A stretch of 64,000 nucleotides of DNA from Pohlia nutans (lineage: Eukaryota; Streptophyta; Bryopsida; Bryales; Mniaceae), in NCBI GenBank assembly GCA_022496805.1, contig CM040085.1:34935811-34999810 (forward strand). The letters run 5' to 3'. The notes below the pieces were generated by a model. The model searched no databases, was not told the DNA's origin, and worked only from the letters and a program-made list of their open reading frames with translations. Shown here in pieces: positions 1 through 64,000 of this stretch; positions within the stretch are counted from its first letter, which is position 1, and each line of letters begins with the position of its first letter. The position numbers were made by a program, and so were the translations under genes.

Positions 1-37
1 GCTGGGCCACTTGGTCCTTCAGCGGTTAAGTTCATAC

Positions 38-3000
38 CTGGACAAGGAGACCTCCATCTCGAAGAGTGTGAGCTTCAGCATGCACTTCGGATTTATTCAA
101 CCGCAGAAGATAGCTGCCTGGCCCTCCTTTACTCAACTCAACATTGTACTTGATCCCTTCAATGTTGAGGGAGATTTGAAAGTCGACAAGCGAGATATTC
201 TGCAAAGACAGCCAAAAACGAATTAGAAGTCCAAATACATAACGTTCTTACGCCCTTGCTGGGCCACACCCTTTACACTGTAGAGAAACTACGAATAAAA
301 TAATCCAACTCTCCAACCCTCGTTGTTGGCCCAGCTGAAGAGATAATGCTCTACGATTCCTCCGATCCCCTGACAGATGCTTGAGATACAATCGCAAAGT
401 GGTGGTAATTCATGTACCTTCGGTGGAATTTGGCCCTTTTCCAAGTAACCAATGTACTCCGTTACTCGAGCTGCAATTAATCTGGTTGCTTTCTGGTAAG
501 AAGAACAACTCCAGGGTTCAGAACAAGTCCTCTCAACTGGGAGAAAAACACTTAGCAGTTCTCAAATAATCATTCCTTGTTTGCCATGGTTCAGAAAAAC
601 CAAGTAAAAATAACGGAATCAACAACTTACATATAGAGCACCCCCCACAACAGAAATCTCCCAAGGAGGTCTTTCTGTTCGAACTCGCATAGCAATCCGG
701 CTATCTAACCAGCCAGTATGGATCTTATTGTCTCGGTATTCAGGTGCCTGCACATTGACAATGACAGTCATGCAATTAATGAGTGCGTTCTGGAGGCAAT
801 CCTCTTGCAATTCTCATACAATTCGAGTTTTGAATGCTCTTTGTTGCACTATTGCCCGTTGTCACAAGAAGTGAGAGCGCTTACATGCAGAATATCAACA
901 GTATAATCCACATTTGTGCGAATCTCTCCTCGTATGTGAAGCTCCTTTAGCCCCAGCACCATGTTGGCAATGGCCATTGGCCGTGTCTCTCCAAAAGCGA
1001 AAACATGGCCTGCATACAAGTACAAGTTCCACTTAATATGTAAGATGCCCCGAATTCTATGTACGATCCAAGTGCAAAGTGTCTCATGATTTTGAAGTGT
1101 TTTAGGGGGCTTACCAAACTGAGAATCAGAAAATTCGTGAATGCCACCTCCAGACTGCGAAACCAACCACAGAAACCATTAATCAGCCCGCTTCTCTAGT
1201 TACTTTTACAATCAGCAGAATTTCAGAACAAAATTAAGAACGACCCTGTCTGCCAAACCCTCTCAACAAGCCACTCTTGAATCTTGTCCTTCTGGAATTT
1301 CAACATTCAAGGAGGAAGAAAACTGGTACTACCACCAGAAATACTAAATGTTAATGTGAAGATCACATTCATACGGTTGGATTCATCATTTTTTTATTAA
1401 TATTTTTAATTAACTTTACAAGGTTTTCTCTTGAAATTCACGTGATAATACCTTAACTGAGAAGTAAGCCCATACATTCGGTTTACTCCTGAAACTGAGT
1501 TCCTGCAAAACCGTTGGAACACTCGTCAATTTCAACCTCTCATCGAATTCCGTCATTTTTTACTCCAAGCAATTCCTATAAAAATAGAGGCGTTACAACC
1601 GACACAATCTCAATATACAGGATCGGTGGAAGAAAAGTTGACCTGGACTTGACCACTGGTGGGCTTGAAGCCGTCATCAGGGTCTTCACTTGTGACCCGC
1701 ACAGCTACAACATGACCCTTGGGTTTCTGAGTAGCCACTTTCGAAAGATCAAACTGAGTTGCTTCCTGTGCCACCTTCCTCCATGAGTCATGGCCACCAC
1801 CTCCTTGACCAAAAAGACGCCGAATTTCTGCACATCGTAAACCAAAGACCCCAAAACTGAGCATAAATATGAACAGAAACCCATTTAGTGCTGCAATTCA
1901 GGTCCATGTCTTCAAACCTACTTGTTTCAAGGAATCCTAATGTGAAATCTACATCCCAAGGTAGCTCAATATTGAACATCTGGTACAATAAAATTGAGTA
2001 TATGAGGGGGAGGCCTTACCAGGCATACGCCAAAGGGGAATGCCCATGGCAACACCGAGTTGAGCTGCTGGCAAATTGAATTCAGCAATCCATTCTGTAA
2101 CAGGGTGCTCCACCTGAACAACCAGGAGTCTCATCGTGAGGGCAGGACTAGGTACAAATTTCAAAACGTAGTAATACTCGATCCAAATAAGGATAGTCAA
2201 CCAGCTAAATGCACACCTGAAGACGGGGGTTGAGCTCGAGGAAGTAAAACTCTCCGGTATCCATACTGTACAAATATTCCACAGTGGCAGCTCCAATGTA
2301 GTTGACACATTTAGCCAACCGACAGGCACCTTCCTCTAAGCGCTTCACAGTTTCCGGAGGAGCAATGGTAATAGGTCCTTCCTCAATAATCTGGCAAGGT
2401 AGAGATATTGCTCATTAGTAAAAAAGGGGGGGAGTGCTGGTCAAGTGTTTGTTCTATGCAGAAACTAAATACCAGAGGTGTACATTTTGACAGCACTCGT
2501 CCCTAAAAAGCCACGAGGCTGCAACAGATGTCAGAGTCTTGAAAATTGAGAATCACCTTTTGGTGACGTCTTTGTACGCTGCAATCACGGCTGTGTAGAG
2601 CTGCTACATTCCCATGTTGATCACAAAGCAGCTGAACCTCGAGATGCCGACTCTGATATTCCAGCACGAGCGAAAAGTCAACCACAATGCTCACTTAATT
2701 AACCCCAAAATGACGGGATTTTAAATGATTGATCATAATGTGAAACATTTTATTCAGATAGGACCTAATTCTATTCCTCCAGAATCGGTAAAGAACAATG
2801 CGTCTGTTGGTCAAATCGGACAAAAAGATAGCCGTACTCAAAACTGATATAGTCATAAAAGCAGAACTCTTGGATCCTTTAGGGGTTTAAGGGAAAGTGA
2901 CAAACCTGCGTGGCAACCTTCATAATGAAGATTGGTGAGCCTGGAACTTCGCCCTGCACTTGCTTGAACAGCGCCTTCACTTCGTCGTCGTTGTGCACCT

Positions 3001-4251
3001 TCCGAATTCCCTTGCCACCACCTCCCCACGAGGCCTTTATCATAGCCGGGTAGCCAACCACTTGGCACGATGCCAGCGCTTCCTCCGTCGTGGCAACACA
3101 CGCCTGCTTGTACAAATCCTCCGGAATGTTGCCTTGGCAAACATCAAACGGCACAGAAACCTGTGTCACCAACGCAAACTGTGTCTCAATACACTCGCCA
3201 AGTAGCCGCACTTGTCTGAGAACCAAACTGCTGGAGTACCCTCTCATGAAACAGTAGAGCAACACTCGTGATTGAATCGCCAAAAAAAGGCGGCATTGTT
3301 CATTACTTTTTTACTGAATCAAAATCAGCACTTCCAATTCAACGAATCTAAGAATAATTCTGCAACAAGGCCAGGACATCCATGGAGGCAGAGAGGGTTT
3401 CATACATGAGAGCCACTCCACGGAAGTGTGGGCACGCCAGCGGCCTGTGCAATTAGGGAGGAACCAATTTTGTCGCCGAGAGCGCTCATGGGCCCTGCTG
3501 GAGGGCCTAGAAAGAGAATGCCGCGCGCTAGAAGGGAGTCTGGCAGCTCTGGGACCTCCGAGGCGTGACCCCAGCCTGGCCACACCGCTTGCACCCCTGT
3601 TCTCTCAGCAATCTGCAAAACCAAACAATCAATTCCGTCACATTCGTCCTCTCGATTCGAACAAAAAAACATAAAATCCTAAAAAATTAGAGAGCGTATG
3701 TTTCTTTTCATGAATTTTTGGAGCAAAACACAAAAGAGTAAACCTCTTCCCTTGAGGAAAAATCAGAGTACAAGTCTTCTTTCAATACTTTTTTGGAACA
3801 AAATACAAAAGAGTAAACCTCTTCTCTCGATTCAAACTGAAGAGGAAAAAGATACAAACAATCGTCAGGATTCAAGCGGGGTTTGCACCTCAACGATGAG
3901 CTGGACGTTGGCGTAGTTGTTGTTGTTGGTGCCGCCGGGGACTTCGACGAACTGGTCGGCCATGCGGATGTGCTCGGCGTTGATGCGCATGTCCTCGGGA
4001 GTGGCCATGGCCACCAGGAGCACGGCGCGCTCGGCGCCGAAGCTCTCGTACGCCCACGACCGCACGCTGCGCATGAACTTCACGGCCGCCATGCCGTTGT
4101 TGGCGATCAAGATGCTGCGGATGGGGTCCGTGCCCCCCAGCGCATTGCAGTACTCCTCCACCGGCGACGCCATCGCCGCTTTCTTGGCCCCTTGCTTCAG
4201 CCCCGCCGTCCCATTCACCACCCCCTGCGACTGCACTTCCAGGGCCACCAT
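38..4251 (-). CDS. ACC1: Homomeric acetyl-CoA carboxylase, 5' part (13 coding exons, partial)
   Basis: Cytosolic multidomain acetyl-CoA carboxylase, which makes malonyl-CoA from acetyl-CoA for fatty-acid elongation. I placed exons by matching translated blocks to GT/AG sites: 4251-3889, 3612-3406, 3160-2906, 2652-2557, 2390-2217, 2113-2020, 1827-1643, 1502-1452, 1154-1115, 1009-885, 747-631, 492-418 and 199-38. All phases close, giving about 648 codons. Exon 1 carries [14 protein letters not shown], the start of the biotin carboxylase domain. Exon 3 has the ATP-grasp glycine loop [10 protein letters not shown]. Exons 5 and 6 join ELNPRLQ to VEHPVTEW. Exon 13 ends in DGGLLVQ, just before the biotin carrier domain, so the MKM motif and carboxyltransferase lie beyond the left edge. 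The start is the first ATG of the conserved exon, and I see no plastid transit peptide, which argues for a cytosolic enzyme. No frameshift or stop is seen in the exons. Confidence 0.93.
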
Positions 4252-5040
4252 GGCCTCAAACCAATCGCTCGATCCTCCTCGGCACCTGCATCAGTCAAAT
4301 CAAATGCCTCATCTAAACAACGGAGCTTATCGACCAATCACGCAAATGGCACTATTGCGAAACTCATCATAATCCACCAATTCAGAAGAAACCTAAATTT
4401 TTCTCTGTTTTTCCGATCGCACGTACGAGGGACTAAATGCCAATCGGCGCCGCGGTTGCAATTGTAGTAATTCCACTCGTCTGCAAACCCACAAAAAGCT
4501 TCACGATCGTCTAAGCTGCATGATCATCGACGAATTCCGACCCCGATGTGAGAAATGGAGCTGGACCCAGGGGAGCAAAATTGGTGGGGGGTTGGAGAAC
4601 AATGAATCGATGCAGGGAAGAGTGTGCGATGGAAGTCTTTGTTGGTGGGAGCTCGTTGGTGAATGAAAGCTAAGCTAGTAGAGCTGGTCTGGGTGTGAAG
4701 CAAATTTGGTGTGGGAGGTCCCGGGGCAGGGGAGAAATAGGGAGCGTGTGTGGGAGAGGGCGAATGTCAAACGGCAGCCATGGAGAAAGCGCAGCAAGAG
4801 GGAGAAAAAGGAGATGCAACGTAGAAAAAGGAGAGTCAGGAACAGTGAGGCGATGCCGGACTTTGACTCCTGTGCGACAGTGCGAGTGATGATGGTCTTT
4901 GGTGTCCGCGTCGGCCGCTGACTCTCCCCAGTCCCCACCCCAAAGCCCTGCCTCCTCTCGGACCGTCTCGGACCTCGCTCTTCTCTCGCTTTGTTGTTGC
5001 TGTTGTCGTTGCCACACTGTTCTTTTCCAAGTTCGGTCAG
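4252..5040 (-). promoter_or_regulatory. Upstream leader/promoter region of ACC1
   Basis: This stretch lies directly upstream of the carboxylase ATG. Bases 4660-5030 form a purine/pyrimidine-skewed block, richer in GC than the surrounding AT-rich DNA, as expected of a plant 5' leader or core promoter. The several open frames on both strands have no recognisable domain and look like compositional artefacts. Transcription start and any leader intron cannot be fixed from sequence alone. Confidence 0.4.
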
Positions 5041-7361
5041 CTCAATTTTTGAGATTTTTTGTGTTGATTCTGCTCTTTGTAATGAAGATGGGATGGTAAT
5101 TTGTGTACGTAGGTGATGTATAGACCAAAAGATACAATGATACAAAGGTGAAAAACCTAATTGCAGGTATCTCCTGAAATTTTTCATACAATGAGCTATG
5201 CATCTGAGTTTTTGTACACAATGAGCTAACACCCCATATACACAACTGCCAAATTCATTCTACCAAATCAAAGACAAAACTTTGCATTTTGGACATTTTC
5301 ATAAAGTTTCAAACTCGGGCAACGGGCCAAAAGAAAAGTGCAGCCGACTTTGTAGCTTATAATCTTACTATTGAGGAACCCTGAATGATTGAAAATTTGT
5401 AGTTGCTAATAAATTCAAGTTGGTTGAAATATCCTACGGTTGCATCGGTCAAAAATGTATTAGATCAAAAACTATTTGCCTTTTTATAAAAAGGGGTACT
5501 TTTAGGCAACTTTGGAGTGTTTGGAGAGAAACATAGTTGTGGTCCTTAGGGGTTAACTCCTCCAATGGTGTGGACCCTGAGCACTATGGTGTGGAACTTG
5601 ATGACCCATTCACACCAAGAAGTTGCAGCACTTGCATTGCGTTCCTGGAATGCTACAAGGTAAATTTTGAAAATAATATACAATTTCTTATAGTGTCAGA
5701 GTCAAGTTTGATGAAAATCTGTTCAAATGGACAAAACATTGTTTCAACATATGATAATTTGTCCCAATGAATAAATGTACCGACAACAATTATCCACCCA
5801 CAGTATATGGTGATTTTAGTGTACCAGGTTATGGTAAAGAGTTTGTTGGATGTAGTTTGTGGATCCATACCTCAAGGACATGGGAAGTGAACGTAGCACT
5901 GAGACTTTCTGGGAGGTCACCCATCCCAGGACTATCTTGCCCAAAGGCACTTCCCTTCACAGTTTTGATGGAATCTGTGTGTAGTAGCCTTGGTATGATC
6001 GCATTACTGCAAATGCAAGAGAAAATGCAAGAAAAAAGTTTAAACCTTTTACCCTAAAAGGACATTGAAGCTTGAATTGGATCTTGTGTTTTGAACAGAG
6101 ACTTCCTTTTGTTCCAAAATAAACAAGCACCTACACTCTGGAGGACCCGAATACGAGGAGCTCTGACCCGAATAGAACGGGTGAAGGATGTGAATGCATT
6201 TCAGTTGAATCATGGATGGAATATATTTGCTCCAGTGGTATTTAGCCCAAGAAAATGGGTGTTCCCATTCCCTATGGTCAGAGCCAATAAATTGTTATTA
6301 GTACATGCAATAGAGTTATCTGTAAAGTTTAGCAAAACATAACTAGAAGAGGAAAAACAAGGCATAACTTTTGTTTTGACTTCAAAGGCGACAAAAACGA
6401 GTTTCGCCTTTGTTATTTCAGACCAATGACAACGTTGTACGTTGTCAGAGATACTTGAACCCCACACCTTCCCAACACTAGAGAAGCTCCTCCAAAGCAC
6501 TTTTGAGTTCCCACGATGGAATCTTCATATGCCCCACACCGGCCCCCAAAGCAAGCAACTTGGCTACTAGTGATTGTTAAACGGAGCAAACTCTATTTCC
6601 TCAAACTTTATTTCCTTGTGGCACACATGCTATCTTCTAATCACTTTATGGATAACTCAAATGTCCTTTCATTGATTCAAGTAATATAAAATTCTTCAAG
6701 AGGAAAATGCAAACGGACATGTCAATTTTCTACTAATCTTCTTACCAGTTGATGGTGTGTGGGATCAATGGTGCTGTATACTTCATGATAATAATAAATA
6801 ATCATAGTACTAGCCTGAAGACCATATGTTATGAAGAATTTGTTGGAAGTAGTTTGTTTGTCTATGCCTACTGCTATGCCTCAAGGACATGAGTAGAAAG
6901 CTAGGTCTACCCTTCTCAAAGATAGACTGCGTTTTCCAAGTTTCACTTTCCCTAGGCTTTGACTGATGGACGGATTTGTACTTACATATTTGCAATGAAA
7001 TCAACTTTCATCTGTGCCAAAACATAAAATATTGAAAAAAAAACAAAAAAAAACAGAACTCTGAAGGTAATAGTGAAAGAAAGATGGTGAAAATGGAATT
7101 TCATATTTTGAAATGTTTTTCTATGTAGGTCCTCAAGGAATTAATCACAGGGTCTCCATATTAAAGGTGGAATCCTAACATGACATCATTCTTTTTTTCA
7201 TAGCAAGTGAGCTCTCTCTTCTTTCCTCTCTAATACAAGTCTATGGGGAGCTCTTGTGTGATGTCACCTTTGGTAGTTACCACCGCACCTTGGGTTTAAT
7301 TCTTTATAGCCTATATGTATTCACACAAGTGTATGTAGTGGATGGCTCATAAACCAACGCT
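5041..7361. other. AT-rich intergenic DNA, no gene seen
   Basis: I find no supported gene. One transposon-type end (ggtccttaggggTTAA, TTAA at 5553-5556) matches the ends of the TTAA element family elsewhere in the window, but its partner end was not found. Short open frames near 5537-5770 and 5767-6057 have no recognisable features. Confidence 0.5.
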
Positions 7362-8172
7362 TTAACCCTTTAGTGCCCAACTGACCACATTATGGTCACT
7401 GCAACGTCCGAAATGAAAATAGCAGAGAATCCGTGAAGAATTGGAACTTCACTTTTGAAGTTCAGATTTGCCCATTTACATTACACACCTTCCAGAAAAA
7501 GAAATTTTCAATTTGGAATTGTACAACTATCAAAATACCTATCAACAAAACGCGAAAATACTGCAAATATTTGAAAATACACTAAATACTTACAAATACA
7601 ACATATGTATTATGCAGTATTTATTGTGTTTGGAAGTTTGTTATCTTGTTTTATTTTTTTGGATTGTGTTCTCTTCTTCATCTTCCATTAGTGTGTGTAA
7701 TCCAATCTTGACTAATGTACCCACTCCTGTCAATTTTCAACGTATAAAATTTTGTCCTAAACCGTATATGGATAAGTCACTTTCACTTATAAAACTCACA
7801 ATAATTATGTGTGAGTCTATTCTTGATATGAAAGATTGCAACGGAGAGGTGTTGACATAAGGCATTGCTGAACTTCTTTATTTTCATTTTTGAAAATTTA
7901 GCCCAAATTCTATTTAACTTTGAAAACATACACCCCCCAAAATCTCATTTTTGAGCGTGCATTATACAGTTCAAATACATACTATAATCTTCCAATCCCA
8001 CCATTGGATGATTCTCAAATTTTAATAAAATGTGTGCTCTCCAGTTGAGAATAGAATTGTACAACTACTTTCTAATTTAATCCATTCTATTTTTGGTAGT
8101 CTCAATCACAGTGGAAAAATCCACTGAAATCCAGTGCTCCTAACTACAGTACCCTGGGCACTAAAGGGTTAA
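7362..8172. mobile_element. TTAA-flanked non-autonomous element (piggyBac-like)
   Basis: An 811-bp unit flanked by TTAA at both ends. The inverted ends match over 14 bases (CCCTTTAGTGCCCA on the left, TGGGCACTAAAGGG on the right). Just inside the left end is a short palindrome, TGACCACATTATGGTCA, which recurs in related elements. TTAA duplication and CCCT/AGGG termini are the signature of the piggyBac superfamily. The interior is AT-rich. Its longest open frame (7468-7860) resembles no transposase, so it must be mobilised in trans. Confidence 0.8.
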
Positions 8173-9982
8173 GCTTTTCACGCAAATCTAATACTGATAT
8201 AGAATTTGAAGCTTTCAATGAACACCTGTTAGAGATATTGTTGGTTTATAGTACACTTCGATTATTGGGTCATCCACCTTAGACAGATATTATTCAAGAC
8301 ATCCATGCCTTACAGTATAGTGAAAAAGTAGGGACGTGTAGCAGATGTGACTAGGCCCTAGGCAATTGACTAATAATCCACATGGTCTTTCCGCCAGAAA
8401 GAGAATTTTAAGTTACAGTACTGTGGACATGGAAACATCAAGTGAGAGATTCCAGTCTTGACTGCCAAAGAGTTGAAAACTGAGGGGACTTTGCCATGAC
8501 AATTGTTTTTATGTTTCAAATGCCATGACAACTGTTCACGGTAAGTGAGTGTGAGTCAACTTTGTCGTCCTCTTTGGAATCATTCTTCCTTGCAAAAGAT
8601 CAACGATTGATTGGTGCGAATAGGTTCTCAGAAACCAGAATTATGGATTACTGTAGTACCATAGCTGGGTCGTCAAAAAATAATTCAAAAAATAATAAAC
8701 GTAGAAAATTGAAACTTATGAGGACAAAAACGAAAATAGAATAAATTGTTTTTAGCTATATTTTGCTATTTCTAAGCTATTTTGGGTCATTTTGGGCCAT
8801 TTGTTTTATCATCTTTTGCTCAAACACAAAAACCAAGAAATTCATTTTTTGAGGACTGAACCTTATTTTTCAAAAAATATTAAATATTTGTTCGTGGGTG
8901 GCAACCTAGCTATAGTACTACGGTATTGCAAAATCTGGATATTGAAACAATGATTTTTCTTTAATCCCTAAACATCCCAACATGGGGATAGCAGATACGT
9001 TATCGTATAATTGGCATTTGCTACCAACAAGAAGCTGTAAATTGGGATTTCAATAGCTCACTAGAACCGCATTGGTCTAAATTTCACCTTCTATGTTGAA
9101 CCTAAATTCATTAAAGGTGTGGATCCATTCCTAATACTAGAAAAATTCACGGTATTCTACTTGCCCGTAAAGACGTTTTCAGTCATTTAGGGGTTAAACT
9201 TAGAGAACGTGAAATTTCATCAATAATCGGTAAAAAAATACACTCGTTATTATATTGTACTAAAATATGATCCATGTATTCAAATATGCCATATTTTCAA
9301 ATACAAGGGATATACTCAAATACATTGTTGTAGTGAAATATAGAAGCAATCATTTGTTTGTACGCAAAAATACATGATCACAGTGGAACTTCAAGTCATT
9401 CAAAGATTAATTTCTTTAAAATTCTTTCACTTTCCTATGAACTTTGATGTGGAATCTTGAACAAAAGAATCTCTTCATTTCACACCAACTGGTCGACCCA
9501 TAAAAGGGCTAGCTTCTTCTATTGAGCCTAACTAGATTCACGTCTGAAGTGATGTGAGTTTCGTTTTCACAAAAAAATAAAAAAATAAAGAAGATAATGA
9601 GCATTGAGGCCATGGCCATGCTAGAATTTAATTAATCCTTTAGGATGTTGGATTGAAATATACGGCTTGGATGCATGTGTCAAATTTGTACAAGGAAATT
9701 TATGTGGGAATTTGCTTTGAAGGATGTGATGCTCTGTATATTCTACGACTAAGGGGATTTTGTTAATTGACCTATGTATTCATAGGAATATGACTCATTG
9801 CCCTAAGCAAATATTCCACCTAGAAACTCCAGATAAATATTTAAAATTTTGTAAATGTCCTCCATGAAGATGTCGTCCAAATTGTAAGTTTGCGTGCACA
9901 CCAATACGCTCGGGAGGGTGCCTCATTAATGATGAATACCACAAACGGAGGGCCATTTCAAGCCCCAATATCCTAACAAAGT
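8173..9982. other. AT-rich DNA with a small TTAA-bounded segment
   Basis: No gene is supported. A segment at 8961-9197 begins TTAATCCCTAAA and ends CATTTAGGGGTTAA. Its ends match each other for only about eight bases and resemble two different subfamilies, so it may be the product of nesting or deletion. Confidence 0.35.
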
Positions 9983-11203
9983 TTACTCTCTAAAGGACCG
10001 GAGCTTTTTTCCTCCAAAAACACTCCGATGCTGCCATTTCTACTCCCCTGTGCAAATATTCCAAAAACAAAAAAAAAAAATTCCTTCTAACCGTAAGATC
10101 TTGTTCTAAAATACTTGAAAGACATCCACAACAAATTTCATTGAATTTGACTGCACGGATTGCAAGATAATTGCGTTTGATGGAAAAAAAACACCGCCAA
10201 AAAACACCCGCCCGAAAATTTCAAATGCGTTTGACCGTACCTACATCAAAAAAACTTCACTACCGAAACTTGTGGCACTTCACTTCACATTCTATATGAT
10301 GTTACTTAGTTGTGTACCAATTTTCGTTGCGTTTGGAGATGTTTATGATGTTGAAGAATACCCTATGCTTGTTGGGGGTTTAAAAGTTTAGAAAATGCTC
10401 TTTGTTTTGGGAATTGCAATATTTTCGACTTTCATTATTTAGAATACAAATCGGAGCAGTGAAACATAAGTACATTCCACCCTCTATAGAATGGCAAAAC
10501 AACATTTGAAAAAATAAAATAATTCTCCAAGCTTTTAAAGACATGTAGCATATTTTTTAAGAATTTTGGGGATTAGGGGGAAAATAAAGGGTGGAAGAAG
10601 GGAATTGAAGTGCCACCTCAACGAACCCATTCCAACGTTCATGACCCCACTAACTTCCAAGAGGGGGTTGAAGACCCTCAAGGTGGACCACCACATGGTA
10701 GTCTCTCATTCAATGATTTGTCAAAATTTTAATACTTTTAATTAATTTTTTAGTTTTAAAAATAAGAATGTTTTTTAATTGTTTATTGTTTATTTTTTAT
10801 TTTTTATTTTTAAATTTTTAATGGAAGCTGTGAGTTGGCCCCCACAATCCACCCCATTTTCCACACTACACCTTTCTTGTTGCACCCCCTCCACCCCCCC
10901 CCCTAATTTTTTTTTTAAATTAATAAAAAAAAATAAAAAAAAATAAAAAAAAATCAACCATTTTTTTACTGCCCCGTTGCCAAACTTGTGCCACTTCACT
11001 TCCAAAAAAAAAAACACATTCCCCCATAACTTCCACACACAGTGTCGGTATTCAAAAGAAAAAATATCCCTATTTTCGTGACACATTGGAGAATGCACTA
11101 TTAAATTTCCTCCAGAATTTGATCCTCCTTAAAAATGTGTTCATTGGAACCTACCCGATTCTTTGAACGTCCTAGTTACGACACTTGGTCCTTGAGGGGT
11201 TAA
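9983..11203 (-). mobile_element. TTAA element, 1.2-kb subfamily, inverted copy
   Basis: Read on the minus strand this is a diverged copy of the element at 22575-23750. Both share an opening that reads (T/C)CCCTMAAGGACCAAGTGTC, an internal GGTAGGTTCC block, AAATTTAATAGTG and a far end with ACCGGAGC. The TTAA at 11200-11203 is intact, while the other end has decayed to TTAC (9983-9986). It contains long A/T runs and a low-complexity open frame (10790-11098) that I do not regard as a gene. Confidence 0.7.
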
Positions 11204-11785
11204 TCCCTAAATGTCCCAAGGTGTTCCCAAAATTGACAGTTTGAGAAAAATCATTATAAAGTGCTATCTAGGAGAATATTTCGGAATTGTTATACAAATG
11301 AAAGTTGTAGATATTGAATTTTAGGTTCCATCCGTATAGTTAGATTCACCAATGCCATCACTGATATTTTATTATAAAATTTCAAATTTATGATTAAAAA
11401 TTCCTTCTAAATTTGATTACAAAAAAAATATTCATATTTTTTGAGTAAAATTTGTTGGAATGGATTCAAAATGAGATACTCTTGAAATGGTGATTTTTTG
11501 AAAATTTTGTGTTACTTCAATTTATGACCTCATTTTAGCAAGCCCACTTTTGAACTAAAGTCAGTGCAATTTTGGCTTGGTCAACTGCTTGACATACTTC
11601 CACATTTGTAATTTTTTTTTTAAATGTACCCTAGTAACACCAAAGCCAACCATTAGATAGAACAACAACTTCATAAAGTATTTTTAAAAATTGAATGAGT
11701 TTCATCCATGAAGTAATGTGAGTGTAGTGTGAGTTGGAATTTGTTCGTTGTCTAGAAACTGGATGATGGGATGTTTAGGGGTTAA
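11200..11785. mobile_element. TTAA element sharing its left TTAA with its neighbour
   Basis: A 586-bp unit from TTAA (11200-11203) to TTAA (11782-11785). The ends TCCCTAAATGTCCCA and TGGGATGTTTAGGGG are imperfect inverted repeats (about 13 of 16). Its left TTAA is also the right TTAA of the 9983-11203 element, so one has inserted exactly at the edge of the other. The interior resembles the start of the 43772 element (ACAGTTT, AAGTTGTA, ATCCRTAYGGTTAGATC blocks). Confidence 0.72.
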
Positions 11786-12479
11786 GTTATTCCTGTATCA
11801 TTGAAGTGTAACCTAAGGTCAAGGCACCTAAAACTGATCAGTTAAGACATTCACTATACATGGGATAGATGAATCGATATTTTAAGTATTTTCCTTTTTT
11901 AGCAATAAAAAATTAAGAAGCTTTCATGTTTAATTTAATTTTTTTGATAATTATTTGAATAAGTATAAATTTTCAAAGTGAAAGTCATAGGTTTATCTAA
12001 AACGGATCACATGCTCTAATGTACAAATGAGGTACATCTTCCCTTTGAAAATCTAGAAATTAGGTAAGAATCTAGGGTGGTTGGTTTTGGGTACCTGGTC
12101 GGTTTTAGGTGCCTCGACCTTAGTAGCAGACAACAATTGAAAGTATTAGGAGATGGGTGCAGAAAGCATGGGGGCCTCTCTTTTGGCTTTGGCTCTTTTG
12201 TAATGACTTGACTTTTTATCCTCGGAAAGTCAACAAGACCGGAGACTTTCCATGGGCCTTAGTTAACCAACACACCCACGCAGGCTCAAAGAAGTTGACA
12301 ACTCCCCTTGCCTCTGAATTATCAGTTATGCAGCACAAGCGCAAAGTGGAAGTACCTATCAATCAATCACCAATGCCATTCTGAACATATTGGAGGACAT
12401 ATCAAGCGCTTCACAAATTTTTGAGGGGAAGATAAATCTTAGTGGAGTTGAATGAAAGCGAAATCATATTTGTAATTTA
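11786..12479. other. AT-rich DNA, no gene seen
   Basis: Nothing beyond AT-rich sequence. A short open frame at 12157-12384 has no recognisable domain or context. Confidence 0.5.
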
Positions 12480-12739
12480 TACTCCCTTCGTTTCGAAACA
12501 AGAGTCCACTTCAAACGTATGTATTTTTCTTAACGTTTTTGTTACCAAAAAACAATCGTCTTAGTACTCAAAAAATGGTCTATCGTTAATAGTAATATGT
12601 AGTTTTTGTGTCACTCTCATTGTACACCCCATTTGAAGTGGATGGCGCTCGCGTTTGCAGTATAAAACATAGGACAAAAACTAGGAAAAGTAAATTGTCA
12701 AACACTAGGCAGCGCTCTTATTTTGAAACAGAGGGAGTA
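12480..12739. mobile_element. Stowaway-type MITE
   Basis: A 260-bp element flanked by TA dinucleotides (12480-12481 and 12738-12739). The inverted ends are CTCCCTTCGTTTCGAAAC and GTTTGAAACAGAGGGAG-like, the classic Stowaway/Tc1-mariner terminus of plants. It has no coding capacity. Confidence 0.85.
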
Positions 12740-12932
12740 ATTTTTATGAATTTTCAAAGTGGTTTGCCTTGAAAATACAAAACCACCCCTAGGTGGGACC
12801 ATAAGCATCCCAAAATTGCTCTATAATCATTCAAAATCAGCTTATAGTTGATAGAGAAGTTATGTAAAACCGTTCCATTTACACTCAAGGAATCTACTCA
12901 ATTGTCGTGCTAAAATTGCTTCCTTCATTGTC

Positions 12933-13412
12933 TTAATCCTTAACGTCCCAATTCAACACTGTTTTCAAAGATTCGTTATAGAATGTTTGATGAAAAAAAA
13001 AATGGAGTTGATGTACAAAGCAAAAGTTGTAAATGTCAATGTGAAAATCACATCTGTATGGATGGATTCATCATGTTTTTTTATTAATATTTTTAAATTA
13101 ATCTTGCAAGGTTTTCTCTTGAAATTCAATTAAAAATCCCAAATTAAAGCAATTTTTTTTTAAAATATTGGAATGAAATTGGAACAACATGTACTACGAG
13201 ATGGTATGGTTTCCATTATTTGATTCTACTTATTTTGGAATATCATGTTTAAGGTCTCACTTTTTGAATTAAGAATAAAACTTCACATAAACCAATTGTG
13301 TTGTTGTCCAAAAATTCACAATTATATCTTATTTTGAAGATCCGTACTATACAAATGATAGTCAACTAGCACAAGAACTAAGAGAAATTTGGATGGATGA
13401 AAAACTGTACAA
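12933..13412 (+). mobile_element. Truncated TTAA element (62484-63031 family)
   Basis: Starts TTAATCCTTAACGTCCCAATTC and follows the 62484-63031 element almost base for base (AATGTTTGATG, GGAGTTGATGTACAAAG, CAAGGTTTTCTCTTG, GATAGTCAACT). The sequence departs before the far AGGGTTAA end, near 13410, so this copy lacks its right terminus. Confidence 0.68.
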
Positions 13413-13415
13413 GAT

Positions 13416-13620
13416 GTAGTCACTTAAGATATAATTGTGCTTTTATTTAAATTGTCACTTCAAATGAATTCTAAAATTGTACAGGATGAAGTCACTTAAG
13501 ATATAATTGTGTTTTTATTTAAATTGTCATTTCAAGTGAATACTAAAATTGTCACTTCAAGTGAACACTGAAATTATAATTACTACATCATGTACAGGAT
13601 TTTAGTGTTCACTTGAAGTG
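13416..13620. repeat. Short tandem and inverted repeats (about 73-bp spacing)
   Basis: GTCACTTAAGATATAATTGTG occurs about 73 bases apart near 13418 and 13490, followed by several copies of TTGTCACTTCAAGTGAA and an inverted copy (TTCACTTGAAGTGA) near 13610. It abuts the truncated right side of the preceding element. No coding capacity. Confidence 0.6.
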
Positions 13621-14684
13621 AGTGGAATTGGGGGTCAATGATAGGATGCAGAATTAGATTTTGGGCGGTTTCAGGCATGTCCACCTTATATCAGTATGCC
13701 CCAAAGTAATACATAAAAGAGCATCCTCACTCCATTTGGTAAATAAGAACTCAAGTACCGTATCGGTGTTCGGAGTGGAGCAGGTGACCGAATGCAAATT
13801 GCATGAAGCTGGTTACTCTTTCAAAGTCTCTGCATAATTAGTTCCACCCATTGCACGAGGCTCTGCATAACTGGCCCTCCCATTGCACTATGAGCTTCTT
13901 TGCTCAAACCTCTATTTCTCTAATTCCATCTTTATGAACTTTGAAAATAGTCGATTTAGTTTCCTCAAGCACATTAGAGTTAACCAAAAAGAGTGTCTCA
14001 AAGTGGAAACTCTTGTTGAACTCACCTTAGACTCGTTTTCGCTTCAAAACGACTGCAAAACTAGTCTATGATGAGTTGGAGAATAATCGAAAGCAAGGCC
14101 TTACACCGCTTTGGGGTATAGAACTCGTGACATCCTCAATGCTAGAAGAGAGTTCCCACACACTCCCCCAAGCCTAAGTGAGCTGACTAAGGGACTATTC
14201 ATGAACAATGCTTGTTAGAAATTGTAATTACAGGGAGCAAAGTCCGCTTGAACTCCATTCATACTCCTCTTCTGTGTTTAGATAACTCTATTGTCTTCGA
14301 GAAAGTTGCTTGTGGGAAGAAAAAAAATAATCAAGTTTTGTCGATGAATACCAAATTTAGCCTACCTTTTTAATTTCCATGCTTGTGAAAGTGTTGCAAC
14401 CAGTGTTGTATTGATATCACACGGTTCTCAGTGAAATGAATGAATCAAAGTCATTATGAAAAGCAGTGGACCTCAATTGGGTACTTAGAATGAACCAATG
14501 TCCAAGATTTCACTTTAGAAAGACGCCATACCAGTCGAACACTGGTTGCAACATTGGGAGAGCAGGTGAAATCACCAAACAGAGCCAAGAGAAAATATTG
14601 CTCTCATTTCATGACTCCCAAAGTGCACAGGCAAGACTGATCATACTTCATTCATTCAAAGAACTGTCACCTTGAGAGACTTTA
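13621..14684. other. Intergenic DNA, no gene seen
   Basis: Short open frames at 13883-14071 and 14466-14675 lack any recognisable domain. I see no repeat or RNA gene. Confidence 0.45.
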
Positions 14685-14808
14685 CACTACCAAAAAGGGT
14701 GTTGTTTTTTACTCTTTTTGGTGACATTTTTTTTCAACATTTAAGTGTCAGAAAAAAATGGCACATTAAACCTCATTTTCTCACTCTTCAGTGTCAAGAA
14801 AGGTAGTG
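14685..14808. mobile_element. Tiny CACTA-ended element (possible MITE)
   Basis: A 124-bp segment starting CACTACC and ending GGTAGTG, with GTGTCA-type motifs repeated inside in both orientations. CACTA/GTAGTG termini suggest a deletion derivative of a CACTA transposon. The 3-bp flanks (TTA and TGA) agree at only two positions, so the duplication is imperfect. Confidence 0.45.
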
Positions 14809-17800
14809 TGATCGCCCGCACTGCAGGAATTTTATTGTTCACATTTCTCGTCCACAGCCCTTCGCAGCCAAAACAGCCACAGGGACCTTGCTAGTGCCAT
14901 CTACATTCACTTGCAAGTCCCACCCCATCGTGACGCGCCAAATACCAGTGTAGACTTGACCAAACACTAGCAATCCACAAGAAATGCAACAAAATAGAAT
15001 GAGATGCAATTGTGACCCTCTTTAAAAAGCACATTGAGGCCTTTTGCCTTGATGTTTAGGCACGGGGCGTTGAGAGCCTCAATAGTTTGTCATGCCAACC
15101 CTCATTTCTATCGTCCCCTATAGTTGTTTTGCGGGAAATTGCATCATGTTGGCTTTCATATTGCTTGCATTCCGAGCATCCTCCTATGTTGTGCACCTAT
15201 GTTGCAGAGGGCTATGGATGTTCTAAAAGCATTGCCATTGTGACCTAGTCACACAGACGTGCCAACCTTACTTGGACGTGCCTTGGGAGTGTCAGTTGGA
15301 GCGTGTTGCGACAAACTAACCACCGCGGCGCACCAACTTCCCATCTGCTCAACCTTTTTCCATTGTGTTCACAAAGTCAACATTTTTTGAGAAATCTAAA
15401 AACTAAACTTCATAACTTATTCGTACAATGTCCAACTAATACATATTTTAGTGCATTGGAATCCTCTTCAAAATGAGGAAACAATTTGTTTAATAATAGT
15501 AAACACACACAACAGCTGAAAATCACAAAAATGGGAAAACTATCAATGTTGGTTTGGCATCTTTCTACAGTGAAACCTTGAACAATGGTTCATTCTAAAT
15601 ATCCGTTTGAGGTCCACCACTATATATCCTATTGATTCATTTCACTGAGAACTATGTAACACAAGAAACTACCTTAAGGGAGACGGTGCTTATTTCGTGC
15701 GTGCTTGTAAACCGTGCCCCTGGACCGGGTATTATAACCGTGCACCATAAGACCCAAATCCGTGACTGTGCCTCCAAGTTGCATGATTTGATACGTAGAT
15801 TTGAACACCACCATGGCCGGTTTAAGGATTCGTCTTGACCGCCATTAGTGGGAGCAGGGCACCGCTATAGAGAATGTTGTTGTAATCACTTTCAAGATTT
15901 CTCATTAATTGATCAGATTTGATAATTTTGTGTGACCGTTGCTAAAAGACTTCTCTCACTCTTGCAAGCGTTTGGAATTTTTGCATCCAGTTTTCCCGCA
16001 GTCGATGTTCAAGAATTGCTTAAGTGCACAGAATAAGCACCATCTACCTTAGTTGAGCTGTTGTTTTTCTAGCAAAGTGAACACTAATGACAAATCAGTG
16101 ATCTTTTTAGCCAAGAGATGGCATTGTCCAGGTCAGCCAATTTATTGGTTGGGCAAGAAAACAGATGCCTCGGTGATCAGGGTTGTGTTGAGTACAGCAT
16201 GGTATCTCTAAAACCCGTGAGAATCTTCCAGCAGGGTACTTGTAAAAGAAGACCAGAATACCGGTAAGTCGAGAGATTAGGAAAGAGTGTGAGACTTGAT
16301 TTTGGGACCGGTTGAAACAATGGTTGGTGTACTGGACTTTGTCAATAACAATTGTGTTTGGGGGTAATCAATGACAACAGAAAAAAACTGAGATTCCCAA
16401 TGTAGTCAAACACGATGGACATGCAGCCCATCAATAATCATTATGGTCATGTGTTTCGTGACACTGCCGTTTGCAGCATAGTTGAAAGTCAAGAGTGATG
16501 ATACAACGATTACAACCTATTTAAATATGTTAGAAAACCTATTCTTAAGTTACACTTCTGCATGGACCGAAAGGCTAACTTGACCCTGTTCCAGAAACCC
16601 CCTCGTAGAAATAACTTCCACTTGTGTGCCTGGTCATCATGCAGAGCTCACAAAACAAGTGCCTCCATTTGTGCTCAACAATTGTCTCCACCGCCAGGAA
16701 ACAAAGGAATCTCGGAAGCGAATCTTGGCTGCTCAACTAGCTGTTGACGTACCAAGTGTAGAGAATACCCAGAATGAGAAATCATAACCTCCGATGTTCG
16801 ATCTCTATCTCAGTTGCAAATTCCGGGCACAGCCTAGAAACAGGCTAAGAAAGGATCATCGTCAATACGTTTAATTCAGTAGTGAAGACATCACTTTTGC
16901 TTACGGGTCCAAATCCAGCAGATTGTCCAAGTTACTTGAGAGGCTGGCGATAATAATCAAATGTAAGAACAATTCCTGCAGAAAAAAACAGATTGGCACT
17001 CAACCTCAGGCAACATCTTCAATTCAGTTTGACCTAATGAAGACTTTTAGAAAATAGAGGTAAATGTATGGTTAGAGAGAATCTTCCTAACAGTGAGATA
17101 CTTTTGATTTGTGAGGTTAAGAAGAACAACCTTCCTCTGAAAAGAACAAAATGGATCCGGGATAAAAATATTACAACTAAGATGCTAGCTAGGATTTGAC
17201 GTACAAAAAGGCCATCATGGTCACGACAGTCTGCGTGGTGTGAAACGAGGATCGCAAGTCAAATTCAACAAATCCTACAAAATCAAACGTACAAGGATAG
17301 CTAACTCTAACGAAGAGAGAATCGTACAAAATCAAACATGTACCTTGAGATAATAAATCTGCAACCAAGAGTCCCTTGTCGAAGAAGCCACCGAAATGAA
17401 TACTCTTGCTTCATACTGGCCATTTACACCACAATCGGCCAGTGGATATCAAGTTTTCTGCATAGGTAACACTTCAAACGGTTAAATTCGACAAGTTGGA
17501 AGACAAAAAGGGCACAAAGGACCTTCACATTCAGTGAATAGACTTCAAAAGCTTCCAACAAGTCGGTGATACTTTCTTAAATCCGCTTCAGGGCTCTCCT
17601 AATCTAGGCTCCCACAATAATGGAATTAAAGAATTTAATATCGGGTTTCATTAGCAAAAATTCAGACTGAGCAAAAGTCACAGGGCACTGTAGAGTTTGA
17701 AACGATAGCAACAGCTAGTTCAATAGTCAAGGTCAACAACCGTAGATATCACAAAGAAATGATGATAGAGTGTACCAGTTGTGGCCTGAGGCTGAGAGCA

Positions 17801-18365
17801 TTGCAATTCGGAGACGAGAGGGAGGACCGCAGTGTGTGAGCATGATTGATGAATGTGGACACAGATTCCCCGTAAAATCCAACTTATCCTATCAATCAAG
17901 ACTAGATGCCATGTTATTGTCTCGTAGGAACTAGACTTAGAAAAAGTCTACGGTGTCAAATAGAAACCCTACAGTCCAGTTCAGAGAAGTAAAAAAGAAA
18001 GCTTGTCGTATGAATGAAATGACCAATTAGAGCAGGACGAGAACCGAGAGAAAGAAATCAAGGCCTTCCCACGGTCAGACCCCAGCGACTGCACTAAAAA
18101 AGATATTCTCTAAAAGAATTGGGAAGATGGAAGAAAAGAGAGACTGATATCGGGGTCTGGTCAATGTCTAAACCAGAACCCAGCAACTCCTTTCATTGCA
18201 GTGAAAGGGTCGTTCATGAATGCATATAATCATCAATATTTGACAAAGCTAAAGGGTATGAATACAATTGTTAGAGCCAGCTCAAGGAAATTGACACTAA
18301 ATTTACAAGTTCAATGCCTGCCACCCATCACAGAGCTCACGCATGCATGCAGCAGCTCAAGGTGG
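14809..18365. other. Intergenic DNA 3' of the PSI1-like gene, no gene seen
   Basis: About 3.5 kb without a convincing gene on either strand. Open frames at 15632-15838 and 16562-16747 are short and unrecognised. Part of 17-18.36 kb may be the 3' untranslated region of the minus-strand PSI1-like gene, but I see no marker that fixes its end. Confidence 0.4.
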
Positions 18366-20258
18366 CTAGAATTGCCAACCCAGATACTCATCTGATTCTT
18401 TGTTCAGCGCATACTCCTCCATCATCACTGAATTCTGCTTCAATTCCTGCTCCAGCCCACAGATGTAATTTAAACCCACCAGAAGCTCCGTGATGGCAGC
18501 TTCCGTCTTTGCCAAGTCCGCAAAGTAGAGCGTTTGCAGGAGCAGGCAGTTGGTGCGTGACACCACCTGCTGCTGCTCAAAATTGTGCTCCGACTGCCAC
18601 CTGATCATGTTGTGGGCCAGAGGAGCCAGCCAGCTCAGGATCCTCTCCAGTGCGTCCTTCCAATCTGCAGCAATCATAGAGTCGTATTTTCCAAACTCGC
18701 AGGCTCGCATACTTGCGCGTAACCTCGAACGGAGAGCCACTCGCACAGTCTTGGGAAGCATGCGATAGAGATCATCTCGACCATCTTGGGCTATCAGGTG
18801 AGGATACCGGATCATCTTCTCCAGGATGATGATCACATTGGCATAATGCAATGCCAGTGCTGCTCCCCCCAAGGTTGACCACGGCGCCATCCGATGCCGG
18901 CTTTTCGGGTCACAAAGCTCCCTAATGTTCTGCCTATCCTGTTTCAGAGCAGGGGTTTCCATATGGCCTGGTTTGATACTATGACGAGTCACGTAAAGAA
19001 GGGCGGAAGTAAACTCTTCAGTGGTTTCTGCTTGCAGAATGGCGTTCAATGACCTTTCAGTAAACTGCTTCGGAGGCTCCACAACTAGAGGCCCTGATAA
19101 TGGTCCCGACATTGGTCGGGATAAAGGCCCTGACATTGATATAGGTCCTGATCTAGGACTAGAATAAGGTTTGCTAGATGATCGAATAGGACTACTAATA
19201 GAATTTCTTCGCGGAATCAGCGACCCGGAAGAGTAGGGAGGAGAGGTAGGACGGTATTCACAAACAGCTCTAGCAGATTGGGCAGCTAATTCCGCAATTC
19301 CTAAGCCTCGGTCTTCAGTGGGAGTAGTCGAGCCCAGAGGGCTAAGTGACCTTGACACAGCCTCTAAGCTAAAAGAAGAGAGGTTATTCAGAGACGAAGA
19401 GTGGTGACCCAGAGATCCCAAGCTTTGAGGGTAAGAGAGCCTTGGACTTGAAGACGTTGCCTGGGAGCCTGAAGACCGGTTCTGCCATGCTGGTCTCGCC
19501 GATTCACCGTTCTGCTGGTTTGCAAACACATGCGATAAACCCAGCATGGGTGAACCAAATACGCTAATAATTCTCCCGTGGATGGTGCATACGGTCTGTG
19601 CTAACAATTTCACAATCTTATCGTATGTGTGGTTCCACAAAGACAGATCCCTCATGTACTTGATCTCCTGCCGCTGCCACATTGCTTTCTGTTCCAGTGT
19701 ACTCAAGGACTCTCCGTTTGGAACTTCATCGTCTTCTTGCAGCCTAGCTACAGCCTGCTCTATGTCTGCCAGAGCCTCCAGCTCATGATAAAGAGTAGCA
19801 GTTGAGGCGATGTACCTCTCCATTTTCTTCATTTTGGCTTCCATTTCTTTGTGCGGTAGCTCCAGGGCTCGCAAGTTGATATCCTGTCTTAACAAGTCAT
19901 TGTAGATGTGTTCAAACGAGTGCAACGCTGGTTCTTGACACTTCTGACCGAGGCGGGCGACTGCACCAGCTACGGCCGTTAGATCTTGCAGCTTCTCCAT
20001 GCAAGCCAGACTTAATAGAACTGCTTCATTGTCTGAGACTAAGTTTAATACACCTTCCGCTTTTATTACCTCTGTGCGTAGACGGAGTATCTCCTGGTCA
20101 CTGAGTGATTGCCAAAGTTGCATACTCTTTGACATGACATTGGCCACCTCGAATGCAAGTATACCTATCTTCACTTTCTCCGTTTTATTGCCTTTCTTCT
20201 TAGATGTCATGTCCAGCTTCCCAGCCGCGGCTTTGATGGTGCTAACCTGGCTCCCCAT
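18366..20258 (-). CDS. PSI1-like protein with DUF3475 and DUF668 domains
   Basis: Intact single-exon frame of 630 residues. It begins MGSQVS, an N-myristoylation pattern (Gly2, Ser6), which supports this start. Residues about 30-90 (KIGILAFEVANVMSKSMQLW onwards) are the DUF3475 domain. A Ser/Pro-rich linker (about 255-390) includes SGPLS-type repeats. Residues about 450-540 (GGAALALHYANVI, then LRASMRACEFGKYD) are DUF668. This combination defines the plant PSK SIMULATOR family; in Arabidopsis, PSI1 promotes vegetative growth together with phytosulfokine signalling. The length is typical of the family and no break is seen. Neighbours are repeats, so context adds nothing. The family call is firm, but which PSI paralogue it corresponds to is not. 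Confidence 0.9.
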   Translation of the reverse strand: MGSQVSTIKAAAGKLDMTSKKKGNKTEKVKIGILAFEVANVMSKSMQLWQSLSDQEILRLRTEVIKAEGVLNLVSDNEAVLLSLACMEKLQDLTAVAGAVARLGQKCQEPALHSFEHIYNDLLRQDINLRALELPHKEMEAKMKKMERYIASTATLYHELEALADIEQAVARLQEDDEVPNGESLSTLEQKAMWQRQEIKYMRDLSLWNHTYDKIVKLLAQTVCTIHGRIISVFGSPMLGLSHVFANQQNGESARPAWQNRSSGSQATSSSPRLSYPQSLGSLGHHSSSLNNLSSFSLEAVSRSLSPLGSTTPTEDRGLGIAELAAQSARAVCEYRPTSPPYSSGSLIPRRNSISSPIRSSSKPYSSPRSGPISMSGPLSRPMSGPLSGPLVVEPPKQFTERSLNAILQAETTEEFTSALLYVTRHSIKPGHMETPALKQDRQNIRELCDPKSRHRMAPWSTLGGAALALHYANVIIILEKMIRYPHLIAQDGRDDLYRMLPKTVRVALRSRLRASMRACEFGKYDSMIAADWKDALERILSWLAPLAHNMIRWQSEHNFEQQQVVSRTNCLLLQTLYFADLAKTEAAITELLVGLNYICGLEQELKQNSVMMEEYALNKESDEYLGWQF

Positions 20259-22574
20259 AGCCCCTCTTTAATTCTCCCCAACAATGCAATTTTAATGCTG
20301 GACGTTATCTTAACAGCTGGGAGGTTAAACCCAACCCTGTGCCAAAAAACTTCCTCCTGCCCCTGGACATGCCCGCCTCAACTCAATTACGCCTTGGAAT
20401 CTGAGCTGAAACTCTCTGTTACAGATCAAAACAGAACAAGTTCAGAATTCCTGTTAAAACAATCGCAACAGAATTCAATGCAAAAATTCAGGCCAATCAC
20501 TACTATTAAAGTCCTTTTACTGGAGTATTATTTTTTAAATTAAGTGAAATCGCATAATCTGACGAGATAACACCGGCAAGAACAAAAGTGTACGTATGCT
20601 ACTTTGACGCATTGTTTACCTATTGCTCATAGTCCCCGTTCTCATCACGAACTCCAGACTAAACCTTTCCCCAGAAAGTAGACTAGATTATCCTAAACTA
20701 CCAAAACCCCAATTCAGATTCAACAGATATGTATGTGGAGGTCAATATAAACGGGAAAAGAGAGCAACAGACAAGACTGCCAACAGCAATAAACCTAGAT
20801 TCAGAGATGGAACGGGGAAAATGTAGTTGACCGCCTTCAACGAGTCGACATCTCGATGAGAAAATTTTCAAAAATTCAACCTAAATATAAGCAAGGCGGA
20901 ATATAGTTCAGACAGCCTGTAGAATAGGCTAGCCAATCAGAGAAATATGGGCCGCGTCTTCAGAGACACGAACTCCAGAGAAGAGTTCCAAAACACTAAT
21001 TTCAAAATATAGCATATTGCCATCAAATAATGCAACAGCGCGCTACATCAGCTGCCTAAAAAGATAGCCACCACGCAGAAGATGACTGTACTGCCAAAAA
21101 CCACAACCTATGGATTTTCTAGCTCATGCAGAATGGTCATTTATGATTACAAATGGTTTCTGGCTACGTCTGGAGCGACAACGATCAAAAACGCTCCAAG
21201 TTCCGGATTCCCAGGTGTAAGACTTAGCAAGACCAAATCCGGATGTAAAATTCAGTAATGATCTCGACCATTGCTCCTCACAGAGACTCTCCATTTGCCT
21301 CTCTTTCCTATTCACACAACCTAACGCAGTAAATAACCCCATACACATAAAACTCAGATTCTTCTCAGTACACACTCTGTATCCCCTAAACACATGCCAG
21401 TAGCTCGTCATCCACTCTGAGCTGCCGAAATGGAGAAACCTCAATGACCTACTACAAATGCATAGAAAATTGTAACAGGAGAGGATTTTTTTGGAACAGA
21501 ATCGTACCGACATTGCAAAAAATCCATCACACCGATATATTCTCCAGATTTAGATCACCCTCATGCTCACATTCCTTGAAGGACTTACGAAGACGTTCTA
21601 AACCGACAGAAATACAAAGATGCCGATCATATTCTGAGAAAACAAAAACATACTTGCCAGGAACGTTCCCGAAACCCTAACGCACCTCAATTCCTTCCCC
21701 ACGCCCTCATGTTTCCTGCTCCTCGCAACAACGTCAAACCTAGATCTGAACCGCAGCCACAGATCTGTCCACGACTACTACTACTGCTACTGCTACTGCT
21801 ACTACTCTCTGCTCCAACAACACGACGGCAGCTGAATCGCCATTCCAGCAGCTCCAAAAAGCAGACGCACAACGTCAACATCAAAATGCGAATGAATCCC
21901 GTGATGAATCCAAACGGGAAGGAGACTGAGGGGAAGTGGGGGAGACGTTTGCTGTTGCTGTTGATGTTGTTGTTGATGTTGATGTTGTTGTTGTTGTCAG
22001 TGTTGCAAACCAGGTTGGCCAGGGAAGGAGGGGATAAAAAAAATGCGCGCAAATCGGGAGGCGGATTCAAGCGCGGGCAAGAAATGGGATGCAAATAGTA
22101 AGCATGTGGTGGCCTGTGAGCTTGGAAACAACTGCGGAGAACGCAATTGTCGCGGTGGCTATGGCGTCGTTGGAGGGATTTGGGGACGCGAGCCCTGCCT
22201 GCAGGCAGGCACCTGCTCTGCGACCAAGGCAAGGGCCAACGGGGGGGACCCGGGCGCCCTTCCCAAGGCCACGGTCTACAGGTGCCGGAAACAACAAGAT
22301 GCCACGGTCATCCGTGACCAACGACCGGACCCATCGCCGTACCCCGAAGACCACGCCTTACAGTCAGGTCCCTCTTTGAACAACGTACGGTACTGTATTG
22401 TACCGGTTAGTGTATACCGTAGGCAGCAGGGATTTAATTTTGGATTTTGGAGAAATGCTAAAGTGGCGACATAAAATAAAATGGTTCTAGCGAAATATTT
22501 TAATATTCACATATATTTGGGATAGATTATATTTTCACCCACATATTTGGATGAGTTTCATTTAAAATTGGCGA
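20259..22574 (-). promoter_or_regulatory. Upstream region of the PSI1-like gene with GC-rich block
   Basis: Upstream of the PSI1-like ATG. The block at about 21690-22380 is much richer in GC than its surroundings. It contains a (CTA/CTG)n run near 21777-21812 and a TTG/GTT microsatellite near 21950-22000, plausible for a plant 5' leader and core promoter separated from the CDS by a leader intron. Long open frames here on both strands come from the triplet repeats and are not called. Confidence 0.4.
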
Positions 22575-23750
22575 TTAATCCCTAAAGGACCAAGTGTCCT
22601 TACTAGGACATTTAGAGAACCGGGTAGGTTCCGGTGAACACATTCTTAATCGAATTTTGAAGGAAATTTAATAGTGAATTCCCCAATGTGTCATGAAAAT
22701 GGGAATTCTTTTATTTTTTGAATTCCGACACCATATTTGGAAAGTTATGAGGGGAAATGTGTTTTATTCGGGAGAAAGGGCAACGGGGCAGTAGAGAAAT
22801 AGTTGAATTTTGGGAGGGGCAACAAGTTGGGCGGAGTGTCAAAAATGGGGTGGCCTGTGAGTGGCAGAAGACCACCCCATTTCCCGCACTCATTAAAAAA
22901 TCTAAAAATCTAAAAATCTAAAATTAAAATTTATTATTTTTAACTAAAAATTATTATTTTTAATTGAAGCTTATTATTTGTAATTAAAATTAAATTTTAT
23001 AATTAAAATTTATTATTTTAAAAATAATTAAACATAATAAACAAATCGTTCAATGAAAGACTGCCACGTGGCAGTCCACCTTGAGAGTTAATGGGGTCAT
23101 GAACATTGGAATGGGTTGGGTGAGGTGGCACTTCGATTCATTTCCTCTACCTTTATTTCCCTCCTAACCCCCAAAATTCTTAGAAAATTTGCTATATGTC
23201 TTCTAAAACTTGGAGATTTTATTTTTTTTCAAATTTTTTTTGCCATTCTAGAGAGGGTGGAATGTACTTATGTTTCACGGCTCAAATTCATATTTTAAAT
23301 AACAAAAGTCGAAAATATTGCAATTCCAAAAACAAAGAGTCTTTTTTAACTTTTAAACCCCCAACAAGTGCAAGGTGCTCTTCAACATTCTAAGCATCTC
23401 CAAATGCAATGAAAATTGGTACACAACTAAGTAACATCATATAGAATGTGAAAGTGAAGTGCGACAAGTTTTGGTAGTGAGGCTTTTTTGATGTAGCCAC
23501 TGTCAAACGCATCTGAAATTTTCAGGCATGTGTTTTTTTGGGGTGATTTTTCCATCAAATGCAATTATCTTGCAATCCGTGAGGTCAAAATCAACGAAAT
23601 TTGTTGTGTATGTTTTTCAAATAGTTTCGGAGAAGATCTTACGATTAGAAGGTAAAAATGACATTTTTTTGGAATATTTGCATGGGGGAGTAAAAATGGC
23701 AACATTGGAGTGTTTTTGGAGGAAGAACGCTCCGGTGCTTTAGGGGTTAA
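22575..23750 (+). mobile_element. TTAA element, 1.2-kb subfamily
   Basis: Flanked by TTAA at 22575-22578 and 23747-23750. The left end TCCCTAAAGGACC and right end GGTGCTTTAGGGG form an inverted repeat with one mismatch in about 12. It is the better preserved copy of the element at 9983-11203. The interior is AT-rich and has no transposase. Confidence 0.8.
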
Positions 23751-24296
23751 CCCTTAAGTGACCGATCGACCATTTTCTGGTCACAGCCCAAACAACAATG
23801 ATTGCCCATAGGCAGGAAATGACATTTTCCAAGTTTTTATTTTTTGTTTAAATTGGGGGTCGAGATCATGTTCTAGTGCTTTTTGATACATTTCATTTGC
23901 AACATTGAGGTTCACTAAAGAATTTTTCAAAGACAAAGACCTCAATATTGTCCTAGTGTTATAAAACTTTCTATTCCGGGAAACTAATGATGTTCATTCA
24001 TTTGAAAATTTTGCCTTTTAAAATTTTAGAATAGAATGTCTAGTTTTATCCAATCATAACAAATTTCAAATTCTAAAAATAAAATTTGTAATTCTGGTGA
24101 ATTTTAAATGGTAAATGCACTTAAATTCATTAAATGAGTATCTAAAACTATCTTTGGAACTTTGACCGCACCGATAATTACTAAATATCATGCTTTTCAT
24201 TTTCTCTTTTAGACCAAACTTCATCAAAGTTGCAGAAGTAACATTTTATAACACATCTAGGTTTTTCCCTTATCCCCTCTGTCATTTAGGGGTTAA
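23747..24296 (+). mobile_element. TTAA element abutting the previous one
   Basis: Shares the TTAA at 23747-23750 with its left neighbour and ends at TTAA 24293-24296. The left end CCCTTAAGTGACC is followed by the palindrome GACCATTTTCTGGTC, and the right end reads GTCATTTAGGGG. It is a 550-bp non-coding unit of the piggyBac-like type. A second case of head-to-tail elements sharing one TTAA lies at 11200. Confidence 0.72.
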
Positions 24297-24919
24297 ATCC
24301 GAATTATTTTTAAAAATTGGACCAATTTGACATCTTTATCCATTTTTTCTTCAATTTTTCTTTAATGCTTGGTGTACAAATAAAATTAGACATATAAACA
24401 CCGAATTAGCCATTTTTGCACTTGGCCAAGTGCATTGTCCGATGGCCATGATGGAGCAAAATTTGCACTTTTCTGAAATTTTATTCCTATGAAATTTCAT
24501 ATATTCTCATCTTTAAAATAGCAAGAACACATTCATTTATATCGAATTTGCCATGAATTAAAAGAAAATTAAACATAATGTGCATTATTATTATTATTGT
24601 TATTTGACAAAAAGTCAAAACAAAACGCTTCTTTTCATATAAAAATGAAGACACACACTATAAAGTAAATAATATTTGCACCATCCTACTACATCAAAGG
24701 GTTCTCCCTTAAATTCATTCTCGATCTATACTATATGTATAATTATCTTCTTCTCCCAAATGACAAAACCTCACTCCCTCCAAGTCATGGTATAATCCGT
24801 CAACTCCAAGCATCATAAAATGATTTGCCAATGTCAATTGAACAAATATAAGTCAAATTTGGACTTCTTTAACTAAACAACTACATTATCAAATCACTTT
24901 TATAATTTAAAAAACTCTA
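24297..24919. other. AT-rich DNA, no gene seen
   Basis: No coding frame, RNA gene or clear repeat is visible. Confidence 0.5.
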
Positions 24920-25600
24920 AGATGAAATTTCAAGGCTAGTAATCCCTAAAACCCATAATGTTCTGCAATGCTTTCAAATCGCAAAAATTAGCAGCAAATT
25001 TGTGTGTGCATTGTAAAATATGCTAAATTTAGTTTCTTTTACTTATAAATCTTTGAACCCAACATGAAATTTGGGTGCCTTTAATCTCTAATGACCCTAA
25101 CATGGTGTTTGTCTTTCAAGATGCGGAAATTTACATCAAATATGAGCATGTATGGCAAAATCTACTAAATTTAATAGCTTTTGTCTATAAATCTCGGAAC
25201 TCAACATGAAATTTGGGTGCCCCTAACCTCTATGGGTCCTAACGTGGTGTTTGTCTTTTGAATTGCGGAAATCTACATCAAATTTGAACATGTATGACAA
25301 AATCAACTAACTTTAGTAACTTTTGTCCATAAATCTCGGAATCCAATATGAAATTTGGGTGCCCCTAACTTTTAGGGGTTCTAACGTGGTGTTTTTCTTT
25401 TGAATTGAGGAAATCTACATCAAATTTGAACATGTATGACAAATTCAACTAACTCTAGTAGCTTTTGACTTGAAATCTTGAAACCCAACATGAAATTTGG
25501 GTGCCCTAACCTTTAGGGGCCCTAACGTGGAGTTTTTCTTTTGAATTATAGAAATTTATGAGAAATTTGAGTTCCTAGGACTAAATATGCTAAACTTAAT
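24920..25600. repeat. Tandem array of a 142-bp unit (about 4-5 copies)
   Basis: The anchor AACATGAAAT (one copy AATATGAAAT) followed by TTGGGTGC occurs at 25061, 25203, 25345 and 25487, exactly 142 bases apart each time. A more diverged unit precedes the first and a partial one follows the last. Each unit contains a block like CCTCTAGGGGTCCTAACGTGG that resembles the TTAA-element ends. No coding capacity. Confidence 0.85.
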
Positions 25601-27289
25601 TGTTGATGCATATATGTTCAATCCAAATTGATAAAATACTTTTTCATCAATGCCCTAGGGTAAAATTGTGTTGCCCAAAACATTTGGACAACTTGAGCAA
25701 TTGATACAAAAAGTGCAAAAAATCTTTAAAAAAGAAAAATAAAAAGAATCATACTTACATCTAAAGCTTTAGTTTGTTTATAAAGTAAGTTTTTACGATT
25801 TTAAAATTAAAAAATAGATCCCGATTGAATTTGGATGGCTCTTTAGAACATTCTCACTATCATGATTGACATGTTTCAATTCTAGGTTATAATTGTTAAC
25901 AATTTAGTTTTTCTTTTTATCTTATAACTATTTTTACTCAAATATTTTTAAAGTAATAAAAATCATATATATATTTTTAAAAGAACATTAATTCAAAGTC
26001 GATTAATCTCAAGAGCCTTGACTTTCCATAATGCAAAAATTAAAGCAAAGAGGATTCAAAGTCCCCAAACCATATTTGGGGTTGTGCAAAAAAATGTCTA
26101 ATTCTTTTTTGTTTATTTTTCACTTTAAACACTAATATATCATAATCTACATGGTCAAAAATTTGTTGGATTTTTTACTATATATTCCTATATCATTATG
26201 GTGCAAGACTCTATAGCTAACTATTATAAATTAGTTAATTTTATTTATTATATTTTAATCCCTAGAAGACCATGTTCATCCCTAAAATTTTATTACTTTC
26301 TTGTGATGCTTTCAAGAAGGCAATTGTATCTCTTAATTGGTGTTCAGGTAGAAAACTTCACTAGTGAAAGTCAATGAAGACTTCGTTGTGAGATTGTATA
26401 TCAATTTTCAAAACAATCTACCATATATATTACATGATTAGAAGGTTTGATCATGAGTTGTTTTTTGAACATTTTGAGCAAAATCAACAAGTCATTCACT
26501 ACAAACATTCTCATAAATTCTAGAACCATGACTAGCGTTTGAAATATCATGAATCATTAAACGACTAAATCCAAAGATTTTGTTTTCAATGCCAAAAACC
26601 AAGTTGCCAATGCCATTGATATGGTTTTCAATGCCAAAGACCAGATAATTGTGCCAATAGTTTTTGGATATAACAAAACTATGGTTCTAATTAATGTGAT
26701 TTTTAGCCATGGTAGTATGTCTTTGGTCTTCACAACGTTATCTTTGGTGTTGATAACCTTATTTTTGTCTATAGTGACTTAGTCTTTGGCTATGCCAAGA
26801 TCAAGGAAAAAAGGTTGAAGCCAAAGAAGGATTATCTCTTTTTGCATCTTCATCTTCCAAATTTTCTATGTTCTCTAAGTTTTTAGTTAATTGATATAAA
26901 TACATAACTTGATATTTGAGGATTATTTAATCATATATACACAAAGTGATTTATTTATAGGATACATTTCAATGTACAATTACAAAGTGTGCAATTAGAT
27001 AAAATCGAGTGTACACAAAAAATGCAATTATTTTAAATATCATTATATTGATAATGATATTCAGTGTTACTTAGTGTTAGTTTTCAAAAAACTTATCTAT
27101 AAGCTACATTAATCATGAGCTTTCAATCAAGTGTTTAGTTGACATTTATTGTTGATATCGTAAACAAGGTGATGAACATTTAGTAATTTTTTCATCAACA
27201 CCAACATTAACATTGGTGTAATTAGGACGAGATCAAATGTTTTATAAGTTTTGGCAAAAGATCACAAAATTTAAAGCAATACTAGTGTA
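25601..27289. other. AT-rich DNA with one decayed TTAA-type end
   Basis: No gene is supported. A terminus-like TTAATCCCTAGAAGACC near 26267 resembles a left end of the TTAA family without a matching right end. The rest is AT-rich. Confidence 0.4.
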
Positions 27290-27390
27290 GCCCTGTGTCG
27301 TTGGCCCAGATGTTCCACATGTCCCATGTACTCTCCGTGTTCCCCGTGTTCCCCATGTCTCCATATACCCATGCGTCCCCGTGTTTTCTA
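27290..27390. repeat. Degenerate CCCCGTGTT-type minisatellite
   Basis: Repeated short blocks such as CCCATGT, CCCCGTGTTC and TCCCCGTGTT over about 100 bases. No coding evidence. Confidence 0.5.
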
Positions 27391-27439
27391 TGCTCTTATT
27401 TTTGCTTTTGCTTTTTAGAATGATTTATTCAATTTATGG

Positions 27440-27720
27440 TGATAAAATTCAATTGAAAATCCATAACTTTTACACCGTAGGTCCAAAAGCCACAAAAGCA
27501 ACTTCAGTGCAACCCTTCTCGTCGAGAGCTTTCCAACGATGCAAAGAATGGCATCAAAACTCCAATATTCCATTTTTCATAATTTTATTCAATTTATAGT
27601 GAAGAAATTTGATTCAAAATCCATAATTTACACACTATATGTCCAAACGCAATGAAACAAACCCCGTGCACCCCTCCTTGTCAAGAGCTTTTCAATGGTA
27701 TCAAAAATGCGGATGACAAA
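27440..27720. repeat. Two diverged copies of a GAGCTTTCCAA-containing unit
   Basis: The pattern 'aaatccataa...gtccaaa...gagcttttcaa..g' occurs twice in tandem (about 27459 and 27620). It resembles units in the nested Mutator-like element near 56940-58560, so it is probably a shared repeat. Confidence 0.5.
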
Positions 27721-28617
27721 CACACGGTCGAGGAGATCTCAATGTAACAAAACAAACAAAACAAACAAAACAAAGTAACCTTCCTTGATGTATAGATATT
27801 TTTAAGTTTGAAGATTTTGCTAATATGTAGTGTATTTGTGGGTGGATGGTTTTGATCGAACCCGTACTAATTGCAATTCATTTGGGTGTATTGTACACAT
27901 GTTCTATTCATCAAATGAGTCCTCCCTATTTAAAGTCAATAGTTATTCATTCAATCTATTTCTATTCTTATTTTTTAATCTATGAAATTGATAAAGACTT
28001 TTATTTCAAAATACATTCCACTTGTTTTCACTGATTGATTTAGATTTAAGTGGTTATTTGTCTAGTGGGATTATGATTCTATGAATGCTTTGCACTTTGT
28101 GCCTTGGGACAATAACAGATTACTCATCAATGGCTAGTAACTTACATGATGTCCTTCACGATGATGTTTTGTTGTAGAATTCAAATTTGGGCCTTCAAAT
28201 AAAGATTCATTGACCTCTCGCAATTTTACTTTAACTTAAAAGAGCAATCATTCAAAGATATACAAAAATTACATAACACAAAATCAATATAAAATTGAAT
28301 AGCAATTTGAAATTATCAACTACTGATTATAGATGAGTAAATATTAGTCATTGGGCCATTAATAGAATCTATCTTTGAAGGATTATTTACGCTTACTTAG
28401 AGCTTCTCATGTGGTAGTTCCCCCATACATGCCCTACATTGACGTTGTGCAGAGGGGATGTAGGGTTGGAGCGCCACCTGGCTCAATCGTATGCACCGGC
28501 TCCTAGACAAACCCTCGCAAAAACACTTCCAGTAACCTACATCAAAATCTTCCTATTTTTTTGTATGCAATAAGCTGAAAAATACAAAAGAACGCTTCAT
28601 ATTTAGAAGGCCAAGGT
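27721..28617. other. Intergenic DNA, no gene seen
   Basis: Apart from a short AACAAAACAAAC run near 27750, nothing is recognised. The open frame at 27846-28034 is short and unsupported. Confidence 0.45.
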
Positions 28618-30731
28618 GGGCAATGGTTTGATTGGGGTACCCCGAAAAGCCCTTTGAACTCTAAAATCACCCTTTAAGGCAACTTTGAATAAGTCCCTCT
28701 TTAAAACAAAATAAAAATGAATCGACCGGATGTGGTTTCAATTTCCTACACTCATGCAGTACACAAAAAAAAAATCACGTAAAAATTGAAGAGGTTTAAA
28801 GATTTTGAAAGAGACTTTTTGTACAAAAATCAGAATCTGTCCCAATTGCTTAAAGAAATCCAAAAACACTTGTTTAAAATATCCAATGACGTCATTTTGG
28901 TACCAATTTTTGATATGAAGTAGATTTAGATATGTGTTATTGAAATGGTTAATTTGAATGATTAAAAATATTATTTATTTTGTACTACAATGCTTGCAAA
29001 TGCTAATTTTTGGCGATTTTTGGCACAAAGCACAAATACATGAAAATTAATATATTCAATTAAAAATTTGAACTTGAATTAAAGTGTTTCATGTCATCTA
29101 GGTGTGGATATTTATATTTATAATTTTAGTCAATTGAAATGGACAAATTCGTCAAAATTTGGAAAAACAGCTATATGTTTGAAATTTTGAAATTTTGAAA
29201 TTTCAATTAAATAAAATTAACTATTTTAAATCAAATAAATATCCGCATTTAGACAACATGAAATACTTTTAATTCAAGTTCAAATTTTTAATTGAATATA
29301 TAAATTTTCATGTATTTATGCTTTGTGCCAAACATTGCCAAAAATTAGCATTTGCAAGCATTGTAGTACAAAATAAATAATATTTTTAATCATTCAAATT
29401 AATCATTTCAATAACACATATCTAAATCTACTTCATATCAAAAATTGGTACCAAAATGACGTCATTGGATATTTTAAACAAGTGTTTTGGATTTCTTTAA
29501 CCCCTAAAGGACCACGAGGCCACCACGCGGCTTCTGGAACTAGAAAGTGAGGAATTCGAGTTGTTGGGCTGTGAATTGTAAGGTGAGCAACAAAGAGACC
29601 CTAGTTATTTTTGAGCACGGGGAGGTCACTGCATTGTCAAGTTGAACACCACCTGCAAACAAAGTTTGCTACCCCTATATTATATGCCATAAATAATTTT
29701 AAAAATTATGATATTTTTTCTACATATACATAACCATTGATAACATCTTTTGTATATTTTTTTGAAATTTGTAGTCATCTTCATTTTTTTAAGTAATTGT
29801 TTTAGTTCATTTCTACGTCATTCTAGTTAGAAACGGTATGTTTTATAAAAAAAGAAAGATCATCAAATTTGGTTATCTTTTTTTTGGGGTGTAATAGATA
29901 CTGAGTATATCTACTCATGAAAAAAAATTGATAAAATTTTGACCCATTTTAGTGATGCAACTTAGAAAACTTAGATTTATTTTGTTCGCACGTGGTTTTC
30001 AACTTGACAATGGATTGACCTCCCCGGGTTTTTGAGAGCTGAATCCGTGGGTACTTCTTGATCAAAATTTCATGAAGTGTGCGATTTTTGGTGATTTTTT
30101 TGAGCTGCAAGGAGGCTATTTGGGCGTCACTTGAGACCCTCATATCTTCCTCCTCACATCTCCAAATTATGTGAAATTTTTTGCACATGCTCAAAATGAT
30201 GATAATTATGCATGGTAGAAATTTCAGAATTTTTGGAGCACTTTTGATCAATCCGATTTCAGCATATGTACAAAATACCCCGAACGAGTTCCATCAATCT
30301 TCTCAACGGTGGCATTTTCTCAAAAATTGTGCGATTTTGTTGATGCTTTTTTCAAACAAAAGCTACGTAAGTCTTCTTTAAATTCAACAGTGCCGATCGT
30401 CAAAATTAACCCACACCAACGAGGAATTGAGCTTGTTATAAGAGCTAGTCAAGAAAACAAGAACTAAGCTAAAAACCCCCCGGTCCTTTAAGGGTTAAGC
30501 AGTTGGGACAAATTCTGATTTTTGTACAAAAAGTCTCTTTCAAAATCTTTAAACCTCTTCAATTTTACGTGAATTTTTTTTTATGTATCGCATGAGTGTA
30601 GGAAATCAAAACCACATCCGGTCGATTCATTTTTTATTTTGTTTTCAAGAGGGACTTATTCAAAGTTGCCTTAAAGGGTGATTTTAGAGCTCAAAGGGCT
30701 TTTCGGGGTACCCCAATCAGATCATTGCCCC
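28618..30731. repeat. Large inverted repeat (foldback element)
   Basis: Left arm about 28618-29136, right arm about 29205-29496 continuing at 30499-30731, with a loop of about 70 bases. Long stretches match in inverse orientation, for example GATTGGGGTACCCCGAAAAG against CTTTTCGGGGTACCCCAATC, and TCCAATGACGTCATTTTGGTACC with its reverse. The right arm is interrupted by a 1-kb TTAA element. No transposase is present. Confidence 0.85.
29497..30498. mobile_element. TTAA element inserted in the right arm of the foldback
   Basis: TTAA at 29497-29500 and 30495-30498. Ends CCCCTAAAGGACC and GGTCCTTTAAGGG are inverted repeats. The uninterrupted left arm has a single TTAA at the matching site (28850-28853), which shows that the insertion duplicated exactly TTAA. 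The open frame 29949-30251 (minus) shows no transposase motif. Confidence 0.88.
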
Positions 30732-32411
30732 TCTACAAAATAGTCTTATCACATTCATTTTTCATACCCGTGCTCATTCTCCCTCTCAACATTAGGAGCT
30801 CTTCTTGGCCGTGACCCTCCATAAATCAATCTCTCTTCTTGTCCTCACCCTCACCTCTTAGTTATCCACCAACAAGTGAAAGAAAAAAATCATCTTCCTC
30901 GTCCTCATTCCACACCTCCAGTTGTGCATGAAGTCACTCCTTCTATGATCTCCGACCCGCCATTGCAAGAAACCACAAGTGCAAGCTCAACCCTACATAT
31001 AAACTAAGTGCACGCTCAACGCTTCATAAGTGGGAAGCAAACTCAATTGAAACTCCACAACGCAAGTGAACTAAAGGCAAAAAAAAAAGTGAAGTTAAGG
31101 GATCAAAAAAATAAAAAGTTAAAGTCTACAGCCGAGGGCTTTTGGATATAACTTATATGTGCTATAAGTGGCTTGTGAATCTTTTTTAAATTTCAACTTG
31201 AAATTCTAATTGAACTGCATGTTGATCTTAGAGAATATCTATATGATCAATTTTGAAAAAAATGAATTTAATATTTTTCAACTGAATTTACAAGTCATCG
31301 AAGTGAAAATTCACCAAAATTACATTATTGATACTTTATAATTGAAATACACTATGATTGGCGAAAATCATAATGTTTCAAAAATTATGAAATTATTCAC
31401 ATGAATATCATTAAAGGTAGAGGTGTCTTGAGGTTTTTCCAAAAGTGATTAAAAGATATGTTATTAGATAATAATCTTATTATTTTAGTTCAATATTTTT
31501 TGGACATTCATTCAAAAATTCATATTTTAATAATGAGCTATTTTGTATTTTTAACATAATTATAAATGATAACATCGTCAAAAATAGAAACACATTTTAA
31601 CAAAAATGCTTTATCAATTTGTATAGATGCCATCCAAATTTAATCATCTACGACTTTCATATATATGATAATTTCAAAATTTTGAATTTTATATATTTCT
31701 CCTAGTAAATTTTCACAACTACTGGAAAGAGACATTGAAGAGTAAAGACACTCAAAATGTTCTCTAAAATAAACTTTTTGTTATTCTATGAATTGAAACA
31801 AGATTTTATGAAGTTCACTTTGTTTTTTGGCAAATCATAAATTCTAAAACATTAAGTTTGGACAACAATTTTTAATCCCGAAATCTTAGGGCGACCAAAT
31901 ATAGTCGGTTTGACACTGAAGGGTTAATCTTCAAGGTGAGTGTAAAAACCGTTAGTGAGAGGGGCATAAATACCTCGATGTCTATGCCCATTGAAGCATG
32001 GTTAGACAAATTACCCTTTCAAACTCTCTATTCACGATGGTCTTGAGACCAGCGTTATAATCATTATGTTCATATTGTTCATTCTCATACGAATCATTTT
32101 AAAAATAAAATTAAAAATAAATAAAAAATGAAACGATTATACTCCGAGGGCATACAATACTGACATCCTTGGAATGTTACCTTATACAGACCTTTTCCAA
32201 TGTATTCTGAATCCTAAAGAAAAGCTTAGCATATATCTCGTTCATCATGGTTGGAAATAGGGGAATTTTCATTGAATAGATACAATTTTCATGTTTTTAA
32301 TAGTCAATAATAACTTTCTTGAAAAAGTTGAAAATTTTGACTTTTAAAAAACTCTAAATATTGAGAAATCAAGGAATTTCTTGGTATATTTTATGGCTAA
32401 TTTTTGAGCAT
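30732..32411. other. AT-rich intergenic DNA with an isolated TTAA-type right end
   Basis: A terminus resembling the family (GACCAAATATAGTC palindrome, then CACTGAAGGGTTAA, TTAA at 31924-31927) is present without a recognised left partner. No gene is seen. Confidence 0.45.
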
Positions 32412-32987
32412 TTAAACCATTTTTAAAAACATGAGAAAATATTTAAGATTAGTAGGCTTATAGATAGATAGAAACTCTGGTCCTCTTGTGAGAGCGTATT
32501 CTTCAGCATCTTGAATGATCAGCTCATCTAGGATCGAATAAAGCTCTTTCGAACGAATTAGACCTTCTTCAGGACTCTTTCCGTTTGCCACCTCAAAAAC
32601 TCTGGTCCACTGGGACAGGTCAAGAGTACTTAGAATCAGAGGGGACTCACCATCATCACCGTTGGCTCTGATAGTCTCAGCATCAGTTTCTTGAATAAAA
32701 TAATGAATCTCAAGTGGTTTCAAACTCGCTAGAGTAGCTTGAATGATAGGGGTTGGTGGAGGCAGAAGGAGGGCATAGCCCATCGCCTACAAGTCGGGAT
32801 GCCAAACAGGCTCCTCTATCAAAGACTGAAACAGAAACAAAAACATTGTAAAAAACAGATAGAATGAAAGGAACAAAGAATCCATAAGAGACTCACCATC
32901 TGTTAAAGGATAGAGGTAAAAAGGGGGTTTTATCGATACTTCTTTGATAGCAATCAAAGTAGATTCTAAATCCCTCTCATTATCCAT
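32412..32987 (-). pseudogene. Unidentified coding relic, two in-phase segments
   Basis: Two minus-strand open stretches in one phase: 32987-32787 (begins MDNERDLESTLIAIKEV) and 32783-32412 (GYALLLPPPTPIIQATLASL onwards), separated by a TAG. Composition is unusually protein-like for this AT-rich area (an acidic middle, few low-complexity runs). A GTGAGT...TTTCAG pair at 32896-32826 could mark a 71-bp intron, but splicing there shifts the phase away from the second segment. I do not recognise the product. It may be a fragment of a gene or retroelement. Confidence 0.3.
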
Positions 32988-34254
32988 CTCATGAATAACA
33001 AAGAGAAAAACAACTTAGAATAGGCTATCTTTCAAGAACTTGTTTAGAGAACAAAATAGAAAGCAAAGCTAACAATCGTAGCAATGATTATAGGTTCAAG
33101 GTACAGTAGCAATGAATCAAATCCAAGGAAATAAAACTCAACAATGTGCAAAGGCAGTCATGAGTCATGTTAACTCAAGAGAGTCAACAAAGAAAAATAG
33201 ACACACTACCAACCCTTATCAAAGAGACGAAGGGTAATCAACATGAGAAATCTTAAACTTTAATGCAAAGAGTGACGAAAAGACAATAGTTATAAGAACT
33301 AGGAGAATTCGTAGAAGACAGACGCTTGATATCAAAAGCATAAAGTGGATTTGTGAAGAAATCCTCGGGAGGTGGTACTCCTCACCTGTACCCATGCCAA
33401 CCAGCAAACCGTTAGTGTGCTAGGAGACGTATACAAGGTGTCTACAGAGTACCACTACTTGTTATCGTAAAATCAACAGAGAAGTATTTCAGCAAACGCA
33501 CATTGGAAAGCAAATTAGACATCAAGCAAATGGAGTGACACAAAACTTGTGTGGACTGTTGGCCGTTGTTTTGGGACCCAAGAACCATCTTGGCGTAGTG
33601 TGATCACCCGAAATCCTGATAACGAGAAGGAACTCTTGGCCAAGCAATTCATAACATACTCAGGTTTTGCCAAAAGTGCTAAATTTGTAAGCGCACCACT
33701 TGGAAGTGCACCACTTGGAGAAGCAATTGCAAGGAAGGTCCATTCTAAGACTCTATAAATGAACCATTATTCTTTGTCGCCAACTACTTGACCAACCGAC
33801 CATGCATTAACGCACAAGTAATGAGGCGATGATGAGCCGCAAAGGATTGAAATTCATAAACACACAAGTGTAACAATGAGTGTCAATGTGGAACCTACAT
33901 TGTCAGGAGTGGTAATGAAAACCCTAGCTATCCTAGTTTGGTACCAAAACTAATCCTTCTGGAATAATTCAGGTACACCAGGCGTCCAAGAACACGAAAC
34001 AGCAATAGACTAAAAGGAATCTAGGTATGAACCTTGATTTAAAAGTCTAAAAAAGAAAAAAGAAAAAAGAAAAAACCACTTAGATTTAACAAAATTTGAT
34101 TTGAAAAGTAAATTTTTACCAAAAATAAATAAATTATTTCTCTTAAATTATTTATTTATTTAAGTAGAATTGATGGCCCCATTAACTCGCTCTATGCAAC
34201 TAAAAAATGTCCATAAATAAGGAAACAGTCTTGAAATTGTGAAATAGAATTGTA
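32988..34254. other. Intergenic DNA, no gene seen
   Basis: Short open frames (33219-33407 minus, 33549-33758 plus) have no recognisable domain. No repeats of note before 34255. Confidence 0.4.
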
Positions 34255-34490
34255 AATGTAAAAGTTGAATTAAATAGGGGTTAATGTAAAAGTTGGATCA
34301 AGTTTCATTTTTTCATACCCAATTTTTTGTAAAAGTTGAATCAAATCACTTTTATTATCTTTATGTAGAATTTAATGTAAAAGTTGAATAAAGTAAAATA
34401 ACATTTAACACATGTAGAATTTAATGTAAAAGTTGAATAAAGTAAAATAACATTAAACACATGTAGGATTTAATGTAAAAGTTGAATTTA
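34255..34490. repeat. 49-bp tandem repeat around GTAAAAGTTGAAT
   Basis: ATGTAGAATTTAATGTAAAAG (last copy ATGTAGGATT) recurs at about 34363, 34412 and 34461, a 49-bp period, preceded by more diverged units. It lies just upstream of the interrupted host frame at 34635. Confidence 0.75.
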
Positions 34491-34634
34491 ATATATAAAT
34501 ATGAGCTTCAACATCCTTAAAATATATTGCTATATTTATACTCTTGTCGAAACAAATTGTAGTTGCTTCTTCATTAATCAATAGTTATTTTCTGTTAATT
34601 TTATCATTTGTTAATTTGTAGTTAATACATCAAA

Positions 34635-34849
34635 ATGGATGAACCTCGTTATAATTCACGTCATGTAGATTTTATTGAAGATGATGGTTTTAGGAAATAC
34701 AAATTATTTGGAGATTGTCCGTTGTTTAAACATGATGATGTGCACAAGACGGTTGAAACAGCTCCAATGCCAATTTTCAAATTGGATGATGAAGATTTTT
34801 CATTATTCTCCAAAGTCTTGAACATCAACAAACCTTATGCACAAAATAC
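34635..34849 (+). pseudogene. Host reading frame interrupted by the giant transposon (5' part)
   Basis: An open frame starting MDEPRYNSRHVDF runs 71 codons to the transposon boundary at 34849. If the element and one copy of its 8-bp duplication are removed, the phase continues through 63504-63603 for about 33 more codons, with a basic, Cys-containing end, before TGA at 63604-63606. I do not recognise the product. The frame could also be one exon of a larger gene or a chance open stretch. Confidence 0.4.
34842..34849. repeat. 8-bp target-site duplication, left copy (CAAAATAC)
   Basis: Immediately before the left terminus CAGGGTTGT. The identical octamer lies immediately after the right terminus at 63496-63503. 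Eight-base duplications are characteristic of hAT transposons. Confidence 0.85.
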
Positions 34850-35117
34850 CAGGGTTGTCACTTCGGACGTCTTTGGACCAAATCTCATCCGATTTGACGT
34901 CCGGACGTCCGGACGTAGCGTCCGCTGGGTAAATCCCAATTTACTTTATCCGCTGCCGTTTTTTACCCTGGCGGACGGCGTAGCAGACGGCCTTGCAGAA
35001 AGCGTAGCGGACGGCCTGGCGCCCGTCCATCCGGACGGCTGGACGGACGGAGTATGTGGGCGGACGGCGGGACGGATGACCGGGCAGGCGGACGGCACGC
35101 GGACAACTAGAGGACGG
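34850..35117 (+). repeat. Left terminal region: TIR plus CGGAC-motif cluster
   Basis: After the terminus come about 250 bases dense in CGGAC/GGACGG motifs, mostly in one orientation, with a palindromic core ACGTCCGGACGTCCGGACGT near 34898. Repeated short motifs just inside the ends are where hAT and CACTA transposases bind. The GC content contrasts sharply with the AT-rich flanks. Confidence 0.75.
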
Positions 35118-35514
35118 CCAGGCCGGTTTAGGAGTTATGAAGGACTAAACCCTCAACAATTCAGGCCGTTCTAGGGTGATTGTAATAGTGGAAAATACAA
35201 ATTAAAATCTCACTAAGTCATTGGGGCCCTCTTTGTATTAAAAAAATTGCGACCTTGTTTAACGGGATAAAGCCCCACTCGTTCCAATAACATAAAATAT
35301 AAAAATAGTTGTATATATTATATTTCGCAAGTAAACAAACATTCATAAAAGGGAACGTCAGCAGAATATTGCCATCTATTCATGTACGTCATACATATCA
35401 CTATACAAATATGTACTTATAAAATCTATTTCCTGTCCAAACAACTACAATTACTAAATACTAGAATATCTTATAAAAAATACTCTACGAAAATACATAA
35501 ATGCTATTGAGTTT

Positions 35515-36621
35515 TCAATCTACTATGTAATCAGAATCTCCTTTCACCTCTGCTCCGCTACTGTCCTCTGGATCATATGACTCGTCGTCACTGTTAGAGT
35601 AATACTCGTTTCCCTTTCTCTCGTTGTATGCTGGTTGGATACTCTTCATTTTCCGCATGGATCCACTTGCGTCAAGGGGGGTTTTAACTCGCTGTCCTGG
35701 CTTTGGCGGAGAAGCAGCAAATGGTTCCATGAGCCTTTTTCGTTTAGCGTTGCCGTTTGCTGTTGGGCCAAATTTCTCTCCACTTGATGATATATGTTTT
35801 GGGCCCACAAGTGTCTCCTTCATCGTTCTCTTCTCCATTGGGCGTTGATTGTGCCTTGGGGGCACACCTGAAGGCTTTTTTATTATAGCTACTGATAAAG
35901 GCAAATTTCCGTCGCTTTCCGAATCTGCATCCGATTCTCTCACACGTTTATTCGCTGCTTTGGAAAGGGATACCAATGCCATTGAAGATGCAAGTGGAAC
36001 TCTGGGTGTTGGTGTTCTAGATTTATCAAATAAGGCTCTAGATGCAAGGGTGGTCCTCTGCATTTGGTCTTCACCACGAGGAGAATCTCTCTCTACAAAC
36101 TTCAACGGACTCTTACTAATTGGACCAAAATCTTCCTCTATGCCTTTCCATTTGGAGTGACCATTGTTCACCATTGTGGCCTTTCGCCCAGGAGAAAGCT
36201 CCAACTCAGAATCTTTGGGGTCCTTCAAAACACCCTCATGCACGGTGTCAATCCTTGTACCACCATCTTCACCACGTTTGTCCCCCTCTTCTTCACCCAA
36301 CTCTGGGATTGAATTGTTATCTTCTCTGACATTCACACCGGTATCGTCGGCATTTGATGCTTGCACGTGATTGCCCTCCTCTCCATCCTCAGCAAACTCG
36401 TATACATCGTGGCTTGATCGACCAGATCTTGGTGGAGAAGATTCAGGCCTTTGTAGAGAGAGTCGATCACTCCAATCGTCAAGAGGTTCATCAGCCCAGC
36501 GATCATCGTCTGATGCATGATTACCCACCCAATCGCCTCCATCATCTCCATCCGATTCTTCTGATGCGGAATCCGAATCCTCTGATGATACATTTTCGTT
36601 GTACCACTTCTTTTCATCTTT
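35515..36621 (-). CDS. Acidic C-terminal extension of the hAT transposase frame
   Basis: Lies in the same reading phase as the transposase, directly after its TGA (36622-36624), and stays open for more than 360 codons to 35515. The first part is strongly acidic (runs of E, D and S), followed by a basic, Ser/Pro-rich region (KRKR near the end) and an acidic tail. It has no catalytic motif. It is either a C-terminal extension lost to one stop mutation, reachable only by readthrough, or a decayed tail. An independent start at 36528 (MGNHASDDDRW) is possible but without support. Confidence 0.6.
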   Translation of the reverse strand, partial: KDEKKWYNENVSSEDSDSASEESDGDDGGDWVGNHASDDDRWADEPLDDWSDRLSLQRPESSPPRSGRSSHDVYEFAEDGEEGNHVQASNADDTGVNVREDNNSIPELGEEEGDKRGEDGGTRIDTVHEGVLKDPKDSELELSPGRKATMVNNGHSKWKGIEEDFGPISKSPLKFVERDSPRGEDQMQRTTLASRALFDKSRTPTPRVPLASSMALVSLSKAANKRVRESDADSESDGNLPLSVAIIKKPSGVPPRHNQRPMEKRTMKETLVGPKHISSSGEKFGPTANGNAKRKRLMEPFAASPPKPGQRVKTPLDASGSMRKMKSIQPAYNERKGNEYYSNSDDESYDPEDSSGAEVKGDSDYIVD

Positions 36622-38754
36622 TCACTTTGCCTTTGTGAGGAGCTTTGAATTTGTGTACACGTACACTAAATCTTCAGCCCTCTTTTGTTGGAGGCGATTC
36701 CGAGACCTGTTGTGCACGAAAGAATAACTACTCCAATTGCGTTCGCATGATGACGATGACACGGTTTGGGCTAGGATTCTCCGTGCTATTGGTGCAATGA
36801 GCTTTCCACATGCCCCTTCAAAATCCCACCATGCATGAGGTGAACAATTCTGTTGTTTTGGATCCAACATATTGTGGAAGGACGGTTCCTTGTGACGGAA
36901 TGCCAAAAACACTAGTACCACATCCGGATATGTTTCTGGAGAACATAATTTCCCAAGCACACGCTTGCATGCTGTGATGGCATCTAAGTCGTCTGCCAGT
37001 TCTTTATCGTGTAGCAAATACGGATTCAAAAGTGCACCCGCATTGTGTAAATCCGTTCTGACCAATGCCCATCGGTCGCGGGAGTGCTTCTCCACATCAA
37101 TGCTTTCTTCACCGTCAAAGGTAAAGAACTCATCCTTCACCCTTTCAATGTGTTTCTCCACATTGCGAAAGATGTGTCGAATTTTGCCCATACCAAGCTC
37201 CTCACTGTCAAAATCCCGCAGTGCATACATCAACGGTGCAACCACCTCTTGAAAGTTAATGCATCGTTGCCAAAAGTGATCGTCCAGTATGTACCTTCTC
37301 ACATCTCGAGACATAGTGCGCGCTTTAATCTTTCTGTTGTCTCGGAGTGTGACGACATAAGACGTCCATTGTTCGTCCACCACAGACTGCTCTAAGGCTT
37401 GTCTGACTTCGAGTAATCGATCCAGCATCATGAAATTTGATCCAAATCTAGTTTTCCCTGCCAATACTAGGCTGAACTTCTTCTCGTGCTTTCGAAATAC
37501 TGCAAGAGGCATGTGTCTCTTCTTTATAAACGTCACGATCGTCCGGGCCTTCTTCAACACCTGAGTTATCCACTTTGCCTTCGCGATGTCCCCCAATAAG
37601 AGGTTCATTGCATGAACATCACACCCTTGGAAGTATATGTGGTCATATTTGTTCGTCACGATATCCGCTGCTGCCTTCATGACAGATGCGTTGTCCGTTG
37701 CAATTTGCACCACGTTCTGCGATCCAACGTCTTCAATGAACTTCTCTATGATTGACGTTTGGTACGCTGCTGTCTTCGAATGTCCCGAAGTGTCTACCGA
37801 TCCAAGAAAATGTTCTCCTACCGCAGACACTATCATTGCATTGAATAACGGTTGGTTTGTGCACGAGCTCCATCCATCAAATGTTAACGTGGCTCCAAAC
37901 TTGCGAACGCTATCTGCCATTTTACCTTCCAAGATCGCCTCTAGCTCATTTTTGGCTTGCACCAAGAGTTTCTTCCGTAAGTCATTGTAAGAGGGTGGTG
38001 TGTACGGTCCCCGAAAATCAGAAGTCCTCCGTATGGCCTCTTTGAAAGTTGAATTTCGTGCTATCGAAAAAGGGATGTTCGCCTCGTAAAAGAACCTTGC
38101 CCATATCTTGTCTAACTCCCTTCGTTTCTCTTCCTGAAAACCCTCTGGTATTCCTGCTTGTCGCAATGGACGGTCGGCCCTGCCAGCTGCGCTGTCACGT
38201 CCCGTGGATGGTGGTCTGCTCGCGGTAGTTTCGTTTGTATTAGAACCTGACCTCTGATTTGAAATCTCTTGTGGTCCATCGCGTAATTCTTGATCCATTG
38301 ATTGCGGTGTGCAAAACTCCATGATGTCCATATTTCCCGCTCTCGGATTGCGACATTCATCGGATTGATCTGGATTTGGACGCTTTGGAGGATCTCCTTT
38401 GCAATTAAGAAAGAACCCTTTAATCTGTGGTGTAAGTCTCTTGCATATACCTACGCCAGTGTCACGGTTTCCTGATGCGTTCCGGTATCCAAGGTGACTC
38501 AACATCCTCCCCGCTTTCTTTGCAAAAAGTGATGCACATAATAAACACTTCACTTTTCCTCCAGCTATATCTACATACCAATCTTCCCAATTGCTTGGCA
38601 TCTTGAAAGGTTCAAAAGGATTTAGGTTCTGCTGCCCAATAGTTTTAAGTGACGGCGTGCAATACCTCAAAATCGTGTGACGAAAAAATGTATCATGTAT
38701 GTCAAATACAATAGTTATCAAATTCCAAACGGAATGTGACAACCGCGCATTCAA
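36622..38754 (-). CDS. hAT-superfamily transposase (BED finger, DUF659, hAT dimerisation)
   Basis: Catalyses cut-and-paste DNA transposition. The 710-codon frame is open; Met52 (codon at 38601, MPSNWEDWYVD) is a likely alternative start just before the zinc finger. A BED-like finger uses C70, C73, H87 and C104. The DUF659/RNase-H core holds candidate catalytic aspartates D293 (TFDGW) and D354 (TDNASV), followed by C378 and H381 (CDVHAMN). The C-terminal hAT block contains the candidate catalytic glutamate E671 (SCERNWS) and RNRLQQKRAEDLVYV. All expected catalytic positions are present, so the protein may be active unless the missing acidic tail matters. It is divergent from the RING gene across a shared GTCCG-rich promoter and is the natural candidate to recognise those motifs. 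Confidence 0.88.
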   Translation of the reverse strand: MNARLSHSVWNLITIVFDIHDTFFRHTILRYCTPSLKTIGQQNLNPFEPFKMPSNWEDWYVDIAGGKVKCLLCASLFAKKAGRMLSHLGYRNASGNRDTGVGICKRLTPQIKGFFLNCKGDPPKRPNPDQSDECRNPRAGNMDIMEFCTPQSMDQELRDGPQEISNQRSGSNTNETTASRPPSTGRDSAAGRADRPLRQAGIPEGFQEEKRRELDKIWARFFYEANIPFSIARNSTFKEAIRRTSDFRGPYTPPSYNDLRKKLLVQAKNELEAILEGKMADSVRKFGATLTFDGWSSCTNQPLFNAMIVSAVGEHFLGSVDTSGHSKTAAYQTSIIEKFIEDVGSQNVVQIATDNASVMKAAADIVTNKYDHIYFQGCDVHAMNLLLGDIAKAKWITQVLKKARTIVTFIKKRHMPLAVFRKHEKKFSLVLAGKTRFGSNFMMLDRLLEVRQALEQSVVDEQWTSYVVTLRDNRKIKARTMSRDVRRYILDDHFWQRCINFQEVVAPLMYALRDFDSEELGMGKIRHIFRNVEKHIERVKDEFFTFDGEESIDVEKHSRDRWALVRTDLHNAGALLNPYLLHDKELADDLDAITACKRVLGKLCSPETYPDVVLVFLAFRHKEPSFHNMLDPKQQNCSPHAWWDFEGACGKLIAPIARRILAQTVSSSSCERNWSSYSFVHNRSRNRLQQKRAEDLVYVYTNSKLLTKAK

Positions 38755-38809
38755 ACTCGGTAATGGTCAAGCAAGGGATACCAAAAGGTTGCCCAAAGCC
38801 CTTGACAAC

Positions 38810-38833
38810 TGGTGAGTTCGAATGAACTCACCA
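38810..38833. other. 10-bp perfect hairpin near the transposase 5' end
   Basis: TGGTGAGTTC, loop GAAT, GAACTCACCA. It lies between the minus-strand TATA-like box at 38852-38857 and the first transposase ATG at 38754, so it would fall in the 5' leader or start region. Function unknown. Confidence 0.5.
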
Positions 38834-38851
38834 AAAGAAAACCTAAATGAC

Positions 38852-39243
38852 TTATACTACCATCCGGCGAACTAGCCGTTGAACTAGCCGTTGAACAAGC
38901 GGACTGCACTGGTCTATTCTGCCGTCCGCTGTGCCGTCCGATATGCCGTCCGCTAGCGTTGGGCTGGATCGGACGCACTAGAGGGGACGGACCGGATCGG
39001 ACGGGGTCCATCGGATGGCAGAAACGCACGGACTGCATCGGACGGCAGAAACGCACGGGATGCATTGGACGCACCAAAACAGCGGACGCCTTAGGGTTTC
39101 GGGTTTAGGGTCGACCGGACGGCGATGATCGGACGGACAGCACGCTCCGGAGGACACATCGGATGGCAGACCCGGATCGGACGGGCGGACGGGCTGGTTC
39201 GGGCGGGAGGGACGCGGACGGCAGTATAGAAGGCCCATCCGTC
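38852..39243. promoter_or_regulatory. Divergent promoter region with GTCCG/CGGAC cluster
   Basis: Separates the minus-strand transposase from the plus-strand RING gene. Motifs read GCCGTCCG on the transposase side (38910-38955) and CGGACGG on the RING side (38968-39222), so each gene sees CGGACGG in the same sense. TATA-like boxes flank the cluster: AGTATAAG on the minus strand (38852-38857 core) and AGTATAGA on the plus strand (39225-39230 core). The symmetry suggests coordinated control by one factor. Confidence 0.65.
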
Positions 39244-39609
39244 TCCATTTGTCTTCACTTCTCACTCCTAAATCAGGTTGCTGGTAATTCCCTTTGCTGG
39301 ACTTCCTGGCCTTATTTACTTCAGTCGTGAGAGGTCATATACTTACTGTGACCAATCACCGGTTGGTCACAATAAGCATCTTACACACTTTATTCACATT
39401 GCAGTAGTATTTTCACGCGGACGGGCCATTCACATTTTCGCGGATTTTTTACCGAGACGGTTCTTTCACATTCTCGCTAGATTTTTACGCAGACGGTTGA
39501 TTCACATTTTCGCGAGATTTACTCACGGTTTAGGGTACACGGTTGATTCACCTCGTCGCGGGATTTCGTCACGGTAATTGCACACGGTTCATTCACACAT
39601 CGCAAAGCA

Positions 39610-42600
39610 ATGGCCGATGACCAACGTGAGGGTCAGGTTCCCGATCAACCCCAATCTCCGAATGCTAATGCTGGGCCTAGGAAGAACAAGCCTAAGGGGG
39701 CCCGTCATGCGTCGAATTACGACGTATTGGACGATCCAAATGTTCTAGCCGAACCAGGATGGGAACAAGTTAAGGAAGAATATTGGTCTGCCACGACAGC
39801 CAGACAATATATCAAACTGTACCACATTGGTAAGTGTGGCCGAGGGAACAATTACCACAGATGTCAAAATCCTTTACTGCCAAACTATGGCTGTGCAGTG
39901 ATGATCATTTCCTTCACCGAGCGGAAGAGGTATGGAGGGCAATGTTTGGGGCTTGTTCGAAGTCAAAAGGAACATCCAACTACAACATACTGGCAATGGT
40001 CTATGCGGAACTAAGGTTGGAACACAAGGTGGATTGGAGTACTTACCCTGCAACTCAAGGGCATCCAATTCAGTTGGCAGACGGGCAGCGAGATATTCCT
40101 AATTCGTATGATCTCGCATCTACAAGCACAAAACAGATGTTGGTCTCTTTAAAGAAACCTGGCACGTCGACTGCGAGCAATTCAAGTCGAGTGGAAGTCA
40201 AACGAAAGAAGGCTAAATTACCAGTACTACCTACGCCCGCTTTGGAGAATTTGGATGCAAGGGTGGAAATCGAAGTCAATGCTGAACGGGAGGAAATAAA
40301 AGTCAAAGTTGAATGGGACTTACAAGACAAAGTCGAAGATATTGCAACTTCCCCGTCTTGATCGATTCCGTGTAAGGAGGGCGAGGAACTGTTGCCGCAA
40401 AACCCATCGACGCTAATTCAGGCAACTGCAGAATCAAAGGGGAAACAAAAGTTGAGGTCCGATGCAATTGCCAAGAAGGACCGCCAAAAACAGTATAAGT
40501 TTGGACCGAACTGGGTGATGACGGTTCAAGGGGGAAATGTCGGTCCAAGCAATCCAAGTTCCTCGACTTTGAACGAGAAAAGCGCATGTCCGGATGACAC
40601 GGATACACTAATTCGGGATCCAAATGGACGTTGGAAAAACTGCGGGACTTTTTTATCAAAGATGATGCCTCTTGAGGAAATAATGATTTCATACGGGCAC
40701 TTGGCGGAGAAAGTTACCAAGCGAGCGAAATTGCACAAGAAGAGCAGTGGGAACTATCCGACAAGTTCCCCGACTTGGCAAGTGATCTAGGTTCGTTGAA
40801 ACTTATTTCGAAGAACGTGTACGTGAACTTGGTAAAAGCCATGGACGTAACTTCGTTCCTTCATACGTTGGCACCACAGCTTGCACAGCATCTCCAATCA
40901 ATTGAGACAAAATTGGGTCGTTGGGGGCCAGTCATCGAAAAGGCGAAGCGCGTTGATGAGCTCATCAAAAAACTAAAAGAAACAACGGAATGTGCAATGG
41001 GATTTGAGTGGTTGGCGAGGAAAACCCTAAAGCAACTACAATCGAGCGCTATACATAACCATTTCAAGACCATGCATCTCCAGTTCATTAATTTTCAGTT
41101 GTTAGAAGAGTTAGACAAGTTGCGAGAAGAAACTACAAAGAAAGAAGCATTACCTCAAGAATCCCTTGTCCCATCGGAGCAGATCTCTATTCCATTGAAT
41201 GCCAACACTTCGGACGGAGCAGTACTTGAAGAAACGCTTGCCCCATTGGACCAGTTGTCTCATCCATTGGATGCGCAGATTTTGGACGTAGCAGTACTTG
41301 AAGAAATTCTTGTGCCATCGGACCAATTGTCTGTTCCATTTGATGCCCGTACTTTGGACGAAACAGTGGTTGAAGATACTCTCGCTCCATCGGACCAGTT
41401 GCCTCTTCCTTTGGATGCTCAAACTTTGGACGAAACAGTGGTTAAAGATACTCTCGTTCCATCGGACTAGTTGCCCAATCCTTTGGATGCCCAAAGTTCT
41501 GACGGTGACCTCCACGATTAACAGGATCCTTCGTATTTGGTAAAGCGTCCAAGTGTAGCGGAGGTATTCGTGGAACAAGATAGGATGCAAAAAGAACCTT
41601 GGAGAGGGCCACCAACTGAAGCGGGTGAAACCAGTAACTCTGAGATCGAGACGTTGAGACAACGATTGATTCAAGCAGAGATTGACAGGGATATAGCGAG
41701 GTATGAATTACTATTCTAGAAAAGTACCGGTGACATGAAGATGCCCAGACCACGTCCTGAGCAAAACCTGCATTAGTTGAGTTATGTCCACCAATTAAAG
41801 AATGTGGATGAATTGGTCGAGAGGGAGTTGGGTTTGATGTTCAAGTACGAGGACAAAAAAAGTGGGAATCTCTCTTGTTTCCTAGGAATGATGAGGAGGG
41901 TGCAAGAATTATTTGATCGACAAGCCGCGTTGCCTGGAGCGCGTACACTGACTACGTGTACCACGTGGGGTGATGTTGACTTGATGATGACACGGGCACA
42001 TGGGATTTCTTGTTCTTTGGAAACAGGCAACATGGACTGGGCTTCGGCAATTGAAGAAGGGTGGATGCCATATAACGTGTTTTCCTCGCATTTATTGGAG
42101 AAGGAGAAGACGGAGGTTCATACATGTAATCCAGCTCCCGACTTTCTGAAAGAGACATGTTGCTTGTGTCAATATGGGTTTGGTCCAGAAGGAGCGATCC
42201 GACTGGAACAATGTCAGCATACATTTCATATTAAGTGCATTGCGGAACATTCTTTACATCGCTCTTATTGTCCCTTGTGCAATTCTCCTATACATATAAG
42301 ATTCTACGAAATGATGGGCCTTCGTAGCGTTATGCCATCTGGTCATGAATACAACCAGTGGAACCTTCCTCTGGACCAACTACCGAAGAAATTTCTAAAT
42401 TACAAAAACTGGGGTCAACCATTGGTATGAGATGTTAACTACGACTGCCACCACTTGTACCATATGCAAGTAGCAGGGTCTGAGGAAGAAATTTGTATGG
42501 AGGTTGACGAACTTTTCTGGATGACCCGAGATTGCAACATCGAAGTGCGAGCACGTGCAATTGAGAACGAGGCGGACCGGGAGGTGTTTTGCTGCAACTT

Positions 42601-43183
42601 TGGAGGACATTGGAGCGTACAGCACAAAAAGTTCTTTCGATTCTCAAAGAATGAAGTAAAAAAGAGAGATGATAACACGTGGTACGAGGCTTCCGGTTCC
42701 GTCTTGGGAGAATAACACGCAACGTATGACCGTACGTTGATTGGCAAAGCTCTGGTCCTTTCAAAGTTGGAGGAGGCGGCTAGGCTTCGTGCCACAACGA
42801 CCGAGGACATGTTCATTGATGAGGATAATTCCTATGGGGATGTTGCAGGTGCATTTGATAGGAGGATCAATGACGTAATCGAAACGTGGCGACGTCATAT
42901 GTTCACACCAAACTGGTCAACGACATTTGGAGAAACTGAGCAAATTGTAACTCTTGTTGTCGGTCGTGTGGAGAAGTACATGGAGGTTTTTAAGGCAAAA
43001 GAGGTGGACATGGATCGTTCTCGCGAGAGGAAACGAAAGGCTGACGAGGATGACAATTGGGAACCATCTCAAGACCACGTTGAAAAGAAGCTTGCGATAG
43101 ATTCAGAGGTTGAGGCAGGCGGTAGAATTACTCATGATAGTCAGCGTAGACGTACTCGTTCGATGAAGATTGATATCGCATGA
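39610..43183 (+). pseudogene. Decayed gene of about 1,190 codons with a C-terminal RING-H2 finger
   Basis: One ancestral reading frame can be followed through phase changes near 39834 and 40600 and through stops at 40359, 40673, 41468, 41519, 41717, 41774, 42428 and 42713 to TGA at 43181-43183. The N-terminus (AEPGWEQVKE, ARQYIKLYHIGK, then EVWRAMFG and HKVDWSTY) aligns with the gene at 48187. The middle carries five 24-residue repeats and coiled-coil-like stretches. A full RING-H2 finger lies at 42158-42280: C-x2-C-x14-C-x-H-x2-H-x2-C-x10-C-x2-C. The C-terminus is basic (RERKRKAD). RING-H2 proteins are usually E3 ubiquitin ligases, so that role is inferred for the intact ancestor. The promoter cluster lies upstream (38968-39243). 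As read, this copy cannot make the full protein. Confidence 0.75.
41150..41509 (+). repeat. 72-bp coding minisatellite (five 24-residue units)
   Basis: Units start near 41150, 41222, 41294, 41366 and 41438 and encode VLEETLAPLDQLSHPLDAQ-type repeats. The unit length is a multiple of three, so the phase of the RING gene is kept. The last unit has TAG where three other units have a CAG or CAA glutamine codon (and the first has CAG in GAGCAG). Confidence 0.85.
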
Positions 43184-43520
43184 CTGTTTTTTAGCCATTT
43201 GGCTACTATATGAATATATATAACTCTATTCACAATTCCATTCTTGTTGACTTCAATGTAGAATAAAATTTTCACACTCGGCTTTCTTTCACTTCTCTCT
43301 TTATACTTTTTGCAAAACTCATAATAATAGAGAATTCGCATTACATAATTTTAATTTGAAGGGCTCCCATAAATGCAATTTTTTTTTTATCGTGTTATAA
43401 TTTTAAAAAGAAAATGGGACAGCAGTGTAGGCATTTAGAGGTTTACCTAGTCAAAGTAGCAGATCACAGGAGCTAATGAACGAAGGACTTTTCATCTAAG
43501 CAAACTTTTTTTTCAACGCC

Positions 43521-43668
43521 GCCGTCCGACCTGTCCGCACCCCGATCTGCCGTCCGGACCTCTCCATCCGCTGCTCGCCGTCCGGTCCGGGGCCCTAAAA
43601 TGCCGTCCGCTGCACTGTGTCCGATCCGCCGTCCGATACAGTCGTCCGATTCGTCCGTTTGGACCGCC
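43521..43668 (+). repeat. GTCCG-motif cluster downstream of the RING gene
   Basis: About 150 GC-rich bases with ten or more GTCCG/GCCGTCCG copies in one orientation, 340 bases after the RING gene stop. No TATA box or gene follows, so it is either an orphan promoter, an end of a former smaller element, or an internal binding cluster. Confidence 0.6.
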
Positions 43669-43771
43669 CACAGTCAGATCCCATGAAGTTGTCCAACTCA
43701 ATAACTTCCCAAAACGGAATAAATGCAATGAGGAATCCAATGATTGTGATTAAGTGAGCCAAAGAATCCTA

Positions 43772-44645
43772 TTAACCCCTAAATGCCTAGAGCCCTCTCC
43801 AAATTCGACAGTTTTGCAAAGATGCATTATAAAATGCAACCTAGAGGGATATTTTGAACTTGATATATGAATAAAAGTTGTACATTATGAATTTTACATT
43901 CTATCCATACGGTTAGATCTATGATTGCTATTACCAATAATTTTGCATAAAATTTGAAACGTGAAATTCAAAATTATTTTGTAATTCAATTACGAATAAG
44001 ATATTGACAATCTACAGATGAAATTTTTTGTGATTGGTTGAAATGTAATACTCTAAATGTAGTGATTTTTGGAGATTTTTTGGTTGCTTAATTTTATGAG
44101 TTGACTTTTTTTAGAATTGATGGTTGGTATGGTGAAATCACTACAATTTGCATACTTGAAATATCACATTGGATGATTTATAATTTTTCATTGATAGTCA
44201 TCAACACTATGAAGGTATGACGAAAATTTCAACATGATTGGAAGATATAATTTGAATATTTACAAATTGTATTATGTAAACAAGATAAAATTTCAAAATA
44301 AATATATTTTTTATCAAATTTAATATTAAATTTTTTATTTAAGGTAGATAAAAGTCACATTTACAAGTAGTAAAAATATGAAAGCAAAAGATCTAAAAGA
44401 GTCCTATGATTGGAGCATTTGTAGAAAGCCCTATGTATTTAGGACACTCTAATTTCAAATTTCTCAGCGTTGGAAAAACTTCAATAGATTTTCTACTTTC
44501 CAATCCCAAGGGTCAAAATATGTATCATAACTTAACTTAAACATCTAACGAAAACACCAACTACAAAAAAGCTAAAACACTTGATTTTAAGGACGTTGGA
44601 CCAAAAATCAAGCATGATATGGTTGATTGGGCACTTAGGTTACAC
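43772..44645. mobile_element. Nested/decayed TTAA elements
   Basis: The left end TTAACCCCTAAATGCC (43772) belongs to the 11200 subfamily. The sequence from about 44205 to 44645 is an inverted copy of 62236-62483 plus 63032-63195, ending in a decayed terminus (GGGCACTTAGGTTA). After 44646 a further piece of the 43772-type interior follows (ATTCTATCCATACG), so elements are nested here. No coding capacity. Confidence 0.6.
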
Positions 44646-45099
44646 ATATGAATTTTAGATTCTATCCATACGTTAAGATCAACGGTTACAAATACCAATT
44701 AAATTGTATAAATATAGAATGACTTGGGATTCTGAAATAAGTGAATTTCAATGGTTGAAATCATATATTGATATTGACTAAGTGAAGTGATTTTAACAAA
44801 TGCTGTCACACAACAATATAACATGCATGATTTAAAATTGAAAACTAATAAAATAATAGGCGAATTACTATCTTTATATCATACAAATGGTTTTCTACTA
44901 TTTTCTTCAGTTGAGAATAATTCAAACCCCTTAGTGGTTACATATTCTAAATATTCTTATTATTTCCTAGTGACATTGTATACTTGTAAATTAATAAAAT
45001 TTAGCATTCTTTACTGGTAAAAGTCCCAAAATATAAACCACCAAGCTTTTGCACAATAAAAAATAATATTCCACCTAGATCGTTCCTTTTTGAAACTAT

Positions 45100-45309
45100 T
45101 TCAATTTTGCTGATAACAAATTTCAGACTATATTACGGGCTACATTGTTCAAAGAAGATTATTCATACATTTGCACATGTGTACACAATATATTTATATT
45201 CTGGACATATAAATTTATGTATACATAAAAATACATGTGCATATATACATACATATATATATATATATATTTGTACAAGTATGTGTATGTGAATGAGTGG
45301 AGGTAAATA

Positions 45310-45349
<40 letters not shown>

Positions 45350-46306
45350 AGTCGACCATTTATAGATGTATATATTTATATATACACATACATGCATGCA
45401 CGTACGCATACACAAACATTTATTTATATGTATGAAAATATAAACGTACATACATGTGCATTCAATATGTTCAACTCTAATTTAATTTCATATATACTAT
45501 TCATATGAACATGCATACAATAGGTTCAAATCTAATTTAATATCGAGTTTTCCCCTCTAACTAGGTTTATAAAATATAAATTGTAACATATATTTTTGTG
45601 ATAATTTGTTTTTGAAAATTGGCGTGGTCTTTCCCTCTGAAATTATGATTGTGATTCCATTGAATGAAGTTACTCTATTAGGTTCGAAGTAATGTATGCA
45701 TAAAAATTTGCTAACTCTTATGGAATTCAAATTGGAACCCATTGCTTCATTATTTTGCCTTTATATTTGAATATCTTGCCTATTTATTCAATTGGTAAGT
45801 AATTACAAGTCAAGTCATGAAATTGGCCAAGAGTGGGAGGGAGAATGAACAAAGGAGGAAAGGGAGAAGGGCAAGGTGGGGGGGGGGGGCGGAGTTAGCT
45901 AATAATGGAGAGGTAAGAGACATCATGAATGAGGTAGGACGGACCGCTCTCCTAGTAGTGAAGCACTACTAGAATTCAATGTGAAGCACAATAAATGTTG
46001 GAACATTCTTTGACCGTACTCATAATAGGCCTCGAAGTACGTGAGGATTCTTGAAGTGCGTGTAGATTCTTGAAGTGTGTGTACACCCAAGGAGTTGGGC
46101 TAGAGGACGAGGAAGGGAGAGCAATGGAAGTATGGAATACCAAAACACAATAAACCCCATGGGCTGCTGCCCCACGCCGTCCGCGGGTGGCCCGTCCGAT
46201 TCTGCCGTCCGCAATGTCGTCCGATTCGCGTCCGTCTGCCGTCCGATCCGACGGTTTCATCCGATGGATCCTGTCCGTCCGATCCTGTCTGTCCGTCCGT
46301 CCGATT
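45100..46306. repeat. Segmental duplication copy 1, ending in an orphan GTCCG cluster
   Basis: Matches 46735-47770: GCACATGTGTACACAATATATTTATAT, the block TATTTATTCAATTGGTAAGTAATTAC (45781 and 47324) and GGGCTGCTGCCCCACGCCGTCCGCGGG. Includes (TA)n/(TG)n microsatellites at 45240-45350. The cluster at 46176-46306 matches the first part of the promoter cluster at 47703 but no gene follows it. Confidence 0.75.
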
Positions 46307-46734
46307 GCTCATGCGTACATCCATCACATACGGCGACCTCGTACAAAAATTAAAATTTTGTGATTGTCCATGGTCCATTGTAATATGAATTCCTTCAAAT
46401 ATTTCACTTTTATAATTTGGAAAAGTTCATTTACTATTAGATAATACATAACACTTTAGGACTAATTGGAAACATACAATTTCGTTCATGTATAAACTTT
46501 AATTAAAAAATTTAACCAATCCCAAAGGTAAAATGGATATAAAAGTGTATATTGATTGTTGTCAAAGGCAACATTAAACCAACATTAAAACTAGCATAAC
46601 AAATAGAAGTTGTGATGTATAATTTGTATATCCCATCTGTATGACTGAATATCGTCAAATCTATTTGAATTAATTATAAATTAACACAGATAGAAGTAGT
46701 TTGATCGATCACAGGACTTCTCCGCCAATGCCTA

Positions 46735-46943
46735 ACGTTTTCAATTTCCTTGATAACAAATAAGATCTGATTTTGTGATTTTGTCCAAAGAATATTATCC
46801 ATCCAATCGCACATGTGTACACAATATATTTATATCGTGGACATGTAAATCTATATAAACATAGAAATACATGAACATACATATATACATGTGTATATAT
46901 ATATGTATATATGTATATATATATATATATATGTGTATATATG

Positions 46944-46974
<31 letters not shown>

Positions 46975-47700
46975 TTCTACATGTATGTATATGTAAATAT
47001 GTGGGTGGATATTTGTATGTATATATATGCAAGTAGTTACGAATATACATGCACTACAAACATGTCTTCCACGATGTTGCACCATCAAACAAATGGCATG
47101 CCACATATGTTTTATATTACCAATGGGCATATATTATTATTACAAGCTTATTAGAGATGATAATATGCCTTCCACGATGTTCCACCATCATCCAAATGGC
47201 ATGGCACATGTGTTTTATATTACCAATGGGCATACATTATTATTCCAAGTTTATTAGAGATGATAATATGCCTTCCACGATTTATGGAATTCGAAGTGGA
47301 ATCCTTTGCTTGAATATTTTGCCTATTTATTCAATTGGTAAGTAATTACAAGTCAAGTCATGAAATTGGCCAAGAGTGGGAAGGAGAATGAACAAAGGAG
47401 GAAAGGGAGAAGGGCAAGGTGGGGGGGGACGGGGGGGCGAAGTTAGCTAACAATGGAGAGGTAAGAGACATCATGAATGAGGTAGGACAGACCGCACTCC
47501 TAGTAGTGAAGCACTACTAGAATTCAATGCAAAGCACAATAAATGTTGGAACATTCTTTGACCGTACTCATAATAGGCCTCGAAGTACGTGAGGATTCTT
47601 GAAGTGCGTGTAGACCCAAGGAGTTAGAGGAGGAGGAGGAAGGGAGAGCAATGGAAGTATGGAACACCAAAACACAATAAACCCCATGGGCTGCTGCCCC
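46735..47700. repeat. Segmental duplication copy 2 with microsatellites and a 103-bp tandem repeat
   Basis: Second copy of the 45100 segment, upstream of the UIM gene promoter. It holds a (TA/TG)n-rich run at 46880-47000. It also holds a 103-bp tandem repeat whose CTTCCACGAT anchor recurs at 47066, 47169 and 47272. Open frames here are products of the microsatellites. Confidence 0.75.
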
Positions 47701-47702
47701 AC

Positions 47703-48012
47703 GCCGTCCGCGGGCGGCCCGTCCGGTTCTACTGTCCGTAATGCCGTCCGATTCGCGTCCGTTTGCCGTTCGTTTGTCGTCCGTCCATGTCCGTCCGATC
47801 TGCCGTCCGCCCCTGTCCGTCCGATCGTGCGCCCATGTCCGTCCGATTGGAGGGTCGAAACGTACGGCTGGCAATCGGCCGTCGGATGCGACTGTCCGCA
47901 CCTATGCCGTCCGATGGAACCGATCTGGGCCGTCCGATCAGTTATGCGTCCGCAGTACGCTTCGTCCGCCCTAGGCGGATAGTATAAAGGGCGGACGGCC
48001 ATCTTCGTCCGC
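47703..48012 (+). promoter_or_regulatory. GTCCG-cluster promoter of the UIM-motif gene
   Basis: More than fifteen GTCCG/GCCGTCCG motifs, then a TATA box (AGTATAAAGGG, core 47983-47988) embedded among them. It lies about 200 bases upstream of the ATG at 48187. The arrangement parallels the promoters at 39225 and 53012. Confidence 0.65.
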
Positions 48013-48186
48013 TCAGAGAGGCGGTGGGCATAGTGATGTTCCGACAACACCTGCATCGACTCTGTCACGTGTCTTTTGAGTCACTGCGTCACGCTGTACG
48101 CACGTTTGACTTCATTTCAGGATGTTTGCAGCACGTTGCACTTCTACCTTCCACGCGGTTTCTTAGCGTTGTTTTGGCTTCCCACG

Positions 48187-49272
48187 ATGTTTCAGCGAAG
48201 CAGAAGTAGTAGGAGATCTTCACAAGGGACTCCTCAAGTTATAAACTGGGATCAAGTCGTTGACCCCAATTGTGTTGCGGAGTCGGGATGGGACACCAAG
48301 CCTACGAGAACGTGGAGTTGTAAAACATGTAAAGAATACGTGAAGATGACGCATTTAGCCAAGATTTGGCTACGATCTCAAATGATTGTGTCTGGCCCTT
48401 GTTGGGAAGGCCCAACTGCGACGTATCTAAGCGACCATTTCTGACAACGGTATTGGGAGGTGCACGATTTTGTTGGGTTTCCTAACTCAAAACCAACCAT
48501 CATGAAATATTCCTTAATGACAATGGTTTGGGCTGAGATTGTATTGCACAAGGATGTGGATTGGAGTACGGTGCTTGGGAAAAATGTTGAACGTTTGAAT
48601 CGTTCACAAAAATTTATTCCCACCAACTGGACTGGACCGAGTGATTGTGTGCCGCAATGGTCTAATCGTCGAGCGAATGCGACAAACGTTGTTGTACTTG
48701 ATGATGACACCTCGCAATGGGAAGTACGTCCACGCAATACATTTCGGCAACACGACGTCGAGAACTATCCCGTGACGTTCGGAACTCCTCCTCAACATGA
48801 CTATGAAAATCATCAAGGAACTTCACGTCCAGTAGGCAGGGGTGATCAAAAGGGAGTTAGCCATGGCTACGATGATAATGCATACGCTGTACACAATGAT
48901 GAACGGGTTTTGTATCTGGACAGATACAGTACCCCGCGAGCATATTCTCCCGAGAGGACCTACAACGATCTTGGACATCATGGGTTTCAAAGCCATACTC
49001 CTATTTATTCTAGCCCCGGTGAAAGCTCAGCAAGCGGTGCACCCATGAGTTTTGGTAGGGATATGTATAGTACTGCGGACGGCCTCCCTGACGGATTTGC
49101 TGTTGGGCCATCGTGTCAGTACGATCGAGATGATGAGTACGAAAGAGATCTTCAAGAAGCGATAAGACGGAGCGAAGAAGAAGAGAATAAAAGGCGGCTG
49201 ATAGATCAACATTTTTTTGAGCAACAGTGGGAAGCGGAACGTGGGACATTTCGGGGACATGGGCGATATTAG
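48187..49272 (+). pseudogene. Paralogue of the RING gene N-terminus with a C-terminal UIM-like motif
   Basis: A 361-codon frame, broken only by TGA at 48442-48444. Residues about 30-140 align with the N-terminus of the 39610 gene: AESGWDTKPTRTWS, CKEYVKMTHLAKIW, then the RYWEVHDFVGFPNSK and VLHKDVDWSTV blocks. The middle is polar. Near the end, ERDLQEAIRRSEEEE (49141-49185) fits the ubiquitin-interacting motif pattern (acidic, L, A, S, E). The family function is unknown to me; ubiquitin binding is inferred from the motif alone. A strong GTCCG/TATA promoter lies 200 bases upstream. ATG 48187 is chosen because it follows that promoter and opens the basic stretch RSRSSRRS. A single stop suggests recent loss or readthrough. 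Confidence 0.65.
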
Positions 49273-49599
49273 GCGGATTTAACAGGACTGTCTATGCTCC
49301 AGTGGAAGTTGAAACCTAGCCTAGACCGTAGAATCCAATGTCTTCAATTTTGCTTTGTATAGACCAAGACATGTCCTTAGTTTGAATTTTGTTTGGATGC
49401 TACAAACTTTGGATATATTGTAGGCTGCTAGCGCTGATGCTCTAGGCTTATAAAGCATGTATAGCTCATTGTGTGAACATTATTAGCACAAATATTTATA
49501 TATATATACATATATAATCTAATCACAAAGAGTAAATTGGTCATGAGTACATAACCCACTCTTATTTCCATTAATAAGAGATCGAGTTCATGACTTACA

Positions 49600-51600
49600 A
49601 AAAGATTTATAAATTGTCTTGGTGTCGCCTTGACTTTTATAGTAGACCTTACATACCCGGTTGAAAACGAAATGAGTTTAGTTCACATGCAATGGAAGGG
49701 CTAGAAGCTTATCTTAGAACTTGGTTGTGCACAGCACAGTTGACTTTCCAAGAAGGATTCCCATCACATTCTCATTTCCTACTCCTTTTATAACTACCTT
49801 GTGCAACGAAAACCTCCTTCACGAATAAGGTTATTTATGAAAAACATCTTGTCTCACTATCCTGAGAAGTTCATGGCGGCGAACGAACCACCAAAAGTGC
49901 ACTTTATTGAACGCCTCTTTATGTTAGGTCCTTGCTACACACTCTCCACTTGAATTAAGTGGCTTCCCGTATTTACTTTTGGCCGAGCACTTTCTTTGAA
50001 CCGTCTTCATCATTGAACAACCTCATGAGCTTCTGTGCTTCAAGTGCAGTTCGGCAACATCAGAGCTTCGAAAAAGACCATCGTGAAGATCGTAACGAAC
50101 ACCTTTGAAGTGCATACTCTCGTAGCTTGAGATTCAGCTTGCCTAAACCCTACACTTTAGTCACGATTGAATTACTAGAGAGGGTTCTGCATATTCGCCC
50201 CCTGCTTTGTGGACTCATGTTTTGCTTTTTCTAGAAAAAGATGAGCATGCAATTTATTAAGTCACTCATAAGCATGATAAACACACGTAGTTTGCAAAGA
50301 GGTAAGCTAGTCTCTCACACACTCACCATCCGAAGGCTCAACTAGAAAAATATGAGCATTCTAGCGTTTCTAAGCCTTTTGTAGCATGAGGCGTTAAGAT
50401 GAGGTGACAACCTAACTCCAAGTGCCATGCCGCAAGATTGACACTTGAATACCTTCCTCATAGACTTCATCCAAGTCTTAGTGGTGCCTAGTCCTCTCTC
50501 ATGCGCCATGATAGTATCATAGTACTACATTCTAATCTGACTTTAGACACTGAGTCCCGTGACACACTAAACCATATTAGTGTTAGTGTCCCATTGAGAA
50601 TTTGGAACGATACAGAGAGCATTGCCATGTGTAGTCAAAGGGTGTAGTACTGTGGTACTATCATGGTGCATGAGGGAAGACTAGGCACCACTAAAGCTTG
50701 GATGAAGTCTATGAGGAAGGTATTAAAGTGTCAATCTTGCGGCATGGCACTTGGAATGAGGTTGTCACCTCATCTTGACGCCTCATGCTAGAAATGGCTT
50801 AGAAACCCTAGAATGTTCATATTTGTCTAGTGGGGCCTTTGGAAAGTGACTGGGTGAGTGTGTGAGAGACTAGCTCGGTTCTAGCGACTACAACCCTTTT
50901 CAAATGCGGAAAGACAAAGCATGCGTCGACAAAGCAGGGGGCAAATGGGCAATATCCTCTCTAGCGTTTCAATCGAGATTAAAGTTTAGGATAGGCAAAG
51001 TGGATCTCAAGCTACGAGAGTATGTACTTCAAAGGTGTGCGTTCCGATCTTCACGATTGTGTTTTTGTGAGAATTGGTATTGCCGAACAGCACTTAGAGC
51101 ACAGAAGCTCGTGAGGTTGTTTGATGATGAAGAGGGTTTGAAGAAAGTGCTGGGCCAAAGGTATGTATGGGAAGCCACATGATTCAAGTGGGGAGTATGT
51201 AACGTAGAACAAAAATGAAGAGGGGTTGAAGAATGTGCACTTTTGTAGTTCAATTGTCCTATTGAACTTCTTATTATAGCAAAGCAAGATTTTTTTTTAG
51301 AATTAACCCTATTTGTGATGGACGTTTTCATTGTACAAGGTAGTTATGGAAGGGGAGGAAATGAGAATGCGGTGGGAGTCCTTTTTGGAAAGGCCTTTGT
51401 GCTATGCACCACCAAGTTTTAGGATCAGCTCAGACCTTCCCAATTGCATTAAGGGTAAAGTGAACTCATTTCGTTGTCAACCATGTATAGAAGGTCCGAT
51501 AAAAGAACGGAGAAAACATCAATGAAATTGATATATCTTTTAATGAGACACGAACTTAATCAATGACCAATGGAAATAACGCTTGATTAGGTGCTTAATG
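49600..51600. repeat. Second large inverted repeat (about 2 kb foldback)
   Basis: Arms meet near 50560-50640. Examples of inverse matches: CTTCATCCAAGTCTTAGTGG against CCACTAAAGCTTGGATGAAG, AGGTGACAACCTAACTCCAAGTG against CACTTGGAATGAGGTTGTCACC, and farther out TTTGAAGTGCATACTCTCGTAG against CTACGAGAGTATGTACTTCAAA. Outer limits are diffuse. The open frame 50904-51182 lies in one arm and has no recognised domain. Confidence 0.75.
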
Positions 51601-52922
51601 AGGTTTACAATTTGCGAGACGGATTTTTCAATATTATGTTGAGTTATTGCACGGCGCGGATCTTTGAAAACAAGATGTGGTTCTTGGAAAAAAACAATAG
51701 AAATTGACGGAAGTCAATCTTTTTTATAACTCATAAGAGTGAGAGCTTATTTCCAATTCTTTCATACTTGTGTATAAAAAAACCAAGCTTATAAATAAGT
51801 ACGCCCACTTTAGCTAGAAAAAGACGGCCATATAATTTATGAACTCCACCCTTTCTATAAACCCTACAATTTCATGGCACTTTGCCGGAGAGAAGGGGAT
51901 AGTTGTTAAATATTTAGTGCTTATGATTACTCAGTGGCGGACCAGGCCGTGTATATCACATTAGTGATCACACGTGCTCGACTAATATCAAACTTTGGTC
52001 TCAAAGTCTTGACATATAGTCATAATTAACCCCTACATTTTTGAGCGACCATATTCTGGTCGTTCCACTTTTTGGGCAGCCTCTAGGGACCTCATACTTT
52101 TAAAATTTTCAATGAGAATTTCAGTGTAGCTTCCAAAAACTACACTCTACATGTCGCACTTTGTTTCATGTCATTCCAATAAGTATTGCAAAAGTTATAA
52201 GCATTTGAAGTTTTAGAAGCGAGATCGGGCAACAATTTTATTTTATTTTTTTACTCTTTTTCAAAATTTCTTTTTTGATTCATGATTGGTTGATCTTAAT
52301 CTACAAATGTAGCTTTAAATCTACCCATTTGGAGCAATGGGATAAAAGTTATGAAGAGATCTGTTTTTTGGGCAGTTTGGACAAAAAAAACTTTGAAGCT
52401 CATTTCTAAACTCAATTTTCAATATTTTTTAATGAAATAAAAGGCACTAGGTGAAGATTTCCAAGTACAACATTCTCACCGTTAAGATTGACATTTTACA
52501 ATTCCATGTCAAAGTTATTAATGATTTTCTTTTTCCTTTCACTTTGTACCCACTTCTAGTAATTGTTTTATGAAAAAATTAATATGAGCTTTTTTCTTTC
52601 AAGATTTTATATTTGAAGACTTCACTCAATTTTTAACATGGCCTTGCCATTCATTGAATTTCTAACCCATTCAAAAAAAAAGATATTAATTTCTAAAGTT
52701 CAAATTTGTCACCGGATTGAACCCCAAAAAATCTTCTTTTGCAACTTTGATCCTTATAATCTAAGAATCTAATGGTCATTTTGCTCTCAAATTTTGTGCT
52801 CACATGAAAATTCAAGTTGGGTATTAGATCTTACGGTTGAATGATGAAAAAACTAAAAAACATATGATTTCTTCTGCAACTTCCAAATGCTGCGTTTTTC
52901 ATGGTTTTTTTGTGAGAATACG
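51601..52922. other. AT-rich DNA with one TTAA-type left end
   Basis: TTAACCCCTACATTTTTGAGC starts at 52026 and is followed by the family palindrome GACCATATTCTGGTC. No right end was found before the promoter cluster at 52923, so the copy is probably truncated. No gene is seen. Confidence 0.5.
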
Positions 52923-53040
52923 GTCGTCCGATCTGGGGGCCGTCCGATACATGGGCGGACTGCGCGACCCGTCCGATCGGGTGTCCGACCTAATCAGACA
53001 ACACGTCCGCCTATATAGCCGTCCGACCAGAGCGGACGGC
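52923..53040 (+). promoter_or_regulatory. GTCCG-cluster promoter of the kinase-like gene
   Basis: GTCCG motifs in both orientations surround a TATA box (CTATATAGCC, core 53012-53017), with CGTCCGC directly before and GTCCGACC directly after. It lies about 190 bases upstream of the ATG at 53201. Confidence 0.62.
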
Positions 53041-53200
53041 TCACTTTTTCCTCCCTACTCACATTATTGTGAGAGTAGTTAGGGGTTGCTGTTGGCAGGG
53101 TTATCCCATCCTCTGGCCCCTCACTCGGGGAGGAAGAAGTCAGCGTTGCCGGGGGGGTATATTTTGCCAATTTCTTTTACAATTCCGGAGCTCCGTCACC

Positions 53201-53735
53201 ATGCCGAAGGGAAAAAAACAGAAGACAGGTAAGATGACGGAACAAAAATCTCTTGAAGATGACCTTCACATGCCGTCGGAAGCGTGTAAGAAGTTTCTCC
53301 AGAAGTTCACGGTGGATTTTTACCAAAGCAACATGCTTATGGCGTTGGAGAGTAAATTTGTTCGGTACAAAGAGCATAGCGTGGAAAAATTTCAAGAAGA
53401 CATGACGGGGGATATGTTGCAAGCTCTTCGGGATGGAATTTGGTACCGGGAGATGGAGAAGCGTGATTTCACAAAGTGGTTGGAGTGGAGGGTGAATGAT
53501 TGTTTGTGGAATATCCAGGGATTATTAACCAAGTATGAGAAGGACCACGGACTGCTTTAGGACAATACGTATATTGAGGAAGTGATGAAGAAAGCAGACA
53601 CTTTGTGGTGTTGATGAAACCATGGACCCTTGGACGCCAGCGCAGACAACAAATCGGTTGGTGGAGAGACGTTGCCGGTGGATCCGAGGAGTTAATGAAA
53701 AATAAGTTGGTCCACGCATTGCCTGCTACGGCCAA
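53201..53735 (+). pseudogene. Kinase-like gene, 5' part (split by a Mutator-like insertion)
   Basis: Starts MPKGKKQKTGKMTEQ, a basic N-terminus, followed by an alpha-helical-looking region, and runs to TAG at 53558. After a phase change between 53560 and 53585, the frame continues (FVVLMKPWTLGRQRRQ, EELMKNKLVHALPATAN) to the duplication at 53724-53735. From there the phase passes without a break into the kinase domain at 60434. I recognise no domain in the N-terminal region. Start chosen because it is the first ATG after the TATA/GTCCG promoter in this phase. Confidence 0.6.
53724..53735. repeat. 12-bp target-site duplication, left copy (TGCTACGGCCAA)
   Basis: The identical dodecamer is at 60434-60445. 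Mutator-like elements normally duplicate 8-11 bases, so one or more of the 12 may match by chance. Confidence 0.75.
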
Positions 53736-54284
53736 CAACGCTAGCGTGCGAGCTTAGAATGGAGAGCCCGAGAGCGGAGAGCGGGGATTTGGAGAGCCTA
53801 GAGCCTAGGATCCATCTGAATTTTGGAAATGACACTAATTCTAGAAAATAAATTTCTAAATATAGTTAGTTACTATTTATAGTAAATTTTGGTACCCTAT
53901 GACCGTTTATCCTATAACCGTGTGTTAGTACTTAGTAGAGTAAAATGTTTAGAGTCAATCATAAAGGAATGGATAATTATAGGGTACATGTCTTTCTGTC
54001 CTCTACCTACACCTTGGGCCCAACCGTCCTCGCTGCATCCTCTTCCACCATGCGCATAGTAAAACATACTTAGCATTTGTCTTTCTATCTTCAAAACACT
54101 CTTTGTCCAAGGACACCAAGGGCATCTGTGAACTGGACTCTTACCAGATCCAGTGCACATACTTAGCAAAAAACTACCTCAGAAATAGCATACTCATCTC
54201 TTGCCTTGTCTAACCTCCAAGGCATCCAAATACGCGAAGGTAACCCAAGACCGTATGCTAAAGTTACTCAAGCGTATATATAAA

Positions 54285-54344
54285 TAAATAAATATATATA
54301 TATGTATATATATATATGTATATATATATGTATATATATATATG

Positions 54345-54410
<66 letters not shown>
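54285..54410. repeat. AT/TATG microsatellite
   Basis: About 125 bases of (TA)n with interspersed TG steps inside the Mutator-like element. Open frames across it are artefacts. Confidence 0.9.
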
Positions 54411-54414
<4 letters not shown>

Positions 54415-54768
54415 TTGGGAACCAAGGCACGTCTTGGGGGCTGGAGTATTCACCTAACCAAGTCTATACCCTGACTAGCTATTCCATGACCTTATGACTA
54501 CTTACTTACCATGTCTTCCCTGATCAGGCAGCCTTGCTGGCCTGTTTTTGGTCTCAGTTATCTCCATACAATTACCCAAACTAACAGAACATGTGGATCT
54601 ATATGTACTATTTTATGTTTTGCTCTTTGTTTCGTACATAGTTATAGTGGTCAATCATATCGAGAAGGTACTTCAATAAATTCGAAATAAGAGATTAGCG
54701 ATTCAAAATAGGAAGCTACTGCTTCTAGGTCTAGTTTCCCCGTCTAAACACCAATTGTGACTCATTCT

Positions 54769-55725
54769 TCAATCCTCGGTCTTGATGATCCCAGCAGCCA
54801 AGAGAATTTTTTTAACCTCATCCAAGCTAAGAGTAGGAGCATGGATGGACGTGTCAATTTTATAGTTCAGCTTGCAAAAGAATCGAAAGATATAGTAGAG
54901 GTGTTTGCAGTTGACGTAATAGCCACGCCTCCCAACAGCTACAGAATTCATGCTCGCGTAATGTGGGCACGTAAATGACGGAAAATTGCACAATGTGATA
55001 TTGTACAAATTGTCGTCGGGCTCCAGCCCGGACTGAAGCACGATGATGGCACCAAGCCCGGGGTACGGGAAGAGGTTTAGGCGGAGAATATTTGCCTTGA
55101 CGTTTCATGCACTCTCCCATTGATTCCAGTGAGCTTCCGTGGGAGCCTTGGTGTTTCGTCGCACGTTTTTGCCGTTTCGAGAAGATGGGAACTTGTCAGC
55201 ATGTAGAGGTCTTGGGTGAGTCCAGATGATGGGTTCAAACACCTTGGACGTCGTAAAGAGGCATCGAGGCGAAAGGGCTGTTGTGGACTCAAGACGAAAC
55301 CCGGCTTCTTGGAGCTCTAGGATCTCCGAACGTGTGAGGTTCGTTCAAGAGAGATCGGGCTAAACGTCTGGGATGTCCGGGCAGTCTATGACAAAGAAGC
55401 GCTTCGGCCCCATGACACATCGTGCGACTTGGTCAGGATAGAACCAAAAATCAGCAGTTTGGGGTTTGGTCCCTTTGTATTCCGTCCTAGTGCCTCGATA
55501 GGTTGGAGCAGCTGTGGCCTTACCGCCCTTTGCAATCAACATCTTGTACTTGTTCCCATTCCCCGCTTGTACTACATGACACTGTTTTCTGAACTTGTGC
55601 GATATCCTTGCAATGTGCCATTTCGAGGTGTCACAGTTAGTCTCCAACACCCTAGTCGTGAATGGTACCTGGAGAGTGGTCTCGGCCCCGAGACCACTAT
55701 CTGACTCTCCCAGTTCTCGAACCAC
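54769..55725 (-). pseudogene. Relic with a SWIM-like zinc finger, probably the Mutator-type transposase
   Basis: Minus-strand pieces: 55725-55360 (WHIARISHKFRKQCHV, KRFFVIDCPDIPDV) and 55041-54769 (ITLCNFPSFTCPHYAS, then YYVNCKHLYYIFRF). The second piece has the CPH...CKH spacing of SWIM zinc fingers, which follow the catalytic core in Mutator/FAR1 transposases. The pieces are in different phases with stops between them, so no intact protein can be made. The catalytic DDE region was not found. The assignment rests on the finger and on the element that contains it. Confidence 0.4.
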
Positions 55726-56934
55726 ATAAGCGATGGAAGCATGACGGAACCTAACCTATGGCGACCATGGCACCAAGGATTGACATTGCAAGAGCAAACT
55801 GTTTCCAAATCCGATGGGAATGAGGTTTAAGTGACTGTCGATCTACTGGTTAAGGTTACGCAAATATCCCTGTGTGGGCTCAAGCATCCCAGTGGACTCT
55901 AGTTGTACAGGCGGGACTTGGGATTTAGAGCCGATTGCCACAGGGATGCTCCACCACTCCAGCGTCTAGCCAGAGCTCTGTGAACTCCGTATCATTGCGC
56001 ACGCGCTACCTTCACTTCCGCCCGATCTCTGCCACGAACCGACGCACCCCTGCACTACTATGACTTCCGCTTGAGCTTTGCGACAAGCCAACCCCTACGC
56101 TGCCACGACCCCGCCCATATGCTGCTCACGTGCTACCTCTAACATCTCGTGTTGTAAACTCCGCGCGTAGTTGACAGTTTGCCACGTTACACTCCAGCAA
56201 GTACATACGTAGTGGCGGTAGTGCGGAAGAGTTTACCACTTAACGAAGATTTCTTCATGTCAGATTTAATGTCGTTGCCTCGTGGAGGAGCTTGCGCAGA
56301 TATGACAGTCGGCGTGAATGGGAATGAATCAAACAGTCCATGGAACCACGGCAAAGAGGAACCCACGGCATTCAACGAATTGAGGTTTAAATAAAAAACA
56401 TGTAAAACCTAGAGGGAAAGACAATGGCCGTGACGCTCGCCACGCTGGGGCGGTGGTCACGGCACCAACCTCTTCCCAAACCCAGCTCCTCTCCACAGTG
56501 GTCTCGGCCCCGAGGATACCAAAGAGCCTTTCTAAGACTCAAACCATACAGTCCACGGAACCATGACTTCACCACGCCACAAGGCTCAATATGGAGCGAC
56601 GGCCATCACCACGAAGGTGGTGCATAGCCTCACCATCCGCCAACGGCTACCACTACCACTTAAATCTCCATTCACCAGTGAGTACAAAGAGTAACCCACG
56701 ACAACCGAGGCCACAACAAAACATCCAAAAAATGTCTTAAGTAGGTACTCGAGTGCTATTTTCAGCGTCACGAGTTCGAGTCTTTGCGAATGATGGGTGT
56801 CGTCTCGAGCCAAGGGCTATGTGGACGGGCCCAAGGTTTGCATGTCAAGGGCTTTCCAACGTTGTATATCACATTCAAGTTCGACATAAACTTCAAACGT
56901 TATGCTCAACTAAAATACTCATGCTGAAATTTTA

Positions 56935-58560
56935 TGCTGCGCAGCTTTCAATAGACCATAACTTTTGGAGTTTTTGTCCAAACACAATGAGTCTTATACC
57001 GTTGAAACGCCCTCTGCAAGAGCTTTCCAAAAACATATGACAAGCCATACTTCCAAAAAAAAATGTCTGAACAGGGTTCTCGAGGGCAATTTTGGGCGTC
57101 GCGAGTTCATGAACTGGGAGGGTCAGATATAGGTCTCGGGGCCGAGACCACTCCCGAGGGGTGCGGGTTCTCGAAACAAACTTCAAAAGTTATGCTCAAT
57201 TCAAGTAGTCATGCTGAAATTTTATGCTGCGCAGCTTTTAATAGACCATAACTTTTGGAGTTTTTGTCCAAACTCAATGAGTCTTATACCGTTGAAACGC
57301 CCTTTGCAAGAGCTTTCCAAAAACATATGACAAGTCATACTTCCAAAAAAATGTCTGAACAGGGTTCTCGAGGGCAATTTTGGGCGTCGCTAGTTCGAGA
57401 ACTTGGAGGGTCAGATATAGGTCGTGGCGAGTCGTGATTTTGCGATGTCCAGGAGTGCCGTCGGGGCCGACGGGTACTTTGAGGGGTCCCAGTTCATGCT
57501 TTGACGTGGCCACGCCACGAGGGGCCAGTGGCGCGCGCGTGGCGGCGACGCTCGTGGCGCGGGCTCCTGTCGCGTGGCGGCATTCTCCATGGTCGTGGCG
57601 AGTCGTGATTTTGCAAGGTCCAGGAGTGCCGTCGGGGCCGACGGGTACTTTGAGGGGTCCTAGTTCATGCTTTGACGTGGCCACGCCACGAGGGGCTAGT
57701 GGCGCGCGCGTGGTGGCGACGCTCGTGGCGCGGGTTCCTGTCGCGTGGCGGCATTCTCCATGGTCGTGGCGAGTCGTGATTTTGCAAGGTCCAGGAGTGC
57801 TGTCGGGGCCGACGGGTACTTTGAGGGGTCCCAGTTCATGCTTTGACGCGGCTACGCCACGAGGGTCCAGTGGCGCGCGCGTGGCGGCGACGCTCGTGGC
57901 GCGGGCTCCTTTCGTGGTGGGCAGCCCGAGACCATTGGCGTCACGAGTTCTCTACGTGATTGTATAGGGCCCTTGCATGCAAACCTTGGGCCCTCCCACA
58001 TAGCCGTCGGCCCCGACGGCTATGTAGGAGGGCCCAGGGTTTGCTTGCAATGTCACTGCCGTGGTGTGGAATTTCTGGAAGGCAGCCCGAGACCATTGGC
58101 GTCACGAGTTCTCTACGTGATTGTGTAGGGCCCTTGCATGCAAACCCAGGGCCCTCCCACATAGCCGTCGGCCCCGACGGTTCATCCATCACTCGCCAAA
58201 CCAGGACTCGTGACGCCCAAAATAGCACTCGAGAACCTTCTTCGGACTTCTTTTTTGGAAGCATGCCTTGTCATATGTTTTTGGAAAGCTCTTGCAAAGG
58301 GCGTTTCAATGGTGTAAGACTCATTGAGTTTGGACAAAAACTCCATAAGTTATGGTCAATTGAAAGCTTCACAGCCTAGTACATCAGCCTAACTATTTCA
58401 ACTGAGCATAACTTTTGAAGTATATGTCCAAATTGAATGTGCTATACACCGTTGAAAAGCCCTTGACAAGAGCTTTCCAAACACATATGACAAGACATAC
58501 TTCCAAAAAAAAGTCCGAAGAAGGTCTCGAGTGCTATTTTGGGCGTCACGAGTCCTGGTT
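56935..58560. repeat. Repeated 160-bp unit in direct and inverted copies
   Basis: A unit containing CCATAACTTTTGGAGTTTTTG, CTTGCAAGAGCTTTCC-type and CATATGACAAG blocks occurs directly near 56943-57105 and 57236-57390, inverted near 58250-58365, and directly in diverged form near 58395-58560. GTCGGGGCCGACGG-type palindromic blocks punctuate the area. Part of the Mutator-like element. Confidence 0.75.
57421..57930. repeat. GC-rich 171-bp tandem repeat (three units)
   Basis: GTCGTGGCGAGTCGTGATTT recurs at 57421, 57592 and 57763, exactly 171 bases apart, with high identity; the third unit is cut short near 57930. Because 171 is divisible by three, long open frames appear on both strands, but they have no other sign of coding. 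Confidence 0.9.
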
Positions 58561-58719
58561 TGGCGAGTGATGGATGAACTGTCGGGGCCGACGGCTATGT
58601 GGGAGGGCCCAGGGTTTGCTTGCAATGTCAGTGTCGTGGTGTGGTATTTGTGGTGGGCAGCCCGAGACCATTGGCGTCACGAGTTCTCTGCGTGATTGTG
58701 TAGGGGCTAGAATCGTAGT

Positions 58720-59990
58720 GGGCCGGGCCTAGGGTCTTGAAGCGCGTGTTATTGTGTGTGAATGTTGGATCATGACGCGCATTTAAATGGTGAGGTGCTG
58801 GTCCCTATGGGCGACACGAGTTGTGGTTTGCGAGTATTGGGTGGGCCGTCAGGACCGAGGGCTTCCATTGAGGACCCAGGATTTGCTTGAGTGGTCGCCA
58901 CGCGTGGTGTGGAATTTGTGCTTGGGCGTTACGAGTCCTTTGGGCGTCACGAGTTTGTAGCGTGAATGTGATGGGTAGGGTTTGTAATGGACTGGGCCTA
59001 GGGTCGTCATGCGTGTTAAATTGTGTGTGAATGTTGGGCAATGGCGTGCATTTGAGAAGTGAGGGCTCGCCCTCCTGGGCGTCACGAGTTTTGGTTTGGG
59101 GAATGATGGTTGGGTCGTCGGAGCCGAGGGCTATGTGGGAGGGCCCAAGTTTGTTTGTGTGGTCGTCACGGGTGTTGTGGAGTTTATGTTTGGCGTGACG
59201 AGTCCTTGGGCATGACGTGTTTGATGCGTGAATGTGTTGGGTTGGATTTGTAATGGGCTGGGCCTAGGGTCGTCATGTGCGTTGAATTGTGTGTGAATGT
59301 TGGGCTATGACGCGCATTGGGATGTGAGGGCTCGCCCTACTGGGCGTCACATAGCGTGAATGTGTTGGAATATATTCGTAATGGGCTGGACCTAGGGTCG
59401 TGATGCGCGTTGTATTGTGTGAGTGTTGGGCCATGACGCCCATATGGGAAGGCAGGCTCTTGGTGTGTTGGAGTCACGAGTTGTGGTTTTGCGAGTGCTG
59501 GTGCGCCGTAAGGGCCAAGGCCTAATATTGTAGGTCCAGGGCTTGCTAGCAAGCACATCACGCGAGTTGTGGAATTTGTGTGAGTGTATGTGTTGGGCTG
59601 GATTCGTAATGGGCTCAGGCCTAGGTTGGTGATGTTTGATGTTCAGTGTGTGAGTGTTTATGTTGGGGCTGGATTCGTAATGGGCTGAGTTAGGTTCGTA
59701 TTGCTCGTTGTATTGTGTGTGAGTATGGGCTAGGACACGCACTTCAGAAGTGAGGGGCTGGCCCTTTTGGGCGTCACCAGTTGTGGTTGTGCAAAGGCTG
59801 GGTGGGTCATCGGGGACAAGGGCACCTTTAGAGGGCCCATGGTTTTCTTACAAGGTCAGCGTGAGGTATAGAATTTTTGCTTGTGCGTAGTGGGTCTGGG
59901 CTCGTGATGCTCGTTGTATGTTGTGAAAGTGTTCGGCTATGACGCGAATTTGGGAGGAGAGGTGCTGGCCCCTGTGGGCGTCACAAGTTG
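58720..59990. repeat. Degenerate GC-rich repeat array (about 265-300-bp units)
   Basis: The theme 'GGGCGTCACGAGT...GTGGTTTGCGAGT...GGGCCGTCGG...GTGTGAATGTTGG' recurs, with the GAATGTTGG-type anchor at about 58761, 59030 and 59296 and more irregularly to 59925. No coding capacity is inferred. Confidence 0.65.
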
Positions 59991-60433
59991 TGGTTTTTCA
60001 TTTGGGAGGTGGTTCTGCGAGAGCTTGGTGGGCCGTGGGGGCCGGTTTTTCTTTCAATCTATCCCAGCTCTTAAGGCTCTTGGATTAGATGTGGGTTGTG
60101 ATGATATGTTACAGAATTTCATCACGAAGGCCTCTCAACGCATGAATGGAAGTAAGCCTTGGATGATATTGTTCAAGTTTTATTTTTCCATGTTCAATCC
60201 CTAAACCCTTGATTCCAAAACCATTAAGTTTTAATAATACATTTGGACAGATGTAGTATGTGAAATAATTACATTTTACATTACAGTCCAAATACACTAA
60301 AAATTCCATAAATATTGATCCCACGGTTATAGGTCTTTTAAAAAAAAATTAAAAAAAAATTGAAAATTTTCTAGGCTCTCAGGCTCTTAGGCTCTTGGGC
60401 TCGCACTCCCAGGCTCACATGCTAGCATTCCCG

Positions 60434-61403
60434 TGCTACGGCCAATGTCATTGAAGTGGAGCACACATCACTCAAGGGTGCATATGCTACCGTCAAGAGG
60501 GTTTGAATTGAAGGAGCTCCAGGGTTTGAACCTCATTGGGAGTTTGCGGCGAAACTTTCAAAACATGCGAGGACTAGACCGGATCTTGCGAAATTGGAAC
60601 ACCAAAATGAAACGATGGCCGTTCGAATTGAACATCCAGGTGTTATACGATACGTGGCTATTCATGCTTCAAAATATGAGGGTTATGCATATTGGTGGAA
60701 TGGTGGGACATTGCGACAGATGCTGAATTTAGACAACACGTACGGAGACAATATCTACGCGCGTATGTTGCATGCACCTATGTCAGCGGACGATGTGATC
60801 AAAGCAAGTTATCTGAGGCGGTCCCGTAAAAAAAGAACGGAGTTGGCGTGGGCATTGGTGATCATCATGCATGAGGTACACATGACCAACAGCCTGCACA
60901 ATGATTTATCTCCCGATAATATCCTTTTTCATTTCCCTGCGGATGAGACGCGTGTATACATCGGGGTATGTGACTGGGGCATGTTATCCTTTTTGACGGA
61001 GCCAATGGAGTCACTATATGGGTACAACAATACAGAGGAAATGCAGAAGGATCTTGCAGAACGGTGGTGGGTGGATCCTACGATTGCTTATGTACGTAAG
61101 CCAGATGCAGATGTGGAAATACGCCCACCAATGACGAAGACAACTGAGGCATATGGAGTTGCAAAAATTGCTATGCGCATCAACAAGGGCAACATGTCGG
61201 AGGATTATTGGAAGTTGCAGACGCGTGGAGAAACTTCAGCAGTATATGAACAACAGGATTTGGCAAACGTGTTTGAGGGCTATTTGAATCGATTGTGCAG
61301 CAAGGATCGAGCAAATATTGGAGGTTTAACTCATATAGTGACACGTTTTAGGCTTACATACAAGTGGCCAGTACCGTACGAGCATTTTAGAAATGTGTAT
61401 TAG
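60434..61403 (+). pseudogene. Kinase-like gene, 3' part (protein-kinase fold, TGA in the N-lobe)
   Basis: Continues the 53201 gene after the insertion. The N-lobe has a Gly-loop/lysine-like segment (LKGAYATVKRV, K codon 60495), then TGA at 60504, then HPGVIRYVAIH and YAYWWNGGTLRQML (the hinge). The catalytic loop is HNDLSPDNILF (60897-60929): H-x-D and the distal Asn are present, but Asn replaces the usual Arg of HRD. DWG at 60972-60980 replaces DFG. A helix like the kinase F-helix follows (TEAYGVAKIAM). The stop is TAG at 61401. All core catalytic residues have counterparts, so the ancestor was probably an active non-RD kinase; the substrate is unknown. This copy is broken by the stop and by the Mutator-like insertion. 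Confidence 0.75.
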
Positions 61404-62235
61404 GCAAAACATAGTGATATAGTTCTTTTTGGTTTAGAATAGTAGTAACAGTATTGAATTGTTCTATGGCTATTGCTGTGTGCTTATGCATAGAACACCT
61501 GGACTTCTGTCCGACTATCAGGAAAATATTTTCTTTTTTGACATTTACGGAAAAAAAAATTCCATATGTTTTATTGTTTTTGGAATTTTGCTATCTCTAT
61601 GTTCATTGATATAAGTGGGTTTTGCAGCCATGAGTCCCGGGACTCCAATTTGGAATTTTTTTGCACACATGGGTACCTAACGTTATTAGAATTTAGAAAC
61701 ACCCTCAAATTTCCTTAATATTTTGGAAAATAGTTCTTCCATGTGTTATTGGAATTTTGCTAACTCTATGGTATTTGACTAGGATTTGCAATCTGTGGAT
61801 TTGTGTTGACAGTTTGAATTAAACATACGACACTGTGGACCAATGTATCCAAGGGTACAAGTGTTACCTTCACACCCTCGTTTACAACTTTGCTTTGTAC
61901 ATCAACTCCATTCCTGTTTGGCTGTTTTCCAGCACCCATTTGTAAACAACTATTTGAAAACAATGTTGTATTGGCACCTAAACCCCTAAACGCCTCAGCG
62001 TTCTACTTGTGGACGATATACATAGTTCATCACAAATTACCCTAAACCGTCATGCACTTTTGTAGTGTGGACTTTTTACTGTAAATTCGATGGGAAGTAA
62101 GCTTCGCACGTATGTGCTCCAAGTACGAAGGGATGATTTGTGAATTTATTATGCTCCATTTCATGTTGTAGTGATTCACCCGAAAATTTTAAGATTTTAG
62201 GGTAAAAGCTCTCTAGAATAAGCAAACTCATAATT
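61404..62235. other. AT-rich DNA inside the giant element, no gene seen
   Basis: A terminus-like CCCCTAAACGCC near 61982 lacks a TTAA. Otherwise nothing is recognised. Confidence 0.45.
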
Positions 62236-63195
62236 TTAACCCCTAAAGGACCAATCAACCATATTATGCTTGTTTTTTGGTCAAACGCCCCAAAAATCAA
62301 GTGTTTTAACTTTATTGTAGTTAGTGTTTTTATTAGATGTTTTAGTTAAGTTATGATACATATTTTGACCATTGGGATTGGAGAATAGACTTCATTTGAA
62401 GATTTTCCACCGTCGAGAAATTTGAATTTTGAGTGTCCATAATACAAAGGGATTTCTAAAGATGCTACTATCATAGGTCTTTTTTAACTCTTTAACGTCC
62501 CAATTCAACACTGTTTTTAAAGAAGTGTTATAAAATGTTTGATGGAAACCGAAAATGGAGTTGATGTACAAAGAAAATTTGTAAATGCCAATGTGAAGAT
62601 CACATCTGTACGGTTAAATGTATCATATTTTTTATTAATAATTTAAAACTAATTTTGCAAGGTTTTCTCTTGAAATTCAATTAAAAATCCTGAATTAACA
62701 CAAAAAAATTGAGAAATATTGGAATGAAATTGGAATAACATGCACTATGCGATGATATGGTTTCCATTATTTGATTCTACTTATTTTGGAAAATCATGTC
62801 TAAGGTCTCACTTTTTGAACTAAGAATGAAACTTGACATAAACCAATTGTGTAATTTTTCCAAAAATCATGATAACCTATTTTGAAGATCCACACCGTAT
62901 AAAGGATAGTCAACTTACACAAGAACCCAAAAAGAAATTGGTGGATGAAAACTGTCCACTTTGGATGGAAATCGAACAGCTTTAATCTGTTCGTCGTCCA
63001 ATATATGGACGCTAGCGCGCTAAAGGGTTAATTTATTCACTTTCAGTTTTTTACTCATTGTAAATATAACTTATATCTACCTTAAATATAATTTTTGATA
63101 TTAAATTTGACAAAAACATATTTATTTTGAATTTTTCCCTTGTTTACATAATAAAATTTGTAGATATTCAAAATATCTTCAAATCATGTTGAAAA
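62236..63195 (+). mobile_element. TTAA element (outer) interrupted by another
   Basis: Starts TTAACCCCTAAAGGACCAATC (62236). Its body, 62240-62483 and 63032-63195, matches the inverse of about 44205-44645. The far end is lost where the GTCCG cluster begins (about 63200). Confidence 0.65.
62484..63031 (+). mobile_element. TTAA element nested in the previous one
   Basis: TTAA at 62484-62487 and 63028-63031. The left end is CTCTTTAACGTCC and the right end is GGACGCTAGCGCGCTAAAGGG. Related copies lie at 12933-13412 and, as a fragment, in an ACC1 intron (1345-1445). The uninterrupted relative at 44.2-44.6 kb lacks this 548-bp block. Confidence 0.78.
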
Positions 63196-63202
63196 CTATG
63201 AT

Positions 63203-63495
63203 CGGACGTCCACTGCAACGTCCGATCGGGTCCGCCGTCCGATCTGCCTAAACCGCCGTCTGACCTGTTCGATCTGTCCGCTCGTCCGACCTGTCTGCCG
63301 TCCGATCTGTCCAGTCCGCCGTCCGACCTGTCCAGTCGTCCGATCGCCGTCCGCTGAGGTAAAACCCCCGTCCGCTGTGGTAAAACCGCCGTCCGCTGTG
63401 CATTTTTCAAAGTCACTGGACGCTGAGACGGGAACGTCTACGTCCAACGGACGTCCGGACGCGAACGTCCGCGTCCCAGCGTCCGAACAATCCTG
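63203..63495 (+). repeat. Right terminal region: GTCCG cluster plus TIR
   Basis: About 280 bases dense in GTCCG motifs, mostly opposite in orientation to the left end, ending in CGTCCGAACAATCCTG at 63495. The two ends therefore form an inverted pair of motif arrays. Confidence 0.75.
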
Positions 63496-63503
63496 CAAAA
63501 TAC
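63496..63503. repeat. 8-bp target-site duplication, right copy (CAAAATAC)
   Basis: Directly follows the right terminus; identical to 34842-34849. Confidence 0.85.
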
Positions 63504-63652
63504 ACAACTTCCTAAAAACAAATACTTTACAAGTCAATGTGAAATTGCAAGAAGTAGAAAAGAAAGAAGAAAACAATGTGGGTCAAATTGTAAATCTATT
63601 CGATGAAATAATCATCACTCCAGAGTTGTTTGGATACTACGGTGGTACATGA
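63504..63652 (+). pseudogene. Host reading frame, 3' part after the transposon
   Basis: Continuation of the 34635 frame to TGA at 63604-63606. A second phase stays open to 63652 (ends FDEIIITPELFGYYGGT) and could be the true one if splicing is involved. Product unrecognised. Confidence 0.35.
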
Positions 63653-64000
63653 AATGAAGTGGAACACCAAATGTGTAGATATTCCAAATTCTTAATGTAT
63701 TGATGAAAAAACATACCACTTTTAGAGCCTACCTAAATATACCTTAGTATAGATAAATTTAATTCAAGTCTAAGAATGTTCACCCTCACCCTTTAGGCAA
63801 AATGTGACTTTATTGGGCTATTTGATACAAAGTTATGAGATATATTATCTTTATATAGGCTATATTATTCAAATCTACAAGATATTAATAATACATTTTA
63901 TATCCAAGTTTGTATCAACTCTTTACAATGAATTATACTTGAAGTGAGAATTGTTTTTCTTATGTTTATACTTTTTTCCAGAGACTTATATTTCAACATA
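63653..64000. other. AT-rich DNA, no gene seen
   Basis: No coding frame, repeat or RNA gene is recognised. Confidence 0.5.

Follow-up and report, generated by a model that had tools for sequence, protein, structure and literature searches.

Evidence for a large multigene hAT transposon in the genome of the moss Pohlia nutans

The window analysed here is a stretch of 64,000 nucleotides from the genome of the moss Pohlia nutans; its features are summarized in Table 1. The first gene from the left end encodes a hAT transposase. It is followed by a multi-ORF gene with a RING finger, a paralogue of the first part of that gene and a 497-residue kinase-like gene, and this gene order is a recurring one. 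The set is bounded by short terminal inverted repeats with the CAG(G/A)G start of hAT elements. A preliminary description of the locus had noted CAAAATAC directly outside two inverted termini (CAGGGTTGT from 34850 and ACAATCCTG to 63495), and this is confirmed. The extent given there, 34842-63503, covers a real element but takes in the duplications, the element proper being 34850-63495. The inverted termini are likewise present but short, about 9 bp with one mismatch, and inward of them the two ends share only GGACG-type subterminal repeats.

Table 1. Features of the element and its flanks (positions are those of the window)
Feature	Position	Strand	Remarks
Whole hAT element, this copy	34850-63495		28,646 bp including one nested insertion; boundaries recur across other copies
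Target-site duplication, left copy, CAAAATAC	34842-34849		8 bp; single octamer at uninterrupted relative sites
Target-site duplication, right copy, CAAAATAC	63496-63503		8 bp, perfect
Terminal inverted repeat, left, CAGGGTTGT	34850-34858	+	same 9 bases at 5/8 left-end loci, one mismatch at 3/8
Terminal inverted repeat, right	63487-63495	-	CAGGATTGT on minus strand; top-strand end ACAATCCTG
Left subterminal CGGACG/CGTCCG repeat cluster	34864-35094		12 hits
hAT transposase (DUF659 + hAT C-terminal dimerisation domain)	35515-38574	-	90.5% identical to P0002; one in-frame stop gives two ORFs
Motif cluster between divergent transposase and gene 2	38923-39220		12 hits
Gene 2	39610-43183	+	ORF pieces 39610-40011, 39834-40361, 40676-41470, 41777-42430 (RING-H2 zinc finger), 42716-43183
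Motif cluster behind gene 2	43523-43657		7 hits; adjoining gene not found
Tandem duplication	45767-47825		45767-46305 and 47310-47825, 87% alike, motif cluster in each
Motif cluster, first half of tandem duplication	46178-46303		9 hits
Motif cluster in front of gene 3	47705-48011		15 hits
Gene 3 (start set at an ATG)	48187-49272	+	related to first part of gene 2; one in-frame stop in this copy
Imperfect palindrome	49562-51579		2 kb, 74%; found in other copies too
Motif cluster in front of kinase gene	52925-53038		6 hits
Kinase-like gene, 5' part	53201-53735	+	matches P0039 residues 1-179; stops and frame change in this copy
Nested insertion within kinase gene	53736-60433		6,698 bp; 12-bp duplication TGCTACGGCCAA at 53724-53735 and 60434-60445
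Kinase-like gene, 3' part	60434-61403	+	matches P0039 residues 176-497
Right subterminal CGGACG/CGTCCG repeat cluster	63203-63485		15 hits

Taken alone, the octamer CAAAATAC is nothing unusual, occurring 6 times in the window vs 4.5 expected. Exactly one pair of the form CAGGRTT...AAYCCTG, with its members more than 500 bp apart and with identical 8-bp flanks, exists in the window, and none of 200 mononucleotide shuffles contained any such flanked pair; a chance origin of the CAAAATAC pair was rejected on these counts. The same boundaries are found at related loci. When 40 of 315 left-end candidates were scored, the alignments of 38 of the 39 non-self matches listed started at query positions 4-10, where position 9 is the first element base; the remaining one started at 30. 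On the right, 40 of 311 candidates were scored, and for 33 of the 39 best non-self matches the alignment stopped at 293 or 294, position 293 corresponding to base 63495. Eight left-end loci were compared, of which five begin CAGGGTTGT and one each CAGGGTTCT, TAGGGTTGT and CAAGGTTGT. The right end of other copies is mostly ACAACCCTG.

A unit of about 22 kb recurs at many sites in the Pohlia nutans genome, with the footprint of a jump on both flanks. Among 20 pairs of left and right ends (the window copy, c9, C20, a set of seven and a set of ten), 16 have an 8-bp duplication identical at all eight positions, one matches at 7/8 and one shows no match; two could not be scored. The duplicated octamers vary from locus to locus. 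The search for further loci that the preliminary description had proposed came out in its favour: the same termini are found 20-79 kb from each other at other loci, with 8-bp duplications that differ from that of the window. Pairing of 40 scored left ends with partners among the matches listed gave 10 with a scored right end, 15 others with a correctly oriented downstream scored kinase copy and 15 with neither; by comparison, one pair in the wrong orientation and on the wrong side occurred within 80 kb. At the pair C7:20590272 both ends are present and the flanks match at just 2 of 8 positions. Copy C20b is missing its left terminus. A right end was not found within the 2.2 kb examined for copy C14, across 41.5 kb for c17, or at the single place checked for each of three further left-end copies.

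Two relatives of the insertion site elsewhere in the genome, C8 and C7, are uninterrupted. The C8 site is identical at 506 of 521 positions and holds one octamer with one mismatch, and the C7 site holds one exact octamer. A single octamer is what had been predicted for an empty site, and it is seen here at relatives, not alleles. When the host halves are joined at the insertion site, no continuous open frame runs across the junction; the frame of the C8 relative likewise breaks shortly past the octamer.

The locus had been presented as a giant element of 28.6 kb. It is indeed very large for a plant hAT, but the native unit measures about 22 kb, since a nested insertion, absent from all three other copies checked, makes up 6.7 kb of the window copy. 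Six copies measure 21,964-22,309 bp. Nested insertions swell single copies, so that matching duplications lie as far as 79 kb apart, and annotation can be misled by them. The imperfect palindrome is shared with other copies and is therefore part of the element. Segments 44227-44655 and 62224-63194 were considered as ends of a nested element and rejected, since their inverted similarity recurs in other copies.

The transposase reported close to the left end is real by its Pfam domains (PF04937 DUF659, E 1e-33; PF05699 hAT C-terminal dimerisation, E 3.2e-10). Five residues are invariant across 13 relatives: D233, D294 and E612, which we take to be the hAT catalytic DDE triad, and C318 and H321, which we likewise ascribe to the hAT catalytic motif. 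Its dN/dS is 0.53-0.59 (all dN/dS values given here are simple pairwise estimates without a significance test), and that of the transposase fragment c1b is 0.54-1.42, with no clear constraint. No relative was recovered when viral contigs were scanned with the transposase alignment. In the kinase-like protein, K215, D332, N337 and D355-W-G, presumably the kinase catalytic residues, are invariant in 19 relatives and are retained by relatives as distant as 41% identity. Its Pfam matches are weak and a PDB sequence search gave no match; a predicted model of moderate confidence has kinase-fold matches. The dN/dS of the gene is 0.55-0.63, similar to that of the transposase. Stops are present in 47 of 86 scored kinase copies and absent from the other 39, and uninterrupted frames are found elsewhere in the genome. 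A stop in its transposase and a split kinase have probably cost the window copy its autonomy.

The ORF pieces of gene 2 are present in other copies as well and presumably belong to one gene that is split by introns or frameshifts; its last piece shows no clear constraint (dN/dS 0.43-2.84). Gene 3 is 36% identical to the first part of gene 2 over 47 aa. A Pfam search with 48445-49269 gave no match, and its dN/dS of 0.42-1.35 indicates no clear constraint either. We give about even odds to the kinase and RING proteins being standing accessory functions of the element, not passengers. That they are captured plant genes, drifting and without a role in transposition, would suit the lack of clear constraint on gene 3 and part of gene 2 and the stops in many kinase copies. 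We nevertheless consider it rather unlikely, as the kinase has a dN/dS close to that of the transposase, its distant relatives keep the catalytic residues, and the same length of longest contig, 27,639 bases, is given for kinase relative P0074 (81%) and transposase relative P0001 (86%), a hint that both lie on one contig.

The element is rich in the motif CGGACG/CGTCCG, with 117 hits in the C20 copy, whereas 100 Markov simulations averaged 5.9. For two of the five internal clusters there is no recognised gene behind them. The possibility that the internal clusters are the ends of nested copies was rejected, as the C20 copy has the same clusters.

Gene order, internal motif clusters included, is collinear in all copies that were read through, which are few. 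Since these copies have the same genes in the same order, the genes appear to belong to the element itself rather than to a changing host cargo. The preliminary description had compared the element with fungal Starships; the comparison appears to hold for size only, the genes of the few copies read being a fixed set. A hAT that takes up and moves variable host genes in the manner of a Starship is very improbable. The large size, the several non-transposase genes and the nested inserts that differ between copies could be expected of such a vehicle, but gene set and order are identical in the few copies read through, the copies differ by insertions and deletions and not by gene exchange, and Pfam showed no clear host-gene homologue except the RING finger and weak kinase matches. 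Hardly credible, and largely refuted by collinear copies with their own duplications, is a composite in which an ordinary hAT of short length runs from the left end to about 44 kb beside other hAT-related fragments, with the outer CAAAATAC pair coincidental and the internal clusters as ends of nested relatives: it could draw on the clusters within the element, the relatedness of genes 2 and 3 and the tandem duplication, but other copies are collinear, clusters included, 17 of the 20 end pairs have 8/8 or 7/8 duplications, six copies fall within a narrow range of length, and no other CAGGRTT/AAYCCTG pair in the window has matching flanks. The precise recurring ends, the duplications and the collinear copies support the original proposal of a single hAT-type element carrying genes beyond the transposase, and we conclude that 34850-63495 is very probably a single copy of a large Pohlia nutans hAT transposon of the cut-and-paste kind with several genes.

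By analogy with hAT biology, the transposase of this multigene hAT would use an N-terminal zinc-finger-like segment to bind the terminal repeat as well as the subterminal GGACG-type repeats, excise the element and insert it at staggered 8-bp cuts in the target. Less certainly, the clusters before the genes for the transposase, the kinase and genes 2 and 3 would allow a single factor, probably the transposase itself, to co-regulate all four. The kinase and RING proteins may, for example, counter host silencing or adjust the state of the host cell. A more ambitious picture, which we consider less likely than not, is that of a self-contained multigene hAT system in which one motif serves as both docking site and gene control, the kinase and RING proteins act as host effectors, and the lineage radiated in two moss progenitors and so marks the P. 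nutans subgenomes.

Like members of the hAT superfamily (Ac/Ds, Tam3, hobo, Tol2 and the plant DUF659 hATs), the moss element has an 8-bp duplication, CAGGG-type short terminal inverted repeats, subterminal repeats and a C-terminal dimerisation domain. However, ordinary hAT members are a few kb long with a single transposase gene, whereas the moss element is about 22 kb, has several genes including a kinase and a RING protein, and carries the subterminal motif also before internal genes. A usually compact hAT is here a 22-kb multigene unit at many sites of a land-plant genome; its kinase is constrained about like the transposase, and this raises the question of why a transposon would need its own protein kinase. 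VANDAL/MuDR and En/Spm are also plant transposable elements with accessory proteins beside the transposase, some of them anti-silencing, but they belong to other superfamilies, and their proteins are not known to include a kinase. The best-known examples of large DNA transposons that carry genes come from fungi and fish. Teratorn, whose fusion partner is a herpesvirus, differs from the moss element in its superfamily and in carrying virus genes. It is a giant eukaryotic DNA transposon, a piggyBac fusion of 180 kb according to part of PMC10175614. Pfam searches, which covered 10 of 18 listed ORFs that reach 150 aa together with two short pieces of host flank, a further ORF piece and some relatives, found neither virus replication or structural genes (just sub-threshold matches, e.g., PF05878, E 0.065) nor a tyrosine recombinase. 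Starships, too, are DNA transposons of eukaryotes that reach a very large size and carry more than their recombinase gene; they are described in PMC11623301 as having a tyrosine-recombinase captain, tens to hundreds of cargo genes and a typical size of about 100 kb. The moss element instead encodes a hAT transposase, is flanked by 8-bp duplications and has a small set of genes that recurs between copies. ToxhAT, a fungal hAT of 14 kb carrying ToxA (PMC9594970, in part), is similarly a large hAT with a gene besides the transposase. In contrast to the moss element, which has other recurrent genes and many copies in one genome, ToxhAT is fungal and known for horizontal transfer of the effector gene ToxA between species. 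No report of a giant or large hAT in plants or mosses appeared in the titles and abstracts from a literature search. The moss literature compared consisted of parts of PMC9247546 and PMC7466625; in the available part of the latter, a paper on Physcomitrium transposable elements, hAT was not found as a whole word.

Two subfamilies of the element divide between the members of adjacent putative chromosome pairs, a distribution that was unexpected. They appear to label two subgenomes. The P. nutans genome was published as a whole-genome duplication; the split between chromosome-pair members suggests allopolyploidy.

By all the features that could be tested in its sequence, the element is a hAT transposon, in agreement with the preliminary description. 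The octamer placed there exactly outside two termini is confirmed, CAAAATAC immediately flanking the termini CAGGGTTGT and ACAATCCTG. Alone, this octamer is not rare (6 in the window versus 4.5 expected); the combination of terminus and octamer occurs as a single pair in the window and in none of 200 shuffles. The termini are inverted, as described, for about 9 bp, but further in they share only GGACG-rich subterminal repeats. The 697.8-Mb assembly (332 contigs), in which the window is G000:C1:34935811-34999810, was searched with both ends. For the left end, 40 of 315 first-look candidates were scored, and 38 of the 39 non-self matches begin at query positions 4-10 (position 9 is the first base of the element), the other one at 30. 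For the right end, 40 of 311 candidates were scored, with 73 matches listed, and 33 of 39 non-self best matches stop at position 293 or 294, where 293 corresponds to base 63495. Eight left ends read directly, including that of the window, are flanked by eight different octamers.

Features of the window element and its surroundings, and target-site duplications of the element copies
Feature or copy	Window position (strand)	Octamer	Agreement	Distance
Element, with nested insertion	34850-63495			28,646 bp
Transposase	35515-38574 (-)			
Gene 2	39610-43183 (+)			
Gene 3	48187-49272 (+)			
Kinase, two parts	53201-53735, 60434-61403 (+)			
Nested insertion	53736-60433			
Stretch missing from C4 and C12	61973-62625			
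Repeated stretch near right end	62484-62958			
Its relative outside the element	12933-13411			
Acetyl-CoA carboxylase-like exons (presumed)	1-4300 (-)			
DUF668/PSI1-like ORF (presumed)	18366-20267			
Window copy	34842-34849, 63496-63503	CAAAATAC	8/8	
C20		TTCGTCTG	8/8	23,020 bp
C4		GTTCCGGG	8/8	
C17		CTCTTGAA	8/8	
C9b		GACCGGTT	8/8	
C1b		TTCTCTAG	8/8	
C16		GGATACTC	8/8	
C12		CTTCCAGT	8/8	
C7b		ATACCAGT	8/8	
C2		CCCAAACC	8/8	
C19		ACTATGGC	8/8	
C3		GACGGATA	8/8	
C11		AAATACAC	8/8	
C23		GGTGCACT	8/8	
C1		TGTACAAA	8/8	
C6		AGTATGTG	8/8	
c9		GTTAGATG/TTTAGATG	7/8	31.7 kb

Other loci with both termini and different duplications, which the preliminary description proposed to look for, do exist. Among 20 left/right end pairs examined, 16 have octamers agreeing at all eight positions, for which the chance of random agreement is about 2e-5, and one agrees at seven; the octamers of C7 disagree (2/8), and two copies have no readable second end (the left terminus of C20b is missing, and the right end of C14 was not found within the 2.2 kb fetched). 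For ten pairs (C7b, C2, C19, C3, C11, C23, C1, C6, C7 and C14) the right end was sought among candidates with at most 2 mismatches to ACAACCCTG and, where present, picked by best fit to the left octamer, a selection that slightly favours matches. No right end was found for copy c17 in 41.5 kb, nor for the left ends at C1:49466684, C9:18504361 and C21:5508486 at the single place tried for each. The empty site with one octamer, also anticipated, is present in relatives elsewhere in the genome, which are not alleles of the insertion site. The host flanks joined across that site match six places: the two halves in the window, uninterrupted sequences on C8 (97%) and C7 (89%), and two weaker ones in opposite orientation (C8, 81%; C7, 78%). 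The C8 relative is identical at 506 of 521 positions through the junction and has one octamer, bearing one mismatch; the C7 relative has a single exact octamer followed by a small deletion.

The 28.6-kb transposon first described is one element of that span, but its excess length comes from a 6,698-bp insertion that interrupts the kinase gene and is flanked by a 12-bp duplication of its own; minus this insertion and one duplication copy, the element would measure 21,936 bp. All three copies checked at that point (c9, c17 and C20) are continuous through it. Matching duplications lie 20.5-23.0 kb apart in nine copies (C20 and eight others) and 26-79 kb apart in the remaining eight, including the window. 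The nested insertion has ends containing GCTAGC and GC-rich tandem repeats internally, and from its duplication length we take it to be possibly a Mutator-like element; a sequence 74% similar to its start is found at an insertion in c17. At G000:C16:25920538-25999566, of which 30 kb were read, a perfect 8-bp duplication encloses element ends separated by about 79 kb; this copy thus seems to have grown more than threefold through insertions. The repeated stretch near the right end is 84% similar to its relative outside the element. It has a counterpart in c9, and a stretch overlapping it is absent from C4 and C12, which suggests an old insertion or a variable repeat.

The transposase has DUF659 and hAT dimerisation domains, one in-frame stop in the window copy, and 90.5% identity over 1,022 residues to its relative P0002. 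Gene 2 is a series of ORF pieces including a RING-H2 finger, whose frame differs from piece to piece, so that either introns or frameshifts are possible; gene 3 is related to its first part. The kinase, interrupted in the window by the nested insertion, has 497 residues in its relative P0039, and its invariant residues among 19 relatives include K215, D332, N337 and D355-W-G. A structure predicted for it has moderate confidence (mean pLDDT 72.7). The PDB entries closest to this model are protein kinases, but the fit is modest (best E 3.3e-6; TM-score 0.56 relative to the target and 0.34 relative to the query, rmsd around 10). Pfam matches to the kinase are weak, mostly under the curated cut-off, and P0039 has none.

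These genes recur in the same order in the copies read. Four copies were read for 30 kb each, and c17 beyond that: c16, c17 and c9 carry the transposase, gene 2 and gene 3 in window order, c17 and c9 also the kinase, and the fragmentary c1b has parts of the transposase and gene 2, in that order, within its 30 kb. C20 has the complete gene order in stop-free matched pieces, its transposase match split by a frame change. Among the matches listed, 10 of 40 scored left ends pair with a scored right end, another 15 are followed at 17.1-45.6 kb by a correctly oriented scored kinase (in 10 cases at 17.1-19.0 kb), and 15 pair with neither; as a control, one pair of wrong orientation and side occurs within 80 kb.

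Pairwise dN/dS is 0.53-0.59 for the full transposases (window, c17, c9 and c16; 6 pairs), 0.54-1.42 for the 161-codon c1b fragment, 0.55-0.63 for the kinase (3 pairs) and 0.42-1.35 for gene 3 (6 pairs). By these ranges, constraint on the kinase seems similar to that on the transposase, which is not the case for gene 3. The pieces of gene 2 give 0.53-0.75 (first), 0.21-0.68 (second), 0.25-0.80 (RING; 6 pairs) and 0.43-2.84 with one value undefined (last). Of 86 kinase copies scored from 646 candidates, 39 are stop-free.

Of 82 occurrences of CGGACG/CGTCCG in the window, 81 fall within the element, where this motif forms seven clusters of at least three hits: one at each end, one between gene 2 and the transposase, one downstream of gene 2, one upstream of the kinase, and one in either half of a tandem duplication whose second half precedes gene 3. 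C20 has seven clusters in corresponding places. Its 117 hits compare with 5.9 on average, and never more than 14, in 100 sequences simulated by a first-order Markov model. The motif may be a transposase binding site shared by ends and gene fronts, which would tie them together. The element is exceptional in its size and in its recurrent accessory gene set; how the accessory genes act we infer. The comparison with Starships holds for size alone.

Two subfamilies of the element divide the chromosomes almost perfectly. Among the kinase copies most similar to P0039, 86 were scored: 85 lie on C2, 3, 6, 7, 10, 11, 14, 15, 18, 19, 22 and 23 and one on C1 (1:85). The 40 scored right ends most similar to that of the window number 37 on C1, 4, 5, 8, 9, 12, 13, 16, 17 and 20 and three on C3 and C6 (37:3). 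The 40 scored left ends are mixed (21:19) because the left end matches both subfamilies. Every neighbour pair from 1/2 and 3/4 to 19/20 is divided one to one, a pattern in sets derived from the same data rather than a prior test, with C13 based on one match. Most adjacent P. nutans chromosomes are reported to form recently duplicated syntenic pairs (Ks 0.11, 5.85 Ma; PMC9247546); our comparison assumes that contig numbers equal those chromosome numbers. The split within pairs suggests allopolyploidy in P. nutans, with two subgenomes; the simplest reading is two progenitors with separate element expansion in each. The words "allopolyploid" and "subgenome" are absent from the main text of PMC9247546, and titles and abstracts on Pohlia nutans and allopolyploidy yielded nothing on the origin of this genome.

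Relatives of the kinase in Ceratodon purpureus are 45-52% identical to the window piece. Two of its proteins annotated as hypothetical or kinase-domain, P0061 and P0078, belong to the element's kinase family and may be transposon genes mis-annotated as host genes; one of them counts 126 member sequences and, to judge from its locus tag, may lie on the V sex chromosome. Beside the element, translations show what we take to be two host genes, one with acetyl-CoA carboxylase-like exons and one a single DUF668/PSI1-like ORF.
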